Below, piece by piece: positions 1 through 64,000 of a stretch of DNA of 64,000 bases. The notes below the pieces were generated by a model, which saw nothing but the letters and a program-made list of their open reading frames with translations, was not told the origin of the DNA and did no database searches. A program made the translations under genes and the position numbers. The stretch lies in NCBI RefSeq assembly GCF_011947225.1, contig NZ_JAATVW010000011.1, positions 124,001 to 188,000 of the forward strand. The letters are read 5' to 3'. This DNA is from Planosporangium flavigriseum. Lineage in GTDB: Bacteria; Actinomycetota; Actinomycetes; Mycobacteriales; Micromonosporaceae. Numbering within the stretch: the stretch's first letter is position 1; the number at the start of each line of letters is the position of its first letter.

Positions 1-2
1 GC

Positions 3-314
3 GGCACGACGGTCATGGTCAAGCAACTTCAGGCGCTGGTGACCGCCGCCAACCAGCCACACATCACGCTACAGGTGATCCCGTTCAGCAGCGGTGCTCA
101 CACGGGGATGCTCGGCTCATTCGTGGTCATGGACTTCCCTGACCCAGCCGACCCGGACCTGGTCTACATCGACAGCATGGCCGGCGACCTGTTTCTCGAG
201 CGCGCGCCGGACCTGCGGCGTTTTACCATGCTCTTCGATCATCTGCAGGCGCTGGCGCTCGATCCGTCCGGTTCAGTGCGGATGATCGAGGCCCAAGCAG
301 ATGCGATCACGTAG
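3..314 (+). CDS. C-terminal part of an XRE-family regulator (DUF5753), cut by window edge
   Basis: This is the tail of a DNA-binding regulator of the actinomycete DUF5753 family; the reading frame is open from the first bases, so the N-terminal helix-turn-helix lies outside the window. The visible part has the usual DUF5753 ending: a beta-rich stretch (ITLQVIPF, then GSFVVMDFPD and DLVYID) followed by a C-terminal helix (RRFTMLFDHLQALALDPSGS). These proteins normally sit beside a small DUF397 protein, as here, and such pairs regulate development or antibiotic production in some actinomycetes. The target genes cannot be inferred from the window. Confidence 0.85.
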   Translation, partial: GTTVMVKQLQALVTAANQPHITLQVIPFSSGAHTGMLGSFVVMDFPDPADPDLVYIDSMAGDLFLERAPDLRRFTMLFDHLQALALDPSGSVRMIEAQADAIT

Positions 315-328
315 AGAGGAGGGGCGGG

Positions 329-535
329 ATGAGCACAGCTGACCTGTCCCGCGCCCGCTGGAAGAAGAGCAGCCGATCGAGCGGCGACGGCCAGTGCGTC
401 GAGGTGGCCGACCTCGGCGACGCCGTGGCCGTACGCGACAGCAAAGACCCCAACGGCCCTGTCCTGGTCTTCACGCCGGATGAGTGGACGGCTTTCCTGC
501 ACAGCGCGAAGGGCGGCTTGTTCGACCAGAGCTAA
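329..535 (+). CDS. DUF397 domain protein
   Basis: A 68-residue protein that is a single DUF397 domain: W-K-K-S-S-R-S near the start, a C-V-E-V segment, V-A-V-R-D-S-K in the middle, and F-T-P-D-E-W near the end. The start follows a strong purine-rich ribosome site (GAGGAGG) and lies 14 bp after the DUF5753 gene, so the two are probably co-transcribed. In the known pairs the DUF397 protein acts with, or antagonises, the partner XRE regulator. No enzymatic motif is visible. Confidence 0.88.
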   Translation: MSTADLSRARWKKSSRSSGDGQCVEVADLGDAVAVRDSKDPNGPVLVFTPDEWTAFLHSAKGGLFDQS

Positions 536-556
536 AGGGCTGCCCGCCTTCGTCGC

Positions 557-785
557 TCAGCTGCCTTGTTTGCGCCGACACAGCCGCTTCTCCATACGCC
601 CGCGTGGGGCCCTTGACCCCGCCGGACGAACGAGTGCCCGGCACAGCACCGTTACCACCTCGACAAGCTCACCCTGCTTGAGTAACAGAATGAGAAGCGG
701 TCGGCCACTATCCGTCCCGGCACCGGCGACCATGGCCTGGCGCCAGTAGGCATCGTCATCCTCAGCGGAGACCGGGACTCGTTCC
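557..785 (-). other. Possible relic of a TPR/Sel1-like protein tail
   Basis: The 494-bp stretch between the DUF397 gene and the next gene has no convincing complete gene. On the minus strand one frame reads with a weak helical-repeat look (Y-W-R-Q-A-M then L-L-I-L-L-L-K-Q-G-E-L), as in the alanine-rich repeat tails of some actinomycete proteins, but it has no proper start and runs into the tRNA fragment at 790. It is most likely a gene remnant left at the island edge. Besides this and the tRNA fragment I see nothing in 536-1029. Confidence 0.2.
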
Positions 786-789
786 CCGC

Positions 790-831
790 TAGCGGGGAGA
801 GGATTTGAACCTCTGACCTCTGGGTTATGAG
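790..831 (-). repeat. Left copy of 42-bp tRNA-Met(CAT) 3'-half direct repeat (attachment-site-like)
   Basis: Read on the minus strand, this is the anticodon loop (CTCATAA), 3' anticodon stem, variable loop, T-arm (AGAGG-TTCAAAT-CCTCT) and 3' acceptor strand of a tRNA-Met gene. It is identical over 42 bp to 6506-6547. This copy lacks the CCA and the 5' half. Duplications of a tRNA 3' half are the usual footprint of tRNA-targeting integrative elements. Confidence 0.8.
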
Positions 832-1029
832 TAGCACACAACCCGTCTCACCCGTCCCGTCGCAGCCTACTTGAGCTGTGCAGACTCTCAGATCCGTCTC
901 AGGTCGTCCCGGTCATTCCGCCCGGTGACCACCCGTCTTGGTCACACGTCTGGTCACGCTACCGACGTACTCCACCAGCGATTGTTGGCACGGTTGGCGG
1001 GTCAGGTAGTTGCGCCAGAGACCGCCGAC

Positions 1030-1692
1030 TCAAGACTTAGGCAACACGTAGCCAACCACGACACCCAGCACCAGGAAGACGAACCCGGACACCACCGCGA
1101 TCCAGATGTCATCCCGCTTCCTCTCCCAGAAGGGCGGAGCCTCGGAACGAGTACGGGTATAGATCACCGCCCGACGCAACCAGGCAGGCTTCCCGTGCGT
1201 AGCTTGATTGAAGATCAACAGAACCGCCACAACAGCTACCGCACTCCACTGAAGACTCTTCGATACCGCGCCGAGAGCCTCGATCACCGCATACGTAGCA
1301 CCAAGCACCAGGATGGCAACTGCCCCTAGCAGCCAACGCCGCTGAATGAAGAACGCCCCACGTCGCTGGCATCTGCGTGCGACTCGTGCCACCTCGGCCG
1401 CCGCTCCGCGCGCAGTAAGGTCTGGGTTCTTCATCTCTAAGCGGGCAATCCGGCCGTCTAGCGTAAGCACCGCGCGAGTCTGATTGACGATAAGCATGAA
1501 GTCCGAGACCACTGGCTGCGACAACGTTGCGAGGTCATCGACGCTGTCAAGCGTGTAGTCGCCTGCGCTCAGGGTTGTCGTGCCCCCTAGGGCGGACAAT
1601 ATCTGGACAACCTCAGCCAGATCGTCGCGCCACATACGCACCCAGCCCAGGTCGTACGTGACGTACGTGTCATTCGTCTTTCTCGCTACCAC
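1030..1692 (-). CDS. Hypothetical membrane protein with three predicted TM helices
   Basis: A 220-residue protein I do not recognise. The N-terminal half is soluble and may form a short alpha/beta domain (residues 1-110). The C-terminal half has two closely spaced hydrophobic helices around residues 120-140 and 148-163, a basic/aromatic linker, and a third helix near 195-217. A soluble domain joined to two or three TM helices is common in proteins carried by defence or accessory islands, but no specific family can be named. It lies just inside the left tRNA repeat. The start ATG follows no strong ribosome site, so the N-terminus is uncertain. Confidence 0.6.
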   Translation of the reverse strand: MVARKTNDTYVTYDLGWVRMWRDDLAEVVQILSALGGTTTLSAGDYTLDSVDDLATLSQPVVSDFMLIVNQTRAVLTLDGRIARLEMKNPDLTARGAAAEVARVARRCQRRGAFFIQRRWLLGAVAILVLGATYAVIEALGAVSKSLQWSAVAVVAVLLIFNQATHGKPAWLRRAVIYTRTRSEAPPFWERKRDDIWIAVVSGFVFLVLGVVVGYVLPKS

Positions 1693-1814
1693 GAGAGCAA
1701 CCTAGTCGACACAGTCGTGGTTGAGCCGTCACGGCCATGCGCGCCACTAGCTCCGACATAAGTACGGCATGATGGACGATCCACAACGCCGCGCCTAGGC
1801 CGTACCGTCACGGG

Positions 1815-2810
1815 GTGACCCTTGCCGATGTGACGCGCGCCGGTGTGCTCGCCGCTATCGAAGAGTTCGACCATGGCGGTCGAGAGGCATTCCTGCGCTC
1901 GACCGGCTTCGGCCGCTCGCGCGCCTACTACCTCCAGCATGACGGTCGGCTCTACGACTCGAAGGCCATCACCGGTTATGCCCATGGGGTCAGCACCGGA
2001 ACGGCGCTCGGCCCGACGGACTTCAGCGGTGGCGATAAGACGGTTGCTCAGCGGTTGGAAGCGCTTGGCTTCACCGTCCGGTACTTGCCCAACCCAGAGT
2101 GGACGCGCGACGAGATCATTCTCGCTTGTGAGCTAGTCAAGGCCAACAGCTGGGAGCGAGTGGACGCGAGCGACTCGCGAGCCAAGGCACTGTCGGAACT
2201 TCTACAGAGTCCCGCAATCCACCCGGTCGACCAACGCAACCCGGACTTCCGAAACCCTGCCGGCGTCGCGCTCAAGACTCGCAACATCGCCAGCACCCAC
2301 CCCGACTACCGCGGGCGACCCACCAACGGCAACCGGCTCAACAAGGAAGTTCTCAATGACTTCCTCGCTGACCCCACGAAAATGCACGCCATGGCAGCCC
2401 GCATTCGCGAGCTGTTAGCCAGCGGCGCGGTCGTCGCCACCGACGTGCCGGACCCGGACCTTGACGACGTAGCCGCCAGGGAGGGCGGTGTAGCACTCCG
2501 TGCCCACCTCCGGTACGAGCGCGACCCAAAGCTTCGCCGCCACAAGATTGCGGACGCCAAGCGCCGCGGCGTACCGATCGCGTGTGAGGCGTGCGGCTTC
2601 GACTTCGCCCGTACCTACGGCCCCCGCGGACTCGACTACATCGAGTGCCACCACCGCACCCCCCTCCACGTCACGGGAGAGACGGACACCCGACTCAGCG
2701 ATCTCGCCCTGATCTGCTCGAACTGCCACCGAATGATCCACCGCATAAAGCCTTGGCTAACGGTGGAAAAGCTGCGCGACCTCATAGACGCACAACAGTT
2801 GTCAATATAA
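1815..2810 (+). CDS. HNH endonuclease with ScoMcrA-like N-terminal domain (possible type IV restriction)
   Basis: A 331-residue protein with a GTG start. Residues 1-90 (V-L-A-A-I-E-E-F-D, then Y-D-S-K-A-I-T-G-Y-A-H-G) resemble the head domain of ScoMcrA, the Streptomyces enzyme that cuts phosphorothioated or 5-methylcytosine DNA. The C-terminal 80 residues are a zinc HNH nuclease: CEACGFDF, then ECHHRTPLH, then CSNCHRMIH, with all four cysteines and the catalytic histidines present. No separate SRA or sulfur-binding domain is obvious, so the middle (about 90-250) would have to recognise the DNA. The likely role is cleavage of modified foreign DNA. The gene is followed after 21 bp by the YaaC-like gene, suggesting a two-gene unit. 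Confidence 0.8.
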   Translation: MTLADVTRAGVLAAIEEFDHGGREAFLRSTGFGRSRAYYLQHDGRLYDSKAITGYAHGVSTGTALGPTDFSGGDKTVAQRLEALGFTVRYLPNPEWTRDEIILACELVKANSWERVDASDSRAKALSELLQSPAIHPVDQRNPDFRNPAGVALKTRNIASTHPDYRGRPTNGNRLNKEVLNDFLADPTKMHAMAARIRELLASGAVVATDVPDPDLDDVAAREGGVALRAHLRYERDPKLRRHKIADAKRRGVPIACEACGFDFARTYGPRGLDYIECHHRTPLHVTGETDTRLSDLALICSNCHRMIHRIKPWLTVEKLRDLIDAQQLSI

Positions 2811-2831
2811 GCGGGTAGAAGGGGGGCGCAA

Positions 2832-3902
2832 ATGTACGGTCAGACTTGGGGCGACCTGGGGACTACCCCACCTGCACGCGCGTGGCAGATGCTGAGGAGT
2901 CTTCGCCACAACCCACCTGGATGGGCAAGCAAAGGCGCCCGTAAGGCGACCTTTGACGCAGCCCTCGAACAGGCCGAGCAACTCTTCACCGCGGCACAAC
3001 TGGTTACTCCTGCCGCGAGCCCCCTTCTCTTGTTTTACGGACTTTCTCAGGCAGGCCGCGCTGTGGCGGCAGCGGTCATAGGCAAGGAATACAGCAACCA
3101 ATGGCAGTTAAAGGGCCATGGCATCACTAACTCGGAAGCCAACGGATTAACTCCGGACACCCTCGCATCCCTTACCCTGCAGAACCAGGGAAGCGGCTCA
3201 TTTACCCAGTTGGCTGACATTCTGGGCGCAGCCTCTCTACCAACTCCGTTGCCCCTCGGCGACCTGTGGTGTCTGCTGCCAGAAAGCACACGGTTCCCGC
3301 TCCCAGGAATGGGGATGGCACAACCGATTCATGTCAGCCTTGCGGCGTACGGCGTCAGCGATGAGCACAAAACGCCCGCACGGGTTCCTGTCCCGTCAGC
3401 ATTGATGAACATGGTCGAGCCAACCGACGACCCATCGGGCGTAGCCGTGAACTGGAATCATAAGAGAGCGGCAGTTAGACAATTTCTCGAACAGTTCCCA
3501 TCTCTCAATGGGTGGGAGTTTACAACACCAGAGGGGCAACCGATTGATGTCCTCGGCTACAGCACCGAGGTCACTCAGGTTAGGATCGAATGGAGGAAAC
3601 GCCCCGACTTAAGTAACGACAAAGAACTGTTACGTCACACTGTCGGCTACCGCAGCGGGCATCTCGCTTTCCCCGCCATCGGCACCGACCCCAGACCGCC
3701 ACACCCATTCCTGCTCTGGTGGGCCGCACTGTACGCCCTTTCGAAGCTTGCTCGCTACGAGCCGAGTTTGTGGGTGAAGTTAATTTCAGTTAACTCAAGC
3801 CCAGCAGCAGTAGCCATTGAACATATTCTGCATGAGGCAATAGCTGTGCTACCCGAACTAATCCACAGGACCATCTGCGAAGTCGCGGCCAGTGATCGAT
3901 AG
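2832..3902 (+). CDS. YaaC-like protein
   Basis: A 356-residue protein that resembles the YaaC family of Bacillus: an N-terminal helical region with A-E-Q-L-F-x-A-A, then A-S-P-L-L-L-F-Y-G-L-S-Q-A-G, then G-H-G. The family has no established biochemical function, but homologues turn up next to nucleases and other accessory genes. It starts at an ATG behind a purine-rich site (GAAGGGGGG), 21 bp after the HNH gene, so the two are likely expressed together. Base composition is visibly more AT-rich than the surrounding core genes (many TTA, AGT and ATA codons), consistent with acquisition by transfer. Confidence 0.7.
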   Translation: MYGQTWGDLGTTPPARAWQMLRSLRHNPPGWASKGARKATFDAALEQAEQLFTAAQLVTPAASPLLLFYGLSQAGRAVAAAVIGKEYSNQWQLKGHGITNSEANGLTPDTLASLTLQNQGSGSFTQLADILGAASLPTPLPLGDLWCLLPESTRFPLPGMGMAQPIHVSLAAYGVSDEHKTPARVPVPSALMNMVEPTDDPSGVAVNWNHKRAAVRQFLEQFPSLNGWEFTTPEGQPIDVLGYSTEVTQVRIEWRKRPDLSNDKELLRHTVGYRSGHLAFPAIGTDPRPPHPFLLWWAALYALSKLARYEPSLWVKLISVNSSPAAVAIEHILHEAIAVLPELIHRTICEVAASDR

Positions 3903-3988
3903 CTAGTAAGTCGCCGGCCTGCTAGCCGAAACTGGAGAGAGCCGTCGTTCGGAACGGGACCCAATGATCAGACTTTACGCATCAAGCG

Positions 3989-4825
3989 TTAACGATGCTG
4001 ATTAAGGTGACGTATCGCCGAATTGAGCTGCGCAACGTAGTCAGGAAGGCTCCCCAATCTCTCTGCCGCATCCACGATCATCGGAGCATAGTCAGGCAGT
4101 CCACTAAGCTTCTCAGACGCCGCCACTATCATCGCGGCGTATTCCGCCAAGCTCCCCAGATTTTCCGCAGCACTCACAATCATCGAAACATATTCCGGCA
4201 GTCCGCGCAGATTCTCAGACGCCGTCGCCATCATGGGAGCGTAATCGGGCAAACCACTTAATGCGTCGGCTGATCGCGCCAAAATCATCGCAGCATCCGG
4301 GTCGGGAACGATACCAAACCGACCCGAGCTGCTGACTTCATCCAGGACAGCCGCAAGGAGACTGGCTGCCTCCCTATCCGTCTCCTCAAGCCGCGCCAGC
4401 GCATCACCAACCCTGTCGTGTGCTGACTCTAGAGCGTCGCCGATCATCTCCTGCAGTCGGTCTTCAGTCAGATCGCGTAGTCCCCGAAGTTCCGCCAAAG
4501 CGGGCGTCTCTCGCGCGACTTTCCATCGCCGTAGAGTTTCAATCGAATAGCCTGCACCCTGATTCCTGTCGACAATCTTATGATGCGCGACGCAGAGGAA
4601 TATTAGGTTCGGGAACGCCCTTCGGTCTTCGTCACTTATGTCAGCCACGTACCGAGGACCATTTTGATTAGCAGCACATATATGCGCTATCTCCGCCTGA
4701 ACGATGGGCTCCCCTTCAACGATTCGCACGATCCGTTCGATACAGTCAGGGTAGTAGCACATCGATCCACTTAAGGAAATGAGTCCTACCAAATCACCTG
4801 ACTTGTAGCTGCGAGGATTGACCAT
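3989..4825 (-). CDS. HNH nuclease-like protein with five 18-residue C-terminal repeats
   Basis: I place the start at the ATG preceded by an AAAGG ribosome site, 36 codons inside the longest frame, giving 278 residues. Residues 20-95 form an HNH-like module: C-Y-Y-P-D-C, then A-E-I-A-H-I, then G-P-R-Y, then F-P-N-L-I-F-L-C-x-x-H-H-K-I-V-D. The middle is helical. The last 95 residues are about five tandem 18-residue repeats with the pattern ENL-x-GLP-[DE]Y-x-x-M-I-x-x-A, encoded by about 54-bp DNA repeats at 3995-4290. The repeat part may be an assembly or ligand-binding rod and the HNH part the effector. AT-rich codon use suggests transfer. The function is not established. Confidence 0.7.
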   Translation of the reverse strand: MVNPRSYKSGDLVGLISLSGSMCYYPDCIERIVRIVEGEPIVQAEIAHICAANQNGPRYVADISDEDRRAFPNLIFLCVAHHKIVDRNQGAGYSIETLRRWKVARETPALAELRGLRDLTEDRLQEMIGDALESAHDRVGDALARLEETDREAASLLAAVLDEVSSSGRFGIVPDPDAAMILARSADALSGLPDYAPMMATASENLRGLPEYVSMIVSAAENLGSLAEYAAMIVAASEKLSGLPDYAPMIVDAAERLGSLPDYVAQLNSAIRHLNQHR

Positions 4826-4985
4826 TTCCGCGCCTTTCGATCGCCGCAAGCAGTAACCGCAACTTATCGATTGCCTTACGCGACTCTTTGCTACCGTCAG
4901 AAATCCGACACTGGGCTGACCGTCCAGTGCCATCTACCTGGAGCCCCATACGCCAGATACGAGAAGCGAGGTGCGCCGGAACTAG

Positions 4986-5385
4986 TTAACGGCGATCGAC
5001 GAGCGCCCACCGCTGTTTCGCGTATACCGCCCCGGACCACTCCTGCACCGCACGCCACACACTCAGGCCGCATGGCTTCATGTCGACCTTGAGGCTGCCA
5101 AGGTTCCGGACACCGAGGAGCAGCGCATACATCGCGGCGAGCGTCTCCGTGTGGCCTACGACGAGTACTCGGCCGCTGGGGTGTCGGTCCAAGATGTTGC
5201 CCAAGTCTCTGGTAGCGCGGTCGAGGTAGTCCGTCCAGGTCTCGGCGTCGTGTGGTAGCGGACGGTTGGGGTTGTGCGGGTCGGTTGACCACCTTTCGTC
5301 GGGTTCACGATGCGAACCTACGTTCAGCGCTCGCCGGGGCTCGACAAGGACGCCGCTGCCACCGTCGCCAAGCTGATCCTGGCCT
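4986..5385 (-). pseudogene. Decayed histidine-phosphatase-family gene lacking its RHG motif
   Basis: One minus-strand frame is open from 5385 to the stop at 4986 and carries the second half of a phosphoglycerate-mutase-like phosphatase: W-S-T-D-P-H-N-P, then R-V-L-V-V-G-H-T-E-T with the second catalytic histidine, then the C-terminal strand. The N-terminal catalytic R-H-G-E is missing. Where it should be, the frame reads L-V-E-P-R-R-A-L-N, and no ATG or GTG precedes it; the first possible start is a TTG at 5204, already past that point. A small indel near 5330 plus loss of the first codons would explain this. It cannot be a working phosphatase. Confidence 0.65.
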
Positions 5386-5416
5386 CAGGGAAGCCCTAGC
5401 AACCAGAAGGTACGAC

Positions 5417-5460
5417 GCGCTGAAGTCTGGCCCACGGCGCCGTGGGCCAGACTTCAGCGC
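5417..5460. terminator. Perfect 44-bp palindrome downstream of the PIN gene
   Basis: Positions 5417-5438 are the exact reverse complement of 5439-5460, so the RNA would fold into a 20-bp-plus hairpin with almost no loop. It lies 32 bp beyond the stop of the minus-strand PIN gene, so a factor-assisted or stem-only terminator is the simplest reading. There is no T-run. A cruciform or protein-binding site is also possible. Confidence 0.5.
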
Positions 5461-5492
5461 AAGCTGACGTGACGCTCGCCCACCGGATTCGC

Positions 5493-6392
5493 TCAGTCAC
5501 TGTCGGGAAGCTCGATGAACGGCAAGCCCACTGCGGCGAGTTTCGTCTGCAAGTTCATGTCGCTGGTCGCAATGTAAAGGGCCGACCCTGGGTGCCTGGA
5601 CTGGAGAAGCAGGCTTGACGCCACGAAACGATCATCCGGCACCGTCAGATCAAGCCAGGACGGAAGGCGATCATCCCTCGGCTCGATGTGCTCGAACACA
5701 GCGTAAACGTCGCCGGCTACTCGAACGCCCGCTTGGATGTCTCCATTAACCCGGAGGCTCTTGAGACGCCGATCCGCCCGCTTGGCTGCCTCACGAAGCT
5801 CCGGGGTTCGACCTGCACGCTTGAGGTCATCAATCTCGCGAAGCACGACAGGCAGAACATGAACCATGTACCTACGACCAAGCTCCTCGACATGAGCGGC
5901 CAGGTCGGGATTGTCGATCAACGTGTTCGTGTCCACCGTAAGCCGGATCCTGTACTCATCCGCTGGCAGCAGCTCGGCAAGCGAACGAAGCTCAGCAACG
6001 TCGGCCTCGATCTTCTCCACAGCAGCCGGGATGTTCGACGGGATGTGCTCACGGCGCTTCCGCACAAGCCACCGCTCCATGCGGCCTAGAGAGTCGTCAA
6101 GTCGCTTGCTTACTGTTGGCGTCGGGTGCGGAAACAGGAGCCGGAACCGTGGCTCCCAATCGCGAAGACGCCGCAGCAAGGCCATCCGCGAAGCCTCAAG
6201 CGCATCATCGTTCGCGCCCCATCCCCACTTGGCGGCACCAATGAAGACGACGAGGCCTCCGCCCCCACGGTTTGGGTCAATGTTCTTGATGGTTGAAGCG
6301 TCGAGCACCTTGAGGTAGCTCGCGTGGATCTCATCAAGCTCGGCAAGCAGGCGGTCGAGATAGGTCGGGGGTCTCGTTCCTCGTCCGGTCAT
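5493..6392 (-). CDS. PIN-domain ribonuclease-like protein
   Basis: A 299-residue protein. Residues 1-140 are helical and charged, with no recognised domain. From about 150 a PIN domain follows: L-T-V-D-T-N-T-L-I-D (first acidic residue), L-R-E-I-D-D-L-K (second), D-D-R-F-V-A-S (third), then A-T-S-D-M-N-L-Q-T-K. All the acidic residues expected for metal-dependent RNase activity are present. No antitoxin-sized gene is adjacent, so it is not a standard VapBC pair; the long N-terminal part could do the control. It is the last gene before the right tRNA repeat, in an island rich in nucleases, which suggests a defence or abortive-infection effector. That role is inference. Confidence 0.72.
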   Translation of the reverse strand: MTGRGTRPPTYLDRLLAELDEIHASYLKVLDASTIKNIDPNRGGGGLVVFIGAAKWGWGANDDALEASRMALLRRLRDWEPRFRLLFPHPTPTVSKRLDDSLGRMERWLVRKRREHIPSNIPAAVEKIEADVAELRSLAELLPADEYRIRLTVDTNTLIDNPDLAAHVEELGRRYMVHVLPVVLREIDDLKRAGRTPELREAAKRADRRLKSLRVNGDIQAGVRVAGDVYAVFEHIEPRDDRLPSWLDLTVPDDRFVASSLLLQSRHPGSALYIATSDMNLQTKLAAVGLPFIELPDSD

Positions 6393-6462
6393 CGGGTGAT
6401 CGCTTCCCCATCGACTTGGCGGTAGGCAAGCCCATGGTCACAGATTTGGTTACCCGGACGCA

Positions 6463-6499
6463 AAAACGGCCCGCCAGATGATCTCTGGCGGGTCGTTTT
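6463..6499 (-). terminator. Strong intrinsic terminator behind the tRNA-Met 3' end
   Basis: A 16-bp stem (6463-6478 with 6484-6499, one G-T wobble) and a 5-base loop. On the minus strand it ends in a run of T, the classic form. It lies directly downstream of the tRNA 3' end at 6503 and so looks like the terminator of that tRNA locus. Confidence 0.75.
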
Positions 6500-6502
6500 C
6501 CC

Positions 6503-6556
6503 TGGTAGCGGGGAGAGGATTTGAACCTCTGACCTCTGGGTTATGAGCCCAGCCGC
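6503..6556 (-). repeat. Right tRNA-Met(CAT) fragment, including CCA
   Basis: Read on the minus strand: a complete anticodon arm (CTGGG-CTCATAA-CCCAG), variable loop, T-arm, acceptor 3' strand and an encoded CCA. The D-arm and 5' acceptor strand are not present to its right; the sequence instead runs at once into the end of the metallo-hydrolase gene at 6572. Positions 6506-6547 are identical to 790-831. This is not a functional tRNA as it stands, but a fragment marking the right end of the island. Confidence 0.75.
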
Positions 6557-6571
6557 GTAGGTGCACTCACA

Positions 6572-7201
6572 TCAGTGGCCCCGAGCGAGCCAGGCCTCCA
6601 CGTCCTTCGCCTCGGCGCCGATGCTCGTACTCTCCCCATGCCCGGTGTGCACAACCGTCTCCGCCGGCAACCCCAACAGCTGCTCCCGAATGGACTCCAC
6701 AATGGTCGGGAAGTCGCTGTACGACCTCCCCGTCGCTCCCGGCCCACCCTGGAACAGGGTGTCACCAGTGAAGACGACCCCCAGCGAAGGCGCGTACAAA
6801 CACACCGCCCCCGGAGCGTGCCCCGGTGTGTGCCGTACCTCCAGTTCGGTCCCAGCCACGGCCAAGCGCTGCCCGTCAGCCAGCTCCCCATCCGGCGCCC
6901 GGTCCGGGTGGGTCATGTCCCACAGGACCCGGTCGGCCGGGTGCAGCAGGACCGGCGCCCCGGTCAGCTTCGCCAACGAAGGCGCGGCGTCGATGTGGTC
7001 GTTGTGCGCATGCGTGCAGACAATCGCCACGACCCGCCGCGAACCCACCGCCGCAGCGATCGCCGTGGCGTCGTGCGCGGCGTCGATCACGACAACCTCG
7101 TCGTCATCCCCCACGAGCCACACGTTGTTGTCGACGTCCCACGTGCCACCGTCCAGACTGAACGTCCCGGACGTGACCAGGTGCTCGACGCGTGCCGCCA
7201 T
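6572..7201 (-). CDS. Metallo-beta-lactamase-fold hydrolase, probable partner of MscR
   Basis: A 209-residue MBL-fold enzyme with the metal-binding motif T-H-A-H-N-D-H-I-D, a later H-T-P-G-H, and F-T-G-D-T, so both zinc sites look intact. It starts at the ATG overlapping the mscR stop (TGATG), so translation is coupled; a longer frame running back through mscR is not real. In mycobacteria the mycothiol-dependent formaldehyde dehydrogenase gene is likewise followed by an MBL gene, so a role in hydrolysing S-formylmycothiol or a related thioester is the best guess. It is the last gene of the glyA-purU-mscR operon. Confidence 0.88.
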   Translation of the reverse strand: MAARVEHLVTSGTFSLDGGTWDVDNNVWLVGDDDEVVVIDAAHDATAIAAAVGSRRVVAIVCTHAHNDHIDAAPSLAKLTGAPVLLHPADRVLWDMTHPDRAPDGELADGQRLAVAGTELEVRHTPGHAPGAVCLYAPSLGVVFTGDTLFQGGPGATGRSYSDFPTIVESIREQLLGLPAETVVHTGHGESTSIGAEAKDVEAWLARGH

Positions 7202-8286
7202 CAGAAGACGACCACCGAGCGCAGCACCTCGCCCTTGTGCATCTTCTCGAACGCCTTCTCCACGCCGTCCAACGCGATCGTCTCGCTGACGAACGCGTCG
7301 AGGTCCAGCCGCCCCTGCAGGTACAGGTCCACCAGCATCGGGAAGTCCCGCGACGGCAGGCAGTCGCCGTACCACGACGACTTCAGCGACCCACCCCGCC
7401 CGAACACGTCCAGCAGCGGCAGCTCCAGCTTCATCTCCGGGGTCGGCACCCCAACCAGCACAACAGTCCCGGCGAGGTCGCGGGCGTAGAACGCCTGCTT
7501 GTACGTCTCGGGCCGCCCCACCGCATCGATAACCACGTCCGCACCGTTCCCGCCGGTCAGCGAACGGATCGCCTCCACCGGATCGGTACCAGAAGCGTTG
7601 ACGACATCGGTCGCGCCCAAGTCGCGCGCCCACGAGAGCTTCCGCCCGTCGAGGTCGACCGCGATGATCTTCCCGGCCCCGGCCAGCCGCGCACCGGCAA
7701 TAGCAGCATTACCAACGCCACCGCAGCCGATGACCGCGACGGAGTCCCCGCGTCCCACGGCACCGGTGTTGATGGCGGCACCCAGGCCTGCCATGACGCC
7801 GCAGCCGAGTAGGCCGGCCGCGGCCGGCGACGCGGCCGGGTCCACCTTGGTGCACTGGCCGGCGGCGACGAGGGTCTTCTCGACGAAGGCACCAATGCCC
7901 AGCGCCGGCGACAACACCGTGCCATCAGCCAGGGTCATCTTCTGCTTCGCGTTGTGCGTGTTGAAGCAGTACCAGGGCCGGCCGCGCAGGCAGGCGCGGC
8001 ACTGCCCGCAGACCGCGCGCCAGTTCAGGATCACGAAGTCACCGGGAGCAACCGACGTGACATCGTCACCGACGGCTTCCACGATCCCGGCCGCCTCGTG
8101 GCCGAGCAGGAACGGGAAGTCGTCGTTGATGCCGCCCTCGCGGTAGTGCAGGTCGGTGTGGCAGACGCCGCACGCCTGGACCTTTACCAGGGCCTCCCCC
8201 GGCCCCGGGTCCGGCACGATGATCGTCTCAACGGTGACCGGCGCACCCTTTGAAAGGGCGACGACTCCGCGTACCTCGTGTGCCAT
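7201..8286 (-). CDS. mscR: S-(hydroxymethyl)mycothiol dehydrogenase
   Basis: A 361-residue zinc-dependent alcohol dehydrogenase that oxidises the formaldehyde-mycothiol adduct with NAD. Visible features: catalytic-zinc residues in C-G-V-C-H-T-D and G-H-E-A-A-G, a four-cysteine structural-zinc loop ([15 protein letters not shown]), and the Rossmann motif V-I-G-C-G-G-V-G-N. The N-N-H-type segment N-T-H-N-A-K-Q-K-M is typical of the MscR group rather than general alcohol dehydrogenases. The start follows GGGAG. It sits between purU and the MBL gene, which fits disposal of formaldehyde released by sarcosine or dimethylglycine demethylation. Confidence 0.9.
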
Positions 8287-8305
8287 ACGAACTCCCGAAG
8301 ATGGA

Positions 8306-9166
8306 TTAGCGGAAAACGACCGTGCGGTTGCCGTTGAGCAGGACGCGCCGCTCGACGATCGCCTCGACGGCGTGCGCGAGGGCCAGGCATTCGACGTCGC
8401 GGCCGATCGCGGTGAGCTCGGCGGGGTTGTTGGTGTGGTCGACCCGCGCCACTTCCTGCTCGATGATCGGGCCCTCGTCGAGGTCGGCGGTCACGAAGTG
8501 CGCTGTGGCGCCGATGAGCTTGACGCCCCGCGTGTACGCCTGGTGGTAGGGGCGGGCGCCGGCGAAGCTCGGCAGGAACGAGTGGTGGATGTTCACCGCC
8601 CGCCCAGCGAGGGTTTCACAGAGCGAAGAGGACAGGACCTGCATGTACCGGGCGAGCACGACCAGGTCGACCTGGTGCTCGTCGACGATCTGCAGCAGGC
8701 GCGCCTCCGCCTCCGGCTTCGTCTCCGGGGTGACCGGCACGTGGTAGTACGGCAGCTTGTACGACGCTGCCAGGTCGGCGAAGTCCGGGTGGTTGGAGAC
8801 GATGCCGACGATCTCGGCGTTCAGCGAGCCGATGCTCCACCGGAACAGCAGGTCGTTGAGGCAGTGCCCGAGCTTCGACACCATGATGAGCAGGCGGGGC
8901 CGGTCGTCGGCGGCGTACATGCCCCACTCCATGTCGGGGCGGGCCGTGGTCGCGGCGAACCGGGCCCGCAGCGCGGCGACGTCGAGGTCGACGCCGGCCC
9001 GCTGGAAGTGCGCGCGCATGAAGAAGTGGCCGGAGTCCTGGTCGCCGAACTGCTGGTACTCGACGATGTTGCAGCCGTTCGCGACGAGGAACCCGGTCAC
9101 CGAGTGGACGATGCCGGGACGGTCCTCACAGGTCAGCGTGAGGACGTAGTCAGAAACAGGGCTCAT
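8306..9166 (-). CDS. purU: Formyltetrahydrofolate deformylase
   Basis: A 286-residue enzyme that hydrolyses 10-formyl-THF to formate and THF. The N-terminal ACT-like domain (residues 1-85, [12 protein letters not shown]) is followed by the formyltransferase-fold domain with [10 protein letters not shown] and the catalytic aspartate region [12 protein letters not shown]. The ATG at 9166 is four bases downstream of the glyA stop; the longer frame upstream overlaps glyA and is rejected. Together with GlyA it balances the folate pool when methyl groups from betaine are broken down, an arrangement also seen in other soxBDAG-encoding bacteria. Confidence 0.93.
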
Positions 9167-9170
9167 GCGA

Positions 9171-10457
9171 TCACAGTTCCGGGTAGAGCGGGTGGCGCTC
9201 GGCCAGCTTGGTGACCCGGGCCCGTAGATCGTTGCCGACCGCGTCATCGAACGACGGCTGGAGCGCGGTGGCGATGATGTCGGCCACCTCGCGGAAGTCG
9301 TCGGCCTGGAAGCCACGGGTTGCGAGGGCGGGCGTGCCGATCCGCAGGCCGGAGGTGACCATCGGCGGGCGCGGGTCGAACGGTACGGCGTTGCGGTTGA
9401 CCGTGATCCCGACGCTGTGCAGCCGGTCCTCGGCCTGCTGGCCGTCGAGCGCGGAGTCGCGCAGGTCGACGAGGACCAGGTGGACGTCGGTGCCGCCGGT
9501 GAGCACCTTGACCCCGGCGGCCGGGTCGGTCGCCGAGAGCCGCTCGGCGAGGATGCGGGCGCCCTCCAGGGTGCGCTGCTGCCGCTCGGCGAACTCGGCA
9601 GACGCGGCCACCTTGAACGCCACGGCCTTCGCCGCGATGACGTGTTCGAGCGGGCCGCCCTGCTGGCCGGGGAAGACGGCGGAGGCGAGCTTCTTGGCCA
9701 GTTCGTCCGAGCCGGACAGGATGACGCCGCCGCGCGGGCCGCCGAGCGTCTTGTGCGTGGTGGTGGTGACGACGTGCGCGTGCGGCACCGGGTTGGGGTG
9801 CAGCCCGGTGGCGACGAGGCCGGCGAAGTGCGCCATGTCCACCATCAGGTACGCGCCCACGGAATCAGCGATCCGGCGGAAGTGCGCGAAGTCCAGTTGG
9901 CGCGGGTACGCCGACCAGCCGGCGATGATGAGCTTCGGCCGGTGCTCCTGCGCGAGCCGCTCCACCTCGTCCATGTCGACCAGGTTGTCGTCCTCGCGAA
10001 CGTGGTAGGCGACGACGTTGTACAGCTTCCCGGAGAAGTTGATGCGCATGCCGTGCGTGAGGTGGCCGCCGTGCGCGAGGTCGAGGCCGAGGATCGTGTC
10101 GCCCGGCGTCAGCAGCGCCATCATGGCGGCGGCGTTGGCCTGCGCGCCCGAGTGCGGCTGGACGTTGGCGTACGCGGCGCCGAACAGCGCCTTCACCCGG
10201 TCGATCGCGAGCTGCTCGGTCACGTCGACGTGCTCGCAGCCGCCGTAGTAGCGGCGGCCCGGGTACCCCTCGGCGTACTTGTTGGTCAGGACCGAGCCCT
10301 GCGCCTCCATGACCGCCCGCGGAGCGAAGTTCTCCGAGGCGATCATTTCGAGGGTGGACTGCTGTCGCCGCAGCTCCTGACCGACGGCCTGGGCGACCTC
10401 CGGATCGAGCTCGGCGAGTGGCAGGTCCAGCAGCGTACGGGAATCGACATGCACCAT
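9171..10457 (-). CDS. glyA: Serine hydroxymethyltransferase
   Basis: A 428-residue PLP enzyme that interconverts glycine plus methylene-THF with serine plus THF. It has the PLP-lysine motif [13 protein letters not shown] near residue 225, the N-terminal [13 protein letters not shown] and the usual full length. The start at 10457 follows AAGGAG; an upstream extension in the same frame is not needed. It is the first gene of the glyA-purU-mscR-MBL operon. This copy is probably dedicated to glycine made from sarcosine rather than the housekeeping enzyme, since it carries the same operator-like sites as soxB and the ferredoxin-reductase gene. Confidence 0.95.
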
Positions 10458-10483
10458 GAGCAGACTCCTTCGCGGCGGCGTGG

Positions 10484-10519
10484 GTTGCACACTACGCCGC
10501 GCGTTGCGAATTACACAAC
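10484..10519. promoter_or_regulatory. Tandem operator-like sites before glyA (proposed IclR sites)
   Basis: Two 17-bp sites, 10484-10500 and 10503-10519, start exactly 19 bp apart. The second, GTTGCGAATTACACAAC, is an imperfect palindrome; the first agrees at 11 of 17 positions. The same spacing occurs upstream of the ferredoxin-reductase gene and of soxB. Binding by the adjacent IclR protein is inference. Confidence 0.5.
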
Positions 10520-10521
10520 GG

Positions 10522-11298
10522 TTACCCGAAGAATCCCATCCGGGCGCTGACCTCATCGGCCGCGGCGATGACCCGCTCCGCCACCTCCGGGAACGAGTCC
10601 GACGCGAGGCGGTACGCCGGGCCGGAGATGCTCAGCGCGGCGACCACGGAACCATCGGCGGCCCGGATCGGAGCGGCGACGGCATTCAGGCCCAGTTCGT
10701 ACTCCTCGGCGGTGCTGCCCCAGCCTAGCTTCTTGATCTCCTCCAGCTCCCGTTCGAGCCGCCCCGCGTCGGTGACGGTGCTCTCGGTGAACCGCTCCAG
10801 CGCATGGCCAAGTACCGACTCACGGACACCGTGCGAGGCGTACGCGAGGAGAACCTTGCCGCTGGACGTGGCGTGCAGCGGGGTCTGCTTCCCGACCCAG
10901 TTGTGGCTGGCGACCGACGCGGCGCCGAGCACCTGGGTGACGTTGACGGCACGGTGACCGTCGAGGATCGCGACATTGACGGTCTCCCCCAGCTCGGCGG
11001 CCAGCCGCTCGCACGCCGGGCGGCTCTGCCGGGTCAGGTCGAGCTGCGCGGTGATCGCGCCGGCCAGCCGGACGATGCCGAAGCCGAGCCGGTAGGTGCC
11101 GCGCTCCTCGGCCTGCTCGACGAAGCCGCGGGTCTCCAGGACGGCGAGGAGCCGGAAGGCGGTGGACTTGTGTACGCCCAGCTCCTTGCCGATGTCGGTC
11201 ACCCCCGCCTCGCGCCGGCGCGCCAGGATCTCCAGGATGCTGAGCGCACGGTCGACGGACTGGACGAGCGCGGGTGCGGACTCGGCGGAGTTGCTCAT
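10522..11298 (-). CDS. IclR-family transcriptional regulator
   Basis: A 258-residue IclR protein: N-terminal winged helix ([19 protein letters not shown]) and a C-terminal effector domain ending around S-I-S-G-P-A-Y-R. The start at 11298 gives the standard family length; the frame extends upstream but overlaps the divergent promoter. It lies between the glyA operon and the ferredoxin-reductase/choline-dehydrogenase set, transcribed away from the latter, the usual place for a local regulator. The effector could be betaine, dimethylglycine, sarcosine or choline; the sequence does not say which. Shared operator-like sites suggest that it also controls betB and soxBDAG. Confidence 0.9.
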
Positions 11299-11369
11299 GG
11301 CGCAACGATAAGCGAGATTCCGCGATGCGGCGAGATCCACCCCGTCGTGTAAACACCGAATTTCATCTC

Positions 11370-11434
11370 TTGACGGGGCCCGGACCTGCGTGCACGCTGT
11401 TGCGTATCTCACGATCCGTTCCGCTATTCACAAC
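11370..11434 (+). promoter_or_regulatory. Promoter with tandem operator-like sites before the ferredoxin-reductase gene
   Basis: A TTGACG at 11370 (-35 candidate) is followed 29 bp on by GTTGCGTATCTCACGAT (11399-11415), which matches the glyA site at 12 of 17 positions. A second site at 11418-11434 (minus strand GTTGTGAATAGCGGAAC, also 12 of 17) starts exactly 19 bp later. The sites would cover the transcription start, as expected for repression. The -10 region is poor (CACGCT). Confidence 0.5.
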
Positions 11435-11461
11435 GGCTCGATCCGAATCGGAGGCAATGGC

Positions 11462-12637
11462 GTGATTCGCAGCATCGCGGTCGTCGGCGCCTCGCTCGCC
11501 GGCCTCTCCGCTGCCCGCGCGCTGCGCAACCAGGCCTACGACGGCACGATCATCGCCATCGGAGCGGAGCCGCACGTACCGTACGACCGGCCGCCGCTGT
11601 CGAAGGCGTTCCTCGCCGGCACGTGTACCGAAGACGACCTGGCGCTCGGCGATCCGGACGAGTCCCTTGAGGTGGACTGGCGCCTCGGCACCGCCGCGGT
11701 GCGCCTGAACCCCGGCAGCCGCAGCGTCACCCTGGCCGACGGTTCGGAGGTCCACGCCGACGCGGTCATCCTCGCCACCGGCGCCCGCGCCCGGCAACTG
11801 CCCGGGACCGAGGGGCTCAACGGCGTACACACCCTGCGCACCCTCGACGACGCCGTGGCCCTGCGCGCCGACCTCGCCGCCGCCGAACGGCTCGTCGTGG
11901 TCGGCGCCGGCTTCATCGGCGCGGAGGTCGCCTCCAGCGCCCGGTCGCTCGGCCTGGACGTCACCGTCATCGAGGCGCTGCCCACGCCGCTCGCCGGCCC
12001 GCTCGGCGCCGAGCTGGGCGCGGTCTGCGCGGGCCTGCACGCCGACCACGGGGTGCACCTGCGCACCGGAGTCGGCGTCGCCGCCGTCACCGGCGGGTCC
12101 AGAGTGGAAGCGGTCGAACTCACCGACGGCACCCGGCTGCCGGCCGACGTGGTGGTCGTCGGGATCGGCGCGAGTGCGAACGTGGAGTGGCTGATCGGTT
12201 CCGGCCTCGACCTCGCGAACGGCGTCGTCACCGACGCGGCCGGCGCGACCAGGGTGCCGTCGGTCGTCGCGATCGGCGACTGTGCAGCGGCGTACTCCCC
12301 GTACGCGGGCGGGGTTGTCCGTAGCGAGCACTGGACGCACGCCCTCGAACAGCCGGCCGCGGCCGTCGCCACGCTGCTCGGCGAGCGGCGCGAGCACACC
12401 GCCGCCCCATACTTCTGGTCCGACCAGTACGGCGTGCGCATCCAGTTCGCCGGGCACCGCACCGGCACCGACTCCGTACGGATCGTCGAGGGCGACCCCG
12501 ACCAGCGCAGCTTCCTCGCCGTGTACGAGCGCGCCGGCCGCCCGGTCGCCGTCCTCGGCATGAACCAGCCGAAGCTGTTCACCCGCTGGCGGCGCCAGTT
12601 GAGCGCCCCCGACCCCGCCCCGGCGTCCGCCGCATGA
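11462..12637 (+). CDS. FAD-dependent ferredoxin reductase
   Basis: A 391-residue NAD(P)H:ferredoxin reductase of the rhodocoxin/putidaredoxin-reductase type. It has an N-terminal FAD site (V-V-G-A-S-L-A-G-L-S-A), P-Y-D-R-P-P-L-S-K, a central NAD site (V-V-G-A-G-F-I-G-A-E), the second FAD motif A-I-G-D-C-A, and a C-terminal reductase domain with Y-F-W-S-D-Q-Y-G. I chose the GTG at 11462 because GGAGG lies just upstream. It overlaps or abuts a small Rieske ferredoxin, so the pair makes an electron chain from NADH to an oxygenase. No oxygenase is encoded in this window; a Rieske betaine monooxygenase elsewhere would fit. Confidence 0.88.
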   Translation: MIRSIAVVGASLAGLSAARALRNQAYDGTIIAIGAEPHVPYDRPPLSKAFLAGTCTEDDLALGDPDESLEVDWRLGTAAVRLNPGSRSVTLADGSEVHADAVILATGARARQLPGTEGLNGVHTLRTLDDAVALRADLAAAERLVVVGAGFIGAEVASSARSLGLDVTVIEALPTPLAGPLGAELGAVCAGLHADHGVHLRTGVGVAAVTGGSRVEAVELTDGTRLPADVVVVGIGASANVEWLIGSGLDLANGVVTDAAGATRVPSVVAIGDCAAAYSPYAGGVVRSEHWTHALEQPAAAVATLLGERREHTAAPYFWSDQYGVRIQFAGHRTGTDSVRIVEGDPDQRSFLAVYERAGRPVAVLGMNQPKLFTRWRRQLSAPDPAPASAA

Positions 12638-12651
12638 CCGCAGGAGTACGC

Positions 12652-12987
12652 ATGTCGCAACCCGTCTGCCCGCTCAGCGCCATCCCGAAGGGAGAGGCGT
12701 ACCGGTGGGAGGTCGAGCCCCCGATCGCGATCTTCCACACGGAGGACGGCGAGGTCTTCGCGATCGACGACACCTGCACGCACCAGGACGCGTCGCTGGC
12801 CGACGGCTGGCTGGAGGGGTGCGAGGTCGAGTGCCCGCTGCACGCGTCCCGGTTCGACCTGCGCACCGGAAAGGTGGACGCGCCGCCGGCCAAGAAGCCG
12901 GTACGCACACACCAGGTCACCGTCACCGACGGCATCGTCCACGTCGCGGTCTCCGACGCCGCCCCCAACCTCCCGCCCGGAGTGTGA
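12652..12987 (+). CDS. Rieske [2Fe-2S] ferredoxin
   Basis: A 111-residue Rieske-type ferredoxin with both cluster motifs: C-T-H-Q-D-A-S-L around residue 41 and C-P-L-H-A-S-R-F-D around residue 61, as in the ferredoxin components of aromatic-ring dioxygenases. I start it at the ATG preceded by AGGAG; an in-frame ATG 18 bp earlier overlaps the reductase stop and has no ribosome site. It is probably translated with the reductase, and passes electrons from it to a non-heme iron oxygenase not present here. Confidence 0.9.
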
Positions 12988-12988
12988 A

Positions 12989-14650
12989 ATGACGTCACAG
13001 CGGTACGACTTCGTCATCGTCGGCGGCGGGTCCGCCGGCAGCGCCCTGGCCAACCGGCTGTCCGCCGACCCGTCCAACAAGGTCCTGGTCCTGGAGGCCG
13101 GCCGGTCCGACTTCCCGTGGGACGTGTTCATCCACATGCCGGCGGCGCTCACGTTCCCGATCGGCAGCAGGTTCTACGACTGGAAGTACGAGTCCGAGCC
13201 CGAGCCGTACATGCACAACCGGCGCATCTACCACGCGCGCGGCAAGGTGCTCGGCGGGTCGAGCAGCATCAACGGCATGATCTTCCAGCGGGGCAACCCG
13301 ATGGACTACGAGCGCTGGGGCGCCGACCCGGGCATGGAGACCTGGGACTACGCGCACTGCCTGCCGTACTTCAAGAAGATGGAGAACTGCCTCGCGGCCG
13401 ACCCGGACGACCCGTACCGCGGTCACGACGGCCCGCTGATCCTGGAGCGCGGCCCGGCCACCAACCCGCTGTTCGGCGCGATGATCGAGGCGGGCCGGCA
13501 GGCCGGGTTCCCGCTCACCAGCGACGTCAACGGCGAGCAGCAGGAGGGCTTCGCGCGGTTCGACCGCAACGTCCGTCACGGCCGGCGGCTGTCGGCGGCC
13601 CGCGCGTACCTGCACCCCGCGATGAAGCGCCCCAACCTCGAGGTGCGCACGCGCGCGCTCGTCACCCGGGTCCTGTTCGACGGCGACCGCGCGACCGGGG
13701 TGGAGTACACGAAGGGCGGTTCCGGCACGCCGCGCCGGGTGTACGCCGGCGAGGTGATCCTGTGCGGCGGCGCCATCAACACGCCGCAGCTCCTGCAGCT
13801 GTCCGGCGTCGGCAACGCCGACGAACTACGCGCGCTGGGCATCCGGCCCGTGCACCACCTCCCCGGCGTCGGCGAGAACCTCCAGGACCACCTTGAGGTG
13901 TACGTCCAGCACAGCTGCCTCCAGCCGGTGTCGATGCAGCCGTACCTGGCGAAGTGGCGCGCCCCGTGGATCGGCGCCCAGTGGCTGTTCCTGCGTAAGG
14001 GGCCGGGCGCCACCAACCACTTCGAGGCCGGCGGCTTCGTACGCAGCAACGACGATGTCGCGTACCCGAACCTGATGTACCACTTCCTGCCGATCGCGGT
14101 CCGCTATGACGGGTCCGCGCCCGCCGGCGGCCACGGCTACCAGGTGCACGTCGGTCCGATGTACTCCGACGCCCGCGGCTCGGTGAAGATAAAGAGCCCG
14201 GACCCGCGGGTGAAGCCGGCGCTGCGCTTCAACTACCTGTCCACCGAGCAGGACCGGCGGGAGTGGGTCGAGGCGATCCGGGTGACGCGGAAGATCCTCA
14301 ACCAGCCGGCGCTGGACCCCTTCAACGGCGGCGAGATCTCCCCCGGCCCGTCGGTGGAGACCGACGAGGAGATCCTCGACTGGGTCGCCCGGGAGGGCGA
14401 GACCGCGCTGCACCCGTCGTGCACGGCGAAGATGGGCACCGACGAGATGTCCGTCGTCGACCCGACCAGCATGCGCGTACACGGGGTGAAGGGTCTGCGC
14501 GTCGTCGACGCGTCGGTGATGCCGTACGTGACCAACGGCAACATCTACGCGCCGGTGATGATGGTGGCCGAGAAGGCAGCCGACCTGATCCTGGGCAACA
14601 CGCCGCTGGCCGCCTCCGGCGTGCAGTTCTACCGGCGCCACAGCGGCTGA
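12989..14650 (+). CDS. betA: GMC-family choline dehydrogenase
   Basis: A 553-residue flavoenzyme of the glucose-methanol-choline family. It has the N-terminal dinucleotide motif [13 protein letters not shown] signature 1 around [13 protein letters not shown], signature 2 around [15 protein letters not shown], the catalytic region [10 protein letters not shown], and the C-terminal D-A-S-V-M-P. Length and motifs match BetA, which oxidises choline to betaine aldehyde. It starts one base after the ferredoxin stop and is followed, after a new promoter, by a betaine-aldehyde dehydrogenase and a betaine transporter. Other GMC alcohols are possible but less likely in this context. Confidence 0.85.
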
Positions 14651-14670
14651 CCGCCATGGCCATCAAACCC

Positions 14671-14738
14671 TTGACGCGCGTCCCCGCTCGCGGGATGGTG
14701 TTGTTTCTTATTCAGCGCGCTGATGCGTATGGCGCAAC
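14671..14738 (+). promoter_or_regulatory. Promoter with operator-like site before betB
   Basis: TTGACG at 14671 is followed 29 bp on by GTTGTTTCTTATTCAG (14700), and a near-palindromic GATGCGTATGGCGCAAC at 14722-14738 agrees with the glyA site at 12 of 17 positions. A weak partner 19 bp upstream (14703) is possible. The arrangement parallels the ferredoxin-reductase and soxB promoters but is less clear. Confidence 0.4.
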
Positions 14739-14750
14739 TTGGAGCCAACC

Positions 14751-16220
14751 GTGACAGAGCTGTACGTCGGCGGAGAATGGCGCACCCCGGTCGCCGGTGG
14801 TAGCCGCGAAATCCGCTGCCCTGCCGACGGCAGCCTGGTCGCGACCGTCGCCGAAGCCACGCGCGAGGACACCCTCGCCGCCATCGCCGCCGCGCGCGTT
14901 GCTTTTGACTCCGGCCCCTGGCCGTCGACCCCGGCCCGCGAACGCGGCGCGCTGCTCCTGCGCTTCGCGGACCTGATCGAACGGGACGCGAAGGACCTCG
15001 CCCGCGCCGAATCGCTCGACACCGGCAAGCGCCTGGTGGAGAGCGAATACGACATGGCCGACGTCGCCTCGTGCTTCCGGTACTACGGCGGCATCGCCGG
15101 CACCGACAGCGGCCGCGTCATCGACACCGGCCGCGCCGACGCGATCAGCCGGGTCGTGCACGAGCCGATCGGGGTGTGCGGCCTCATCACCCCGTGGAAC
15201 TACCCGCTGCTGCAGACGTCGTGGAAGGTCGCCCCGGCCCTCGCCGCCGGTAACACGTTCGTCCTCAAGCCCAGCGAGCTGACGCCCTCCACGGCGATCC
15301 TGCTCATGCGGATCCTCGAAGAGGCCGGGCTGCCGGCCGGCGTCGCCAACCTGGTGCTCGGTGCCGGCGCTTCAGCGGGGGCGCCCCTGGCCGAGCACCC
15401 GGACGTCGACCTGGTGTCGTTCACCGGGGGCCTGTCCACCGGGCGCGGAATCATGGCGGCCGCGGCCGCGACGGTGAAGCGGGTCGCCCTCGAACTGGGC
15501 GGCAAGAACCCGAACATCATCTTCGCCGACGCCGACTTCGACACCGCCGTCGACTTCGCGCTCACCGCGGTCTTCCTCCACTCCGGGCAGGTCTGCTCCG
15601 CTGGCGCCCGGCTCGTGGTGGAGGAGTCGATCCACGACGCCTTCGTCGACGCCGTGGTTTCGCGCGCTGAGAAGATCCGCCTCGGCGGCCCGTTCGACCC
15701 CGACGCGGAGACCGGCCCGCTGATCTCCGCCGCGCACCGGTCCAAAGTGGAGGCGTACGTCGCGGCCGGTGTAGCGGAGGGTGCGGTCCTGCGCTGCGGC
15801 GGCCGCCGACCCTCCGAGCCGCATTTGGCTGAGGGCTTCTACTACCGGCCGACCGTGCTGGACCGCTGCCACGCCGGCATGAGCGTCGTACGCGACGAGT
15901 CCTTCGGACCCGTCCTCACCGTCGAGACCTTCACGACCGAAGACGAGGCCGTCAGAATCGGCAACGACACCGACTACGGCCTCGCCGGGGCGGTGTGGAC
16001 CCAGGACGCCGGCAAGGCGCAGCGCGTCGCGCAGCGGCTGCGGCACGGCACCGTCTGGATCAACGACTACCACCCGTACGTGCCCCAGGCGGAGTGGGGC
16101 GGGTTCAAGCAGTCCGGGATCGGCCGCGAGCTGGGCCCGACCGGGCTCGACGAGTACCGCGAGACCAAGCACATCTGGCAGAACATCGACCCCCGTCCGC
16201 AGTACTGGTTCCGCGGCTAG
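14751..16220 (+). CDS. betB: Betaine-aldehyde dehydrogenase-like NAD aldehyde dehydrogenase
   Basis: A 489-residue aldehyde dehydrogenase. Visible: W-N-Y-P-L-L-Q, the NAD-site lysine in V-L-K-P-S-E, catalytic glutamate in L-E-L-G-G-K-N-P, and catalytic cysteine in G-Q-V-C-S-A-G-A. The NAD-loop motif reads F-T-G-G-L-S-T-G-R rather than the more usual F-T-G-S. I use the GTG at 14751, which has GGAG seven bases upstream. It follows choline dehydrogenase and precedes a glycine-betaine transporter, so oxidation of betaine aldehyde to betaine is the natural assignment. Related amino-aldehydes cannot be excluded. Confidence 0.82.
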
Positions 16221-16239
16221 AGCGCGCAGGAGAGGCGTC

Positions 16240-17319
16240 ATGAGTACCGAGACGGCGGCGCCGCCGCAACAGCAGGCCATCGAGTCCCGGTCCCCGGTCA
16301 TCTCGGTCAGGGACCTGTGGAAGGTGTTCGGGCCGAAGGCGGACCAGGTGCCCGGCTCGCCCGAGCTGGCCGGGCTGTCCCGGCGCGAGCTGATGGACCG
16401 CATGAACTGCACGGCCGCGGTTCGTGAAGTCACGTTCGACGTGGCGCCCGGCGAGGTGTTCGTCGTGATGGGGCTGTCCGGCTCCGGCAAGTCCACCCTG
16501 GTCCGGTGCCTGACCCGGCTCATCGAGCCGACCGCGGGCGAGGTGGTGTTCGAGGGCGAGGACATCCTGCACGCGGACAAGAAGCGGCTGCGCGAACTGC
16601 GCCGCCAGAAGTTCTCCATGGTCTTCCAGCACTTCGGCCTGCTCCCCTACCGGCGGGTCGTCGACAACGTCGCGTACGGCCTGGAGATCCGCGGCACCGG
16701 CAAGTCCGAGCGCACCAAGCGCGCCATGGAGATCATCGAACTCGTGGGCTTGAGCGGGTACGAGAACTCGTACCCCGACCAGCTGTCGGGCGGCATGCAG
16801 CAGCGGGTCGGGCTGGCCCGAGCGCTCGCCGGCGACCCGGACGTACTCTTCTTCGACGAGCCGTTCTCCGCGCTCGACCCGCTCATCCGCCGGGACATGC
16901 AGAACGAGGTCATCCGACTGCACCGCGAGGTCGGCAAGACGATGGTCTTCATCACCCACGACCTGTCCGAGGCGCTCAAGCTGGGCGACCGGATCCTCAT
17001 CATGCGCGACGGCAAGATGGTGCAGTGCGGTACGGGTGACGAGCTTGTCGGCGCGCCCGCCGACGACTACGTCCGGGATTTCGTCCGCGACGTGCCCCGC
17101 TCCCACGTCCTCACGCTGCGGTGGATCATGCGGGAGCCGCGGCCGGACGACGTACTGGACGGCCCGGAACTCGGCCCGGACGTCATCGTGCGGGACGCCA
17201 TTCGGGTGGTGCTCGCCGCCGAGAAGCCGGTGAAGGTGGTGGCGGACGGGAAGCTGCTCGGGATCGTCGGCGATGAGGAGATCCTCGCCGTGGTGGCCGG
17301 CACCGAGGCCGGTGCCTGA
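16240..17319 (+). CDS. proV: Glycine betaine/proline ABC transporter, ATP-binding subunit
   Basis: A 359-residue ProV/OpuAA-type ATPase: Walker [10 protein letters not shown] near residue 78, signature L-S-G-G-M-Q-Q-R-V, Walker [15 protein letters not shown]-loop T-H-D-L-S-E-A, followed by a C-terminal extension of about 90 residues. That tail holds one or two degenerate CBS motifs, which in this family sense ionic strength. It overlaps the permease gene by one base. The uptake target is betaine or choline, feeding the oxidation genes upstream. Confidence 0.9.
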
Positions 17320-19334
17320 TGGCCGTCACGACCACGACCACGCGCCCCGCCGTCGCGCCGGCTACGGCCCGTCGGGGGCGGCGCGCCAGCCGGCCCCTCG
17401 TCGTGGTCGGCATTCTGGCGATCTGGGTCGTCGGTTGGCTCCTGCTGCGCCATCGGGACACGCTGGCGCTGGGCAAGGCGGACCTGACGCCGCTGCACCG
17501 CTGGATCAACGACGTCAACGACACGGTCGGCGCCAACCGCAACACCAGCCCGATCTTCCTGTACTTCTTCAATGAGATCCGCCTGGTCATCGATACCCTG
17601 GTCACGTTCGTCCAGGGGCTGATCGCGCAGCCGTCGTTCGGGCGGCCGGTGCCCGTCCTGGGCTGGCTGGGCGTGGTCGCGCTCGTCGCGTACGCCGCCT
17701 GGGCGTTCGCCAACTGGCGGGTGGCGCTGCTCGCCGCGGCCGGGTTCGTGCTGTTCGGCCTGCAGGGGCTGTGGCGGGAGAGCATGGACACCCTCGCCCT
17801 CACGCTGTCGGCGGTCCTCGTCGCCCTGATCTTCGGCATCCCGCTCGGCATCTGGGCCGGGCTGTCGGACCGGTTCAACCGGCTGATCACACCGGTGCTG
17901 GACTTCATGCAGACCATGCCGACGTTCGTCTACCTCGCGCCGCTCACCCTGTTCTTCCTGATCGGACCGGCGTCGGCGACGATCGCGACCCTGATCTACG
18001 CCGCGCCGCCGGCTATCCGCCTCACCGCGCACGCCATCCGGTCGGTGCCCGAGTCGCCGCGCGAAGCGACCGAGTCGCTCGGTGCGACTCGGTGGCAGAC
18101 GCTGACGAAGGTGCTGCTGCCGCTGTCCAAGCGCACCATCGTGCTCGGCGCCAACCAGACGATCATGGCGGCGTTGTCGATGGTGACGATCGCGGCCCTC
18201 ATCGATGCGCCCGGCCTGGGCAAGACGGTCATCAAGGCGCTGCAGACCCTCGACGTGGGCACCGCGTTCAACGCGGGGCTCGCGATCGTGGTGATGGCCA
18301 TCGTCCTGGACCGGGTCACGACGGCGGCGAGCGCGCGGGTCGAGGAGGGCCGCCGGCACGTGGGCGGCCGGGCTGAGCGCCTGCGCCGGCCGCTACTGGC
18401 CGCCGGCGGCGTCGCGGCGCTGGTCTGCGCGTACCTGTCGTACACCTACGTCTGGGCGGCCGAGTTCCCGTCCGGCTTCGAGGTCGGCAGCTACGTCTCG
18501 CGGGCCGCCTCCGCTGTGACCGACTGGGCCCAGGGTGACGTCGGGACCGTCACCGGAGGTATCAAGGAAGCGGTCACCGTCGGCCTGCTGAACCCGTTCC
18601 AGGGCTTCCTGTCGGATTCGCCGTGGTGGCTGGTCGGCGCGGTCGTCGTGGCGCTCGCCGCGCTGCTCGGCAGTGTCCGCGCGGCCGTCACGGCCGCGGT
18701 GTGCGTGGGGCTGCTGGTGGCCACCGGGCTGTGGCAGGACAGCATGAGCACGCTTGCCATGACGATCGTCGCGACGCTGCTGACGATGGCGCTGGGCGTC
18801 CTCGTCGGGGTGTGGATGGGCCGCAACCGGCTCGCCGACCGGATCATCCGGCCGGTGCTGGACGCCGGCCAGACCATGCCGGCGTTCGTGTACCTGATCC
18901 CGTTCCTGGCCCTGTTCTCGGCCACCCGGTTCACCGCGATCGTCGCGGCGGTCGTGTTCGCCGCACCGGTTGCGATCAAGATCATCGCGGACGGGATCCG
19001 GGGCGTGCCCGAGACGACCGTGGAGGCCGCGACGGCGGCAGGGTCGAGCACCTGGCAGCTCATCACGAAGGTCCAGCTACCGATGGCGCGCCAGGCGCTG
19101 GTCCTCGCCGCCAACCAGGGCCTCATCTACGTGCTGTCCATGGTGGTCGTCGGCGCGCTCGTCGGCGCCGGCGCGCTCGGCTACGACGTGGTCGCCGGGT
19201 TCTCCCAGAACCAGCTGTACGGCAAGGGCCTCGCCGCCGGCGTCGCCATTGTCCTGCTCGGCATCATGCTCGACCGCATCACGTCCGCCGCGGCGCAGCG
19301 GTCGGGCGGCGGAACGATCCCCAGATACAAGTAA
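17319..19334 (+). CDS. proW: Betaine ABC transporter permease, two ProW domains fused in tandem
   Basis: At 671 residues this is about twice the usual ProW size. It contains two complete transporter permease domains: the first at about 150-335 (Q-T-M-P-T-F-V-Y-L-A-P through S-L-G-A-T-R-W-Q-T) and the second at about 480-665 (Q-T-M-P-A-F-V-Y-L-I-P through A-G-S-S-T-W-Q-L), each with its own EAA-type loop contacting the ATPase. Most ProU/OpuA systems use a homodimer of single-domain permeases; here one chain would supply both halves. No frameshift is involved. Confidence 0.9.
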   Translation: MAVTTTTTRPAVAPATARRGRRASRPLVVVGILAIWVVGWLLLRHRDTLALGKADLTPLHRWINDVNDTVGANRNTSPIFLYFFNEIRLVIDTLVTFVQGLIAQPSFGRPVPVLGWLGVVALVAYAAWAFANWRVALLAAAGFVLFGLQGLWRESMDTLALTLSAVLVALIFGIPLGIWAGLSDRFNRLITPVLDFMQTMPTFVYLAPLTLFFLIGPASATIATLIYAAPPAIRLTAHAIRSVPESPREATESLGATRWQTLTKVLLPLSKRTIVLGANQTIMAALSMVTIAALIDAPGLGKTVIKALQTLDVGTAFNAGLAIVVMAIVLDRVTTAASARVEEGRRHVGGRAERLRRPLLAAGGVAALVCAYLSYTYVWAAEFPSGFEVGSYVSRAASAVTDWAQGDVGTVTGGIKEAVTVGLLNPFQGFLSDSPWWLVGAVVVALAALLGSVRAAVTAAVCVGLLVATGLWQDSMSTLAMTIVATLLTMALGVLVGVWMGRNRLADRIIRPVLDAGQTMPAFVYLIPFLALFSATRFTAIVAAVVFAAPVAIKIIADGIRGVPETTVEAATAAGSSTWQLITKVQLPMARQALVLAANQGLIYVLSMVVVGALVGAGALGYDVVAGFSQNQLYGKGLAAGVAIVLLGIMLDRITSAAAQRSGGGTIPRYK

Positions 19335-19386
19335 GGCGAATCGGCACGTACCAACAGGTGAACCGACTCCTCCGGAGGAACAACCT

Positions 19387-20364
19387 ATGAGACTTCCCAT
19401 CAGCAAGGGCGGGAGGCTGGCCGGCGTCTCGGTCGTCACCGCCGTAGCCCTCGCGCTCACCGGCTGCGGCGGCGCCAAGATCGGCGCCTCGGGCGACTCC
19501 GGATCGGGCTCTGGCAAGTGCGGCACCTTCAACATCGCCATCAACCCGTGGGTCGGGTACGAGGCGAACGCGGCGGTCCTCGCGTACGTCGCCGAGAAGG
19601 AGCTCGGCTGCAAGGTGACGAAGAAGGACCTCAAGGAGGAGGTCGCCTGGCAGGGCTTCGGCACCGGCGAGGTCGACGCGGTCGTGGAAAACTGGGGCCA
19701 CGACGACCTCAAGAAGAAGTACATCGATGACCAGAAGACCGCGGTGTCCGCCGGGTCGACCAAGGTCGACGGGGTCATCGGCTGGTTCGTGCCGCCGTGG
19801 ATGGCCAAGCAGTACCCGGACATCACCGACTGGAAGAACCTGAACAAGTACGCCGACCTGTTCAAGACGTCGGAGTCCGGCGGCAAGGGCCAGATCCTCG
19901 ACGGCGACCCGTCGTTCGTCACCAACGACGAGGCCCTGGTCAAGAACCTCAACCTGAACTACAAGGTGGTGTACGCCGGCAGCGAGCCCGCCCTGATCCA
20001 GGCGTTCCGTCAGGCCGAGCAGAAGAAGACCCCGCTCATCGGATACTTCTACGACCCGCAGTGGTTCATGTCCGAGGTCAAGCTCGTCAAGGTGAACCTC
20101 CCGGCGTACACGCCCGGCTGCGACGCCGACGCGGAGAAGATCGCCTGCGACTACCCGGCCTACGACCTGGACAAGATCGTCAGCAAGAAGTTCGCCGACG
20201 CCAACGGCCCGGCGTACCAGCTGGTGAAGAACTTCCAGTGGACGAACGAGGACCAGAACACGGTCGCCAAGTACATCGCCCAGGACAAGATGTCCCCGGA
20301 GGCCGCGGCGAAGAAGTGGGTCGAGGCCAACCAGGACAAGGTGAAGGCCTGGCTGCCCAAGTAA
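19387..20364 (+). CDS. proX: Glycine betaine-binding lipoprotein
   Basis: A 325-residue substrate-binding lipoprotein: signal peptide residues 1-27 with lipobox A-L-T-G-C, then an OpuAC-type binding domain (A-I-N-P-W-V-G-Y-E-A-N, V-V-E-N-W-G-H-D, W-F-V-P-P-W, Y-D-P-Q-W). The tryptophans W-V-G, N-W-G and Q-W are candidates for the aromatic box that binds the quaternary ammonium. The start at 19387 has a good GGAGGA site. It is the last gene of the betB-proVWX set and is followed by a large inverted repeat. Confidence 0.9.
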   Translation: MRLPISKGGRLAGVSVVTAVALALTGCGGAKIGASGDSGSGSGKCGTFNIAINPWVGYEANAAVLAYVAEKELGCKVTKKDLKEEVAWQGFGTGEVDAVVENWGHDDLKKKYIDDQKTAVSAGSTKVDGVIGWFVPPWMAKQYPDITDWKNLNKYADLFKTSESGGKGQILDGDPSFVTNDEALVKNLNLNYKVVYAGSEPALIQAFRQAEQKKTPLIGYFYDPQWFMSEVKLVKVNLPAYTPGCDADAEKIACDYPAYDLDKIVSKKFADANGPAYQLVKNFQWTNEDQNTVAKYIAQDKMSPEAAAKKWVEANQDKVKAWLPK

Positions 20365-20387
20365 GCACCTGATCCGACCGTCGCCGT

Positions 20388-20468
20388 CCGCCGTCCCACC
20401 CATGATCCGGTAAGAAACGGGGCGCTCTGACGCCCTGAACTCTTCAGGATCATGACGTGGGACGGCGG
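20388..20468. terminator. Long inverted repeat after proX
   Basis: About 21 bp at 20388-20408 pair with 20447-20468 with a single bulge, enclosing a smaller GGGCGCT/GACGCCC hairpin. This would form a long stem at the end of the proX message. There is no T-run, so it may act as an mRNA-stabilising or factor-dependent end rather than a classic terminator. Confidence 0.45.
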
Positions 20469-20566
20469 CAGCGCCGGCATAGGCGCTGAGGCGAGAGCGG
20501 ATCCAGCCGAGCCCACGCGTTAGGTTCGTCCCGCTACCGCCTGGGGCGCCGTTGGCAGCAGGTACG

Positions 20567-20612
20567 GATCAGCAAGGACAGGGACTCGAACCCCGAACCC
20601 GCGGGTTAGGAG
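20567..20612 (-). repeat. tRNA-Arg(CCT) 3'-half fragment at the edge of the microcompartment locus
   Basis: On the minus strand this reads as an anticodon loop CTCCTAA, 3' anticodon stem CCCGC, variable loop, a T-arm (CGGGG-TTCGAGT-CCCTG) and part of an acceptor strand. The 5' half of the tRNA is absent: the preceding sequence is the end of the ddrA gene, whose TAA stop lies inside the anticodon loop. This looks like an attachment-site remnant at a tRNA-Arg gene. I find no second copy in the window. Confidence 0.6.
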
Positions 20613-22273
20613 GTAGCGAGTCCATACGCGACGGCGAACCGGTGGCCGAGCGAGCCTGACGCGCCGCCGTCACGGGCCAGCACCGCTCCGGCCGCGACTC
20701 GGCCGGCCGCGACCGCCCCGCGCCCGATCGGCGTGCCCGGCGGCAGCACCTCGGCGAGGGTCGCCAGTATCTCTTCGTCGGCGGCCGGACCGCCGACCAG
20801 CAGCACCGGCCGTTCCCGTTCGGACGAAGGCAGCGCGCTCAACGCCCGGTGGACCGCGACGCCGAGGACCGCCGCCTTGGCCCGGCGGCGTACCCCGCGC
20901 CACTCCGCCGGTGACCAGACGGTCGGCAACGGTACGAGGCCGAGCGGTCCGGTCGCACACAGCCGCCCGACGGTGTCGCCGCCGGCCGGCCGGTCGAGAA
21001 AAATCCGGGTGCCGTCCTCGGTGGTCGCCACGTCGGGCCCCTCGACGCGCATGGCGGGTCCGCGCTTGGCGTACTCGGCGAGCGCCTTGGGTACCTTCAG
21101 CGCGGCCGCTACCACCGCGGTGAGCAGGTCCCCGGCGCCGGCGACCGTCGCGGCGCCGGTGACTCCGATGACGTCGACCGTACCGCCACCGAGGTCGATG
21201 ACGAGCGCGCCGTCCGCGCCCGGGGTGGTGAGCGCGCCGGCCCGCGCCGCCGACGTCTCGGAGGTAACGAGGCGGGCGGGACGGTCGAGCAGCTTTTCGA
21301 GACACGCCACCGGGTCGACCAGGTCCTGCTCGCCCGCCAGGGTGGCCAGCACGAGTTCCGCGTCCGGCGAGCCCCGGCGAAGCTCACGCAGGACGGCCGC
21401 GACGTCGACGGCGGCCAGGTCCCCGACCGCGACGGGTCCGGTGCCGAGGTCGAGGGTGTACGGTCCGCCGTTCGTCGCCTGCGCGTCGGTCAGGTCGACC
21501 GGGCCGTCCCCGGCGTCGACCCACGGCCGGTGATCCTGGGAAGCGGCAACAGGCGGCAGCCCGTACGCCACCACGGCGTTCGAGGCGCCGTCGAGGCTGG
21601 CGGCCACGGCCGCGAGATATCCCGATGAGTCCGCCCCCAGCCCCAGCGAAGCCGCCATCGCGAACGCGTCCGTCACCTTCTGCAGCGCGCGGCCCGGCGG
21701 GCGCACCTCCATGGCCAGCAACCGAGCCGCAGCGGCCGAAGCAGCCGGTACCCCGTCGACGACCGGCAGCGACTGGCGCAGACGAGAACCGATCAGGACC
21801 GCCTCGTCCGACTCGACACAGACGCCGATGACGGCAAGGCCCGCCGACACCAGCCGGTTGATCCGGGCCGCCGCCTCCCGGAATCCCACCGACGCCGGCA
21901 CCACGATCACCTGCGGGCCGTCACCCAGTTGCGCGTCCCGCAAGACCGGCCAGGGCGTACCACACCCGAAGCCCTCGCCGCTCGCCGTCGTGGCGCCCCG
22001 GCGCAGGACCCGCAGCGGTCCGGTGTGGACGGTCGGCGCGGGTACCCGCACGGTCGACGTACGCACCGGCCGGAGCGCGGCCACGTGCACCGCCTCGACG
22101 TCGACCCGAGCCCGGGACGCGGTACGGGCCACCAACGCAGCCGCCGCCGTGATCGACGAAGGCGACCCCTTGGCGCCCCGGGTGGGGGCGCGGTCGGCAG
22201 CTACGACGCCGCCGTCACTGGAGACCAGCACCACCTCGGTGGTGGCATTGCCGATGTCGAGGCCCGCGATCAC
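20606..22273 (-). CDS. ddrA: Diol dehydratase reactivase, large (alpha) subunit
   Basis: A 555-residue chaperone-like ATPase that exchanges damaged cobalamin out of B12 diol dehydratase. The N-terminus I-A-G-L-D-I-G-N-A-T-T-E-V and the later V-I-D-L-G-G-G-T-V-D-V-I are the paired phosphate-binding motifs of the actin-like fold shared by PduG/DdrA. Length is close to family norm (about 600). The small reactivase subunit (DdrB/PduH) is not found anywhere in the window. It ends inside a tRNA-Arg fragment. It lies 14 bp downstream of the dehydratase small-subunit gene and is probably in one operon with it. Confidence 0.85.
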   Translation of the reverse strand: MIAGLDIGNATTEVVLVSSDGGVVAADRAPTRGAKGSPSSITAAAALVARTASRARVDVEAVHVAALRPVRTSTVRVPAPTVHTGPLRVLRRGATTASGEGFGCGTPWPVLRDAQLGDGPQVIVVPASVGFREAAARINRLVSAGLAVIGVCVESDEAVLIGSRLRQSLPVVDGVPAASAAAARLLAMEVRPPGRALQKVTDAFAMAASLGLGADSSGYLAAVAASLDGASNAVVAYGLPPVAASQDHRPWVDAGDGPVDLTDAQATNGGPYTLDLGTGPVAVGDLAAVDVAAVLRELRRGSPDAELVLATLAGEQDLVDPVACLEKLLDRPARLVTSETSAARAGALTTPGADGALVIDLGGGTVDVIGVTGAATVAGAGDLLTAVVAAALKVPKALAEYAKRGPAMRVEGPDVATTEDGTRIFLDRPAGGDTVGRLCATGPLGLVPLPTVWSPAEWRGVRRRAKAAVLGVAVHRALSALPSSERERPVLLVGGPAADEEILATLAEVLPPGTPIGRGAVAAGRVAAGAVLARDGGASGSLGHRFAVAYGLATS

Positions 22274-22286
22274 CCTAGTAACGCGA

Positions 22287-22652
22287 TCACCCTAGTAATC
22301 CGCGCGTGGCGTACCAGCTCGCGGCTTCGCGTACGAACGCCGCGGTGCGCGGCGCACCCTGCTCGTCGAGTCGGCGCGCAAGGGCCTCCAGCTCGTCGGC
22401 GGTGGAGCGGCCGGGTCGCAGCGCCTCGTACGCGGCGAGCACGTCGGCGTCGGGCAGCCGGGCCAGTTCGGCGGCGCGGCCCAGCGCGGAGGCCAGCTGC
22501 GGGTTGCCGTGATTCGCCGCGACCGCAGCCTGCGCGCGCAGGGCCGAGGGGTGGATGCGGACGTCATCGGGGCCGAGCGATCCCGCGCGCAGCGCCTCGA
22601 CGGTGACCTCGTCGAGCGGCCGTCCGGAGTACCCCCGTACCTGCTCAGTCAT
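22287..22652 (-). CDS. pduE: Diol/glycerol dehydratase small subunit
   Basis: A 121-residue small subunit: G-Y-S-G-R-P-L-D-E-V-T-V-E-A-L near the start, H-P-S-A-L-R-A-Q-A-A-V-A, and Y-E-A-L-R-P-G-R-S-T towards the end, all typical of PduE/DhaE. It lacks the roughly 30-residue N-terminal extension that in Salmonella PduE helps localisation to the microcompartment. The start overlaps the end of the large/medium fusion gene by 8 bp, so translation is coupled. Confidence 0.9.
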   Translation of the reverse strand: MTEQVRGYSGRPLDEVTVEALRAGSLGPDDVRIHPSALRAQAAVAANHGNPQLASALGRAAELARLPDADVLAAYEALRPGRSTADELEALARRLDEQGAPRTAAFVREAASWYATRGLLG

Positions 22653-24885
22653 CCATGACCTCCAACGAAAGCTCCTCCGGTGCCGAGCCAATATCGCAGC
22701 ATTCCCGTTCCAGCGCCACGAATGAAACCACACGGGTGTGGTACCTCGCCGTGATGGCGTCCTCCGAGTACGGGTTGAGCACCGGCTCCGGCGTGGCGCC
22801 CTTGGCGTGCCGGGCGGCGTTGACGGCCATCAGACGGTACATCTCGCGGGTGACGTGCGGCGCGACCGAGTACAGCTCCAGGTTGGCCAGCGGCGTGAGG
22901 TCGCGGCGGTGGATGAGCGCGGTCCCCTTGCCTTGCAGGCCGATCGACACACCGGAGCCGGAGAGCTGGGCGGCGGCCAGACCGATCTGCCCTAAGTCGA
23001 TAGAGGACTGTACGCGGACGATCCGACCACGGCAGCCCTCCTCTTCAAGACCGGCCAGCAGTTCGTCGAGGACGTCGAGCACGTCGAGGCCCGAGAGCGT
23101 ACGCCAGACGCTGCGGCCGAGCGCTGGGGAGACGCCGATGACGACCTCCCGCGGGTCGTTCGAAACAGCGGCGGCACCCAAACAAGACAGCCCCGGCCGG
23201 GCATAGGCGGCCTGCTCGGCGCGCAGGTCGGCGACCGACCGCTCCTGGCGGACAGCCGCGATCTCCGCGAGCCGTTCCGGACCCGGGACATAGCCCGTGC
23301 CCGGCCCGGCGTAGTCGTTGGGGTCGGTGACGGCGGACAGGCACCTCATCGACTCGTCGAAGATGGCGGCGGGTTGGAGGTAGTCGCCGGCGACCCGGGC
23401 GCGCAGCATGCCGAGGACCCGTTCGGCTTCCACGGAGAAGCCGCACTCGTCGAGGGCGGCGACGATGTCGAGGCCGGTCAGCCCGCTCTCGCCGATCATG
23501 CGGGCCGCCTGGAGCACCCGTAGCGGGTCGGGCTCGGGCAGGTCCCGGCTGCCGGCCGCGTGGACCACCGCCTCGACGTGTTCGTCGTCGAAGTCGGCCA
23601 GGCCGAGGTGGGCGTACACGGCGCGGACGGCCTCGGCGGCGCGTCTCCGTACGGCCAGAATGTACTCTTCGGTCGGTTGGCGCAGCGCGCCGTCGACGCC
23701 CCAGTCGCGCTGGAGCACCAGGTAGTCGTCGAGGTCCTCGGCGTTGAGGTTGGACGGGCCGAACATGTTGTCGTAGCGCGGGATGCTGCCGAAGCCGGAG
23801 ACGATGAAGTCGGAGCCGGCGAGGAACGTCGGCAGCGTCCGGGCCGTGCGGCGCATGTCGGACTCTGACATCAGGCTGTCGTTGCCGGAGCACGATTCCA
23901 GGCCGCGCAGCATCACCATGAGGTTCTCGTAGTGCAGCTCGAGGACCCCGCCGGGGACGCTCGCGGTGAGCGCGGCGGTGTCGATGCCGCCGTTCTGCAC
24001 GCCCTGCGCGCCGCAGGCCCGGGCGAGGGACACGCAGCGCGATTCGAGGTACAGCATCGAGCGCCCTTCGGCGCCGCCCATCAGCGCCTCGGAGCCGGCG
24101 CCGGACGACAGCCGCATCTTGACGCCACGGGAGGCGTACGCCGCGACGAGGAACGCCTTGGACCACGGGGTGTCGTCGCCGTCGACGAAGACCTGCTCGG
24201 TGCCGTACACGGAGACGGTCTCGGCGTAGGAGACCAGGCCGCGTACGCCGAGTTGGAGTTCGAGGGCCTCCTCGACCGAGCACTGGGTCAGCGCGCCGGC
24301 CGCGGCGACCTGGGAGCCGATGAGGACCGCCACCGCGTTGCTCGGGGCGTCGCCGAAGACCGGCACGGTGGTCTCGAGTTCGCGGAACCCGTACGCGACG
24401 GCGGTGGCCGCGTCGGCGGCGAGCAGCAGCGGGTCGTCGAGCCGGTTGGTGACGTGGGCCTGGTTGGACGGAGTGCGGCGCACGCGCATCTTCGCCAGGG
24501 CGATGGTGATCTCGTACGGCCGGATCTGCCGGACCACCGCGGCGAGCTTGGCCGGCGTCATGCCCGCGACGAGGCGGGTGATCTCGGCTCTCGGCACGGA
24601 CGGGTCCACGATCATGCGGGCGACGGTGACGTCGTCGGTCGCCATCGCCTCCTCGGCGACGGTCAGGTCGAGGCCGTGTTCGGCGATGAACGCGTCGACG
24701 ACGTCGAAGTCCTCGCGGCGCCGCCCGTCGAGTTCGACGACTACCCCGTCGGAGATGACGAGGCTGGGAAGCGGGTCCGCCGGCGACCAGAGCGCCGCCA
24801 GGCCGAGGGACGGGTCTTGTGCGGCCAGCCCGTCGAGGTTGACCGCCCGCCCGTCGAGCATCCGCAGCCGGCCCCAGCCGGTCAT
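22645..24885 (-). CDS. B12-dependent diol dehydratase, large and medium subunits fused
   Basis: One 746-residue chain: residues 1-550 are PduC-like and about 580-746 are PduD-like (V-I-G-V-S-P-A-L-G, then L-S-G-S-G-V-S-I-G-L-Q-G-K-G-T, then L-A-N-L-E-L-Y). Residues matching Klebsiella His143, Glu170, Glu221, Gln296, Asp335 and Ser362 are all present (here His144, Glu171, Glu222, Gln297, Asp336, Ser363). Two substrate-end positions differ: Ser301 is Asp302 and Gln336 is Ser337. The linker at 550-580 replaces the N-terminal encapsulation segment of PduD. The reaction is radical dehydration of a 1,2-diol to an aldehyde; the substrate is uncertain and may be a cationic diol. The start overlaps the amidase stop (ATGA). 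Confidence 0.9.
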   Translation of the reverse strand: MTGWGRLRMLDGRAVNLDGLAAQDPSLGLAALWSPADPLPSLVISDGVVVELDGRRREDFDVVDAFIAEHGLDLTVAEEAMATDDVTVARMIVDPSVPRAEITRLVAGMTPAKLAAVVRQIRPYEITIALAKMRVRRTPSNQAHVTNRLDDPLLLAADAATAVAYGFRELETTVPVFGDAPSNAVAVLIGSQVAAAGALTQCSVEEALELQLGVRGLVSYAETVSVYGTEQVFVDGDDTPWSKAFLVAAYASRGVKMRLSSGAGSEALMGGAEGRSMLYLESRCVSLARACGAQGVQNGGIDTAALTASVPGGVLELHYENLMVMLRGLESCSGNDSLMSESDMRRTARTLPTFLAGSDFIVSGFGSIPRYDNMFGPSNLNAEDLDDYLVLQRDWGVDGALRQPTEEYILAVRRRAAEAVRAVYAHLGLADFDDEHVEAVVHAAGSRDLPEPDPLRVLQAARMIGESGLTGLDIVAALDECGFSVEAERVLGMLRARVAGDYLQPAAIFDESMRCLSAVTDPNDYAGPGTGYVPGPERLAEIAAVRQERSVADLRAEQAAYARPGLSCLGAAAVSNDPREVVIGVSPALGRSVWRTLSGLDVLDVLDELLAGLEEEGCRGRIVRVQSSIDLGQIGLAAAQLSGSGVSIGLQGKGTALIHRRDLTPLANLELYSVAPHVTREMYRLMAVNAARHAKGATPEPVLNPYSEDAITARYHTRVVSFVALERECCDIGSAPEELSLEVMDD

Positions 24886-25904
24886 CGCCGCTTCCACACT
24901 GCTGCCGCAGCCCGCAGCCGGGCGTGGATCCCCCCGTACGGCTCGACGCCGGGCAGGTGCGCCTTGGCCACCTTGGCCACACAGGTGTAGTCGTTGTCGA
25001 CGACGTTGGCGATCGGCGCGAGCGAGGTCTGCGAGACGAGCTGGTACGCGTCGAGAATGGACAGTTGCAGCTCGGCGGCTACCCAGCCGACCATGTCGGC
25101 CTGGCTGATGCGGAACGCGTCCTCGAGCGGGCGGGCCGAGCCGGTCGACATGACGTACTCGTCGGTCTCGAGCCGTGGCCACGGCGTCGGCACGCCCTTG
25201 ATGAGGTCGATCAGGACGACGGTGTCCATGGCGGTCTCGACGGCGACGCCGCAGGTCTCGCCCTCGCCCTGCCGGGCGTGGCCGTCGCCGAAGCTGAACA
25301 GGGCGCCCTCGACGTTGACGCCGAGGTAGCAGGTCGCGCCGGCGCGCATCTCCGGGGTGTCCATGTTGCCGCCCCATGAGCCGGGGGTGAGCGACGAGCG
25401 CGCCTCGCCCAGCGGCGGCGCCACCCCGACGGTGCCGTGCATCGGGTCGAGCGGCAGTTCGACGACCAGGTCGCTGTCGCGGGCTTCGTACCGCACGACC
25501 CCGGCCGCCCGGTCGATGCCGTAGATCCAGGTGCGTTCGCCCAGCGCGGCCTGGAGCGTGGCCGTACGCGGGGTCGAGGTGAGCGCGCCGAAGAACGGGA
25601 CGGTGGTCGACACGCCCCACGACTCGCGTGGGGTGATGGAGACGAAGTGCACGACGAGCGTGTCCCCGGGCTCGGCGCCCTCGACGTAGAACGGCCCGGT
25701 CTGCGGGTTGAGGTAGCGGGGGTCGGTGACCTGGGTGGGCAGGTCGTCGACCGTACGCACCGCGCCGTTGAAGCAGTCGCGGGTCCAGGTCGACAGGAAG
25801 GTGCCCGGGGCGATCTGGGCCACCGGTTCCGCCCCGCCGAACGTGTAGACGAGCTGGCTCGCCGGGGCGTCGGGGTCGGGCGCGTACTCGAAAAACGAAG
25901 CCAC
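24882..25904 (-). CDS. Acetamidase/formamidase-family amidase
   Basis: A 340-residue FmdA/AmdA-family protein. Family features visible: T-G-P-F-Y-V-E-G-A-E-P-G-D-T-L-V-V near residue 70, H-G-T-V-G-V-A-P in the middle, G-G-N-M-D-T-P-E-M with the metal-site aspartate, and F-S-F-G-D-G-H-A-R-Q-G-E-G-E. These enzymes release ammonia or an amine from simple amides. It is the first gene of the operon carrying the diol dehydratase, with a four-base overlap, so the amide it cleaves may supply the amine or diol used by the locus. The substrate is not inferable from sequence alone. Confidence 0.88.
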   Translation of the reverse strand: MASFFEYAPDPDAPASQLVYTFGGAEPVAQIAPGTFLSTWTRDCFNGAVRTVDDLPTQVTDPRYLNPQTGPFYVEGAEPGDTLVVHFVSITPRESWGVSTTVPFFGALTSTPRTATLQAALGERTWIYGIDRAAGVVRYEARDSDLVVELPLDPMHGTVGVAPPLGEARSSLTPGSWGGNMDTPEMRAGATCYLGVNVEGALFSFGDGHARQGEGETCGVAVETAMDTVVLIDLIKGVPTPWPRLETDEYVMSTGSARPLEDAFRISQADMVGWVAAELQLSILDAYQLVSQTSLAPIANVVDNDYTCVAKVAKAHLPGVEPYGGIHARLRAAAAVWKRR

Positions 25905-25931
25905 TGGTCGCTTCCTCCGGTCAGGGGGTGT

Positions 25932-25961
25932 GGTGGGTGGCCGGGGCCCCGGCCACCCACC
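25932..25961. terminator. 30-bp GC palindrome between permease and amidase genes
   Basis: A perfect palindrome centred at 25946/25947 lies between the permease stop (25970) and the amidase start (25904), both on the minus strand. It would give a very stable hairpin. No T-run follows, so it may attenuate rather than end transcription, lowering amidase/dehydratase expression relative to the permease. Confidence 0.5.
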
Positions 25962-25969
25962 CCACGGTT

Positions 25970-27514
25970 TCAGTCACGCTCGTGAGTGTCCTCCAGGACG
26001 ATGCGCCCGATGGTCTCGTACCGGCGCGGGTTGCGGGCCCGGAAGTACAGCGCCAGCGCGATACCGGCGGCGAAGACTGCCACGACGAGGTACGGCGTGA
26101 GCTTGAACAGCAGGGTCTTCGCCGCGGCGCCGGCGGCGAAGTCCTTGTTCACCCACAGCAGGTAGACCACGTAGAGCATGCCGAGGCCACCGATGAGCGG
26201 CGCCACCAGGGTGCGGAACCAGTTCGCCGTCTCGGGGTGGTTCTTGCCGACGTGGAAGTACCCGATGACCCCGAACGCGCACAGCGCCTGGACGATCAGG
26301 ATCGCCATGGTGCCGAGGATGGCCAGCAGGGCGTACAGGTCGCCGTACGGGTCCTTGTTGAAGGCCAGGAAGCCGAGCACCAGCACGGTCGCCAGGCCGG
26401 TCTGCACGAACGAGGCGACGTGCGGGGAGCCGTGCTTGCCGTGGGTACGGCCGATCGTGCGCCGGAACCCGGGCAGCAGGTCCTCGCGGCCGAGGGCGTA
26501 GATGTAGCGGGCGGCGCAGTTGTGGAACGCCATGCCGCAGGCGAACGAGCCGGTCATCAGCAGGACGCTGAACAGGTCGACGGCCCACGATCCGACGAGT
26601 TCCTTGGTCGGGCCGAAGAAGATGTCGCCGGCGGTCGCGGTGTCCTGCCCCAGCTTGATCGCGTTGGCCGGGCCGGTGCCGGCGATGGCCATCCAGGAGA
26701 CGAACACGTAGAACAGGCCGATGCCGACGACGGAGAGCATCGTCGCCCGCGGGATGACCCGCTTCGGGTCGCGGGACTCCTCGCCGTACATGGCGGTCGA
26801 CTCGAAGCCGACCCACGACCAGAACGCGAAGAACAGGCCGATGCCCGCGGTCGCGCCGGCCACTCCGGTCGCCGACTTGAACGCGTTGAGCGGGTTGATG
26901 GACTCCACCGCCAGGCCCTCCGGGCCGCCGCCGTGGAACAGCACCGCGAGCGCCATCAGCGCGAGCATCAGGATCTCGGTGAGCAGGAAGAAGCCGAGCA
27001 CCTTGGCAGTGAGGTTGATGTCGTAGTAGGCGAGCACGGCGTTGAGCGCCAGCATGACCAGCGCGAAGACGATCCACGGCACCTTGGTGTCGGTGTACCG
27101 CTGCACCGTCGACTGGGCGAAGAAGCTGAAGATGCCGACGAGCGACGCCTCGAACACGATGTAGGCCATCGTGATGAGCGCGCCGGCGCCCATGCCGACG
27201 ACCCGGCCCAGGCCGTGCGAGATGTAGCCGTAGAACGCGCCGGTGGCGGTGATGTGCTTGGCCATGGCGGAGTAGCCGAGCGCGAACAGGCTCAGCACGA
27301 TCGTCGCCACGAGGTAGCCGGCGGGCGCGTACGAGCCGTTGCCGAAGCCGACCGCGATCGGCACGTTGCCGACCATGGCGGTGATCGGGGCGGCTGTCGC
27401 CACCGCCATGAAGATGACGCCGATGATGCCGACGGCGTTCTTCTTTAATCGCTGGACCTCGCCGGCACCGGAGGCCCCGGTCCCGACGCTGCCAATCATC
27501 TCGTTGGTGCTCAC
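25970..27514 (-). CDS. APC-family amino acid/amine permease
   Basis: A 514-residue permease with twelve or so hydrophobic segments. The first carries the APC-family substrate-binding bend (A-V-A-T-A-A-P-I-T-A-M), and the sixth region contains F-A-F-W-S-W-V-G-F-E-S-T-A-M-Y-G-E-E. It is divergent from the microcompartment genes and leads the amidase/dehydratase operon. RMM-type loci usually carry an APC permease, and uptake of the amino-alcohol substrate is the expected role. The intergenic region with the aminotransferase gene contains GGCAGACCA-type sites. Confidence 0.88.
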   Translation of the reverse strand: MSTNEMIGSVGTGASGAGEVQRLKKNAVGIIGVIFMAVATAAPITAMVGNVPIAVGFGNGSYAPAGYLVATIVLSLFALGYSAMAKHITATGAFYGYISHGLGRVVGMGAGALITMAYIVFEASLVGIFSFFAQSTVQRYTDTKVPWIVFALVMLALNAVLAYYDINLTAKVLGFFLLTEILMLALMALAVLFHGGGPEGLAVESINPLNAFKSATGVAGATAGIGLFFAFWSWVGFESTAMYGEESRDPKRVIPRATMLSVVGIGLFYVFVSWMAIAGTGPANAIKLGQDTATAGDIFFGPTKELVGSWAVDLFSVLLMTGSFACGMAFHNCAARYIYALGREDLLPGFRRTIGRTHGKHGSPHVASFVQTGLATVLVLGFLAFNKDPYGDLYALLAILGTMAILIVQALCAFGVIGYFHVGKNHPETANWFRTLVAPLIGGLGMLYVVYLLWVNKDFAAGAAAKTLLFKLTPYLVVAVFAAGIALALYFRARNPRRYETIGRIVLEDTHERD

Positions 27515-27535
27515 CTGTTCCCCTCTCGGTCACGA

Positions 27536-27679
27536 CAGACCAGCGGAGCGTTGGATCCGCAGCGCTGTGACCGCGGCCACAGCATGGTGCAGGGATCGTG
27601 ACACCAATGGTCTGGTTACACAAGGGGCTGGTCAGCCCAGAAATGGTTCGTGGCAGACCATTGACTGTTTTGGTCTGCC
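27536..27679. promoter_or_regulatory. Divergent control region of the microcompartment locus with GntR-type sites
   Basis: Between the permease and aminotransferase genes there are four TGGTCTG/CAGACCA elements: 27536-27542, 27608-27614, and a perfect inverted pair GGCAGACCA (27652-27660) and TGGTCTGCC (27671-27679) spaced 10 bp apart. HutC-type GntR proteins bind related GGTCT-AGACC sequences. The locus encodes such a protein at 34830, whose own upstream region has a partial match. Confidence 0.55.
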
Positions 27680-27742
27680 CGGTTCATTCTTGGTCCAGCC
27701 GACGCCCGATCCCGGGACGGCGCCAGCCCTCGGAGGTGGTGG

Positions 27743-29029
27743 GTGCACGACTACGGTGCGTTCTCCTACGCGTCCAAGGACGAGATGATCGGCAAGTCCA
27801 AGGAGTTCTGGAACCCGGACAAGACCCAGTTCTGGCAGGACTCCGGCGTCGACCTCGTCATCGACCGGCGCGAGGGCTACTACCTGTGGGACATGCACGG
27901 CCGGCGGCTGATCGACGTCCACCTCAACGGCGGCACGTACAACCTCGGCCACCGCAACCCCGAAGTTGTTGCCGCCGTGACCGCGGCCATGGGCCACTTC
28001 GACATCGGCAACCACCACTTCCCGTCGCTCGCCCGTACCGCCCTCGCCGAAGCCCTCATCAAGAGCGCACCCGCCGGACTGACCAAAGTGGCCTACGGGT
28101 CAGGCGGCGGCGAGGCCATCGACATCGCGCTCAAGACCGCGCGGCACACCACGCAGAAGCGGAAGATCGTCTCGATCGTCAAGGCGTACCACGGCCACAC
28201 CGGCCTCGCCGTCGGCGCGGGCGACCAGCGCTTCTCCGAACTGTTCCTCTCCGACCGGCCGGAGGAGTTCCCGCAGGTGCCGTTCAACGACCTCGACGCG
28301 ATGGAGCAGGCGCTCCGCGGTCGGGACGTCGCCGCGGTCATCATGGAGACCATCCCGGCCACGTACGGCTTCCCGCTTCCCGAGCCGGGCTACCTGGAGG
28401 CCGTCAAGGCGCTCTGCGAGCGGTACGACGCCCTGTACATCGCCGACGAGGTGCAGACCGGTCTGATGCGTACCGGCGAGATGTGGGGCATCACCAAGCA
28501 CGGCATCTCCCCCGACATCCTCGTCACCGGCAAGGGCATCTCCGGGGGCATCTACCCGATCAGCGCCGTCCTGATGAGCGAGCGCGCCGCGGGGTGGCTG
28601 CGCGAGGACGGCTTCGGCCACATGTCCACGTTCGGCGGCGCCGAACTGGGCTGCATCGCCGCGCTCAAGACGCTCGAGATCTGCGGCCGGCCCGAGGTCC
28701 GCACGATGGTCCACTACATCTCGGACCTGATGCAGTCGGGGCTCGCCGACATCCAGCGCGACTACCCCGACTGGTTCACCGGCGTGCGCGCCAACGGCGT
28801 CGTCATGGGCCTGGAGTTCAACCACCCGCAGGGCGCCAAGTACGTCATGAAGCACCTGTACGAGACCGGGGTCTGGGCCATCTTCTCCACGCTCGACCCG
28901 ACGGTCCTGCAGTTCAAGCCCGGCATCCTGCTCACCCCGGCGCTGGCCGAGGAAATCCTGGACCGCACGGAGGTCGCTATCGGCAAGGCCTGCGCCGAGG
29001 TGCGCGGCCGCGGACGGAGGGTGCGCTAG
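27743..29029 (+). CDS. Class III PLP aminotransferase of the microcompartment locus
   Basis: A 428-residue aminotransferase, GTG start. Class III features: G-G-G-E-A-I-D-I-A (cofactor phosphate region), A-Y-H-G-H-T-G, I-A-D-E-V-Q-T-G before the PLP region, and the lysine in T-G-K-G-I-S-G-G-I-Y-P. In the RMM microcompartments of mycobacteria an aminotransferase of this class belongs to the 1-amino-2-propanol degradation set, together with the dehydrogenase, kinase and aldehyde dehydrogenase seen here. It may remove the amino group from aminoacetone or an amino-aldehyde. Its stop adjoins the aldehyde dehydrogenase start. Confidence 0.85.
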   Translation: MHDYGAFSYASKDEMIGKSKEFWNPDKTQFWQDSGVDLVIDRREGYYLWDMHGRRLIDVHLNGGTYNLGHRNPEVVAAVTAAMGHFDIGNHHFPSLARTALAEALIKSAPAGLTKVAYGSGGGEAIDIALKTARHTTQKRKIVSIVKAYHGHTGLAVGAGDQRFSELFLSDRPEEFPQVPFNDLDAMEQALRGRDVAAVIMETIPATYGFPLPEPGYLEAVKALCERYDALYIADEVQTGLMRTGEMWGITKHGISPDILVTGKGISGGIYPISAVLMSERAAGWLREDGFGHMSTFGGAELGCIAALKTLEICGRPEVRTMVHYISDLMQSGLADIQRDYPDWFTGVRANGVVMGLEFNHPQGAKYVMKHLYETGVWAIFSTLDPTVLQFKPGILLTPALAEEILDRTEVAIGKACAEVRGRGRRVR

Positions 29030-30610
29030 ATGCCGCAGCCGTTGGAATACCTCGCCGAGCCGGCCGGGGTCCCCCGCGCCCGCCAGATGCTCCAGCAGGC
29101 GCAGTGGGCCGCCCGCGCGTTCGCCGGGTACGACCGCGCGAGCGTGCTGCGCATCGCCGAGGCGGTCGCCGACGCCGCAGCCGCCAAGGCCCGGCACTAC
29201 GCCGAGTGGGCCGTCCGGGAGACCGGCTTCGGCGTCGTCGAACACAAGGTCGTCAAGAACGAGGCGTGCTCGCGCGGCATCTTCCAGACGTACCGCGACA
29301 CCGACCTGGTCACCCCGCGCGTCGACGCTTCGCGGAAGTTGGTCTCCGTGCCGCGGCCGGCGGGGGTGGTCCTCGCGCTGACGCCGTCGACCAACCCGGT
29401 GGCGACGGTCTACTTCAAGACGATGCTGGCGCTGCTGACCCGCAACGCCGTCGTCATCAGCCCGCACCCGATGGCGAAGGAGTGCTGCGCCGACGCGGCC
29501 CGCATGATGGCCGCCGCCGCCGTCGCCGCCGGCGCGCCGGAGGGCGTCATCCAGGTCGTCGACGAGCCGTCCGTCCCGCTCATCAACGCGCTGATGACCG
29601 ACGAGCGCACCTCGGTCATCGTCGCGACCGGCGGCACCCCGGTCGTGCGCTCGGCGTACTCCTCCGGCAACCCGGCCATCGGCGTCGGCCCCGGCAACGT
29701 GCCGGTCCTGGTCGACGCGAGCGCCGACCTCGCCGCCGCGGCCAAGCGGATCGTGGCGTCGAAGGCGTTCGACAACTCCGTGCTCTGCACCAACGAGAGC
29801 GTCCTCATCGTCGAGGAGTCGGTCGCCGACCGGCTGCTCGCCGCGATGAAGCGTGAGGGGGCGCTGCTCCTCGACTCCGACGGCGCGCGGCGGCTGCGGG
29901 AGTACATGTTCGGAAACGGCCACCTCAACACCGAGGTCGTCGGCAAGCCGGCGGCCTGGATCGCCGACCGGGCCGGGGTACGGGCGGGCGCGAAGACGAC
30001 CGTGCTGCTGGCGCCGTTCGATCTCGTCGTACCCGAGGAGCCACTCGCCCACGAGAAGCTCTCGCCGGTCCTCGGCGTCGTCCGGGTACCCAGCGCCGCC
30101 CGCGGCATCGACGCCGCCCGGGCGGTGGTCCGCATCGCCGGCGCCGGCCACTCGGCCGCGATCCACTCCAGCGACCCGGCCACGATCATGGCGTACGCGG
30201 CGAGCGTCCCCGTCCTGCGGGTGTCGGTCAACGTCGGCAACTCCACCGGAAGCTCCGGCCTGGAGACCAACCTCGCGCCGACCATGACGGTCGGTACCGG
30301 GTTCGTCGGACGCAGCTCGCTCGGCGCCAACCTCGAGCCGAAGAACCTCGTGAACTGGACGCAGATCGCCTACAACGCCGACCCGCGCGAGGTGATGCCG
30401 AGCTTCACCGGCATCGTGCCGTGGGCCGCGCCGCGCGGCCCGGTCCCGCCGTACCCGGTCGCCAGCAACGCGGCCGGCGTTCTTAAGGCCCCGCCTGCGA
30501 CGCTCCAGCCGGCCGCCAGCGACCTCGCTGGGACGGCCACCGCCGACGAACTGCGCGAGCACGTGCGCCGGCTGATCGTCGAAGAGCTCTCCCACTTCGT
30601 CAAGAACTAA
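29030..30610 (+). CDS. Microcompartment aldehyde dehydrogenase with C-terminal encapsulation-type helix
   Basis: A 526-residue enzyme of the CoA-acylating PduP/EutE/AdhE type, with T-P-S-T-N-P-V-A-T-V, A-T-G-G-T-P-V-V-R-S-A-Y-S, G-V-G-P-G-N-V-P, and catalytic cysteine 253 in N-S-V-L-C-T-N-E-S. After a Pro/Ala-rich linker (about 475-503) the last 20 residues, E-L-R-E-H-V-R-R-L-I-V-E-E-L, form an amphipathic helix of the kind that targets enzymes to shells. Its product is probably an acyl-CoA, though RMM family members may work without CoA. It is followed 13 bp later by the first shell gene. Confidence 0.88.
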   Translation: MPQPLEYLAEPAGVPRARQMLQQAQWAARAFAGYDRASVLRIAEAVADAAAAKARHYAEWAVRETGFGVVEHKVVKNEACSRGIFQTYRDTDLVTPRVDASRKLVSVPRPAGVVLALTPSTNPVATVYFKTMLALLTRNAVVISPHPMAKECCADAARMMAAAAVAAGAPEGVIQVVDEPSVPLINALMTDERTSVIVATGGTPVVRSAYSSGNPAIGVGPGNVPVLVDASADLAAAAKRIVASKAFDNSVLCTNESVLIVEESVADRLLAAMKREGALLLDSDGARRLREYMFGNGHLNTEVVGKPAAWIADRAGVRAGAKTTVLLAPFDLVVPEEPLAHEKLSPVLGVVRVPSAARGIDAARAVVRIAGAGHSAAIHSSDPATIMAYAASVPVLRVSVNVGNSTGSSGLETNLAPTMTVGTGFVGRSSLGANLEPKNLVNWTQIAYNADPREVMPSFTGIVPWAAPRGPVPPYPVASNAAGVLKAPPATLQPAASDLAGTATADELREHVRRLIVEELSHFVKN

Positions 30611-30623
30611 GAGGACCGACACC

Positions 30624-31226
30624 GTGGCCGAACTCCGCTCGTTCATCTTCATCGACCGGCTGCAGCCGCAGACCATGTGCTATCTCGGCACGTGGATCCG
30701 CGGCACGCTGCCACGCTCGAGCATGGCCTCGCAGATCATCGAGATCGCGCCCGGCCTCGACATCGAGCCGCTGACCGACGTCGCGGTCAAGCACGCGGAG
30801 GTCGGCGCCGGCATCCTCGTGGTGGAGCGCCAGTTCGGCTACCTGGAGATCCACGGCCGTACCGACGAGGTCAAGGCGGCCAGCGCCGCCGTCCTCGACG
30901 CGCTGGGCGCCGTCGCCACCGACGCGATGCGGCCGAAGATCCTGGCCAGCACCATCATCTCCAGCATCGACCAGCAGCACGCCTTCCTGATCAACCGCAA
31001 CAAGATGGGCTCGATGGCGCTGCCCGGAGAAACGCTGTTCGTCATGGAGATGCAGCCCGCCTCGTACGCGATCCTCGCGACCAACGAGGCCGAGAAGGCG
31101 GCGAACATCAAGGTCGTCGACTACCGGATGATCGGCGCCACCGGGCGGGTGTACCTCACCGGCAAGGAGGCCGACGTACGGCAGGCGGCGGAGGCGGCCG
31201 AGACGGCACTGCAGGAGCTGTCATGA
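30624..31226 (+). CDS. BMC-T shell protein (tandem BMC domains), first copy
   Basis: A 200-residue shell protein of two BMC domains that assembles as a trimer to form hexagonal tiles. Domain 1 (residues 3-95) holds I-L-V-V-E-R-Q-F-G-Y-L-E-I-H-G and domain 2 (100-198) holds R-N-K-M-G-S-M-A-L-P-G-E-T and Y-R-M-I-G-A-T-G-R-V-Y-L-T-G. It is homologous to the second BMC-T at 32310, so the two arose by duplication. RMM loci of mycobacteria have exactly two BMC-T genes. GTG start; overlaps the next gene by four bases. Confidence 0.92.
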   Translation: MAELRSFIFIDRLQPQTMCYLGTWIRGTLPRSSMASQIIEIAPGLDIEPLTDVAVKHAEVGAGILVVERQFGYLEIHGRTDEVKAASAAVLDALGAVATDAMRPKILASTIISSIDQQHAFLINRNKMGSMALPGETLFVMEMQPASYAILATNEAEKAANIKVVDYRMIGATGRVYLTGKEADVRQAAEAAETALQELS

Positions 31227-31747
31227 CCACCGACCCCCTCGCCGGCGACCTGCTGCGGGCCCTGGTCCGCGAGGTGCTGACCGACATCGTGCGGGAGTCA
31301 CTGCCCGCGGCGAGTCCGGCTGGCTACGAAGCGCCGCCGGCCGACGCGGCCCCGTCCGCCATCATGCCCACGGCGCGCGGCGGCTACGCCCCGGTCGCCG
31401 GTGCACCGGTCCAGAGTGCGCGCGTGGAGGACGTCGTCCTCCGTACCGATGAAGATCTTCAGGGTTTCGCGCTCCGGCTGCTCGGGCTCTTCGAGAACCC
31501 GAAGGCCCGCGAAGATGTCCGCAGTGGACGGTTGCGGTTCCGGCTGGCCGGAACGGCCGTCGCCCCGGGGGCCGCGGCGCCGGCCGGGGCCGTCCAGCGG
31601 ATCGAGAAGGGCGCGGTGACCGAGCGGCACATCAAGGCGGCCGCCGCCGCGGGCGCCCGCCTCGCGCTCGGGCGCGGCGCCGTGCTCACGCCGCTCGCCC
31701 GCGAAAAGGCCCGGGCCCTCGGGGTCCACGTCGAGAAGGAGCGGTAG
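31223..31747 (+). CDS. Microcompartment-associated protein with N-terminal targeting helix
   Basis: A 174-residue protein of unknown activity. Residues 6-28 (L-A-G-D-L-L-R-A-L-V-R-E-V-L-T-D-I-V) form an amphipathic helix like known encapsulation peptides, followed by a Pro/Ala-rich linker (about 30-65). A small domain at 70-110 and a C-terminal R-I-E-K-G-A-V-T-E-R-H-I then L-T-P-L-A-R-E-K-A-R-A-L-G-V complete it; the last segment recurs in other microcompartment proteins. It may be a cargo scaffold or linker. Starts at an ATG overlapping the BMC-T stop. Confidence 0.7.
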   Translation: MTTDPLAGDLLRALVREVLTDIVRESLPAASPAGYEAPPADAAPSAIMPTARGGYAPVAGAPVQSARVEDVVLRTDEDLQGFALRLLGLFENPKAREDVRSGRLRFRLAGTAVAPGAAAPAGAVQRIEKGAVTERHIKAAAAAGARLALGRGAVLTPLAREKARALGVHVEKER

Positions 31748-32002
31748 ATGCTGCACGCCGTCGTGACCGGCAACGTCTGGGCCACCAAGCGCGTCGAGGG
31801 ACTGCCCCACGGCGCCTTCCTCGAAGTGCAGATCGAGGGTACGGACTCCCGGCTGATCGCCTTCGACGTCCTGGGCAGCGGGGTCGGTGAGCGGGTGCTC
31901 ATCGCCACCGGATCGGTCGCCGCCGCCTGGTTCCCCGGCAAGCCGCCGCCCATCGACGCGCTGATCATCGGCGCCATCGACGACCCGGCGAGCGCCGGCT
32001 AG
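31748..32002 (+). CDS. BMC-P pentameric vertex protein (EutN/CcmL family)
   Basis: An 84-residue vertex protein: G-N-V-W-A-T-K-R-V near the start, F-D-V-L-G-S-G-V-G-E-R-V-L-I-A-T-G-S and D-A-L-I-I-G-A-I-D at the end, all family hallmarks. Five copies cap each vertex of the icosahedral shell; its presence means the shell can close. It begins directly after the preceding stop (TAGATG). Confidence 0.95.
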   Translation: MLHAVVTGNVWATKRVEGLPHGAFLEVQIEGTDSRLIAFDVLGSGVGERVLIATGSVAAAWFPGKPPPIDALIIGAIDDPASAG

Positions 32003-32044
32003 TCCCCTGTCCACTCCCGTCCCACGACAGAAAGAGGAAGACCA

Positions 32045-32326
32045 ATGGCCCAGATGGCGATCGGCATGATCGAAACCAAGGGTTACGTGGCCGCGCTCGC
32101 GGCGGCCGACGCGATGGTCAAGGCCGCCAACGTCACCATCGTCGACCGCCAGGAGGTCGGCGATGGCCTCGTCGCGGTGGTCATCACCGGTGACGTCGGC
32201 GCCGTGAAGGCCGCCTCGGAGGCCGGCGCGGAGACCGCGTCGCAGGTCGGCGAGCTGGTCTCGGTCCACGTGATCCCGCGCCCGCACAGCGAGCTCGGCC
32301 GGCACTTCAATGTCTCAGGGGACTGA
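32045..32326 (+). CDS. BMC-H hexameric shell protein
   Basis: A 93-residue canonical BMC domain: [20 protein letters not shown] near the start, then [13 protein letters not shown], and V-H-V-I-P-R-P-H at the end. It is the standard facet tile of the shell. The start has a good AAAGAGGAAG site. Its last 17 bp overlap the start of the second BMC-T gene. Confidence 0.96.
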
Positions 32327-32957
32327 CGGTACCGAACTGCGGGTCTACCTGCTGATCAAGGATCTGCAGCCGCAGTTCGCCGCGTACCTGGGCACGCCGA
32401 CACGGGCGCGGGGCTACCCGCCGTTCGTCGGCAACCACGCTCTCATCGTCGAGGTGGCGCCCGCGCTCGCCATCGAGCGGGTCATCGACCTGGCCCTCAA
32501 GTCGGTACCCACCGTGGAGCCGGGGATCCTCTTCGTCGAGCGGCAGTTCGGCGTGCTGGAGGTGCACGGCCCCGACCTCGACGACGTCGTGGCCGCCGGG
32601 GAGGCGATCCTCGCCGGCATCGGTCGCAGCGCCATCGACCAGTTGCGCCCGCGCATCCTGTACAGCGATGTCATCGAGAACATCACCGACCAGCACGCCG
32701 TCATCGTGAACCGCAACCGGCAGGCCTCGATGGTCATGCCGGGCGAGACGCTGCTGGTGTACGAGATGACGCCGGCCCTGTTCGCGGCGGTCGCCGCCAA
32801 CGAGGCCGAGCGGGTCGCGCCGGAACTGACGCTGGTCGACGTACAGATGATCGGCGCCGCCGGGCGGATCTACCTCGCGGGCGACCTCGACGCCGTGAAC
32901 CGGGCGCGCGCCGAGATCACCCGAGTCCTGGAAGGCGTTGAGGGCCGCACGCATTGA
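32310..32957 (+). CDS. BMC-T shell protein, second copy
   Basis: A 215-residue tandem-BMC protein similar to the one at 30624 (shared [25 protein letters not shown], and [11 protein letters not shown]). Its extended N-terminus and slightly different pore loops (R-N-R-Q-A-S-M-V-M) may give a different pore. It starts inside the BMC-H gene with no clear ribosome site, so expression likely depends on translational coupling. Together with BMC-H, BMC-P and the other BMC-T it makes the full RMM shell set. Confidence 0.92.
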
Positions 32958-32970
32958 GGAGGTGACACCG

Positions 32971-33948
32971 GTGGAGTCCCCACAGGCGCAGTACGAGGCG
33001 TTCGCACAGGTGGCGCTGCCCGAGTACGGGTTCTCCCCCGACGCGCGGGTACGGCTGCTCAACCTGTCGGAGAACGGCACCTTCCTGGTGCAGGAGGCCG
33101 ACCGGCGGGCGGTCCTGCGCGTGCACCGCGACGGCTACCACTCCCGGCAGGCCATCGAGTCGGAGCTGAACTGGCTCGAGGCGCTGCGCAGCGAGGCCGG
33201 GGTACGCACGCCGGAGACGCTGCGCGCGGTCGACGGCCGCCGCGTCGTCGACCTGCGGGTCGGCGACCGGTACCGCCACGGCGTGCTGTTCGAGTGGCTG
33301 CCCGGCGTCGAACCGCCCACCGACGACCTGGTCACCCAGTTCGAGGTGCTGGGCGGCATCACGGCCCGCATGCACCTGCACACCCGCTCCTGGCGGCGGC
33401 CGGCCGACTTCACCCGGTTCTCCTGGGACGACGAGACGACGCTCGGGGCCACCCCGCACTGGGGCCGCTGGCAGGACGGCATGGCCATCGGCGCGGCGGA
33501 GCAGCGGATCCTGTCCGCAGCGGCCGACCTGGTCCTGCGGCGGCTGGCGGCGTTCGGCAAGGGCCCGGACCGCTTCGGCCTGGTACACGCCGACATGCGG
33601 CTGGCCAACCTGCTGCTCGACGGTGACCAGGTCTACGTCATCGACTTCGACGACTGCGGTTTCAGCTGGTACCTCTACGACCTGGCCACCGCCGTGTCCT
33701 TCATCGAGGACGACCCGCGCGTTCCGGAGTGGACGGACGCCTGGGTGCGGGGCTACCGCCGGGTGTGCGACCTGAGCAGCGCCGACGAGCAGGAGATCGG
33801 CACGTTCATCATGCTGCGCCGGCTCCTGCTGGTGGCGTGGATCGGCTCGCACAGCACGACCGATCTCGCACAGGAGATGGGCGCGGAGTTCACCCGCGTC
33901 TCCTGTGACCTGGCGGAGCAGTACCTGTCCACCACCCCCCACCCGTAA
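32971..33948 (+). CDS. Aminoglycoside-phosphotransferase-fold kinase, probable amino-alcohol kinase
   Basis: A 325-residue APH-fold kinase: N-lobe with L-S-E-N-G-T-F-L-V and V-L-R-V-H-R (nucleotide lysine replaced by arginine in this segment), catalytic loop [13 protein letters not shown], and metal-binding I-D-F-D-D-C-G. The GTG at 32971, preceded by GAGGAGGT, is chosen over a TTG 33 bp earlier. RMM loci carry an APH-type kinase proposed to phosphorylate 1-amino-2-propanol. It lies between the shell genes and the SDR dehydrogenase and has no reason to be an antibiotic-resistance gene. Confidence 0.85.
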
Positions 33949-33962
33949 GGATTGAGGTTCGC

Positions 33963-34724
33963 ATGCTCACCTCCCTCGAAGGGCGCTCGGTCATCGTGAC
34001 CGGCGGCAGCAAGGGCATCGGCAAGGGCATCGCCCGGGTCTTCGCCCGCGTCGGCGCCCGCGTGGTCATCACCGGACGCGACGAGAACGCGCTGCGTACG
34101 GCCGCCGACGAGCTGGGCGCCGGGGTCACCTGGGTCAGCGGCGACATCGCCGACCCGGCCGGCTGCCGCGCCATGGCCGAAGCCGTCGTCGAGCGCAACG
34201 GCGGCATCGACGTGCTCTGCGCCAACGCCGGGGTGTTCCCGTCGGCCGCCCTCGACACCATGACCCCCGACGACCTCGAACACGTGCTCGGCACCAACCT
34301 CAAGGGCACCTTCTACACCGTCCAGGCGTGCCTGCCGGCGCTGGAGCGCTCCGGGCGCGGGCGGATCGTCGTCACCTCCTCCATCACCGGCCCGATCACC
34401 GGGTACCCGGGGTGGAGCCACTACGCCGCGAGCAAGGCCGGCCAGCTGGGCTTCGTCCGTACGGCCGCCATCGAGCTGGCCGGCAAGGGCATCACGGTGA
34501 ACGCGGTGCTGCCCGGCAACATCGCCACCGAAGGCCTCGACGGGATGGGCGAGGACTACCAGCGCTCGATGGCGGCGTCGATCCCGCTCAAGCGGCTCGG
34601 CAAGGTCGAGGACATCGGGTACGCCGCGCTGTACTTCGCCAGCGACGAAGCCGGTTACGTCACCGGCCAGACGATCGTCATCGACGGGGGCCAGGTGCTG
34701 CCGGAGACGCTCGAGGCTCTGTAA
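33963..34724 (+). CDS. Short-chain dehydrogenase, probable 1-amino-2-propanol dehydrogenase
   Basis: A 253-residue classical SDR: cofactor motif [10 protein letters not shown], structural N-A-G, catalytic Ser in T-S-S-I-T-G-P, Tyr/Lys in H-Y-A-A-S-K-A-G, and a C-terminal G-G-Q-V-L-P. The M. smegmatis RMM locus contains an SDR shown to oxidise S-1-amino-2-propanol to aminoacetone, and the position here is the same, next to the kinase and before GntR. The substrate assignment is by context. 3-oxoacyl reductase activity is the usual alternative for such proteins. Confidence 0.8.
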
Positions 34725-34770
34725 CGGAAGCCGCACTGTTCCAGGAGTGGCTGTATCGGCCACGACGCGC

Positions 34771-34790
34771 TACGGCAGACTTTGGTCAGG
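34771..34790. promoter_or_regulatory. Partial GntR-type site before the gntR gene
   Basis: GGCAGAC (34774-34780) followed by TTTGGTCAGG resembles half of the GGCAGACCA/TGGTCTGCC operator found before the aminotransferase gene. It lies about 55 bp upstream of the GntR start, so autoregulation is plausible. The match is incomplete. Confidence 0.3.
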
Positions 34791-34829
34791 AGACAATCGG
34801 ACCGGGTACGAGGAGGAGAAGTCGCGATC

Positions 34830-35621
34830 ATGACGGAGTCGTCGCTGGCGGGCAGCCCGGTCGCCGAGGAGGTCAGGCGCAAGATCCTGGCCGAGATCAG
34901 CTCCGGTGCGCTTGCCCCCGGGCAGCGGCTCACCAGTGAACGCGAACTCGCGCGGCAACTCGGGGTGAGCCGCGCCACCCTCCGCCACGCGCTCGGGTCC
35001 CTGGTGCAGGCGGGCATCCTGCGCCGGGTGGCGGGCCGGTCCGGGGGCACCTTCGTGGCGCACGCCAAGGTGGAGCGCGACCTCACCCACGTGGACGGGC
35101 TGCCGGCGTACCTACAGCGCCAGGGCTTCTCGGCCGGCTCCCGAGTACTCGCGACGGCCCTGGTGCAGGCGGACGACGCGACCCGCACCGCCCTGGCGCT
35201 GCCCGAGGACGCCCTCGTCCACGACATCGTCCGCGTACGGCTGGCCGACGGCAGCCCGATCTCACTGGACCACGCACGCTTCCCGGTCGATCTCTTCCCC
35301 GACCTGCTCGAGCAGCCGTTGGGCGGTTCGCTGTACGAACTGCTCGACCAGGTCTACGACGTGCGCCCGGCCGTGTCCGACGAGCTGATCGAGGTGGTGG
35401 CGGCCACCCCGCGGGAAGCTCAGGTGCTCGACGTCGCCCGCGACGCCCCGCTGCTGTCCGTCACCCGGGTGACCCGGGACTCCAACGGCCGGCGGTTCGA
35501 GTTCTCACACGACCTCTTCCGGGCCGACCGGACCCGCATCTCGGTGAGCTCCGCCGGGCGCGGCCTGCGTGCGAACGCCAGTACCGACGGCAACGTGGTC
35601 GAGCTACGCGCCTGCGGCTAG
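34830..35621 (+). CDS. GntR/HutC-family regulator of the microcompartment locus
   Basis: A 263-residue regulator: N-terminal GntR winged helix (L-T-S-E-R-E-L-A-R-Q-L-G-V-S-R-A-T-L-R-H-A-L) and a C-terminal UTRA ligand-binding domain ending with R-V-T-R-D-S-N-G-R-R-F-E-F-S. The start at 34830 follows GAGGAGG. As the last gene of the shell operon region it probably represses it until its ligand, perhaps the amino-alcohol or a phosphorylated form, is present. Its stop overlaps that of the convergent ferritin-like gene by four bases. Confidence 0.9.
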   Translation: MTESSLAGSPVAEEVRRKILAEISSGALAPGQRLTSERELARQLGVSRATLRHALGSLVQAGILRRVAGRSGGTFVAHAKVERDLTHVDGLPAYLQRQGFSAGSRVLATALVQADDATRTALALPEDALVHDIVRVRLADGSPISLDHARFPVDLFPDLLEQPLGGSLYELLDQVYDVRPAVSDELIEVVAATPREAQVLDVARDAPLLSVTRVTRDSNGRRFEFSHDLFRADRTRISVSSAGRGLRANASTDGNVVELRACG

Positions 35622-36112
35622 GCGGTGGCCATGATCCGCTGGCTGATGTTGTGGCAGACGTGGTGCATCCGGCCGATGCTCTCCGTGTACATCACCAGGT
35701 TGTTCTGCAGCGCCTGGGTGCACGCGGTCTTGCCCGTCAGCACCGCCTTGTCGACCAGTGCCTGGTAGCTGCCGACGCCGAAGTGGGCCAGCTTCAACGC
35801 GGTGCCGAACGTGTACATGGTCGCCGTCATGTCCGACGGTTCCAGGCTGAGAAAGCGCTGGTAGTCCGCGTGGATCCCGTCGACCACCAGCGCCGCGACC
35901 GATCTCGGCCGGCTGCCGATCGAGTGGAAGCACAGGTCCAGGTTCTTCATCCGCCGCTGGCACTCCTCGTGTTCGAAGCGCATGACCCGCTGCAGGTTGT
36001 CGTCCCGAAGCTGGTCGATCATGTCCGCCGTCAGCACGGCGGTCTCCCGCTCCTCGTCGTGCATACCGGACAGCTCGTAGACGAACAGGTCCTCCATGCG
36101 CACGACTGCCAT
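35618..36112 (-). CDS. DUF892 ferritin-like protein (YciF family)
   Basis: A 164-residue all-helical protein of the DUF892/YciF ferritin-like family: a four-helix bundle with candidate metal ligands in E-D-L-F-V-Y-E-L, H-D-E-E-R-E, E-H-E-E-C-Q and M-H-H-V-C-H. Unlike most members it has several cysteines (in E-E-C-Q, L-C-F-H, V-C-H). Family members are stress-induced but their reaction is unknown. It is convergent with the GntR gene and does not belong to the microcompartment operon. The start ATG is preceded by a GGAGGA-like sequence (GGGAGGACCCG). Confidence 0.8.
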   Translation of the reverse strand: MAVVRMEDLFVYELSGMHDEERETAVLTADMIDQLRDDNLQRVMRFEHEECQRRMKNLDLCFHSIGSRPRSVAALVVDGIHADYQRFLSLEPSDMTATMYTFGTALKLAHFGVGSYQALVDKAVLTGKTACTQALQNNLVMYTESIGRMHHVCHNISQRIMATA

Positions 36113-36251
36113 CGGGTCCTCCCGATCACCGCGGACTGCTCGCCGGACGCGACTCGGACTACCCGCGCTGGGACCGCCTAGTCAGCGGGACACCACTCGC
36201 CCGAGGGCCGGGCCGCGGATCGGTCGGCAGCCCCCACGGCCCGAATCGCCG

Positions 36252-36299
36252 GATCTTGGAAGATTTGGCACCAATATTGATGCCAAATCTTCCAAGATC
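36252..36299. other. 48-bp AT-rich near-perfect palindrome in a divergent intergenic region
   Basis: Nineteen bases (36252-36270) are the exact reverse complement of 36281-36299. The 10-base centre is itself palindromic (CAATATTG), so only one base pair of 24 mismatches. It is strikingly AT-rich for this genome. The flanking genes point away from it, so it is not a terminator for either. The rest of the 341-bp gap holds the soxB promoter at 36360-36425 and nothing else I can identify. Confidence 0.7.
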
Positions 36300-36359
36300 G
36301 CAGAGGAGTCGGCGGGCGAGCCCGCCAGACACCAACGGGTTCCGCCGGGTGATCGCCCC

Positions 36360-36425
36360 TTGACAGGCGCGAACAGCCAGCGCAGGCTAGTTGCGAATCG
36401 CGCGTGCTGTTGCGCATGCCGAGAC
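36360..36425 (+). promoter_or_regulatory. soxB promoter with tandem operator-like sites
   Basis: TTGACA at 36360 is a good -35. Thirty bp later comes GTTGCGAATCGCGCGTG (36390-36406), and a second site GTTGCGCATGCCGAGAC (36409-36425) starts exactly 19 bp after the first. Both match the glyA site at 11 of 17 positions, with GTTGCG-x-AT fully kept. The layout is the same as at the ferredoxin-reductase promoter. Confidence 0.55.
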
Positions 36426-36453
36426 ACTCAAACCCAGAGACGGAAGGACGCCG

Positions 36454-37680
36454 ATGGCCGGACCCGGTAGCGATCTGCCCGACCACCCGGACTGGCTCTG
36501 GCGCAACCCCGAACCGAAGCGTAGCTACGACGTCATCGTCATCGGCGCCGGCGGGCACGGCCTGGCCACCGCCTACTACCTGGCGAAAAACCACGGCATC
36601 ACCAACGTCGCGGTGCTCGAACGCGGCTGGCTCGCCGGCGGCAACATGGCGCGCAACACGACGATCATCCGGTCGAACTACCTGTGGGACGAGAGCGCCG
36701 GCATCTACGAGCACGCCCTCAAGCTGTGGGAAGGACTCGAGGAAGACCTCGACTACCCGATCCTGTTCAGCCAGCGCGGCGTGGTCAACCTGGCGCACAG
36801 CCTCCAGGACGTACGCGACAGCGTGCGCCGCGTCGAGGCCAACCGGCTCAACGGCGTCGACGCCGAGTGGCTCGACCCGCAGCAGGTCAAAGAGGTCTGC
36901 CCGATCGTCAACGTCTCCCCCGACGTGCGCTACCCGGTGCTCGGCGGCACGTACCAGCCCCGGGCCGGCATCGCCAAGCACGACTACGTCGCCTGGGGCT
37001 TCGCCCGCGCCGCGGACGCGCTGGGCGTCGACCTCATCCAGCACTGTGAAGTCACCGGCCTCGACATCGCAGGAGGCCGGATCACCGGGGTGCAGACCAC
37101 GCGCGGGCGCATCGCCGCCGGCAAGGTGGCGATGGCTGCCGCCGGCCACTCGTCCGTCGTGGCCCGGATGGCCGGCATCGACCTGCCCGTGCAGAGCCAC
37201 CCGCTGCAGGCGCTCGTCTCCGAACTCCTCGAACCCGTACACCCGACGGTTGTCATGTCGAACGCCGTGCACGTCTACGTCAGCCAGGCCCACAAGGGCG
37301 AACTGGTGATGGGCGCCGGCATCGACAGCTACAACGGGTACGGGCAGCGCGGCGCGTTCCACATCATCGAGCGGCAGATGTCGGCGGCGCTCGAACTGTT
37401 CCCGGCCTTCGCCCGCGCCCACGTGCTGCGTACCTGGGGCGGCATCGTCGACGTGACCCCGGACGCCTCCCCGATCGTCGGGCTGACCCCGGTTGACGAG
37501 CTGTACGTCAACTGCGGCTGGGGTACCGGCGGCTTCAAGGCGACCCCCGGCGTCGGCTGGTGCTACGCGCACACCATCGCCCACGGCGAGCCGCACCCGC
37601 TCAACGCCCCGTTCAGCCTGGACCGCTTCACCACCGGCGCGCTCGTCGACGAGCACGGCGCGGCCGCGGTCGCGCACTGA
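36454..37680 (+). CDS. soxB: Sarcosine oxidase beta subunit
   Basis: A 408-residue flavoprotein of the DadA/glycine-oxidase fold. It has the FAD motif [17 protein letters not shown], a flavin-contact segment [16 protein letters not shown] typical of heterotetrameric SoxB, and a C-terminal [12 protein letters not shown]. The subunit carries the covalent FMN and the site where sarcosine is oxidised to glycine. The start at 36454 follows GGAAGG. First gene of soxBDAG. Confidence 0.95.
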
Positions 37681-37715
37681 GCAGATAGACCGAGCAGATT
37701 AGGAGCAAGCACGCC

Positions 37716-37994
37716 ATGATGCTCATCCCCTGCCCGTGGTGCGGTCCCCGCGAGGAGGCCGAGTTCCACTACGGCGGCCAGGCCCACGTCTCCTACCCGG
37801 CCGACCCCGCCGCGCTGTCGGACGCCGACTGGGCGCGGTACCTGTTCTTCCGGGACAACCCCAAGGGCCCGTTCGCGGAGCGGTGGAACCACAGCGCGAG
37901 CTGCCGGCGGTGGTTCAACGTCATCCGCGACACCGTGACCAACGAGATCCTGGCCGTGTACCCGGCCGGTCAGCCGAAGCCGGTGATCGCATGA
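37716..37994 (+). CDS. soxD: Sarcosine oxidase delta subunit
   Basis: A 92-residue zinc-binding subunit: M-L-I-P-C-P-W-C-G near the start supplies two cysteines, and H-x-A-S-C-R-R-W-F-N-V further on supplies the rest of the zinc site. R-D-N-P-K-G-P-F-A-E-R-W is the typical central motif. It contributes structure, not catalysis, to the alpha-beta-gamma-delta enzyme. Overlaps soxA by four bases. Confidence 0.95.
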   Translation: MMLIPCPWCGPREEAEFHYGGQAHVSYPADPAALSDADWARYLFFRDNPKGPFAERWNHSASCRRWFNVIRDTVTNEILAVYPAGQPKPVIA

Positions 37995-40783
37995 GTCAGG
38001 AATTCAGGACCACGAGCGGTGGGCGGATCGACCGCGACCAGGCGGTCCGGTTCCGCTTCGGCGGGCGCGACTACGAGGGGTACGCGGGCGACACGCTCGC
38101 CTCCGCGCTGCTGGCCAACGGCGTGATCCAGACGTCGACGAGCATCAAGCTGGGCCGTCCGCGCGGCATCTTCGCGGCCGGCGTCGAGGAGCCCAACGCG
38201 CTCGTCCAGGTCGAGGAGCCGTTCCCGGAGCCGATGCTGACGGCGACCACCGTCGAACTCTACGACGGGCTGGTCGCCCGCGGCCTGCCCGGCCAGGGCC
38301 GGTTGGCGAACGAGCCGGACCCGGCCCGTTACGACGCGATGCACGCGCACTGCGACGTCCTCGTGGTCGGCGCCGGCCCGGCCGGCCTCGCCGCCGCGTC
38401 GGTCGCCGCGGCCTCCGGCGCCCGGGTCGTGCTCGTCGACGACCAGCCCGAGCCGGGCGGGAGCCTGCTCGGCACCAGGGAGACCGGGGCCCTGGACTGG
38501 GCCGCGTCGGTCGCCGCCGACCTGCGGGCCAACCCCGAGGTACGCCTGCTGACGCGGACCACCGCGTTCGGGTACTACGACGACAACTACGTCATCGCGG
38601 TGGAGCGGCGCACCAACCACCTCGGTGCCGCCGCGCCCGCGCACCTGTCGCGGGAACGCATCTGGCGCATCCGGGCGCGCCACGTCGTGCTGGCCACCGG
38701 CGCGCACGAGCGGTCCCTGGCGTTCGACGGCAACGACCTGCCCGGCGTGATGCTCGCCGGGGCAGCGCGGACCTACGTCAACCGGTACGGGGTCCGGCCC
38801 GGCCGGCGCGCGGTCGTGTTCACCACGAACGACAGCGCGTACGCGGCGGCAGCGGACCTCCTCGACGCCGGGGTCGAGATCGCGGCGATCGTCGACGCCC
38901 GACCGGACGCCAATCCGCAGTGGCGCGGGGTCGAGGTGCTCGCCGGGCACACGATCGCCCGCGCCCGGGGCGAGGACCGGGTCGCGGCCGTGGTCCTGGA
39001 CGATGGCCGCGAGTTCGCGGCGGACCTGCTGCTGGTGTCCGCCGGTTGGAACCCGGCCGGCGCCCTGTACAGCCAGGTCGGCGGCCGCCTGCGCTTCGAC
39101 GCCGACCTCGGCGCGTTCCGGCCGGACGGCTGCCGGCAGGCGGTCGAGGTGGCCGGCGCCGCCAACGGCACGTACCCCGTCGTCGGGTGTCTGGCCGAGG
39201 GCACGGCGGCAGGCCAAAAAGCCGCCGAGGCCACCGGCTTCACCGCCGGACAGGTCCGCCCCCTGCCAACCATCGACGAGCGGCCCGCCACGCCGCCCGT
39301 ACACCTGTGGGCGCTGCCGGGTGACGAGGCGACCCAGTTCGTGGACCTGCAGCGCGACGTGACCGTCGCCGACATCCGCCGCGCCACCGGCGCCGGGATG
39401 CGATCGGTGGAGCACGTCAAGCGGTACACCACCGCCGGGACCGCGCACGACCAGGGCAAGACGTCCGGCACACTCACCAGCGGTGTCGTGGCGCACCTGC
39501 TCGGCGTGGACGTCGGCGACCTCGGCACGACCACGTTCCGGCCGCCGTACGCGCCGGTCAGCTTCGCCGCCCTCGCCGGCCGGGACCGCGGCGCGCTGCA
39601 CGACCCCGTACGCGTGACCGCCCTGCACTCGTGGCACGAGGCGCACGGCGCCCTGTTCGAGAACGTCGGCCAGTGGAAGCGGCCCTGGTACTACCCGCAA
39701 GCCGGCGAGGACCTGCACGCCGCCGTGCGGCGCGAGTGCCGGGCGGTCCGCGAGGGCGTGGGCATGATGGACGCCTCCACCCTCGGCAAGATCGACGTAC
39801 AGGGGCCCGACGCGGCCGTCCTGCTCGACCGCCTGTACACGAACCTGATCAGCACGCTGAAGGTCGGCGCAATCCGGTACGGCGTGATGTGCCGCGCGGA
39901 CGGCATGGTCTTCGACGACGGCACCGTGATCCGGCTGGCGTCCGACCGCTTCCTGGTCACCACCACGACCGGCAACGCCGCCGCGGTGCTCGACTGGATG
40001 GAGGACTTCCTCCAGACGGAGTGGCCGGACCTGCGGGTGCGCTGCACCTCGGTGACCGAGCAGTGGGCGACCGTGGCCCTGGTCGGGCCGCGTTCCCGGG
40101 AGGTGCTGGGCGCCCTCGCTCCCCACCTCCCCGTGGACAACGCGGACTTCCCGTTCATGACGTGGCGGGACACGTCGGTGGCGGGCCTCCCGGCCCGGGT
40201 GTGCCGGATCAGCTTCTCCGGTGAGCTGGCCTACGAGCTCAACGTGAGCTGGTGGGACGCGCTCGCGCTGTGGGAGGCCGTGTACGCGGCGGGCGAGCCC
40301 TTCGGCATCACCACGTACGGCACCGAGACGATGCACGTGCTCCGCGCCGAGAAGGGGTACCCGATCATCGGGCAGGACACCGACGGCACGGTCACGCCGC
40401 AGGACCTCGGCATGGACTGGGTGGTGTCGAAGAAGAAGCCCGACTTCGTCGGCAAGCGGTCGTTCGCCCGCGCGGAGAACGCCCGCCCCGACCGCAAGCA
40501 CCTGGTCGGCCTGCTCCCCGACGACGGCGCGACGCTGCTGCCGGAGGGCGCGCACCTGGTGGAGATGGAGACTCTTCCCGAGCCGCCGGTGCCGATGCTG
40601 GGCCACGTCACGTCCAGCTACCACAGCGCGGCGCTGGGGCGCCCGTTCGCGCTCGCCCTCATCCGCGGCGGCCGGGACCGGATGGGCGAGCGCGTCTACG
40701 CGCCGCTCGGCGAGGCCCTGGTGCCGGTGACGATCACAAGCCCCGTGCTGTACGACCCGGAGGGGACCCGGCGAGATGGCTGA
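37991..40783 (+). CDS. soxA: Sarcosine oxidase alpha subunit
   Basis: A 930-residue subunit. Residues 25-100 form the N-terminal 2Fe-2S-like fold (D-T-L-A-S-A-L-L-A-N-G-V). Then a NAD-binding and disulfide-reductase-like region (V-L-V-V-G-A-G-P-A-G-L-A-A) runs to about 480, followed by a GcvT/aminomethyltransferase-type folate-binding domain to the end (K-I-D-V-Q-G-P-D-A, G-E-L-A-Y-E-L-N-V, M-H-V-L-R-A-E-K-G-Y). THF bound there captures the one-carbon unit as methylene-THF; without it formaldehyde leaves. This links directly to GlyA, PurU and MscR in the window. It starts at the ATG in the soxD stop overlap. Confidence 0.95.
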   Translation: MSQEFRTTSGGRIDRDQAVRFRFGGRDYEGYAGDTLASALLANGVIQTSTSIKLGRPRGIFAAGVEEPNALVQVEEPFPEPMLTATTVELYDGLVARGLPGQGRLANEPDPARYDAMHAHCDVLVVGAGPAGLAAASVAAASGARVVLVDDQPEPGGSLLGTRETGALDWAASVAADLRANPEVRLLTRTTAFGYYDDNYVIAVERRTNHLGAAAPAHLSRERIWRIRARHVVLATGAHERSLAFDGNDLPGVMLAGAARTYVNRYGVRPGRRAVVFTTNDSAYAAAADLLDAGVEIAAIVDARPDANPQWRGVEVLAGHTIARARGEDRVAAVVLDDGREFAADLLLVSAGWNPAGALYSQVGGRLRFDADLGAFRPDGCRQAVEVAGAANGTYPVVGCLAEGTAAGQKAAEATGFTAGQVRPLPTIDERPATPPVHLWALPGDEATQFVDLQRDVTVADIRRATGAGMRSVEHVKRYTTAGTAHDQGKTSGTLTSGVVAHLLGVDVGDLGTTTFRPPYAPVSFAALAGRDRGALHDPVRVTALHSWHEAHGALFENVGQWKRPWYYPQAGEDLHAAVRRECRAVREGVGMMDASTLGKIDVQGPDAAVLLDRLYTNLISTLKVGAIRYGVMCRADGMVFDDGTVIRLASDRFLVTTTTGNAAAVLDWMEDFLQTEWPDLRVRCTSVTEQWATVALVGPRSREVLGALAPHLPVDNADFPFMTWRDTSVAGLPARVCRISFSGELAYELNVSWWDALALWEAVYAAGEPFGITTYGTETMHVLRAEKGYPIIGQDTDGTVTPQDLGMDWVVSKKKPDFVGKRSFARAENARPDRKHLVGLLPDDGATLLPEGAHLVEMETLPEPPVPMLGHVTSSYHSAALGRPFALALIRGGRDRMGERVYAPLGEALVPVTITSPVLYDPEGTRRDG

Positions 40784-41387
40784 GCAGACTCTTCTTCGAC
40801 AAAGCCCGTTGGCGTTCGCTGCGGATCGGCTCGCCGAGGTCACCCGCGCAACCGGCGGCGCCGTTTATATCGCAGAGCTCCCGTTCCTGACCCAGCTCAA
40901 CCTGCGGCTCGACCCGAAGGGTCCGGCGGCCGAGGCTGGCGCCCTGGAGCTTGGCGTACCGCTGCCGACCGGGCCGGGCGCCGCCACGTCGGGCCCGGCC
41001 GGATCGGACGAGCTGACCGTGGTGTGGCTCGGCCCCGACGAGTGGCTCGTCATCGGTCCGCCCGGCACCGAGAGCGACCTGGCGGCCCGGCTGCGGTCGG
41101 CGATCGGCGACGAGCACGCCGCCGTCGTCGACGTCTCCGCCCAGCGGACCACCCTGGAACTGTCCGGCCCGCGGGCCCGCGACCTGCTGGCGTCCGGCTG
41201 CGCCCTCGACCTGCACCCCAGGGTGTTCGGCGAAGGCGCGAGCGCCCAGACGTTGCTGGCCCGCGCCCAGGTCATCCTCGTCGGACGCCGGGACGGGGCG
41301 TTCCGGGTACTGGTCCGGGCGTCTTTCGCGGCCTACCTGGTCGACTGGCTGATCGACGCGAGCGTGGAGTACCGCGTTACCCGATAG
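40776..41387 (+). CDS. soxG: Sarcosine oxidase gamma subunit
   Basis: A 203-residue subunit with R-Q-S-P-L-A near the start, L-T-V-V-W-L-G-P-D-E-W-L-V-I-G in the middle, and A-V-V-D-V-S-A-Q-R-T-T-L-E-L-S-G towards the C-terminus, typical of SoxG. It overlaps soxA by eight bases. It completes the heterotetramer. It ends nine bases from the convergent DUF1445 gene; a small GGTCG/CGACC hairpin at 41391-41406 may separate the two. Confidence 0.93.
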   Translation: MAEQTLLRQSPLAFAADRLAEVTRATGGAVYIAELPFLTQLNLRLDPKGPAAEAGALELGVPLPTGPGAATSGPAGSDELTVVWLGPDEWLVIGPPGTESDLAARLRSAIGDEHAAVVDVSAQRTTLELSGPRARDLLASGCALDLHPRVFGEGASAQTLLARAQVILVGRRDGAFRVLVRASFAAYLVDWLIDASVEYRVTR

Positions 41388-41396
41388 GGCGGGTCG

Positions 41397-42200
41397 TCAG
41401 AGCGACCAGCTCGCGTCCGCCACGTCGGTGATGAACATCTGGCCGGGCGCGTGGGAGATCGCGAAGGGAAGCTTCGCGGCGACCGCGGCGGCCTGCGGGG
41501 TTACCCCGCAGGCCCAGAAGACCGGGACGTCGCCGTCCTCGATGATCGGCTTGTCGCCGTAGTCGGGCCGCATCAGGTCGGCGATGCCGAGCCCGACCGG
41601 GTCACCGACGTGCACCGGCGCGCCGTGCATGGTCGGAAAGCGGCTGGTGACCTGCACCGCGGCGGCGACCTGGGCGGCGGGAATCGCCCGCATGGACACC
41701 ACGAGCGGGCCCTCGATCCGGCCGGCCGGGCGGCAGGGCCGGTTGGTGCGGTACATGGGCACGTTGGCGCCGGCGGTGAGGTGACGCACCGGGACGCCCG
41801 CGTCGAGCAGTCCCTTCTCGAAGGTGAAGCTGCACCCCAGCAGGAACGCCACGAGGTCGCCCCGCCAGTACTCGCTGGCGTCGGTCGTCTCGGTGACGAG
41901 TTCGCCGTTCTCGTAGACGCGGTAGGCCGGGATGTCAGTGCGCAGATCAGCGCCTTCGGCCAGGCTGGTACGCGGGTCGCCGGGGTCGGTCACGTCGATC
42001 ACCGGGCAGGCCTGTGCGTTGCGCTGGGTGAAGAGCAGCACGTCGTAGGCGTACTCGCGGGGCACCGCGATGAGGTTGGCCTGGGTCGCACCGGCGCACC
42101 AGCCGCTGGTGGGCGTGCTGAGCCCGGCCCGGAACGCAGCGCGGGCTGCGGCGGGCGTGAGAGCTGCCGGGTCGGCGGGAGTTCCGGTGATGGTCTGCAC
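41397..42200 (-). CDS. DUF1445 putative hydro-lyase / D-glutamate cyclase-like protein (YcsI family)
   Basis: A 267-residue DUF1445 protein with G-x-C-x-G-A-T-Q-A-N near residue 34, [17 protein letters not shown], and F-W-A-C-G-V-T-P-Q at the C-terminal end. In Bacillus subtilis the homologue ycsI sits in the same cluster as the 5-oxoprolinase genes, as here. The related domain in the vertebrate mitochondrial enzyme DGLUCY takes part in converting D-glutamate and 5-oxo-D-proline, so D-glutamate/5-oxoproline handling is plausible; the Bacillus protein's reaction is not established. It is the last gene of the operon. Confidence 0.85.
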
Positions 42201-42206
42201 GAAAAG

Positions 42207-43091
42207 TCACCTCGTCCTCGGTTGGTGGATGGTACGGAAACGCAGTGTCTGGCCGGGGCGCAGTTGGGCCGCCCGGTCGACGTCGGCGTCGACGACGACC
42301 GCGATCACGGGGTAGCCCCCGGTGACCGGGTGATCGGACAGGAACAGGGTGGGCAGCCCGGTCGGCGGTACCTGGAGCGCGCCCCGCACCATTCCCTCGC
42401 TGGGGAGCTCGCCGCAGACGGCTCGGGCCAGCGCGGTGCCGCTCAGCCGCATGCCGACCCGGTTGCTGTCCGGGGTCACCGTCCAGGAGGTCCGCAGCAG
42501 CGCGTCGCGGGCCTCGGGGGTGAACCAGTCGTCCCGCGGTCCCAGGGTGACCTGGAGGGTCACCTCGTCGTGCGGTGGATCCGGTACCGGCGCGAAGTCG
42601 ACGTTGGGGAAGGCCGGCGGCGGCGCGCCGACCGGAAGCAGGGAGCCCGCGGCGACGACGGCGGGGCCGAGCCCCGAGAGCACGTCGGTGGATCGGGAGC
42701 CGAGCACGGGTTCGACGTCGATGCCGCCGCGCACGGCGACGTAGGTCCGAAGGCCGGTGGCGGGGGTGCGCAGGCGCAGTACCTGACCGCGCCGCAGGGA
42801 CAGCACGCTGTTGTGCCCGACCGGGCGTCCGTCCACCGTGGCGTCGCACCGTGCGCCGGTGAGCGCCAGGATGACCGCGCGGTGGGCACACAGGTGGAGC
42901 CCACCGAGGACCACTTCGAGCGCCGCCGCGTGCTCGGCGTTGCCGACGAGTCGGTTGGCCAGGCGTAACGAACGCCGGTCGGCCGCACCGCTCGCACCGA
43001 CTCCCCAGGCGGCGTGGCCCGGCCGGCCGAGGTCCTGGATGGTGGTCAACGGGCCGGCGGACAGCACCTCGAGAACCGCCGTCGGACTCAC
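42207..43091 (-). CDS. pxpC: 5-oxoprolinase subunit C (biotin-dependent carboxylase-like)
   Basis: A 294-residue KipA/PxpC protein: L-S-A-G-P-L-T-T-I-Q-D-L-G-R-P-G at the start, S-G-A-A-D-R-R-S-L-R-L-A-N-R-L-V-G-N, and H-P-V-T-G-G-Y-P-V-I near the end. It starts with GTG inside a GTGA overlap with pxpB. With PxpA and PxpB it forms the ATP-dependent prokaryotic 5-oxoprolinase that opens pyroglutamate to glutamate. Confidence 0.93.
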   Translation of the reverse strand: MSPTAVLEVLSAGPLTTIQDLGRPGHAAWGVGASGAADRRSLRLANRLVGNAEHAAALEVVLGGLHLCAHRAVILALTGARCDATVDGRPVGHNSVLSLRRGQVLRLRTPATGLRTYVAVRGGIDVEPVLGSRSTDVLSGLGPAVVAAGSLLPVGAPPPAFPNVDFAPVPDPPHDEVTLQVTLGPRDDWFTPEARDALLRTSWTVTPDSNRVGMRLSGTALARAVCGELPSEGMVRGALQVPPTGLPTLFLSDHPVTGGYPVIAVVVDADVDRAAQLRPGQTLRFRTIHQPRTR

Positions 43092-43711
43092 CGGGCCGGC
43101 ACCTCGACGAATCGCACCCGTACGCCGGGCGCCAGCAGCGCCGGTGGGTTTCGCTGGAGATCCCACATCCGCCGGTGGGTGCGGCCGAGCAGTTGCCAGC
43201 CGCCCGGCGACTCCCGGGGGTAGACGCCGCTGAACTCCCCGGCCAGGCCCACCGCACCGGTGGGTACGCGGGTGCGCGGGTTGGCCCGGCGGGGTACGTG
43301 CAGCCGGTCGTCCTCGCCGATGAGGTAGCCGAAGCCCGGGGCGAAGCCCGTGAACGCGACGGTCCACGTCTGGCCGGTGTGGGCCGCCACGACGCCGCGT
43401 TCGCCGAGCCCGGTCAGCCGGCCGACCTCGGACAGGTCCTCGCCGTCGTAGATCACCGGGATCTCGACGGTGCGGACGTCGCGCTGCCGTTCGCCCCGTG
43501 GCCGCAGGGCGGCGACCGCACGGGTCACGGCGTCGACGTCGACCTGCCGGGAGTCGACGCGCAGCAGCAGGGTACGGGCGGCGGGTACCAGGTCGACCAC
43601 GCCGGGCGGTGGCTCGCTGGCCAGCTCGGCGTGCAGGGAGAGGACCGCGTCCAGGTCGTCGAGTTCGACCAGCACGGCGGAGTCGCCACACGGCAGGAAC
43701 CGCATGCTCAT
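43088..43711 (-). CDS. pxpB: 5-oxoprolinase subunit B
   Basis: A 207-residue KipI/PxpB protein: F-L-P-C-G-D-S-A-V-L-V-E at the start, P-V-I-Y-D-G-E-D-L, F-T-G-F-A-P-G-F-G-Y-L, and R-V-P-T-G-A-V-G-L-A-G. Start overlaps the pxpA stop (TGATG). The longer upstream frame is a shadow of pxpA. No histidine-kinase gene is near, so the KipI-like anti-kinase role known in Bacillus is not suggested here. Confidence 0.93.
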   Translation of the reverse strand: MSMRFLPCGDSAVLVELDDLDAVLSLHAELASEPPPGVVDLVPAARTLLLRVDSRQVDVDAVTRAVAALRPRGERQRDVRTVEIPVIYDGEDLSEVGRLTGLGERGVVAAHTGQTWTVAFTGFAPGFGYLIGEDDRLHVPRRANPRTRVPTGAVGLAGEFSGVYPRESPGGWQLLGRTHRRMWDLQRNPPALLAPGVRVRFVEVPAR

Positions 43712-44490
43712 CAGTGGTCGGCTCCGGGGGCGAAGGCCCGCAGCCGGACGCCGGCGGCGGTCAGCGCGTCGCGTACCGCCCGGGCCATCGCCACGGCGCC
43801 CTCGCTGTCGCCGTGCAGGCAGACCGATTCGGCGGCCAGGCGCACGGGGGTGCCGTCGATCGCGAGCACCTCGCCGTCGGTGACCATCCGCACCACCCGC
43901 CGCGCCACCTCGTCCGGGTCGTGCAGCACCGCGCCGGCCTCCCGCCGCGACACCAGCGTGCCCTCCCGCGTGTACGCCCGGTCCGCGAACGCCTCCCCGA
44001 CCGTCGGCAGCCCCGCTTCGGTGGCGCTCTTCAGCAGCACCGAGCCGGGCAGGCCGAGCAGCGGCAGGCTGGCGTCGTACTCGCGCACCGCCTGGACGAC
44101 GGCCGCCGCCTGCTCCTCGTGGTGCACCACGGTGTTGTAGAGGGCGCCGTGCGGCTTGACGTACGTGACCCGGGAACCGGCGACGCGGGCCAGGCCGTCC
44201 AGCGCGGCGATCTGGTAGAGCACGGCGTCGGTGAGCTCGCCGGGCTCCATGTCGATGAAGCGGCGGCCGAAGCCCAGCAGGTCGGGGTAGCCGACCTGGG
44301 CGCCGATCGCCACGCCGTTGCGGACCGCCTCCCGGCAGGCGGACCGAATCGTCGTGGGGTCCCCGGCGTGGAAGCCGCAGGCGATGTTGGCGCTGGTGAC
44401 CACCGACAGGAGGGCGGCGTCGTCGCCGAGGCGCCACCGGCCGTAGGACTCGCCGAGGTCGCTGTTGAGGTCGATCGTGGGCTGTGACAT
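43711..44490 (-). CDS. pxpA: 5-oxoprolinase subunit A (LamB/YcsF family)
   Basis: A 259-residue LamB/YcsF protein: [11 protein letters not shown] at the start, [22 protein letters not shown], and C-L-H-G-D-S near the end, with metal-binding Asp/His residues kept. The start at 44490 follows 42 bp of spacer after the Ntn-hydrolase gene. The A, B and C genes are in the same order as the peptide-import operon reads. Confidence 0.93.
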
Positions 44491-44533
44491 CACGGCCGTC
44501 CGGTGGGTTTGGGGCTCAACGTCGGGTAGCGGA

Positions 44534-45430
44534 TCAGGCGGGCAGCGGCGCCGTGGCGACGACACGGGTGCCGGCCGGGGTGATGAGCCCGTCGACGGTG
44601 ACCAGTTCCGCATCGGCTTCGATCCGGTCGACGCGGAACGGCACGTAGGTGCCCCACGACGACCGCTGGACGTTCTCGTTGCCCCGAGCCTGTCCGCAGG
44701 GCCAGCCGTAGCACCACCACAGCGTACGGCTGCGGGTGTCGAGCAGTTCGCTGGAGATCGTGCCCATCTGGGTGCCGTGGCTGCAGATGGACTTCGCGCG
44801 ACCGGCGTCGTCGACCTCGGCCCGGTCGTGATCGCCGAGCACCTCGGCCAGCGCCGCCCCGGAGCCGGCGCCGAGCATCGTCCAGGAGCGCTCCGAGCGC
44901 TCCAGCGAGGCCGACTCGGCCGGCCAGTTCTCCGGTACCGCGTCCGGGCTGGTCTGCCAGACGTTCGTGCAGGCGATCGCCCCGTCCCGGGACTTGGTGA
45001 GGGTCAGCCGACCGCCGGAGACCTCGGCGATGACCGGCTCACCGTCCCGGTCGCCGATCAGGTAGTTGCCGGTCAGGAGCTGCCCGGCGCGCTCCGCCAT
45101 GAAGCGCAGCGCCTCGTCGACGGTCGCCGCCGTCGCCAGCATGTCCCGCGTCCAGGTCTGCGGGGGCAGGCTGGCGTCCTTCACGATGGGAACGTCCGAC
45201 TGCTCGGGGACGTAGGCGTAGGTGAACGCCAGCCCCGCGGAGTTGACCCCGCGGGTCACCATGCCGTCCCAGGCCACGACCTCGTCTCCGGGGCAGCGCA
45301 CCTCGACCGCGAGGTACGAGTACGGCGTGGCCACGCAGGAGATGACGTGGTTGGTCACGTCGTACGGGTTGTCGCTGTTGCTGGCCAGTACCCACTGGGC
45401 ACCGGTATGACGACCGACGAGAGTGCACAT
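44534..45430 (-). CDS. Ntn-hydrolase of the C45/acyltransferase-like type
   Basis: A 298-residue protein whose second residue is cysteine (M-C-T-L-V-G-R). After Met removal that Cys would be the N-terminal nucleophile of an Ntn-hydrolase. Supporting features are the early [17 protein letters not shown], and a C-terminal [20 protein letters not shown] as in C45 acyl-transferase-like enzymes. There is no signal peptide, so it acts in the cytoplasm, on amides brought in by the adjacent dipeptide transporter. Removing N-acyl groups from imported amino acids or peptides is a reasonable guess. Start overlaps the ATPase stop (TGATG). Confidence 0.75.
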
Positions 45431-47280
45431 CAGCGCTCACCAACCTCTGCGGTGACGGCGGGAACCGTCAGGGGGAAATGACAGGCCAGTACCCGGTCGG
45501 GCATCGCCGTGAGGGCCGGGCGCTGCTCCCGGCACAGGTCCTGCGCGCGGGGGCAGCGCGGGTGGAACCGGCACCCGGGCGGCGGCGACGTGGGGTCGGC
45601 CGGCTCGCCCAGCGCCAGCACCTCGGGCAGCCGCCCGATGTGGCGCGGGTTGGGCATGGAGTGCAGCAGCGCGGACGAGTACGGGTGCATGGGCTGCTCG
45701 TAGTAGGCCGCCGCCTGCGAACTCTCCATCACCGTGCCGTTGTAGAGCGTCACGAGGCTGTCGCAGACGTCGCGGATCAGCGCCAGGTCGTGCGACACCA
45801 TGACCAGCGTCAGCCCGTCGTTCTCCGACAGGTCCCGGAACACGTCCATCACCTGCGCCTGGATGGACACGTCCAGGGAGCTGACCGGCTCGTCGGCGAT
45901 GAGTACCTCGGGCCGCGGCGCGAGGGCCCGCGCGATCGCCACCCGCTGGCGCTGCCCGCCCGAGAGCTCGCGGGGGTAGCGGCCGAACAGCGACTTGGGC
46001 AGCCGGACCTGCTCGCTCAGCTCGGTGAACCGCCGGGCCACCTGCGCGGGGTCGGTGACGCCGTGGGTGTGGAGGGCCTCCCGCAGGGTGTCCTCCACCG
46101 TGTACCGCGGGTCCAGGCTCGAGGTCGGGTCCTGGAAGACGAACTGTACCTTGCGCCGGAACGCCCGCATGTCCTGTTTGGACATCCCGGTGAGGTCCTG
46201 GCCGTGGAAGAGGACCTGACCGCTCGACGGGGCGTCGAGCGCGCCGAGCAGCCGGGCGAGGGTGGACTTGCCCGACCCGGACTCCCCCACGATGCCGGTG
46301 GAGCTGCCCTTGGTGATGGACAGCGAGACGCCGTCGAGGGCGTGCACGGTGGTCTTGCGGCCACGGCTGCCCGACACGAAGTGCCGACTGACGTCGGCGA
46401 GCGTGTACACGGCCGCGTCCCGGTCGACCCGGCTGTCCGGCGCGGCCGCGCCGGGCTCCTCCCGGACCACGATCGGGTCCCCGACCTCCACCGGGTCGGG
46501 CAGGCTCGGCGCCGCGGCCAGCAGCGTCTGCGTGTACGGATGCTGCGGGTCGCCGATGATGCGTGCGGTCGGGCCGGACTCGACGACCTCCCCGTTGCGC
46601 ATCACCGTGACCTCGTCGCAGAGCCCGGCGACCACCCCGAGGTTGTGGCTGATGAACAGCACGCCCAGCCCGTCGTCGGCCAGGCGCCGCAGCAGGCGCA
46701 GGATGCCCGCCTGCACGGTCGGGTCCAGCGCCGTGGTGGGCTCGTCCGCGATCAGGATCCGGGGCCGGTTGGCCAGCGCCAGGGCGATCATGGCGCGCTG
46801 GCGCATGCCGCCGGACAGCTGATGCGGGAAGCGGCGGGCCTGCGCCTCCGGTTTCGGCAGGCCCACCTCGCCGAGCACCTCGATGCAGCGCGCCTTCGCC
46901 TCCGCGCGCCCGACGCCGTGGTCACGAAGCGAGTGGACGATCTGGGTACCGACCGACAGCCCCGGGTGGAAGCTGCTGAGCGGGTCCTGGAAGACCATGG
47001 CGATCGACGGTCCGCGCAGTGCCCGGCGGTCGCGTTCGGGCAGGGTGAGCATGGCGTGCCCGTCCACGGTGATCTCGCCGCCGACCACCTCCACGCCGGG
47101 TGGCAGCAGCCCCAGGCAGGCCAGCGAGGTCATCGTCTTTCCACTGCCGGACTCACCGACCAGTCCGACGACCTGGCCCTCGGCCACGCTCAGACAGGCG
47201 CCTCGGACGGCCTGGGTGCGCTCGCCCCCTCGCCCCGCCTCGACGACCAGGTCGCGTACCTGCAGTCGCATCGAACTCAT
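45430..47280 (-). CDS. Dipeptide/oligopeptide ABC transporter, fused DppD-DppF ATPase
   Basis: A 616-residue protein with two complete ABC domains: the first at 5-260 (Walker A G-E-S-G-S-G-K-T, signature L-S-G-G-M-R-Q-R), the second at about 310-560 ([17 protein letters not shown]). Each is followed by the oligopeptide-type tail; the second has the cysteine-containing C-R-F-H-P-R-C-P-R-A-Q-D-L-C that may hold an iron-sulfur cluster in DppF-like proteins. Start at 47280 overlaps the DppC stop. A longer frame reaching 48099 is a shadow of dppC. Confidence 0.92.
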   Translation of the reverse strand: MSSMRLQVRDLVVEAGRGGERTQAVRGACLSVAEGQVVGLVGESGSGKTMTSLACLGLLPPGVEVVGGEITVDGHAMLTLPERDRRALRGPSIAMVFQDPLSSFHPGLSVGTQIVHSLRDHGVGRAEAKARCIEVLGEVGLPKPEAQARRFPHQLSGGMRQRAMIALALANRPRILIADEPTTALDPTVQAGILRLLRRLADDGLGVLFISHNLGVVAGLCDEVTVMRNGEVVESGPTARIIGDPQHPYTQTLLAAAPSLPDPVEVGDPIVVREEPGAAAPDSRVDRDAAVYTLADVSRHFVSGSRGRKTTVHALDGVSLSITKGSSTGIVGESGSGKSTLARLLGALDAPSSGQVLFHGQDLTGMSKQDMRAFRRKVQFVFQDPTSSLDPRYTVEDTLREALHTHGVTDPAQVARRFTELSEQVRLPKSLFGRYPRELSGGQRQRVAIARALAPRPEVLIADEPVSSLDVSIQAQVMDVFRDLSENDGLTLVMVSHDLALIRDVCDSLVTLYNGTVMESSQAAAYYEQPMHPYSSALLHSMPNPRHIGRLPEVLALGEPADPTSPPPGCRFHPRCPRAQDLCREQRPALTAMPDRVLACHFPLTVPAVTAEVGER

Positions 47281-48179
47281 GCAAGCCTCATCACGGTGTC
47301 GGTGTCGGTCTGTGCTGCATCGGTCTGCCCGGCGTCGGCGGAGCGCTTCCGGCCGCTGGCGCCGCTCAGCCGGTCGCGGACGCTCTCGCCGGCGAGCGCG
47401 AAGCACACCACCGTCAGGGACAGGACCAGGCCCGGGAAGACGCTGATCCACCACTGGCCGGTGGGCACGTAGTTGGCGCCGCCGGAGATCAACGCGCCCC
47501 ACTCCGGGGTGGGCGGGCGGACACCGGCGCCGAGGAAGCTCAGCGCCGCGGTCAGCAGGATGGCGCCGCCCAGTGCGACGGACGCGTTGGCCAGCGTGCT
47601 GTCCAGCGAGTTGGGCAGCACGTGCCGCAGCAGCGTGGCCCGCTCGCTCAACCCGACCGACCGGCAGGCCTGCACCAGGCCGCCCCGCTCGGCGCTCTTG
47701 AGTGAGGACCGAAGCAGCCGGGCGAAGACGGGCACGTTCACGAACGCCACCGCGGCGATCACGCTCGGCATTCCGCGGCCGAACGTCGCGACGAGGGCGA
47801 GCCCCAGAATCACGACAGGGATCGACTGCACGAGGTCGAGCAGGCGGTCCACCGCCTTGCCGAGGATTCCGAACGCCCGACTGCCGCCGAACGAGTACCC
47901 GGCCAGCACGCCGAGCACGATGCCCACGACCAGCGACAGCACGACCGCGGCGAGCGCGATCAGCAGGTCGGTCCGGTACGCGGCCACCGTCACCGAGAAC
48001 ACGTCCAGACCCGAGGCGTCCGTGCCCATGGGGTGGCTCGCCGACGGCGACATCAGCACGTCGGCGGTGGGCCGTTCCGGGTCGTAGGGCGTAATCCACG
48101 GCCCCGCCACGGCAAGGAGCAGCGACAGGCCGCCCACCAGCATGGCGAGGCGCCGACCGACCTTGTTCACGTCGATCAC
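47277..48179 (-). CDS. Dipeptide ABC transporter permease, DppC type
   Basis: A 300-residue permease with an N-terminal TM helix, the DppC motif H-P-M-G-T-D-A-S-G-L-D-V, and the EAA loop A-C-R-S-V-G-L-S-E-R-A-T. GTG start, 25 bp after the DppB stop. The C-terminus has a charged tail (residues 280-300). Confidence 0.92.
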   Translation of the reverse strand: MIDVNKVGRRLAMLVGGLSLLLAVAGPWITPYDPERPTADVLMSPSASHPMGTDASGLDVFSVTVAAYRTDLLIALAAVVLSLVVGIVLGVLAGYSFGGSRAFGILGKAVDRLLDLVQSIPVVILGLALVATFGRGMPSVIAAVAFVNVPVFARLLRSSLKSAERGGLVQACRSVGLSERATLLRHVLPNSLDSTLANASVALGGAILLTAALSFLGAGVRPPTPEWGALISGGANYVPTGQWWISVFPGLVLSLTVVCFALAGESVRDRLSGASGRKRSADAGQTDAAQTDTDTVMRLA

Positions 48180-48204
48180 GGTTCCTTTCGGTGACGAAGG
48201 GCGG

Positions 48205-49206
48205 TCAGTCGCGCAGCTTCGGGTCGAAGACGGTGTGCAGCACGTCGCCGAGGGCGTAGACCACGGCGGTGAACGTGCCGGCGACGATCACGAAGCCCTG
48301 CACGGCCGCGTAGTCGGACTGGGTGACCGCGGCGACGCCGTACTGGCCCAGCCCGCCCCAGGAGAAGACGGTCTCGACGAGGACGGCGCCGCCCAGGAGG
48401 AACACCACCGTGGACGCCAACGCGGTGATCAACGTCGGCGCGCCGTGGTGCAGCACGTAGGCGACACGCCGCCAGGACTTGATTCCCCAGGAGTTCGCGA
48501 AGCGCATGAAGTCGCTCTGCATGGTCTGGGTGGAGACCGCCGACATGATGCGCACCACGGGTGCGGTGTAGACGATCGCCAGGGTCAGGACCGGCAACAG
48601 CAGGTGCAGCGCGGCGTTTCCCATGGCTGCCCCGTCACCCGCCAGCATCGCGTCGACGAAGGCCACGCCGGTGAGGTTGTCGACGAACATCCGGGCGTCG
48701 AGTTGGCCGCTGGGCGCCGCTCCCAGTCCGAACTGGGCGTACAGCAGCGAGATCAGCGCCAGGCCGATCCAGAAGTCCGGGACGGCGCCGGCGAGGAAGC
48801 CGTACCCGCCGATGGTGCGCCGCGCCACTCCCCTGGGCCGCGCCAGGAACCACCCGACCAGGCCGAGCGTGAGCACGATGATGACGACCAGCGACAGCAG
48901 GATCAGCGCCAGCGTCGCCGGCGCCCGCTGGAGCAGGTCGGTGGTGACGTTGTTGCCGGTCTGCAGCGATCTGCCGAAGTCACCCTGCACGGCGTGGGTC
49001 AGGAACCGCCAGTACTGCGCCCAGATCGGCTGGTCCAGTCCGAGGTCGTGCCGGATCGCCGCCACCTGCTCGGCTGTCGCCTGGGACCCGGCCAGCCGGA
49101 AGGCCGGGTCCCCTGGCATCAGCCGCGACAGGAAGAAGACGATCGTCACGACGCCGAGGACCTGCAGGGGCAGAACCGCGAGGCGGCGAAGGATCAGCCT
49201 GCTCAT
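48205..49206 (-). CDS. Dipeptide ABC transporter permease, DppB type
   Basis: A 333-residue permease: first TM helix with V-F-F-L-S-R-L-M-P-G-D-P, family motif D-L-G-L-D-Q-P-I-W-A-Q-Y, and EAA loop region F-A-N-S-W-G-I-K-S-W-R-R. Six TM segments. It lies between the binding protein and DppC. Confidence 0.92.
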   Translation of the reverse strand: MSRLILRRLAVLPLQVLGVVTIVFFLSRLMPGDPAFRLAGSQATAEQVAAIRHDLGLDQPIWAQYWRFLTHAVQGDFGRSLQTGNNVTTDLLQRAPATLALILLSLVVIIVLTLGLVGWFLARPRGVARRTIGGYGFLAGAVPDFWIGLALISLLYAQFGLGAAPSGQLDARMFVDNLTGVAFVDAMLAGDGAAMGNAALHLLLPVLTLAIVYTAPVVRIMSAVSTQTMQSDFMRFANSWGIKSWRRVAYVLHHGAPTLITALASTVVFLLGGAVLVETVFSWGGLGQYGVAAVTQSDYAAVQGFVIVAGTFTAVVYALGDVLHTVFDPKLRD

Positions 49207-49227
49207 GTGTCAGCTTTCCCGTCCGTA

Positions 49228-50868
49228 CTAGGCCGGCTTGATGTCCTCGAAGCGCACCCCGTTGTTCGGGTACCAGGTGAGGCCGGAGACCCCTGCCGAG
49301 TGCGCGACGTGCCAGCCCGGGTTGGCGAGCAGGATCCACGGCTGCTCACGCATGTAGATCTCCTGGGCGGTCTTCGCCAGGGCGTAACGGCGCTCGTCGG
49401 CCGCCTCCACCAGCATCTGGTCGACCAGCTTGTCGAACTCCGCGTTGGACCACGCGCCGACGTTGTTGAACGCGGTGGACTTCCAGTACACGCCGAGCGC
49501 GTAGCCGGGGTCCGCGACGAACGGCCAGTTGGTCACCAGGTAGGCCTGGCCCTTGCGGCTGTAGAGCTTCTCGGAGAACGTCGCCTGCGGCAGCCCCTCG
49601 AGCTCCACGGTGATGCCGAGGTCGCCGAGGGCGGCCTTCACGATGGGCGCGATCAGCGGGTCGTCGTAGTTGGTCGTCTCGTAGCTGAGCGTCAGCTTGA
49701 ACCCGCTGACGCCGGCGTCGCGCAGCAGCGCACGGGCCTTGTCCATGTTGGTGGAGTAGGACCAGTACTCGTCGGTGTAGCCGGGGTACGACGACGGCAG
49801 CGGGCTGCGCACGGCGGTCGCGGTGCCGAGGTACACGCTGGACAGGATGTCCTCGTACGGCATCGCGTACGCGATCGCCTGCCGCACCCGGTAGTCGCCG
49901 AGCGGGCCGTACTTGGTGTTCAGCTGCATCGACTTGATCTGGTTGGCCTGGTAGCTGGTGACCTTCAGCTTGGCGGCCTGCGCCTGCTTGAGCTGCGGCG
50001 GCGTGAGCTTGACGGCGATGTCGGCGTCGTTGCCCTGCAGCAGGGCCATGCGGTTGGCGCTGGTGGGCACCGCGTTCCAGACGACCTTCGAATAGGCCGG
50101 CGCGCCCTTGAAGTAGTTCGGGTTCGCCTCGAGGTTGACGAAGCGGCCCTTCTGCATCGACTTGACGGTGTACGGGCCGAAGCCGGCGGTGTTCTGCGAC
50201 AGCCAGTTGCGGGCCCACGGGTCGTCCGCGGTCGCGTGCGCCTTGGCGGCCACCGAGTCGAACAGTCCGGCGTAGAGCTTCGCCGCGTTGACCTTCAGGA
50301 AGATGGGGCTGGGGCTGGGCAGGCTGAAGCGCACGGTGCTCGCGTCGAGCTTGGTGATCTGGCTCGGGTCGGTGATGCCCATGGCGTTGGTCATGAAGGC
50401 GCCGGTCTGCTTGAGCGCCAGGCTGCGCTGGTAGGACCAGACGACGTCGTCGGCGGTGAGCGTGTTGCCGAGCGCCGACTTGACCCCGCTGCGCAGGTGG
50501 ACCGTGTAGGTGCGCAGGTCGTCGGAGACGTCCACGCTCTCGGCGAAGCCCATCGCGATGCCGCCCTTGACGCCCTTGGCGAGCATGTCGGCGATTTGCA
50601 CGCCGTTGGGGCCGGAGACCTTATTGAAGCCGAAGACGTCGCCGGCGTAGCAGTTGGCGACGATGCTCTCGCCGGTGTCGACGGCCCCTCCGGTGTCGGT
50701 GTCGAAGCTCGGCGGCGTGTCGGAGTCGGCGTACACCAGGGTCTTGTTGCCACTGCTCTTACCGGATGAGGAGCCGCCGCCGCACGCGGCGAGGGCCGAC
50801 AGCGCCCCGGCGCCGAGGGCACCTTGAAGCAACGTACGGCGCGAGACCTGCGGAAGATCCATGCTCAT
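49228..50868 (-). CDS. Peptide-binding lipoprotein with twin-arginine signal
   Basis: A 546-residue family-5 solute-binding protein. The signal has a twin-arginine motif S-R-R-T-L-L-Q and lipobox L-A-A-C, so it is likely exported folded by Tat and lipid-anchored. The mature part shows the dipeptide-binding family layout (L-R-S-G-V-K-S-A-L-G-N-T-L-T-A-D-D-V, then D-Y-R-V-R-Q-A-I-A-Y-A). Start at 50868 chosen for the AAAGG site. First gene of the peptide/5-oxoproline operon, divergent from the GntR gene. The ligand is probably a small peptide or acyl-peptide. Confidence 0.9.
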   Translation of the reverse strand: MSMDLPQVSRRTLLQGALGAGALSALAACGGGSSSGKSSGNKTLVYADSDTPPSFDTDTGGAVDTGESIVANCYAGDVFGFNKVSGPNGVQIADMLAKGVKGGIAMGFAESVDVSDDLRTYTVHLRSGVKSALGNTLTADDVVWSYQRSLALKQTGAFMTNAMGITDPSQITKLDASTVRFSLPSPSPIFLKVNAAKLYAGLFDSVAAKAHATADDPWARNWLSQNTAGFGPYTVKSMQKGRFVNLEANPNYFKGAPAYSKVVWNAVPTSANRMALLQGNDADIAVKLTPPQLKQAQAAKLKVTSYQANQIKSMQLNTKYGPLGDYRVRQAIAYAMPYEDILSSVYLGTATAVRSPLPSSYPGYTDEYWSYSTNMDKARALLRDAGVSGFKLTLSYETTNYDDPLIAPIVKAALGDLGITVELEGLPQATFSEKLYSRKGQAYLVTNWPFVADPGYALGVYWKSTAFNNVGAWSNAEFDKLVDQMLVEAADERRYALAKTAQEIYMREQPWILLANPGWHVAHSAGVSGLTWYPNNGVRFEDIKPA

Positions 50869-51133
50869 GCTGCCTTTCGCGGGATAAGTGGGAACTAACG
50901 GCGCGATTAGGCCGTTTCGACTGTCGCGTAACCCCAGATCGAGCGGTGCGGCAGCCAAGACATGTCCCGTGATCTCGGCGGCTGCTACGCCTGTAGCCGT
51001 GGACAGTACTGATCACTCAACAATTCATCAATCATCTTTTTGAACGACTCCCCGATAGTGCTAAAGGGACGGTTGTGCCAAGCTGGACGCCCGGCGCACC
51101 GCGAGCGCCGCGGCACGAACGCAGGGAGAAGGC
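50869..51133. promoter_or_regulatory. Divergent control region, peptide operon and GntR
   Basis: A 265-bp divergent intergenic region. An AT-rich patch at 51005-51045 contains repeated TGAT/ATCA elements (TGATCACT, TTCATCAATCATC), plausible half-sites for the FadR-type regulator next door. I cannot assign promoters with confidence. Confidence 0.35.
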
Positions 51134-51838
51134 GTGGACAAGTTGCTGGAGTCTCAGCCCGGTTGGGTCGACTCGCTCAGTGAGACCCGATCGGCGCTGG
51201 CCCGCCTGAGCACGGCCGAACGGGTCGCGGACGTCCTGCGCACCCATCTGATCGAGGGCCGGATCCTCCCCGGAACCCGCCTGTCCGAAGACACCATCGC
51301 CGGCGCGCTGGCCGTATCCCGCAACACGCTGCGCGAGGCCTTCCGGCTTCTGGCGCATGAACGGCTTCTCGTGCACGAGCTCAACCGGGGCGTGTTCGTG
51401 CGGCAGCTGACCGTCGACGACGTCATCGACCTCTACCGCGTCCGTCGCATCCTCGAGTGCTCGGCCGTACGGGCGACCGCCCAGTACACGCCGGGCGCGG
51501 TGGCCCGCGTGCGGGCCGCCGTACACGAGGGCGAAACCGCCGCACGGGACGGCGGATGGCAGCAGGTGGGCACCGCCAACATGCACTTCCACCTCGCGCT
51601 GGCGGCCCTCTCCGGCAGCCCGCGGGTCAACGAGCTCATGCATCAGCTACTCGCCGAACTGCGCCTGGTGTTCCACGTGATGGCCCGCCCCCAGCAGTTC
51701 CACGAGCCGTACCTCGGCGACAACGCCCGCATCTGCGGCCTGGTGGAGGCCCGCGAGGGCGAGCGCGCAGCGGCGGCCCTGGCCGATTACCTCGACCGGG
51801 CCGAACAGCAGCTCGTGCACGCCTTCACCGCGGGCTAG
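51134..51838 (+). CDS. GntR-family regulator, FadR type
   Basis: A 234-residue regulator with an N-terminal winged helix (L-S-E-D-T-I-A-G-A-L-A-V-S-R-N-T-L-R-E-A) and a C-terminal FCD ligand domain whose metal ligands are visible (H-F-H-L-A and the later H-F-H in R-L-V-F-H-V-M). GTG start behind a GGGAGAAGG site. Divergent from the peptide-transport/pxp operon, which it most likely represses. Confidence 0.88.
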   Translation: MDKLLESQPGWVDSLSETRSALARLSTAERVADVLRTHLIEGRILPGTRLSEDTIAGALAVSRNTLREAFRLLAHERLLVHELNRGVFVRQLTVDDVIDLYRVRRILECSAVRATAQYTPGAVARVRAAVHEGETAARDGGWQQVGTANMHFHLALAALSGSPRVNELMHQLLAELRLVFHVMARPQQFHEPYLGDNARICGLVEAREGERAAAALADYLDRAEQQLVHAFTAG

Positions 51839-51881
51839 GTCTCGCTCGCCCTCGTACACCGCCACCAAAAGCGCTAATCGG

Positions 51882-51905
51882 ACCGACCAAACAGACCGAC
51901 CAAAA
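51882..51905. repeat. Two 11-bp direct repeats
   Basis: GACCGACCAAA occurs at 51882-51892 and again at 51895-51905, a 13-bp period, followed by ACGGTCG. It lies in the 234-bp gap between the GntR gene and the HAMP gene. It could be a protein-binding site; nothing else is evident in this gap beyond a GGAG-GTAATA-CTCC hairpin at about 51919. Confidence 0.35.
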
Positions 51906-52072
51906 CGGTCGATAGGCGGAGGTAATACTCCACAAACCTCGCTACCGTCACCGTGCCGGCGCGGCAGGACGCGCGGCCGGTGCCCCATGAGAAGTCTGAA
52001 AGATCCACCGGTTCGATCCTCGGCTACGCAGGAGAACTCGGCGGATTCCCTCCCAAACGGGACGGAAGGCCG

Positions 52073-53275
52073 ATGAGGGCTCGGCGTCGACGAGGAAAGG
52101 TTCGACAGTTGGCTTTGGCGACAAGGCTGCGGCTGATGGTGACCGGGGCCGTGGCGGCCTGCCTGGTGGCTGTCGTCGCGCTCTTCATGCTGGTGAACTC
52201 CATGTCCAACCGGTACGACGGGATCCTGACGGGCACCGTCCAGGCGGGCCAGGACGCGCGGGCGATGCAGGTCGCGTTCAAGAAGCAGGTCCAGGAGTGG
52301 AAGGACATCCTGCTTCGCGGCTCCGACCCGGCCGATCTGCAGAAGTACACCCAGCAGTTCAAAGCCCAGGAGGCGACCGTCCAGGACCTGGCGGCCAGGC
52401 TGGACACCCAGGTCACCGATCCGAACATCAGCGCCGAGATCCAGAAGTTCCGGGACCAGCACTCCGCGCTGGGCGGCAAGTACCAGAGCGCCTACGACGC
52501 CTTCATCGCGAGCAAGGGAAGCGACTACAAGGCCGCCGACGCGGCGGTGAAGGGCCAGGACCGCGCGCCGACCGACCTGATCGACAAGATCGTCGCTGAC
52601 CTCCACGCGCAGCAGCTGCGCCTGGTCGCCGACCAGGAGCGGCAGGTCCGCCAGGAGCAGGTCATCATCGTCGTGGTCGGCGCCGCGCTCATCGCCGGAC
52701 TGCTGACCGGACTGCACTTCGCGTCCCGCGGCATCGTAAGGCCGGTGGTCCGCGCGACCTCGGTGCTCAGCGAGGTGGCCGCCGGCAACCTGACGGTCTC
52801 GATGGACGGCACGTACGACGGGGAGTTCAACGCGATCAAGGAGTCGATCAACACCGCGGTCGACGACCTCAACACCGGACTCGCCCGCGTCGTCGCGGGC
52901 GCCGACCGTATCTCCGAGACCTCCCGGTTCGTGGAGACTGTCGGCGATCAGCTCATCCACTCGGCCCAGGTCACCCGCGCCTCACTCGACGCCATCGAGC
53001 AGGCGGTCCGCCGGATCGACCCGACCGTCGGACCGCCCAGCCTGGCGTACCAGCTCGGCGAGGTACGGCGCGCGCTGGCCGCGATGGCGTCGATCTCCGA
53101 CCGGAACGTCCGGACGGCCGAGGACGCCCGGCGCTCGACCGACGAGCTTCGCGCCAACTCCGACAACCTGCAGCGGGTCGTGGCCGCGTACAAGCTCAAG
53201 CCCGCCCCCGCCGCGGAGCGCTGGGTAACCGGCCCGATCAGGGCCATCGCGGCGGTCGGCGCCAAGGCGCCCTGA
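52073..53275 (+). CDS. HAMP-domain membrane sensor-like protein without chemotaxis signalling tip
   Basis: A 400-residue membrane protein. TM helix 1 is at about 18-42, a helical extracytoplasmic region at 43-195 resembles a four-helix-bundle sensor domain, TM helix 2 is at about 197-216, and a HAMP domain follows (I-V-R-P-V-V-R-A-T-S-V-L-S-E-V-A-A-G-N-L-T-V). The remaining 130 residues are coiled-coil-like. The conserved chemoreceptor hairpin tip is absent, and no kinase or cyclase domain is present. Start at 52073 follows GGAAGG. The partner it signals to is unknown. Confidence 0.72.
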   Translation: MRARRRRGKVRQLALATRLRLMVTGAVAACLVAVVALFMLVNSMSNRYDGILTGTVQAGQDARAMQVAFKKQVQEWKDILLRGSDPADLQKYTQQFKAQEATVQDLAARLDTQVTDPNISAEIQKFRDQHSALGGKYQSAYDAFIASKGSDYKAADAAVKGQDRAPTDLIDKIVADLHAQQLRLVADQERQVRQEQVIIVVVGAALIAGLLTGLHFASRGIVRPVVRATSVLSEVAAGNLTVSMDGTYDGEFNAIKESINTAVDDLNTGLARVVAGADRISETSRFVETVGDQLIHSAQVTRASLDAIEQAVRRIDPTVGPPSLAYQLGEVRRALAAMASISDRNVRTAEDARRSTDELRANSDNLQRVVAAYKLKPAPAAERWVTGPIRAIAAVGAKAP

Positions 53276-53278
53276 CCC

Positions 53279-54538
53279 CTAGTTCGTACGGGCAAGCCGC
53301 CACCACAGCGACGGCTCCGGCAGCGCCCCACCCGCCCGCAGCGGGGCGGTGGCGCTGCCGGAGCCGTTTCGCACGGTGACCGTACCGACCTGCTGCCCGC
53401 CCCGTACGCGATCGACCTTCGTGGTGCGCGTCTGGACCCGGACGGTGAGCCCCGGCCAGCCGACGATCTGCAACGACGTCACGGCACGCACCGGTACCGA
53501 TCGGCCCCAGGCGGCACGGATCTGGCCCACCGCGCCGGCGGGCAGGACGGTCTGCATTCCGACCAGTTGCCGGGCGGCGGCGAGAAGCTTGCGGGTGGCG
53601 TCGTTGACGGCGGCCAGTTGCTCCGGGGTGTCGGATCCGGGCTGCCCGAACACCGCGCCCACCAGCGTCAGCGTCCGGCCCGCCACCGCCACGTGGGCGG
53701 CGAACACCAGGTTGCCTCCGGCCTCGGCGGTGGTTCCCGTCTTGACCCCGACCACGCCGTCCGTGCCGAGCAGGCTGTTCCAGTTGGTCACCGCGCCGAC
53801 GACGGGCAGGGTCGCGGTTGGCAGCGCGACGATCTCCGCGAAGGCCGGTATCCGCAGCGCGCGCTCGGCGAGGACGGTCTGGTCGGCAGCGGTGCTGACC
53901 GTGCCGGGATCCAGCCCGCTCGGGTCGGTGTAGCGCGTGGCGGACAACCCGAGGCTCACGGCCGTCGCGTTCATCTTGGCCACGAACGCGTCGAGGCTGC
54001 CGGCGTCCCACCTGGCCAGCATCTGCGCGACGTTGTTGGCCGACGGCAGCAGTAGCGCCTGCAGCGCCTCCCGCTCGGTCAGGTCCTGCCCGGCTGCCAC
54101 CTCCACCAGCGACTCGTCACTGCCGGCCCGCGACTGGTAGTCGGCCACGTCGGTCGGGCTCACAGTGATCTTCGGGTCCGGCTGGCCGGCGTCGAGCGGA
54201 TGATCGGACAGCACCACGTACGCCGTCATCACCTTGGCGACGCTGCCGATCGGCACCGGCTTGCCGTCGCCGAACGCGCCGAGCGTACCGACGCCCTCGA
54301 CGTCCAGGCGGCCCTGGCCCTGCACCGGCCAGGGCAGGTCGGGCGCCTGGCCGGGCACGGTGAGCGACGCCGGCACCGCCAGGTGCAGCACGCCGCGCGG
54401 CAGCGGCCGCGCCAACTGGACCCCGGCGAGCACCACCAGCACCACCAGCACCGCCAGCAGGATGACGACCGCCAGTACCGGTGCGGGCAGGCGCCGTCGG
54501 GGGCGCCGATGCGAAACCGGCCGTACCGTGTCCGTCAC
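53279..54538 (-). CDS. D-alanyl-D-alanine carboxypeptidase (PBP5-like)
   Basis: A 419-residue serine peptidase S11. One TM helix near residues 20-45 anchors it, and the catalytic triad motifs are S-V-A-K (near 112), S-A-N (near 170) and K-T-G-T-T (near 285). A C-terminal beta domain follows. It trims the terminal D-Ala from peptidoglycan stems. I start it at the GTG at 54538; the longer frame runs through two non-coding-looking repeat copies. Convergent with, and three bases from, the HAMP gene. Confidence 0.88.
   Translation of the reverse strand: MTDTVRPVSHRRPRRRLPAPVLAVVILLAVLVVLVVLAGVQLARPLPRGVLHLAVPASLTVPGQAPDLPWPVQGQGRLDVEGVGTLGAFGDGKPVPIGSVAKVMTAYVVLSDHPLDAGQPDPKITVSPTDVADYQSRAGSDESLVEVAAGQDLTEREALQALLLPSANNVAQMLARWDAGSLDAFVAKMNATAVSLGLSATRYTDPSGLDPGTVSTAADQTVLAERALRIPAFAEIVALPTATLPVVGAVTNWNSLLGTDGVVGVKTGTTAEAGGNLVFAAHVAVAGRTLTLVGAVFGQPGSDTPEQLAAVNDATRKLLAAARQLVGMQTVLPAGAVGQIRAAWGRSVPVRAVTSLQIVGWPGLTVRVQTRTTKVDRVRGGQQVGTVTVRNGSGSATAPLRAGGALPEPSLWWRLARTN
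53312..53366. terminator. 16-bp perfect inverted repeat within the end of the carboxypeptidase gene
   Basis: Positions 53312-53327 are the exact complement of 53351-53366, with more pairing inside the loop. Because the HAMP gene ends only three bases before this gene, a hairpin inside coding sequence is a plausible stop for plus-strand transcription. It is followed by only three T. Confidence 0.4.
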
Positions 54539-54543
54539 CGAGG

Positions 54544-54649
54544 CGACATGTTCGCGACTGCGGGGCTCGCTTCGCTCACTCCTCGCGCTCACCGAGCCGA
54601 CATGTTCGCGACTGCGGGGCTCGCTTCGCTCACTCCTCGCGCTCACCGA
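54544..54649. repeat. Two tandem copies of a 52-bp repeat before the carboxypeptidase
   Basis: Copies at 54544-54595 and 54598-54649 are identical, each starting CGACATGTTCGCGACTG and containing the short palindrome CTCGCTTCGCTCACTC. They lie just upstream of the likely GTG start. A dispersed intergenic repeat of actinomycete genomes is the best reading; translating through it only yields low-complexity Arg/Ser/Glu. Confidence 0.75.
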
Positions 54650-54744
54650 AAACCCCTCCCCCGCGCCCCGGCCCCGTCAGTGGACGGCGCTCGGCCGCCT
54701 ACTCACCCGCTGGCGGCGGTCCAAACCGGACGGCGGAGGAAGTC

Positions 54745-55344
54745 CTACGCCCGCCAGGGCACCGCCGCGACCGCGACGTGCCCCCGCGGGCGCGCCGCCC
54801 GCAGTTCGGCCGCGCGCTGCGCCGGGCCGTACTGGCTGTCGCGGACACCCGATGGGGTACGGACGCCGAGCCAGGCGCCGTAGAGCACCACGACGTGGCC
54901 GTCCCGACCGGCGGCCGCGAGCCACTCCGGGTCGGGGTCGGCGGGTACCCGTGCCCACAGGTTGCCGGCGGCGTCGCGAAGTTCCAGGCCCGCGGCGCGG
55001 TGGTCGAGCACCCACCGCGAACTCGGCGCGGGCACGTCAGCGCCCGGCAGGTACCGGCTGAAGCCGCGCAGGATGAGCAGCTCGACCTGCAACTCGTCGA
55101 TCCGGCCGGTCAGCGGTTGCCGGACCATCAGCGGCTCGGCCACCTCGATGAGCAGGTACGCATGCGCCCCGCCGGCCGGACCGAGGGCCGGATCGTCGCC
55201 GAGCAGCGCGCGTCCGCGGAGGTCGCCGTCGGCCACCAGGGTGCTGATGCCGTCCCAGTCGGACAGCCCTGGTGCGGCGACATCCGGATGTACCCGCCGG
55301 ACCCGGTGGTGCGGGTGGGCGGTGAGCAGATTGGTCCGTGGCAC
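54745..55344 (-). CDS. Hypothetical protein, about 199 residues
   Basis: I do not recognise this family. With the GTG start at 55344 (AAAGG upstream) it has no TM helix or signal peptide. It is rich in beta-type segments, for example H-A-Y-L-L-I-E-V-A-E-P-L-M-V and E-L-Q-V-E-L-L-I-L-R-G-F, then W-L-A-A-A-G-R-D-G-H-V-V-V-L-Y-G-A-W-L-G-V. Divergent from the TetR gene 153 bp away, so it could be controlled by it. Codon use is normal for the genome, so it is likely a real gene. Confidence 0.6.
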   Translation of the reverse strand: MPRTNLLTAHPHHRVRRVHPDVAAPGLSDWDGISTLVADGDLRGRALLGDDPALGPAGGAHAYLLIEVAEPLMVRQPLTGRIDELQVELLILRGFSRYLPGADVPAPSSRWVLDHRAAGLELRDAAGNLWARVPADPDPEWLAAAGRDGHVVVLYGAWLGVRTPSGVRDSQYGPAQRAAELRAARPRGHVAVAAVPWRA

Positions 55345-55497
55345 TGAGACAGACCTTTCACCCGAATGTATCGACGCAATGACATGCATGCGACCCTTGG
55401 TGTCAGAATCTACGGCACCGGGTGCCACAGGGAAACCCCGGTGTTACGGTTCACGCCGCGCGAGCAGCGCGACCCCGCAGCCGATGGGAGGTCACGG

Positions 55498-56208
55498 ATG
55501 GCCGGTCAACGCCACGTCCGCCAGGATCTGACCGCCGCCGCCATCGAACTGTTCGCCGCCCGGGGGTACGACGACACCACCGTCGACGCGATCGCCGCGC
55601 GGGCGGGCGTGGCCCGGCGTACTTTCTTCCGCCACTTCCGCAGCAAGGAAGACGCGGTCTTCCCCGACCACGACGCGTACCTCGCCCGGACCGAGGAGTT
55701 CCTGCGCACAGCGAACGCGACGGACCCCGCCATCGACGTGATCGGCCGCGCCGCGCACCTGGTGCTGGCCATGTACGCCGACGACCCCGCGACCGCCGTC
55801 CGGCGCTACCGGCTGACCAGGTCCGTCGAACCGCTACGGGAGCGTGAGATCACCGCCATCAGCCGCTACCAGCGGGTCTTCACACAGTTCCTGCACAGGC
55901 GGTCGGACGGCACCGACTCCGCGCGCCTGCGCGACGAGGTCGCGGCGGCGGCGGTGGTCGCCGCGCACAACCATGTGCTGAGGGAGTGGCTGCGGGCCGG
56001 CGGCGTCGGCGATCCGCATCCGCGCCTCGAGGAGGCGCTCCGCTCCGTCACCGCGGTGATCGGCCCCTGGCTGTCTGGTGGTCCGGGTCGGCCTGCCGAC
56101 GATGACGATCCCGATGACGTGGTGGTCGTCGTCATGCCGCGCGGCACGCCGATGTGGCGGGTGGCGCAGCAGGTCCAGGCAGCCACCCGCGCTACCCAGG
56201 ACCGCTGA
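55498..56208 (+). CDS. TetR-family transcriptional regulator
   Basis: A 236-residue regulator. The N-terminal helix-turn-helix is A-A-I-E-L-F-A-A-R-G-Y-D-D-T-T-V-D-A-I-A then A-G-V-A-R-R-T-F-F-R-H-F. The C-terminus has an acidic run of aspartates near residue 195. Start at 55498 preceded by GGGAGG. Target and ligand unknown; the divergent hypothetical gene and the downstream methionine transporter are candidates. The 250-bp gap that follows contains a small hairpin (56237-56252) and the leader peptide at 56339. Confidence 0.85.
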   Translation: MAGQRHVRQDLTAAAIELFAARGYDDTTVDAIAARAGVARRTFFRHFRSKEDAVFPDHDAYLARTEEFLRTANATDPAIDVIGRAAHLVLAMYADDPATAVRRYRLTRSVEPLREREITAISRYQRVFTQFLHRRSDGTDSARLRDEVAAAAVVAAHNHVLREWLRAGGVGDPHPRLEEALRSVTAVIGPWLSGGPGRPADDDDPDDVVVVVMPRGTPMWRVAQQVQAATRATQDR

Positions 56209-56338
56209 GACCTTCTCCATGATCACGGAGCACTGAGGTCGCTATGACGACCCCAGGTTTCGCGATCACGGGAGGACGCTTGTGATCTCGCCGACGTTCA
56301 GCTGCGTGAGACCTTTCCGTCACGCTACGTTAATCGTC

Positions 56339-56410
56339 ATGCGCCGGAGTATCCACCTCATTCGACGCCGTTGCGTCGACTACCTCCTGGTGTGCAGCGG
56401 CACCTGTTAA
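56339..56410 (+). CDS. 23-residue Cys-ending leader peptide upstream of metNIQ
   Basis: A short frame not usually annotated: ATG at 56339, TAA at 56408. It begins M-R-R-S-I-H-L-I-R-R-R and ends V-D-Y-L-L-V-C-S-G-T-C. Actinobacteria are known to carry tiny peptides with this shape (Arg-rich start, V-D-L-x-x-V, Cys-containing end) upstream of sulfur-assimilation genes, where cysteine supply controls translation. A candidate -10 (TACGTT) lies only about ten bases before the ATG, so the transcript may be leaderless. It stops 48 bp before metN. Confidence 0.7.
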   Translation: MRRSIHLIRRRCVDYLLVCSGTC

Positions 56411-56458
56411 CGTCGGCGACATTCCGCACGTTTTGTCCCGATTCCAACAGGAAGATCC

Positions 56459-57442
56459 GTGATTCAGATCGAGGGCCTGCGTAAGGCCTATCACTCCCGT
56501 GGTCGCACGGTCCTTGCCGTCGACGGCGTGGATCTGGAGGTACGCCAGGGCGAGGTGTACGGCGTGCTCGGCCGCAGCGGCGCCGGCAAGAGCACCCTGC
56601 TGCGCTGCGTCAACCTGCTGGAGCGCCCCGACGCCGGCAGCGTCACCGTCGACGGCGTCGACCTGACGGCCCTTCCCGAGCGGCGGCTACGCCGGCAGCG
56701 GCAGCGCATCGGCATGATCCACCAGCACTTCGCGCTGCTGTCGTCGCGTACGGCCGCCGGCAACGTGGCCTTCCCACTCGAAGTCATGGGCGTACCCCGG
56801 CGCGAGCGGGCCCAGCGCGTCGCCGAACTGCTCGACCTCGTGGGACTGGGCGACCGGGCGCACGCATACCCGGCGCAGCTGTCCGGCGGCCAGAAGCAGC
56901 GGGTCGGCATCGCCCGGGCCCTGGCCGGACGCCCCACCGTCCTCCTGTCCGACGAGGCGACGTCGGCGCTCGACCCGGAGACGACCACCTCGATCCTGGA
57001 CCTGCTGCGCGATCTCAGCCAGCGCCTCGGCCTGACGATCCTGCTGATCACCCACGAGATGGAGGTGGTCAAGCGGATCTGCGACTCGGCCGCCGTGATG
57101 CGCGAGGGCCGGGTCATCGAGGCGGGCCGGGTACGCGACCTGCTCGCCCGACCGGGCTCTGCGCTGGGGCAGGAGATCTTCCGGCTCGGCACACCGCCGG
57201 ACCTGCCGGACACGACCATCGTCGACGTGACCCTCACCGACGACGCCGTCGGCCAATCGTTCGTCGCCGACCTCGTACGCCGCTACGACGTCGACGCCAG
57301 CATCCTCGCCGGGACGATCGAGACGCTCGCCGACGGCCAGGTCGGGCGGCTGCGGATCGCGCTGCCCGGCAGCGCCGAGGCCAACGCCGCACCGCTGCGA
57401 CACCTGCGCGACGCGGGCCTGAGCGTGGAGGTGGCGCGATGA
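56459..57442 (+). CDS. metN: Methionine ABC transporter, ATP-binding subunit
   Basis: A 327-residue ATPase: Walker A G-R-S-G-A-G-K-S-T, signature L-S-G-G-Q-K-Q-R-V, Walker B V-L-L-S-D-E-A-T-S-A-L-D-P, and the NIL ligand-sensing domain at about 250-327, where free methionine inhibits transport in the E. coli enzyme. GTG start behind GGAAG. First gene of metNIQ. Confidence 0.93.
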   Translation: MIQIEGLRKAYHSRGRTVLAVDGVDLEVRQGEVYGVLGRSGAGKSTLLRCVNLLERPDAGSVTVDGVDLTALPERRLRRQRQRIGMIHQHFALLSSRTAAGNVAFPLEVMGVPRRERAQRVAELLDLVGLGDRAHAYPAQLSGGQKQRVGIARALAGRPTVLLSDEATSALDPETTTSILDLLRDLSQRLGLTILLITHEMEVVKRICDSAAVMREGRVIEAGRVRDLLARPGSALGQEIFRLGTPPDLPDTTIVDVTLTDDAVGQSFVADLVRRYDVDASILAGTIETLADGQVGRLRIALPGSAEANAAPLRHLRDAGLSVEVAR

Positions 57443-58104
57443 CCCCGATGACGTGGGCGGAGATCCAGCCCCTGCTGTGGCAGGCGAGCATCGAGACCGG
57501 CTACATGGTGGCGGTCTCCAGCGCGCTCACCGCTGTCGGCGGGCTGCTGCTCGGCGTCCTCCTGGTCCTCACCGGACGGGGCGGCCTGCTCGCCACCCGC
57601 CCGGTCAACCTCGTACTCGGCATCCTCATCAACATCGGACGCTCGCTGCCGTTCATCATCCTGCTGGTGGCGATCATCCCGTTCACCCGGGCGCTGGTCG
57701 GCACGACCATCGGCACCGAGGCCGCGATCGTGCCGCTGACGGTGGCGGCGATCCCGTTCTTCGCCCGCATCGTGGAGACGGCGATCCGCGAGGTGGACCG
57801 CGACGTGATCGCCGCCGCCCGGGCGATGGGCGCCTCCCGTACCGAGATCGTCTTCAAGGTCCTGCTGCGCGAGGCCCGGCCGGGTCTCGTCGCCGGCCTC
57901 ACCATCACCGTCATCGCGCTGATCGGCTACTCCGCCATGGCCGGCACCGTCGGCGGCGGCGGCCTCGGCGACCTGGCCATCCGCTACGGCTACCAGCGGT
58001 TCGAGAACACCGTCATGGTCGCCACCGTCGTGCTGCTCGTCGTGTTCGTGCAGCTCATCCAGTCACTGGGCGACCTGATCGTCCGGTGGCTGTCCCGCAA
58101 GTAA
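57439..58104 (+). CDS. metI: Methionine ABC transporter permease
   Basis: A 221-residue permease with five TM segments, R-S-L-P-F-I-I-L-L, P-L-T-V-A-A-I-P-F-F-A-R, and EAA loop A-R-A-M-G-A-S-R-T-E-I-V. Overlaps metN by four bases. Confidence 0.95.
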   Translation: MTPMTWAEIQPLLWQASIETGYMVAVSSALTAVGGLLLGVLLVLTGRGGLLATRPVNLVLGILINIGRSLPFIILLVAIIPFTRALVGTTIGTEAAIVPLTVAAIPFFARIVETAIREVDRDVIAAARAMGASRTEIVFKVLLREARPGLVAGLTITVIALIGYSAMAGTVGGGGLGDLAIRYGYQRFENTVMVATVVLLVVFVQLIQSLGDLIVRWLSRK

Positions 58105-58141
58105 GCAAGTAGGACAAGTAAGCAAGTAGGAGAGGTAACCC

Positions 58142-58981
58142 GTGCGACGCACCCTATCCGTCACCCTCGCCGCAGCCGCGCTGACGCTCGGCCTCGCGGC
58201 CTGCGGTTCGAAGGCGGCCGACAACGCCGGCTCGTCCGACTCCGGCGCCAGCCCCGACGCCGTACTGAAGGTCGGCGTCAGCCCGGTCCCGCACGGCGAG
58301 ATCCTCAAGTACGTCAAGGACAACCTGGCCGCCAAGGAAGGGCTGAAGCTCGACATCGTCGAGTTCAACGACTACGTGCAGCCCAACGCCGCCCTCGCGG
58401 ACAAGAACCTGGACGCGAACTACTTCCAGCACGTGCCGTACCTGCAGGACCAGATGCAGTCCAAGGGGTACAAGTTCACCGCCCTCAAGCCGGTGCACCT
58501 CGAGCCGCTCGGCGTCTACTCCAAGAAGGTCAAGAGCCTGGACGCCGTGCCGCAGGGCGCCGTGGTGGCGATCCCGAACGACGCGACCAACGGGGGCCGG
58601 GCGCTCAACCTGCTCGCCGCCAAGGGCCTGATCAAGCTCAAGGACGGCGTCGGGGTAAAGGCGACCGAGCAGGACATCACCGACAACCCCAAGAAGCTCC
58701 AGATCAAGCCGCTGGAGGCGCCGCAGCTGCCGCGCAGCCTCGACGACGTCGCCCTGTCGGTGATCAACGGCAACTACGCCATCCAGGCCAACCTGACGCC
58801 GTCGAAGGACGCGCTGGCCATCGAGAGCGCCGACAACAACCCGTACGCGAACATCGTCGTCGTGCGTACCGGCAGCGAGAACGACCCACGGGTGGTGAAG
58901 CTGGAGAAGCTGCTGCACTCCGCCGAGGTGAAGAAGTTCATCGAGGACAAGTACAAGGGTTCGGTCATCGCGGCCTTCTAA
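58142..58981 (+). CDS. metQ: Methionine-binding lipoprotein
   Basis: A 279-residue NlpA/MetQ-type protein: signal peptide with lipobox L-A-A-C-G, then V-G-V-S-P-V-P-H-G-E-I-L, F-N-D-Y-V-Q-P-N-A-A-L, L-D-A-N-Y-F-Q-H-V-P-Y-L and I-N-G-N-Y-A-I-Q-A. GTG start behind AGGAGAGG. Three 9-bp AATCGCGCT-type repeats follow the stop. Confidence 0.95.
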   Translation: MRRTLSVTLAAAALTLGLAACGSKAADNAGSSDSGASPDAVLKVGVSPVPHGEILKYVKDNLAAKEGLKLDIVEFNDYVQPNAALADKNLDANYFQHVPYLQDQMQSKGYKFTALKPVHLEPLGVYSKKVKSLDAVPQGAVVAIPNDATNGGRALNLLAAKGLIKLKDGVGVKATEQDITDNPKKLQIKPLEAPQLPRSLDDVALSVINGNYAIQANLTPSKDALAIESADNNPYANIVVVRTGSENDPRVVKLEKLLHSAEVKKFIEDKYKGSVIAAF

Positions 58982-59009
58982 TCGCGCTAATCGCGCTAAT
59001 CGCGCGGTA

Positions 59010-59049
59010 CCCGTGCCGGCCCGGGAGCAACTCTCCGAGCCGGCACGGG
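59010..59049. terminator. Hairpin between metQ and the LacI gene
   Basis: CCCGTGCCGGC (59010-59020) pairs with GCCGGCACGGG (59039-59049), an 11-bp stem in the 76-bp gap between convergent genes. It can serve both directions. No T-run. Confidence 0.6.
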
Positions 59050-59057
59050 CGTCACCG

Positions 59058-60209
59058 TCACCCCTTGATGCCCTGGGTGGTGGCCGCGCTGGAGGCGCGG
59101 CCCTGGGTGGTGGCCGTGCTGGAGGCGCGGCCCTGGGTGGTGGCCGTGCTGGAGGCGCGGCCCTGGGTGGTGGCCGCGCTGGAGGCGCGCACCACGAGGG
59201 TGGGTGCCAGCAGTCGACCGTGAGGTGGTTGCGGAGTGGACTGTTCGGCGCACGCGGGCACCTGAGAACGACCGGCCGGCAGTCCGGGCAGCAGCGCGCG
59301 CACGATACAACGGGCGACTGCCTCGATCGGCTGGCGGACGCTTGACAGGTCGAACACTCCGGCCGTGGGGGTGTCGTCGAAGCCGACAAGAGCCAGGTCC
59401 CGGCCGATGACCAGGCCACGGGTGCGGGCCGCCTGCGCGACGCCAACGGCGAGCGTGTCGCTCGCCGCGACGACCGCGGTCGGCGGGTCGGGTCGGTCCA
59501 GCAGAACCGCCGCGAGACGGGCGCCGTTGGCGACCTCGTCCTGGCCGCGCAGGTCCAGGCCGGCGGACTCGCCCAACAGGCCGTGCTTGTCGAGCACGCC
59601 GCGCAGGCCGGTGACCCGGCGCTCACCGACGCTGGAGCCTTCCGGGAAGCCGATGTACCCGATGCGCCGGTGTCCCCGGGCCACCAGATGCTGCGCCACG
59701 GCGGCGCCACCGGACTCGTCGTCAACGTCGACCCACAGGTGGTCGACGTCGTGGCCGGTCCGGCCGAAGGTCGCGAACGGCGCGCCGAGGCGCAGCATCT
59801 GCGCCGGACGGGCATCGCCTTCGTCGATTCCGTAGAGCACGAACGCGTCGACGGCCCCCGTGCGATGCAGCCGGCTGTAGGTGCCGATCTCGTCGTCCGG
59901 ATCGTCCGCGGCGAACACCAGCAGGTGGTGGTCGATGGCCTGCACGGCCTCGGCGAGGGCGTGCAGGAACCGGTCGTGGACGGTCGTCAGAGAGTCGGCC
60001 TGGATGGATTCGATGCGGATGCCGATGACCCGCGACGCCTGAGCGCGCAACGCCTGGGCCGCGCGGTTCGGCTGGTAGCCGAGCGCCTCGATCGCCGCTT
60101 CCACCCGCACCCGGGTCTCCTTGCGTACCCGGTGCGGTGCGTTGAAGACATTCGAGACCGTCTGCCGGGAGACACCGGCGGCGACGGCGACATCGGCAAT
60201 GCTCGCCAT
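59058..60209 (-). CDS. LacI-family regulator with four 10-residue C-terminal repeats
   Basis: A 383-residue regulator. The N-terminal LacI helix-turn-helix is I-A-D-V-A-V-A-A-G-V-S-R-Q-T-V-S-N-V, followed by a periplasmic-binding-protein-like sugar domain. The last 40 residues are four copies of A-S-S-[AT]-A-T-T-Q-G-R, beyond the normal end of the family (about 340). The start at 60209 gives the standard N-terminus, though its ribosome site is weak. A palindromic operator lies between it and the divergent glycosidase gene. The ligand is probably a sugar. Confidence 0.88.
   Translation of the reverse strand: MASIADVAVAAGVSRQTVSNVFNAPHRVRKETRVRVEAAIEALGYQPNRAAQALRAQASRVIGIRIESIQADSLTTVHDRFLHALAEAVQAIDHHLLVFAADDPDDEIGTYSRLHRTGAVDAFVLYGIDEGDARPAQMLRLGAPFATFGRTGHDVDHLWVDVDDESGGAAVAQHLVARGHRRIGYIGFPEGSSVGERRVTGLRGVLDKHGLLGESAGLDLRGQDEVANGARLAAVLLDRPDPPTAVVAASDTLAVGVAQAARTRGLVIGRDLALVGFDDTPTAGVFDLSSVRQPIEAVARCIVRALLPGLPAGRSQVPACAEQSTPQPPHGRLLAPTLVVRASSAATTQGRASSTATTQGRASSTATTQGRASSAATTQGIKG
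59071..59190. repeat. Four 30-bp tandem repeats in the LacI gene
   Basis: Units begin at 59071, 59101, 59131 and 59161. Each is CCCTGGGTGGTGGCCGYGCT plus GGAGGCGCG and one more base, with single-base differences. A 30-bp unit keeps the reading frame whatever the copy number, so the locus can vary in length between strains without breaking the gene. Confidence 0.9.
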
Positions 60210-60302
60210 CGACGCGCCGCGATTCTCATCGCCGCTGCCCTGCTCGAACACATCGACTCCCGGGACTTCCAACACGGCTGGGGGATCAGCTACCGTGGGG
60301 CC

Positions 60303-60324
60303 TCAATTTGATCGTTCAAATTGA
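60303..60324. promoter_or_regulatory. Palindromic LacI-type operator
   Basis: TCAATTTGA (60303-60311) and TCAAATTGA (60316-60324) form a perfect inverted repeat around a 4-bp centre, in the gap between the LacI gene and the glycosidase. It stands out as AT-rich in a GC-rich background. Site size and symmetry fit a LacI dimer. Confidence 0.75.
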
Positions 60325-60370
60325 TACCCGGGAGATTGCCCCCGCCTGATGGCGGTGTCAAGGGGTGACC

Positions 60371-62536
60371 ATGACCGAAACACAGCCGATACCCATTGAC
60401 GGCGCGACGGCGACCCCGGCGGTGACCGGGTTACGGCAGCCGTACCTGCACGAGCACGTCACCTGCTTGTGCGCGCCCGTGCTGTGGGCCTCCCCCCGGC
60501 AGGGCGACCTCCTCGGCGGCGTCGATGGCCTCTACGTCGCTGACCGCCGGGTACTGGCACGGCTGCGGGTGACGGTGGCCGGCGAGGCACCCAGTCCAAT
60601 CTCGACCGGATCCACGTCACCGGCCGACGCCCGCTTCCTCGCGGTGGTGCGCGGACTGGGCGACCCTCGCCCCGACCCGACGGTGACCTGTGAGCGGCGG
60701 CGACACGTGGGCGCCGACGCCGGCACCGAGACCATCCGGGTGGACAACTCCTCACACAGCCCGATCGTCGCCGAGATCGCGGTCCACGCCGGCACCGACC
60801 TCGCCCCCATCGGCCGGGTCAAGGCCGGTGAGCAGTGCGCGCTGCTGCCCGCCGTCGAGGTGGGCTCGGGCCTCGGCTGGACCGCCGAGGACGGGACCTG
60901 CGCCACCCTCGTCGCGTACCCGCCGCCCCAGGTGGACGCCCGCGCCGGACGGCTGCGATGGCGCGTCGAGATCGCCGCCGGCGCCTCCTGGACCGCCAAG
61001 CTGACCGCCCGGTTGCGCGGGCGCCCGGCCCCGGCGGCCCCGGCGGACCCGGCGGACCCGGCGGACCCGGCGGCCGCCGTGGACACCGCACGCCGCGACG
61101 GGTTCTGGCCGATGCGGCCGGCCGGGCCGGCGCCGTGGCACGCCGACCCGCTCCGCATCCGCGCCGCCGACCATCGCGCCGACCAACTGGTCCGGCGCAG
61201 CGTGGCCGACCTTGACGCGCTGCGCTTATGCGACCCGGCCGACGCGGGCGACAGCTACTTCGCCGCCGGCAGCCCGTGGTACCTGACCCTGTTCGGCCGC
61301 GACGCCCTGTGGTCGGCGCTGATGTCGCTGCCCCTCGGCTACGAGATGCTCGCCGGCACGCTGCGCACTCTCGCCCGACGGCAGGGCACCCGGGTCGACC
61401 ACGAACGGGAGGAGGCGCCGGGCAAGATCCTGCACGAGGTACGCCCGGCCGACGCGGCGTACTGGCTGCCGCCCGTGTACTACGGCACCGTCGACGCCAC
61501 GCCGCTGTTCGTCGTGGCGCTGGCCGAGGCGTGGCGCTGGGGCATGCCCGCCGACGAGGTCGGCCCCCTCGTACCCGCCGCGGCACGGGCCCTGGAGTGG
61601 CTGAGCAGCCACGGCGACCCGGACGGCGACGGGCTCATCGAGTACGTCCCGACTGGCACTGCCCTGATCAACCAGGGCTGGAAGGACTCCTCCGACGGGG
61701 TGCAGTGGGCCAACGGCGAGATGGCCGACAGCCCCCTCGCCCTGGCGGAGGTGCAGGGGTACGCGTACCGGGCCGCCGTCGACGGCGCCGCGCTGCTGGA
61801 CGCGTACGGCCACCCCGACGCCGACAAGTGGCGGCAGTGGGCGGCCGACCTGGCTGCCCGGTTCCGGGACAGGTACTGGCTGCCCGACCGGGACGGGATG
61901 TACCCCGCGATCGCGCTCGACGGCCGTAAGCGGGCGGTCGACGGACCGGCGTCCAACATGGGCCACCTGGTCGGCACCGGAATCCTGAGCGCCGACGAGG
62001 AGGCCATCGTCGCCCGGCGGCTCGGCTCCCCGTCGCTGTCCTCCGGGTACGGGGTGCGCACCCTGGCCGACTCGGCGGCCGGGTTCAACCCGCTGTCCTA
62101 CCACGCCGGCTCGGTGTGGCCGCACGACACCGCCATCGCCGCCATGGGGCTCGGCCGCGCGGGGCTGGGCCGGCAGGCCGCCGACCTGCTCACCGGACTG
62201 ATCGTCGCGGCGCCGTCGTTCGACTACCGGCTGCCGGAACTGTACGGCGGCGAGCGCGCCACCCCACCGTTGCCACCGGTGCCCTACCCCGCCTCCTGCC
62301 GGCCGCAGGCGTGGGCGGCGGCCGTCGGCCCCTCCCTCGCCCGGGTCCTGCTCGGCATCGACGCCGACATCCCGGCCGGCCGCATCACCCTCTCTCCGGT
62401 CACTCCCTCGCCGGTCGGGGCGTTCGAGGTGCACGGCGTACGGATCGGCGGCGGCTGCCTCGCGGCGCGGGTGGACGCGCAGGGACGGACGACGGTACTC
62501 CAGGCCCCGCCCGGAATTGAGGTGGTCGTGCGCTGA
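60371..62536 (+). CDS. Glycogen-debranching-enzyme-like glycosidase
   Basis: A 721-residue protein. Residues 30-240 form the beta-rich N-terminal domain common to amylo-alpha-1,6-glucosidase-like proteins (D-L-L-G-G-V-D-G-L-Y-V-A-D-R-R-V-L). The rest is an (alpha/alpha)6 barrel with W-Y-L-T-L-F-G-R-D-A-L-W-S, G-W-K-D-S-S-D-G and S-V-W-P-H-D-T-A-I, where acidic catalytic residues are expected. A Pro-Ala-Asp repeat (about 225-238, 9-bp DNA repeats near 61033) links the domains. No signal peptide, so intracellular. I prefer the ATG at 60371 with AAGGGG upstream. Control by the adjacent LacI is likely. Confidence 0.82.
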   Translation: MTETQPIPIDGATATPAVTGLRQPYLHEHVTCLCAPVLWASPRQGDLLGGVDGLYVADRRVLARLRVTVAGEAPSPISTGSTSPADARFLAVVRGLGDPRPDPTVTCERRRHVGADAGTETIRVDNSSHSPIVAEIAVHAGTDLAPIGRVKAGEQCALLPAVEVGSGLGWTAEDGTCATLVAYPPPQVDARAGRLRWRVEIAAGASWTAKLTARLRGRPAPAAPADPADPADPAAAVDTARRDGFWPMRPAGPAPWHADPLRIRAADHRADQLVRRSVADLDALRLCDPADAGDSYFAAGSPWYLTLFGRDALWSALMSLPLGYEMLAGTLRTLARRQGTRVDHEREEAPGKILHEVRPADAAYWLPPVYYGTVDATPLFVVALAEAWRWGMPADEVGPLVPAAARALEWLSSHGDPDGDGLIEYVPTGTALINQGWKDSSDGVQWANGEMADSPLALAEVQGYAYRAAVDGAALLDAYGHPDADKWRQWAADLAARFRDRYWLPDRDGMYPAIALDGRKRAVDGPASNMGHLVGTGILSADEEAIVARRLGSPSLSSGYGVRTLADSAAGFNPLSYHAGSVWPHDTAIAAMGLGRAGLGRQAADLLTGLIVAAPSFDYRLPELYGGERATPPLPPVPYPASCRPQAWAAAVGPSLARVLLGIDADIPAGRITLSPVTPSPVGAFEVHGVRIGGGCLAARVDAQGRTTVLQAPPGIEVVVR

Positions 62537-62556
62537 CCGGGCCTTAAGCTCAGCCG

Positions 62557-62930
62557 ATGATCGGCGGTCACACCGACACCCGTTTCGCAGCCGTACGCGA
62601 CGTGTTCGCGCAGTTGTTCGACAGCGGCGCCGATACCGGCGCGGCCCTCGCGGTCATCCACGAGGGCCGGCCGGTCGTGGAGGTCCACGGTGGCTGGCAG
62701 GACGCCGGCCACCGGCGGCCGTGGGCGCCGGACACGACGTGCTGCTGGAGCGCCCGGTGCGGTGGACACTCGGCATGCAACTCGAGGACGACGGCAGTCG
62801 GGGCATGGGCGGCAGCGGCGGGTACGCCCATCCGGCCCGTGGCTACGCCTTCGCGTACGTGACCAGCCACCTCGCCGGCTTCGACCGCGTCGACGCGCTC
62901 GCCGAGGCGGTTGACCGCGCGGTCGGGTAG
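62557..62930 (+). pseudogene. Internally deleted beta-lactamase-family (serine hydrolase) gene
   Basis: The first 60 codons from 62557 read as the start of a serine-hydrolase/EstB-type protein (V-I-H-E-G-R-P-V-V-E-V-H-G-G-W, then W-A-P-D-T). Just where the catalytic S-x-x-K should come, the sequence jumps and shifts frame to the end of the same family (W-T-L-G-M-Q-L-E-D-D-G, then G-Y-A-F-A-Y-V-T-S-H-L), stopping at 62930. Roughly 200 codons including the active site are gone. Confidence 0.75.
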
Positions 62931-62986
62931 GCCCGCGTACGGTGGAGGTGAGGACACTGCCGGACGCACCCATAGGAGGACCGGCC

Positions 62987-63796
62987 GTGAACTACGAGAC
63001 CTTCATCCTGTCGGTCGAGCAACTGGCTCAGCTCCCGCACGAACAGGCCGAACAGTTCACCTGCACCACCCTGAACACGCTGCTCCAGCGCGTCTCGCAG
63101 GGGCAGGCGGAGGACATCGCCGCGCGGCTTCCGGTGCAGCTGCGCCGGTGCGCGCTGCACCAGGGCCCGCAGGCGACCTACGACCTGGACGGGTACCTGA
63201 ACCGTCTGGAAAACCTGCTGGGAGTCGACCGGTCGACCGCGGAGCGGGTGACCCGCGCCGTCCTGGCTACGCTCTGGACCGCCGTCGGCCCCAAGGAGTT
63301 CGCCGACATGCAGGCCCAGTTGCCCGGCGAGTTCGTGTCACTCATCGAGGCGGCCGTTGCGCAGGCACCGCCCCGGCCCAGGGAGGACGAGCCCCCGTTC
63401 CGCGGGCCGGTCTCCCTCGACGGGTTCATCAGCCGGGTCGCCGAGCGGGCCGGACTCGACACCGAGCGCGCGAAGCGGGCGGCCGAGTCGGTCCTCGAGG
63501 TGCTCGCGATGCGGGTAACCGACGGCCAGCTCGAGGATATGCGGCCGTTCCTGCCCTATGAGCTGCGCCCAGCGCTCGACCGGGGCCTCACCCGCAGCAG
63601 GGGGCGGGCGCTGCCCCTGTCTCTCGACGCTTTCGTCGAAGAGATCACCAAACGCGAAGGCGTCTCCCGCGCGGAGGCCGAGCAGCACGCCCGGGCGGTG
63701 CTGTCCGTGCTGCACGACGTCGTCGGCGACAAGGAGTTCAGCGACACGATCTCGCAGCTCCCGGTCGAGTACCGAACCTTGGTGGCGCAGGCGTGA
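62987..63796 (+). CDS. DUF2267 protein with two to three tandem domains
   Basis: A 269-residue helical protein made of about three repeats of the DUF2267 unit, each with a pattern like V-L-x-x-L-x-x-x-V-x-x-x-E-F-x-D-M-x-x-Q-L-P-x-E. Clear copies end near residues 55, 115, 200 and 268 (L-P-V-Q-L-R, L-P-G-E-F, L-P-Y-E-L-R, L-P-V-E-Y-R). Function unknown. GTG start at 62987 with AGGAGGA upstream. No membrane segment. Confidence 0.85.
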   Translation: MNYETFILSVEQLAQLPHEQAEQFTCTTLNTLLQRVSQGQAEDIAARLPVQLRRCALHQGPQATYDLDGYLNRLENLLGVDRSTAERVTRAVLATLWTAVGPKEFADMQAQLPGEFVSLIEAAVAQAPPRPREDEPPFRGPVSLDGFISRVAERAGLDTERAKRAAESVLEVLAMRVTDGQLEDMRPFLPYELRPALDRGLTRSRGRALPLSLDAFVEEITKREGVSRAEAEQHARAVLSVLHDVVGDKEFSDTISQLPVEYRTLVAQA

Positions 63797-63880
63797 TCAG
63801 CCTGGCGATGGCGTACACCACACCTCGCTCGCACCATAAATACACCGCCGTCACGCTGACCCGCCGGTAAGGTCGACTCG

Positions 63881-63906
63881 GCCCCGCGCCCGTTTCCGTG
63901 CGGGGC
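63881..63906. terminator. Possible hairpin terminator after the DUF2267 gene
   Basis: GCCCCGC (63881-63887) pairs with GCGGGGC (63900-63906). The remaining 200 bases of the window hold no gene I can support. Confidence 0.35.
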
Positions 63907-64000
63907 GGCCCGCGCCGGCGCGAGCGAATCATCGGCCGGGCTCCCGATCCCAGTGGACACCCCGCCTACGACAGTGAGGACACTCGTGCCCGGCTCCTTA

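Follow-up and report, generated by a model that had tools for sequence, protein, structure and literature searches.

An Asp302 diol dehydratase subfamily accompanies amine-degrading genes in the known RMM2 microcompartment locus type and in shell-less loci

Does a diol dehydratase (DD) encoded beside an RMM microcompartment take part in the compartment's pathway, and on what substrate would it act? The question is raised by a locus of Planosporangium flavigriseum within a 64,000-nucleotide stretch of DNA (the window), where DD genes lie on the strand opposite to an RMM core. An initial annotation held this combination to be novel, on the ground that RMM loci make no use of such an enzyme. Neither the argument nor the novelty stands, as the passages on RMM2 in Axen et al. 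(2014) already describe a locus type made of the RMM core plus DD genes on the opposite strand (PMC4207490). In those passages the RMM2 core is syntenic with RMM1 from permease to GntR regulator, RMM2 appears without the RMM1 hydrolases, and use of DD by the compartment is left open, with non-use favoured and a bifunctional compartment raised. The types RMM1 and RMM2 are used again in the available text of Sutter et al. (2021; PMC8217296), and in the literature examined after 2014 we found no later answer on DD use by RMM2 compartments.

Profile searches of the locus found every gene named by the initial annotation in its place, with the RMM core order from permease to GntR regulator conserved. 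The plus strand begins with a class III aminotransferase-fold enzyme, an aminotransferase or phospho-lyase (27743..29029; Pfam Aminotran_3, 246 bits), for which none of the 25 NCBIfam models among the matches listed reached cut-off, followed by an acylating-type aldehyde dehydrogenase (29030..30610), which scores highest in NCBIfam against models of acylating enzymes (431 and 380 bits, short of cut-off). The shell genes encode a BMC-T of the RMM clade (30624..31226; 323 bits to 5l39, "RMM microcompartment shell protein MSM0275"), a BMC-P vertex protein (31748..32002; EutN_CcmL, 68 bits), a BMC-H protein (32045..32326; BMC, 95 bits) and a second BMC-T (32310..32957; CcmP model, 190 bits, below cut-off), which has no Pfam match and is 50% identical to the first over the first's residues 3-190. 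Behind them lie an APH-fold kinase (32938..33948; 340 bits to chain 6ef6, which we take to be the Mycobacterium smegmatis (S)-1-amino-2-propanol kinase), a short-chain dehydrogenase (SDR; 33963..34724; 346 bits to chains 6ci8/6ci9, presumably the M. smegmatis 1-amino-2-propanol dehydrogenase) and a GntR/UTRA regulator (34782..35621; GntR 58 bits, UTRA 129 bits), whose true start may be more internal.

The minus strand carries the core's APC-superfamily permease (25970..27514; AA_permease_2, 107 bits), which matches general APC models alone, all below cut-off, and which adjoins the aminotransferase gene in relatives too. It is followed by an FmdA/AmdA-family amidase (24882..25904; PF03069, 85 bits; closest solved chain 5ubu, 215 bits), fused large and medium DD subunits of 746 aa (22645..24885; Dehydratase_LU 793 bits, Dehydratase_MU 84 bits), a small DD subunit (~22287..22652; Dehydratase_SU, 111 bits) and a large-subunit-like DD reactivase (20606..22273; Pfam DDR 119 bits, DDR_swiveling 72 bits; PduG model 170 bits against a cut-off of 400), beside which no small reactivase subunit was recognised. 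By ORF coordinates with start codons that we picked, 65 bp separate permease and amidase, amidase and DD overlap by 4 bp, DD and small subunit overlap by 8 bp, and 13 bp precede the reactivase. Given this tight packing, DD is probably cotranscribed with the permease.

With its shell genes, aminotransferase, aldehyde dehydrogenase, phosphotransferase, SDR and opposite-strand DD, the locus matches the published account of RMM2 (PMC4207490) and is almost certainly an RMM2-type metabolosome; a possible difference is the amidase, given that RMM2 was described without the RMM1 hydrolases. For BMC-T, kinase and SDR it resembles the RMM1/AAUM systems of M. smegmatis and Rhodococcus, the nearest chains being 5l39, which is named as RMM, and 6ef6 and 6ci8/6ci9, presumably RMM enzymes; RMM1 as described in that account lacks DD. 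Large, medium and small DD parts, a reactivase, an acylating-type aldehyde dehydrogenase and seven catalytic residues are shared with PDU and canonical dehydratase systems; in contrast to these, the window DD is fused, has no encapsulation peptide and combines Asp302 with the absence of Gln337. Of the usual PDU partners absent from the locus, a PduL-type phosphotransacylase (PF06130) has no match in the genome either, and one adenosyltransferase of PduO type is encoded outside the locus. The genome has a single DD and three matches to the methylmalonyl-CoA mutase family.

Between the two halves, the shared control region contains a perfect 7+7 inverted repeat, CAGACCA-N10-TGGTCTG with TTGAC inside it (27654..27677), a candidate GntR operator through which the regulator would probably govern both divergent halves. 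It is the sole mismatch-free match in the 64-kb window; with up to 3 mismatches there are 3 matches against 2.5 expected, no excess over chance. Related sites occur in many permease/aminotransferase gaps. No such candidate operator was detected upstream of DDs that are relocated or separate, where the best scores (8-10 of 12) lie in the range of most shuffled intergenic sequences.

The aldehyde dehydrogenase has a C-terminal encapsulation-type helix that is conserved in the loci compared. Inspection of DD across loci revealed no amphipathic extension at the subunit junction or the N-termini, small subunit included, so the enzyme is more plausibly cytosolic, and the proposal that its step runs inside a shell is unsupported. 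An N-terminal amphipathic helix is predicted for a conserved RMM protein encoded between the first BMC-T and BMC-P (protein X; 31223..31747, plus strand; alignment of 31), where it would precede an alpha/beta domain (model mean pLDDT 80, pTM 0.40). Protein X occurs in 76 of 80 named loci, belongs to no Pfam or NCBIfam family, and gave no match at E<=0.001 in a PDB fold search.

Over residues 6-515 the window DD aligns without gaps to Klebsiella pneumoniae glycerol dehydratase; glycerol dehydratase numbering is used here. Seven residues with catalytic or metal-binding roles (Q142, H144, E171, E222, Q297, D336 and S363) are intact in it, and the same QHEEQDS set is found in all 92 distinct DD sequences. 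The window enzyme has Asp302 and Ser337 instead of the canonical Ser302 and Gln337. Asp302 is present in 73/92 sequences, none of which has Gln337; the remaining 19 have Ser302, with Gln337 kept in 18. All 31 DDs within named RMM loci belong to the Asp302 group. Subfamily-wide, Ser302 is changed to Asp, Gln337 to Ala, Asn, Thr or Ser, and the diagnostic His341 to Glu, and on these residues the Asp302 enzymes are a distinct subfamily with a predicted altered substrate pocket. Among the matches listed from the open-access literature on RMM2 or amino-diol-acting diol dehydratase, we found no paper on this signature. The pocket change agrees with the earlier suggestion of a different or further substrate, drawn from the presence of DD. 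Asp can also bind hydroxyls, so that Asp302 is no proof of an amine.

Conserved linkage of DD and RMM genes in relatives was borne out far above chance. Among 394 genomes of the class, DD is present in 23 of 31 with an RMM-like BMC-T match (E<=1e-20) vs 7 of 363 others (Fisher p 1.4e-24, kinship of genomes ignored), and 19 of the 23 pairs share a contig, about 4-11 kb apart. The arrangement varies: DD is downstream on the same strand in L029 and L048, downstream on the opposite strand in L054, L066 and the cut locus L051, on the same strand behind the shell genes in L088/L202, and upstream on the aminotransferase strand in alphaproteobacterial L192-L195. No DD lies within 10 kb in 21 of 39 fully covered RMM loci, 4 of which have one just past that limit, and whole-genome search found none anywhere in 10 of 18 further DD-less RMM genomes. 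The amidase (identity >=55%) is present in 9/18 fully covered loci with DD vs 0/21 without. On a concatenated core tree of 54 loci, DD presence switches at least five times, and the window is placed close to RMM1 loci, most of them lacking DD, at a modest support of 92.

In nine genomes (L156-L159, L162, L163, L165-L167) the genes for permease, DD, aminotransferase and kinase form a cluster that lacks shell genes, and no BMC-domain match occurs anywhere in these genomes. On the DD tree, which is unrooted and has long branches, the nine DDs are scattered over at least three positions within the shelled ones. None of the clusters has a full-length aldehyde dehydrogenase; short, gapped stretches resembling one lie between aminotransferase and kinase in L166 and L167, consistent with loss of a shell-plus-aldehyde-dehydrogenase cassette. 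A replacement aldehyde dehydrogenase in the amidase-DD gap of L156 was ruled out, since the gap codes for a protein kinase that carries NHL repeats; in L157 an equally long open frame occupies this gap. Mycobacterial L161, L164, L200 and L201 have DD alone, with no APC permease found nearby.

Neighbours were read for 58 Asp302 loci and, among the 19 Ser302 DDs, for L171, L203 and L212 only. Amine-type transporters stand beside DD in 48 of the 58. The APC permease is present in 28/31 named RMM loci with DD, in 9/9 shell-less loci and in five DD loci that have neither kinase nor aminotransferase (L160, L168, L197-L199). Six alphaproteobacterial loci have a PotABCD-like polyamine transporter, called in L193 by family search with all models below cut-off and in L192, L194, L195, L213 and L214 as genes related to those of L193. 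The shell-less operons L169, L170 and L196 have a sugar/glycerol-phosphate-type ABC transporter, which fits a polyol as well, and a UgpC-type transporter occurs in Agrobacterium and Shinella operons.

It is thus highly probable, from gene neighbourhoods, that DD is functionally coupled to the permease, kinase, aminotransferase-fold enzyme and SDR and is no chance neighbour. The clade-specific pocket change, the amine-type transporters and the kinase/aminotransferase/SDR set, which accompany DD with or without a shell, make an amine-bearing diol plausible, as the initial annotation had proposed; that the substrate is an amine-bearing vicinal diol is a tentative assignment, somewhat short of an even chance. 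DD would dehydrate a vicinal diol with an amine at C3, our best guess being 3-amino-1,2-propanediol to 3-aminopropanal in the cytosol. The core would convert 1-amino-2-propanol or aminoacetone to an aldehyde via the SDR, the kinase and the phospho-lyase-like enzyme. Behind the shell, acyl-CoA would be formed from the aldehydes by the encapsulated acylating aldehyde dehydrogenase, and an N-acylated precursor may yield the amine through the amidase. The whole reading, an RMM2 metabolosome in which DD contributes to one amine-catabolic module together with the core enzymes and has an amine-bearing diol as substrate, seems to us evenly balanced between right and wrong.

The strongest alternative, which we consider unlikely, is a metabolosome with two entries to propanal, DD acting on 1,2-propanediol and the kinase and phospho-lyase on 1-amino-2-propanol, served by one encapsulated aldehyde dehydrogenase. 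Both routes would meet at one aldehyde, the catalytic residues of DD are intact, a bifunctional compartment was raised in the RMM2 passages of 2014 (PMC4207490), and an RMM2-bearing Paracoccus yeei strain grows on 1,2-propanediol according to the relevant part of a 2021 survey (PMC8156839). However, the P. yeei authors inferred a lactate-dehydrogenase route for propylene glycol (PMC5773746), and the transporters are mainly amine-type, sugar-type in three. The C3-side pocket residues are moreover changed in 73/73 subfamily DDs, whereas the 19 others have Ser302, 18 of them with Gln337; the S301A/Q336A double mutant raises the Km for 1,2-propanediol from 0.06 to 2.4 mM, as given in the available text of PMC7674605.

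Less probable again is a polyol substrate, with Asp302 hydrogen-bonding an extra hydroxyl; DD would then act on glycerol or some longer polyol, its product passing to the same aldehyde dehydrogenase. Ser301 (302 here) is positioned towards the glycerol C3-OH in the models of that same text (PMC7674605), and the UgpC-type transporters agree with this idea; against it, amine-type transporters accompany DD in 48 of the 58 loci, most of which also have the kinase/aminotransferase set, whose presumed substrates are amino alcohols. Finally, that DD is an independent neighbour which the RMM2 compartment does not use, as favoured in 2014, is very improbable: the opposite strand, the missing encapsulation peptide, the many RMM loci without DD and the genomes with DD alone would fit, but DD is on the same strand in alphaproteobacteria, L029, L048 and L202, is kept through rearrangement, stays with kinase, aminotransferase and permease where the shell is absent, and, in the window, has its genes closely packed downstream of the RMM permease.

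The RMM2 locus type was thus already known, and an Asp302 DD subfamily is found with genes predicted to degrade amines, shelled or shell-less. Returning to the amine reading, its broadest form is possible though doubtful: Asp302 enzymes would be separate B12-dependent dehydratases for amine-bearing vicinal diols, and RMM2 an amino-alcohol organelle for two substrates, built from one conserved cytosolic pathway and a removable cassette of shell and aldehyde dehydrogenase around it. The diagnostic pocket signature and the natural shell-less counterparts make the role of DD in RMM2 testable. A single enzyme assay would decide the DD substrate, and matched shelled and shell-less strains would show what encapsulation contributes to this one pathway. 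Should the amine reading be right, a textbook family of B12 radical enzymes would gain a further class of substrates.

All genes named in the initial annotation of the locus (20606-35621) were confirmed in the window. The minus strand encodes, with overlaps or short gaps, a permease, an FmdA/AmdA amidase, a fused large and medium subunit of the diol dehydratase (DD), the DD small subunit and the DD reactivase, and the plus strand encodes an aminotransferase-fold enzyme, an aldehyde dehydrogenase, a BMC-T shell protein, the conserved protein X (31223-31747), BMC-P, BMC-H, a second BMC-T, an APH kinase, an SDR and a GntR regulator. The closest solved chain to the first BMC-T is "RMM microcompartment shell protein MSM0275" (323 bits); those closest to the kinase (6ef6, 340 bits) and the SDR (6ci8/6ci9, 346 bits) are presumably the M. 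smegmatis 1-amino-2-propanol kinase and dehydrogenase, functions absent from their PDB titles. The flanks (16240-20364 and 36391-40783) hold glycine-betaine-type ABC transporter (OpuAC, BPD_transp, ABC) and sarcosine oxidase-like genes (DAO; SO_alpha/GCV_T), so that the locus lies in a region of amine and osmolyte metabolism.

This is not a new locus type. The pairing of an RMM shell set with a DD had initially been taken as unprecedented, a claim that fails because the published RMM2 type is defined by its DD genes: the account of these loci in Axen et al. 2014 (PMC4207490) distinguishes RMM1 from RMM2 chiefly by whether DD genes are absent or present and places them on the opposite strand. 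Those authors' stated view is that the compartment does not use the DD, with a bifunctional compartment as the alternative (PMC4207490). Both types appear in Sutter et al. 2021 (PMC8217296), and section 14 of a subsequent comparative study, where no DD is mentioned, predicts that the RMM core follows a lactaldehyde route (PMC6620236).

Four sequence comparisons (co-occurrence, rearrangement, shell-less modules and the amidase) each indicate that the DD is part of the RMM system. When the same 394 genomes of the class Actinomycetes were searched for BMC-T (E<=1e-20) and the DD family, BMC-T was matched in 31, the DD in 30 and both in 23 (Fisher p 1.4e-24, kinship ignored); the co-occurrence that the initial annotation had proposed to look for is seen in 23 of the 31 BMC-T genomes. 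Among the eight shell-only genomes, G546, G586 and G701 each yielded a single weak BMC-T match, at 40-45% identity, and are possibly not RMM, and two of the 23 with both (G537, G607) have one match only, at 46-49%, to the second BMC-T type. The DD and BMC-T lie on one contig, about 4-11 kb apart, in 19 of the 23; they are on different large contigs in G222, and on different contigs, so that no distance is measurable, in G554, G585 and G607. At order level (249 genomes), a DD was found in 6 of 8 genomes with a first BMC-T match of at least 70%, versus 24 of the 241 others.

Among the named loci, the best 80 of 238 RMM loci, 31 contain the DD large subunit inside the fetched stretch, mostly divergent and behind the permease as in the window. 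Its position has also been rearranged: downstream on the same strand (L029, L048) or the other strand (L054, L066), on the same strand behind the shell genes in Fodinicurvata (L088, also L202), and, in four alphaproteobacterial genomes (L192-L195), upstream on the aminotransferase's strand just past the first 10 kb fetched, with the kinase on the opposite strand in L194. Some MAG labels look doubtful (L026, L028, L074, L054): RMM loci from "Bifidobacterium breve" bins cluster with those of uncultured actinobacteria, and "Spirochaetaceae" L054 shares an identical DD large subunit with class genome G597. Among fully covered loci, the amidase (at least 55% identity) was present in 9 of the 18 that have a DD and in 0 of the 21 that lack one (Fisher p 2.3e-4, kinship ignored).

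Thirteen DD loci without an adjoining RMM match were fetched for inspection. In nine of these (L156-L159, L162, L163, L165-L167) a permease, the DD set with reactivase, an aminotransferase and a kinase are clustered, with no match to BMC-T, X, BMC-P or BMC-H, and a whole-genome search found no BMC-domain gene anywhere in their genomes. An SDR is present in eight and GntR in six (the L157-L159 stretches stop short of these), and the amidase in five. The aminotransferase and kinase adjoin in seven (matches 9 to about 150 bp apart); the gap is about 0.7-0.8 kb in L166 and L167, where short, gapped aldehyde-dehydrogenase-like stretches (L166:4508-4990, L167:16658-17413; best E 7e-7 and 5e-10) are probably remains of a lost shell cassette. 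A tree built from 79 DD large subunits scatters the shell-less rows among shelled ones, with four changes, at least three forced by well-supported branches. Separately, an apparent operon at L160:4949-14265 has no shell genes and encodes an Asp302-type DD, small subunit, reactivase, Zn alcohol dehydrogenase, non-acylating-type aldehyde dehydrogenase and APC permease.

The DD is nonetheless dispensable for RMM. No DD lies within 10 kb in 21 of 39 fully covered loci, although in four of the 21 it is just beyond; a whole-genome search of 18 genomes with DD-less loci (the other 17 plus L081) found no DD anywhere in 10, only a Ser302 DD in two and an Asp302 DD elsewhere in six. Four mycobacterial loci (L161, L164, L200, L201) have the DD by itself, and the core tree requires at least five changes in DD presence or absence.

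Terminal helices were inspected in 19 chosen loci. The aldehyde dehydrogenase C-terminus carries a conserved amphipathic helix (LREELRRLIxEELxxIIKG-like), as does the N-terminus of X where its start is well placed, and both look like encapsulation peptides. By inspection, no encapsulation-type helix was recognised on the DD small subunit, the large-subunit N-terminus or the large-medium junction. The initial proposal that the pathway runs inside a shell is therefore not supported for the DD, which would act in the cytosol; the shell cargo would be the aldehyde dehydrogenase. X occurs in 76 of the 80 named RMM loci (best 80 of 238); behind its helix is a predicted alpha/beta domain. At the cut-offs applied, X had no match among known families or solved folds.

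A perfect 7+7 inverted repeat lies at 27654-27677 in the permease/aminotransferase gap, and a related element, ACCATTGAC-N5-TGGTC, recurs in this gap in several RMM1 and RMM2 loci, scoring at least 10 of 12 in 26 of 55 such regions versus 21 of 300 shuffles. Because the element was not found above relocated DDs, joint GntR control of both halves through this candidate operator is likely in the divergent arrangement only.

All seven catalytic residues are kept in all 92 distinct DDs (from 141 loci, duplicates removed and partial sequences left out), which, numbered as in glycerol dehydratase, separate cleanly into Asp302 (73) and Ser302 (19) groups. Residue 268 is Leu and residue 337 is Ala (51), Asn (12), Thr (6) or Ser (4) in the former; Gln337 occurs in 18 of the latter. 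Four positions (302, 341, 366 and 381) tell the groups apart without exception, and position 151 fails to do so in a single row. The one Ser302 DD that lacks Gln337 is alphaproteobacterial (L212, genome G1030) and has the intermediate signature Ser302, Ala337, Leu268; no RMM genes were found with it in 20 kb. Asp302 is found in all 31 DDs of the named loci (best 80 of 238), and its group also takes in the DDs of the shell-less modules and others, from alphaproteobacteria, with identities of only about 50%. According to a review (PMC7674605), the glycerol C3-OH is directed at Ser301 (302 here) in one of its conformations, and the tabulated Km for 1,2-propanediol, 0.06 mM, rises to 2.4 mM with S301A/Q336A. 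The change thus lies at the site of the substrate's third carbon. A carboxylate there suits an amine, with hydroxyl binding also possible.

Neighbouring genes were read for 58 Asp302 loci, and they include an amino-acid/amine-type transporter in 48. An APC permease accompanies 28 of the 31 DD-bearing named RMM loci (best 80 of 238; none seen in L029, L062, L088), all nine shell-less loci, and five DD loci that lack both kinase and aminotransferase (L160, L168, L197-L199). In six alphaproteobacterial loci the genes between DD and SDR encode a PotABCD-like polyamine transporter, called in L193 by family search with all models below cut-off and in L192, L194, L195, L213 and L214 through related genes. 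Between its DD and transporter, L193 has a class-I glutamine amidotransferase/Peptidase_C26-like gene (10010-10744), with related genes in L192, L195 and L214; its product may take the functional place of the actinobacterial amidase. No transporter was found in seven of the 58, and three (Agrobacterium L169, Shinella L170, and L196) have a sugar-type ABC transporter adjoining DD, SDR, kinase and an aminotransferase unlike that of the window, with which the L169 and L170 enzymes share about 26% identity. Both transporter kinds would be satisfied by an amine that is also a polyol, of which 3-amino-1,2-propanediol would be the simplest.

Follow-up and report, generated by a model that had tools for sequence, protein, structure and literature searches.

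AdoCbl-dependent diol dehydratases are treated as propanediol or glycerol enzymes, and annotation gives the same names to the branch with Asp or Glu at residue 302 that is described here. A kinase and a lyase perform steps of the amino-alcohol pathway of RMM compartments, and this route would converge with the 1,2-propanediol route on propionaldehyde. The RMM enzymes act on aminoacetone and 1-amino-2-propanol (PMC4207490; PMC8156839). RMM1, the locus type for use of these two compounds, has no diol dehydratase (PMC4207490). Axen et al. introduced RMM2 as a type of locus in 2014; it carries a diol dehydratase on the opposite strand, and the use of this enzyme by the compartment was doubted (PMC4207490). 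Literature accounts also mention RMM2 loci in Epsilonproteobacteria and Paracoccus.

The window analyzed here, a stretch of 64,000 nucleotides from Planosporangium flavigriseum, contains a locus with all components of RMM2: shell genes, an aldehyde dehydrogenase, a class-III PLP enzyme, a phosphotransferase, an SDR, a permease, a GntR regulator and a diol dehydratase on the opposite strand. Like RMM2 (Axen et al., 2014; PMC4207490) it combines RMM enzymes and shell with this dehydratase; in difference to RMM2 it also has an FmdA-like gene, and the partnership with kinase and lyase is seen here also without any shell. The window shares its kinase, PLP enzyme, SDR, aldehyde dehydrogenase and shell genes with RMM1, which, unlike the window, lacks the dehydratase. 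The features are:

20606-22273, minus strand: diol dehydratase reactivase, large-subunit type (Pfam DDR, 119 bits; DDR_swiveling, 72 bits).
22287-22652, minus strand: dehydratase small subunit (Pfam Dehydratase_SU, 111 bits; start and N-terminus read from the sequence).
22645-24885, minus strand: fused large-medium subunit of an AdoCbl diol dehydratase, 746 aa (Pfam Dehydratase_LU and Dehydratase_MU; PDB match 9vij/1dio).
23875-23877, minus strand: codon of Ser337, aligned with Gln336 of Klebsiella oxytoca (coordinates computed from the ORF start at 24885).
23980-23982, minus strand: codon of Asp302, aligned with K. oxytoca Ser301 (coordinates computed likewise).
24882-25904, minus strand: FmdA/AmdA-like gene, overlapping the dehydratase start (Pfam FmdA_AmdA, 85 bits).
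25970-27514, minus strand: APC-superfamily permease, 66-72% identical to a mycobacterial permease sited between dehydratase and lyase.
27515-27742: divergent intergenic region, with CAATGGTCTG at 27605-27614 and the inverse CAGACCATTG at 27654-27663.
27743-29029, plus strand: class-III PLP enzyme of the RMM, the proposed amino-alcohol phosphate lyase (75% identity to the Aminotran_3 protein of locus L054; NCBIfam class-III relatives).
29030-30610, plus strand: RMM aldehyde dehydrogenase (Pfam Aldedh; acylating aldehyde dehydrogenase relatives).
30624-32957, plus strand: RMM shell and accessory genes (ORFs at 30624-31226, about 31223-31747, 31748-32002, 32045-32326 with a BMC domain, and 32310-32957).
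32938-33948, plus strand: phosphotransferase of the APH fold, RMM amino-alcohol kinase (Pfam APH, 93 bits; 53% identity to the L054 RMM kinase).
33963-34724, plus strand: RMM short-chain dehydrogenase (SDR), by position of the 1-amino-2-propanol/aminoacetone type (Pfam adh_short_C2; 64% identity to the L054 SDR).
34782-35621, plus strand: GntR/UTRA regulator (Pfam UTRA and GntR).

The product of 32310-32957 is 71% identical to a shell protein of the Rhodococcus jostii RMM. The locus is flanked on one side by genes for a choline dehydrogenase, a betaine-aldehyde dehydrogenase and a choline ABC transporter (12989-19334) and on the other by a DAO-type oxidase and sarcosine oxidase-like subunits (36391-41387).

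In the dehydratase ORF, Pfam Dehydratase_LU covers residues 6-551 (794 bits against a cut-off of 25) and Dehydratase_MU residues 587-699 (85 bits against 27). The ORF is therefore a fusion of large and medium subunit, which had gone unmentioned in an earlier sequence-only reading of this DNA. The start of the small-subunit gene overlaps its end. With scores of 794, 85 and 111 bits for the three subunit domains against Pfam cut-offs of 25-27, the enzyme belongs to the AdoCbl diol/glycerol dehydratase family, and AdoCbl-dependent dehydration of vicinal diols is its predicted activity. It resembles PduCDE/DhaB (PF02286/PF02288/PF02287) in family, in catalytic and metal-binding residues, in the set of subunits and in the nearby reactivase. 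However, it differs from them in the fusion, in an Asp (or Glu) and a small residue in place of Ser301 and Gln336, in a small subunit without encapsulation helix and in having amine instead of pdu neighbors.

The window ORF aligns with chain B of 9vij, a fused glycerol dehydratase, collinearly, with identical numbering and without gaps across the pocket; relative to K. oxytoca diol dehydratase (1dio chain A) the residue numbers are shifted by one. These alignments to solved structures bear out that all catalytic residues are retained. His143, Glu170, Glu221, Gln296, Asp335 and Ser362 (K. oxytoca numbering) are all conserved, and among the catalytic and metal positions of the window enzyme Gln142, His144, Glu171, Glu222, Thr223, Gln297, Asp336, Ser363 and Phe375 are canonical. 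The Ser301/Gln336 pair of canonical propanediol and glycerol dehydratases is replaced by Asp302 and Ser337. In one binding mode the C3 hydroxyl of glycerol points to Ser301, and exchange of either Ser301 or Gln336 for alanine increases the propanediol Km by a factor of about 6 to 10 (PMC7674605). Given the gap-free alignment and this role of Ser301, the pair proposed from the sequence alone is correct and lies at the far end of the substrate. The pocket flanks shift along with residue 302, for example Gly to Pro at 175, Tyr to Asp at 179, Ala to Cys at 332, Thr to Leu at 338, His to Glu at 341 and Ser to Gly at 366. An AlphaFold model, for which the rows from plasmid records were left out of the alignment, has a mean pLDDT of 69.9 but values below 50 at residues 299-302 and 334-375, and was therefore not used for the pocket. 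Arg327 was considered as a general internal counter-ion of Asp302. It is missing in the rhizobial, the Glu302 and some Asp302 members, so that Asp302 need not be neutralized by it.

The acidic residue is not confined to the window. Since the 79 loci fetched by similarity are skewed to relatives of the window, canonical enzymes were collected independently, from plasmids and through genome-wide Pfam searches. Residue 302 is Asp or Glu in all 44 non-redundant members of the branch, from actinobacteria and two rhizobial plasmids, and residue 337 is Ser, Thr, Ala or Asn, never Gln. Outside the branch, all 26 sequences have Ser302 and 24 of them Gln337; a further 30 canonical loci from the same order are Ser302/Gln337 without exception. 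In a tree of the 70 non-redundant sequences the Asp/Glu302 and Ser302 enzymes separate on a single branch (SH-aLRT 99), and the split stays when the columns around the pocket are removed (SH-aLRT 97). An acidic residue 302 combined with loss of Gln337 is thus a branch-wide trait, neither chance nor a quirk of a single gene. A long branch leads to the rhizobial members, and their common origin with the actinobacterial ones is favored rather than certain; the alphaproteobacterial sampling consists of plasmid records. No report of this pocket branch was found in the literature.

Glu302 is confined to one sub-lineage, which in two genomes directly adjoins an Asp302 paralog, indicating that the charge is retained though the residue differs. 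In these actinobacterial MAGs the divergent neighbors are Asp302/Thr337 and Glu302/Thr337 enzymes (L020, 3384-6827 minus and 8794-11223 plus; L021, 3774-8492 minus and 8911-11223 plus), and such natural pairs lend themselves to testing whether a longer or shorter acidic side chain determines the length of the substrate. Two further enzymes stand apart. A fused actinobacterial dehydratase with Ser302/Ala337 (L089, wider stretch L129) falls outside the Asp/Glu group, at the end of a long branch, and is possibly an intermediate or a third specificity; a split dehydratase with Ser302/Tyr337, near a possible MIP-type channel, is unlike the other canonical members (L124, wider stretch L151).

To compare the gene neighborhoods, non-redundant loci with enough flank were used. 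Of 31 Asp/Glu302 loci, 20 have an APC permease and 13 have a kinase together with a class-III PLP lyase, whereas all 20 Ser302 loci lack both; in a second Ser302 set from the order of the window both were absent from all 16 loci. The permeases of the branch fall into several homolog groups. A MIP facilitator was dropped as transporter contrast, as the motif matched only one canonical locus. Among 399 genomes of the order, 18 have the RMM lyase and 19 an Asp302-type dehydratase (residue 302 read directly in 18, G926 assigned by score), and 16 have both. In contrast, the lyase occurs in one of 31 genomes with a canonical dehydratase alone, four of which (G706, G715, G723, G767) were assigned by score. 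Fisher's p of 1e-23 for lyase against dehydratase type is only nominal because the genomes are related, and neither the locus nor the genome associations are corrected for phylogeny; the joint occurrence is seen in at least four families (f1, f2, f8, f13).

This partnership does not depend on a shell. Seven of the 13 kinase plus lyase loci have no BMC shell gene in the locus, and in eight Asp302 genomes, all at least 98% complete, lyase, kinase and SDR adjoin the dehydratase while no BMC domain is found genome-wide. The dehydratase is thus partnered with the amino-alcohol enzymes and not with the shell. The sequence-only reading had proposed to look for covariation of Asp302 with RMM linkage, but the residue does not change between linked, unlinked and shell-less loci. 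Its argument from the surrounding amine genes and amidase stands in part: APC permeases and the kinase and PLP lyase are enriched at Asp/Glu302 loci. The amidase, however, is a weak pointer to an amine substrate, as FmdA-like genes occur only in the sub-branch of the window and the window gene diverges from known formamidases (54 bits against an NCBIfam cut-off of 500). The choline/betaine and sarcosine genes were likewise set aside; none were seen in related loci and they are taken as specific to the window.

On plasmids of Agrobacterium cucumeris and Shinella zoogloeoides a fused Asp302/Thr337 dehydratase lies in a same-strand, operon-like run of ABC transporter, dehydratase, SDR, phosphotransferase, class-III PLP enzyme and GntR regulator (L099, 8977-16837; L152, 10001-17868). 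The transporter is of the sugar type, no amine permease is present and no reactivase is annotated. As in the RMM, a kinase and a class-III PLP enzyme stand beside the Asp302 dehydratase. However, no shell accompanies this PRK06148-type pair, and in the Agrobacterium operon it shares only some 27% identity with its RMM counterparts and matches another model family. The two pairs are therefore not close orthologs, and a comparable chemistry appears to have been acquired on two occasions next to the Asp302 pocket.

Some 20 mycobacterial loci, both shell-bearing and shell-less, carry a palindrome of the pattern TGTGGTCTATACCACA or a variant of it between the lyase and the permease-dehydratase operons. 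A matrix derived from nine of the sites gives few hits at other places in 2.56 Mb, and dehydratases remote from amine genes lack the palindrome. The window carries related half-sites instead; CAATGGTCTG and CAGACCATTG are possible GntR-type operator elements. A GluQRS-like gene recurs next to the GntR, SDR and kinase genes in shell-less mycobacterial loci (L055, 2477-3358, minus strand).

The N-terminal encapsulation helix, which is present in the BMC-linked canonical small subunits of L081, L135, L136 and L142, is absent from the small subunit in the window and in the inspected members of the branch. The window enzyme is therefore probably cytosolic and outside the shell. This bears on the question raised in 2014 about the use of the RMM2 dehydratase, as its partners are the amino-alcohol enzymes and not the shell. 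The N-terminus of the accessory protein encoded at 31223-31747 (LLRALVREVLTDIVRESL) resembles an encapsulation helix.

The acidic residue kept throughout the branch and the near-constant company of amino-alcohol genes in the order suggest that the substrate is probably an amino-diol and not propanediol. On balance we slightly favor, as best explanation, a cytosolic AdoCbl diol dehydratase that serves amino-alcohol catabolism and belongs to a branch whose specificity has shifted to a cationic amino-diol, with 3-amino-1,2-propanediol as leading candidate. Since His144, Glu171, Asp336 and all metal ligands are retained, the standard radical chemistry of propanediol dehydratase should proceed, with hydrogen abstraction, 1,2-shift of the hydroxyl group and loss of water. 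At the C3 end, the carboxylate and a small residue in place of the Ser301/Gln336 lining would bind the ammonium group, and by normal regiochemistry 3-amino-1,2-propanediol would yield 3-aminopropanal. The enzyme would work in the cytosol, beside an amino-alcohol pathway of transport, SDR, kinase and PLP lyase that is packed into an RMM in some hosts only. The earlier idea that a carboxylate at this end could bind a positive charge gains from the conservation of Asp or Glu throughout the branch and from the amine-handling partners; the contact between Asp302 and the ammonium group itself is one that we infer. However, 3-aminopropanal is not an expected substrate of the neighboring kinase and lyase, so that the tight partnership is not fully explained. 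A literature search found no amino-diol-specific AdoCbl dehydratase; the name 3-amino-1,2-propanediol itself is not searchable because of its comma.

The enzyme might still be a propanediol dehydratase in effect, with Asp302 tolerated or tuning affinity and propionaldehyde passing into the RMM aldehyde dehydrogenase that also serves the amino-alcohol route. Its canonical catalytic residues agree with this, both routes would meet at one aldehyde, the K. oxytoca enzyme retains activity towards 1,2-propanediol when S301A and Q336A are combined (PMC7674605), and Axen et al. considered a bifunctional compartment (PMC4207490). Paracoccus yeei TT13, a cited RMM2 bearer that grows on propylene glycol, was not accepted as proof of a propanediol role, as its genome paper reports no pdu operon. 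A carboxylate next to the methyl group would be unfavorable, however; the single mutations already raise the Km for propanediol, Asp or Glu is fixed in the branch, the RMM aldehyde dehydrogenase is missing from the shell-less loci and Ser302 enzymes seldom co-occur with the lyase. Such a convergent role is possible, but it fits charge and co-occurrence poorly, and we consider it unlikely. A neutral polyol, too, can donate hydrogen bonds to a carboxylate, which counts against the amino-diol. Asp302 would then hold glycerol, a triol or a tetritol, and the amine neighbors would reflect a shared niche and not a shared substrate. The sugar-type transporters of the rhizobial operons point in this direction, as do the many mycobacterial Asp302/Asn337 enzymes with no amine genes within 9 kb; two Asp302 genomes with neither lyase nor shell (G735, G418) also count against the amino-diol. 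Yet the hydrogen bond from the glycerol C3 hydroxyl to Ser301 is tied to suicide inactivation (PMC7674605), which a carboxylate might worsen, and within the order the lyase accompanies Asp302 enzymes far more often than Ser302 enzymes, so that a polyol substrate appears rather improbable.

The incompletely explained partnership would be accounted for if the regiochemistry were reversed, with hydrogen abstracted at C2 of 3-amino-1,2-propanediol to give aminoacetone, which SDR, kinase and lyase would convert in series to propionaldehyde. Dehydratase, SDR, kinase and lyase, which are found together repeatedly in actinobacteria and rhizobia, would then act along a single linear route; the dehydratase family makes butanone from 2,3-butanediol (PMC7674605), and the RMM has been proposed to metabolize aminoacetone (PMC8156839). 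Nevertheless, the amine would sit on the carbon losing hydrogen, probably away from Asp302, and no precedent with amino-diols was found; we regard reversal as very doubtful. Just as speculative is a new B12 specificity class of amino-diol dehydratases feeding amino-alcohol degradation, possibly via aminoacetone, in which dehydratase, SDR, kinase, lyase and aldehyde dehydrogenase would form one route from 3-amino-1,2-propanediol to propionyl-CoA with or without a microcompartment. If the branch uses amino-diols at all, many mycobacterial and other genomes are misannotated, and the enzyme would represent a new radical activity for the production of amino-aldehydes.

Two observations concern RMM genes elsewhere. 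On plasmid pRHL2 of Rhodococcus jostii RHA1 a group of four genes (BMC, hypothetical, EutN, BMC) occurs twice with identical protein accessions (L219, 7330-8926 and 11223-12819). In Phyllobacterium a homolog of the RMM lyase, 59% identical to that of the window, lies by an alkaline phosphatase-family gene and near phnF (L218, 6733-10148), so that the lyase family is also found in a phosphonate-type setting.
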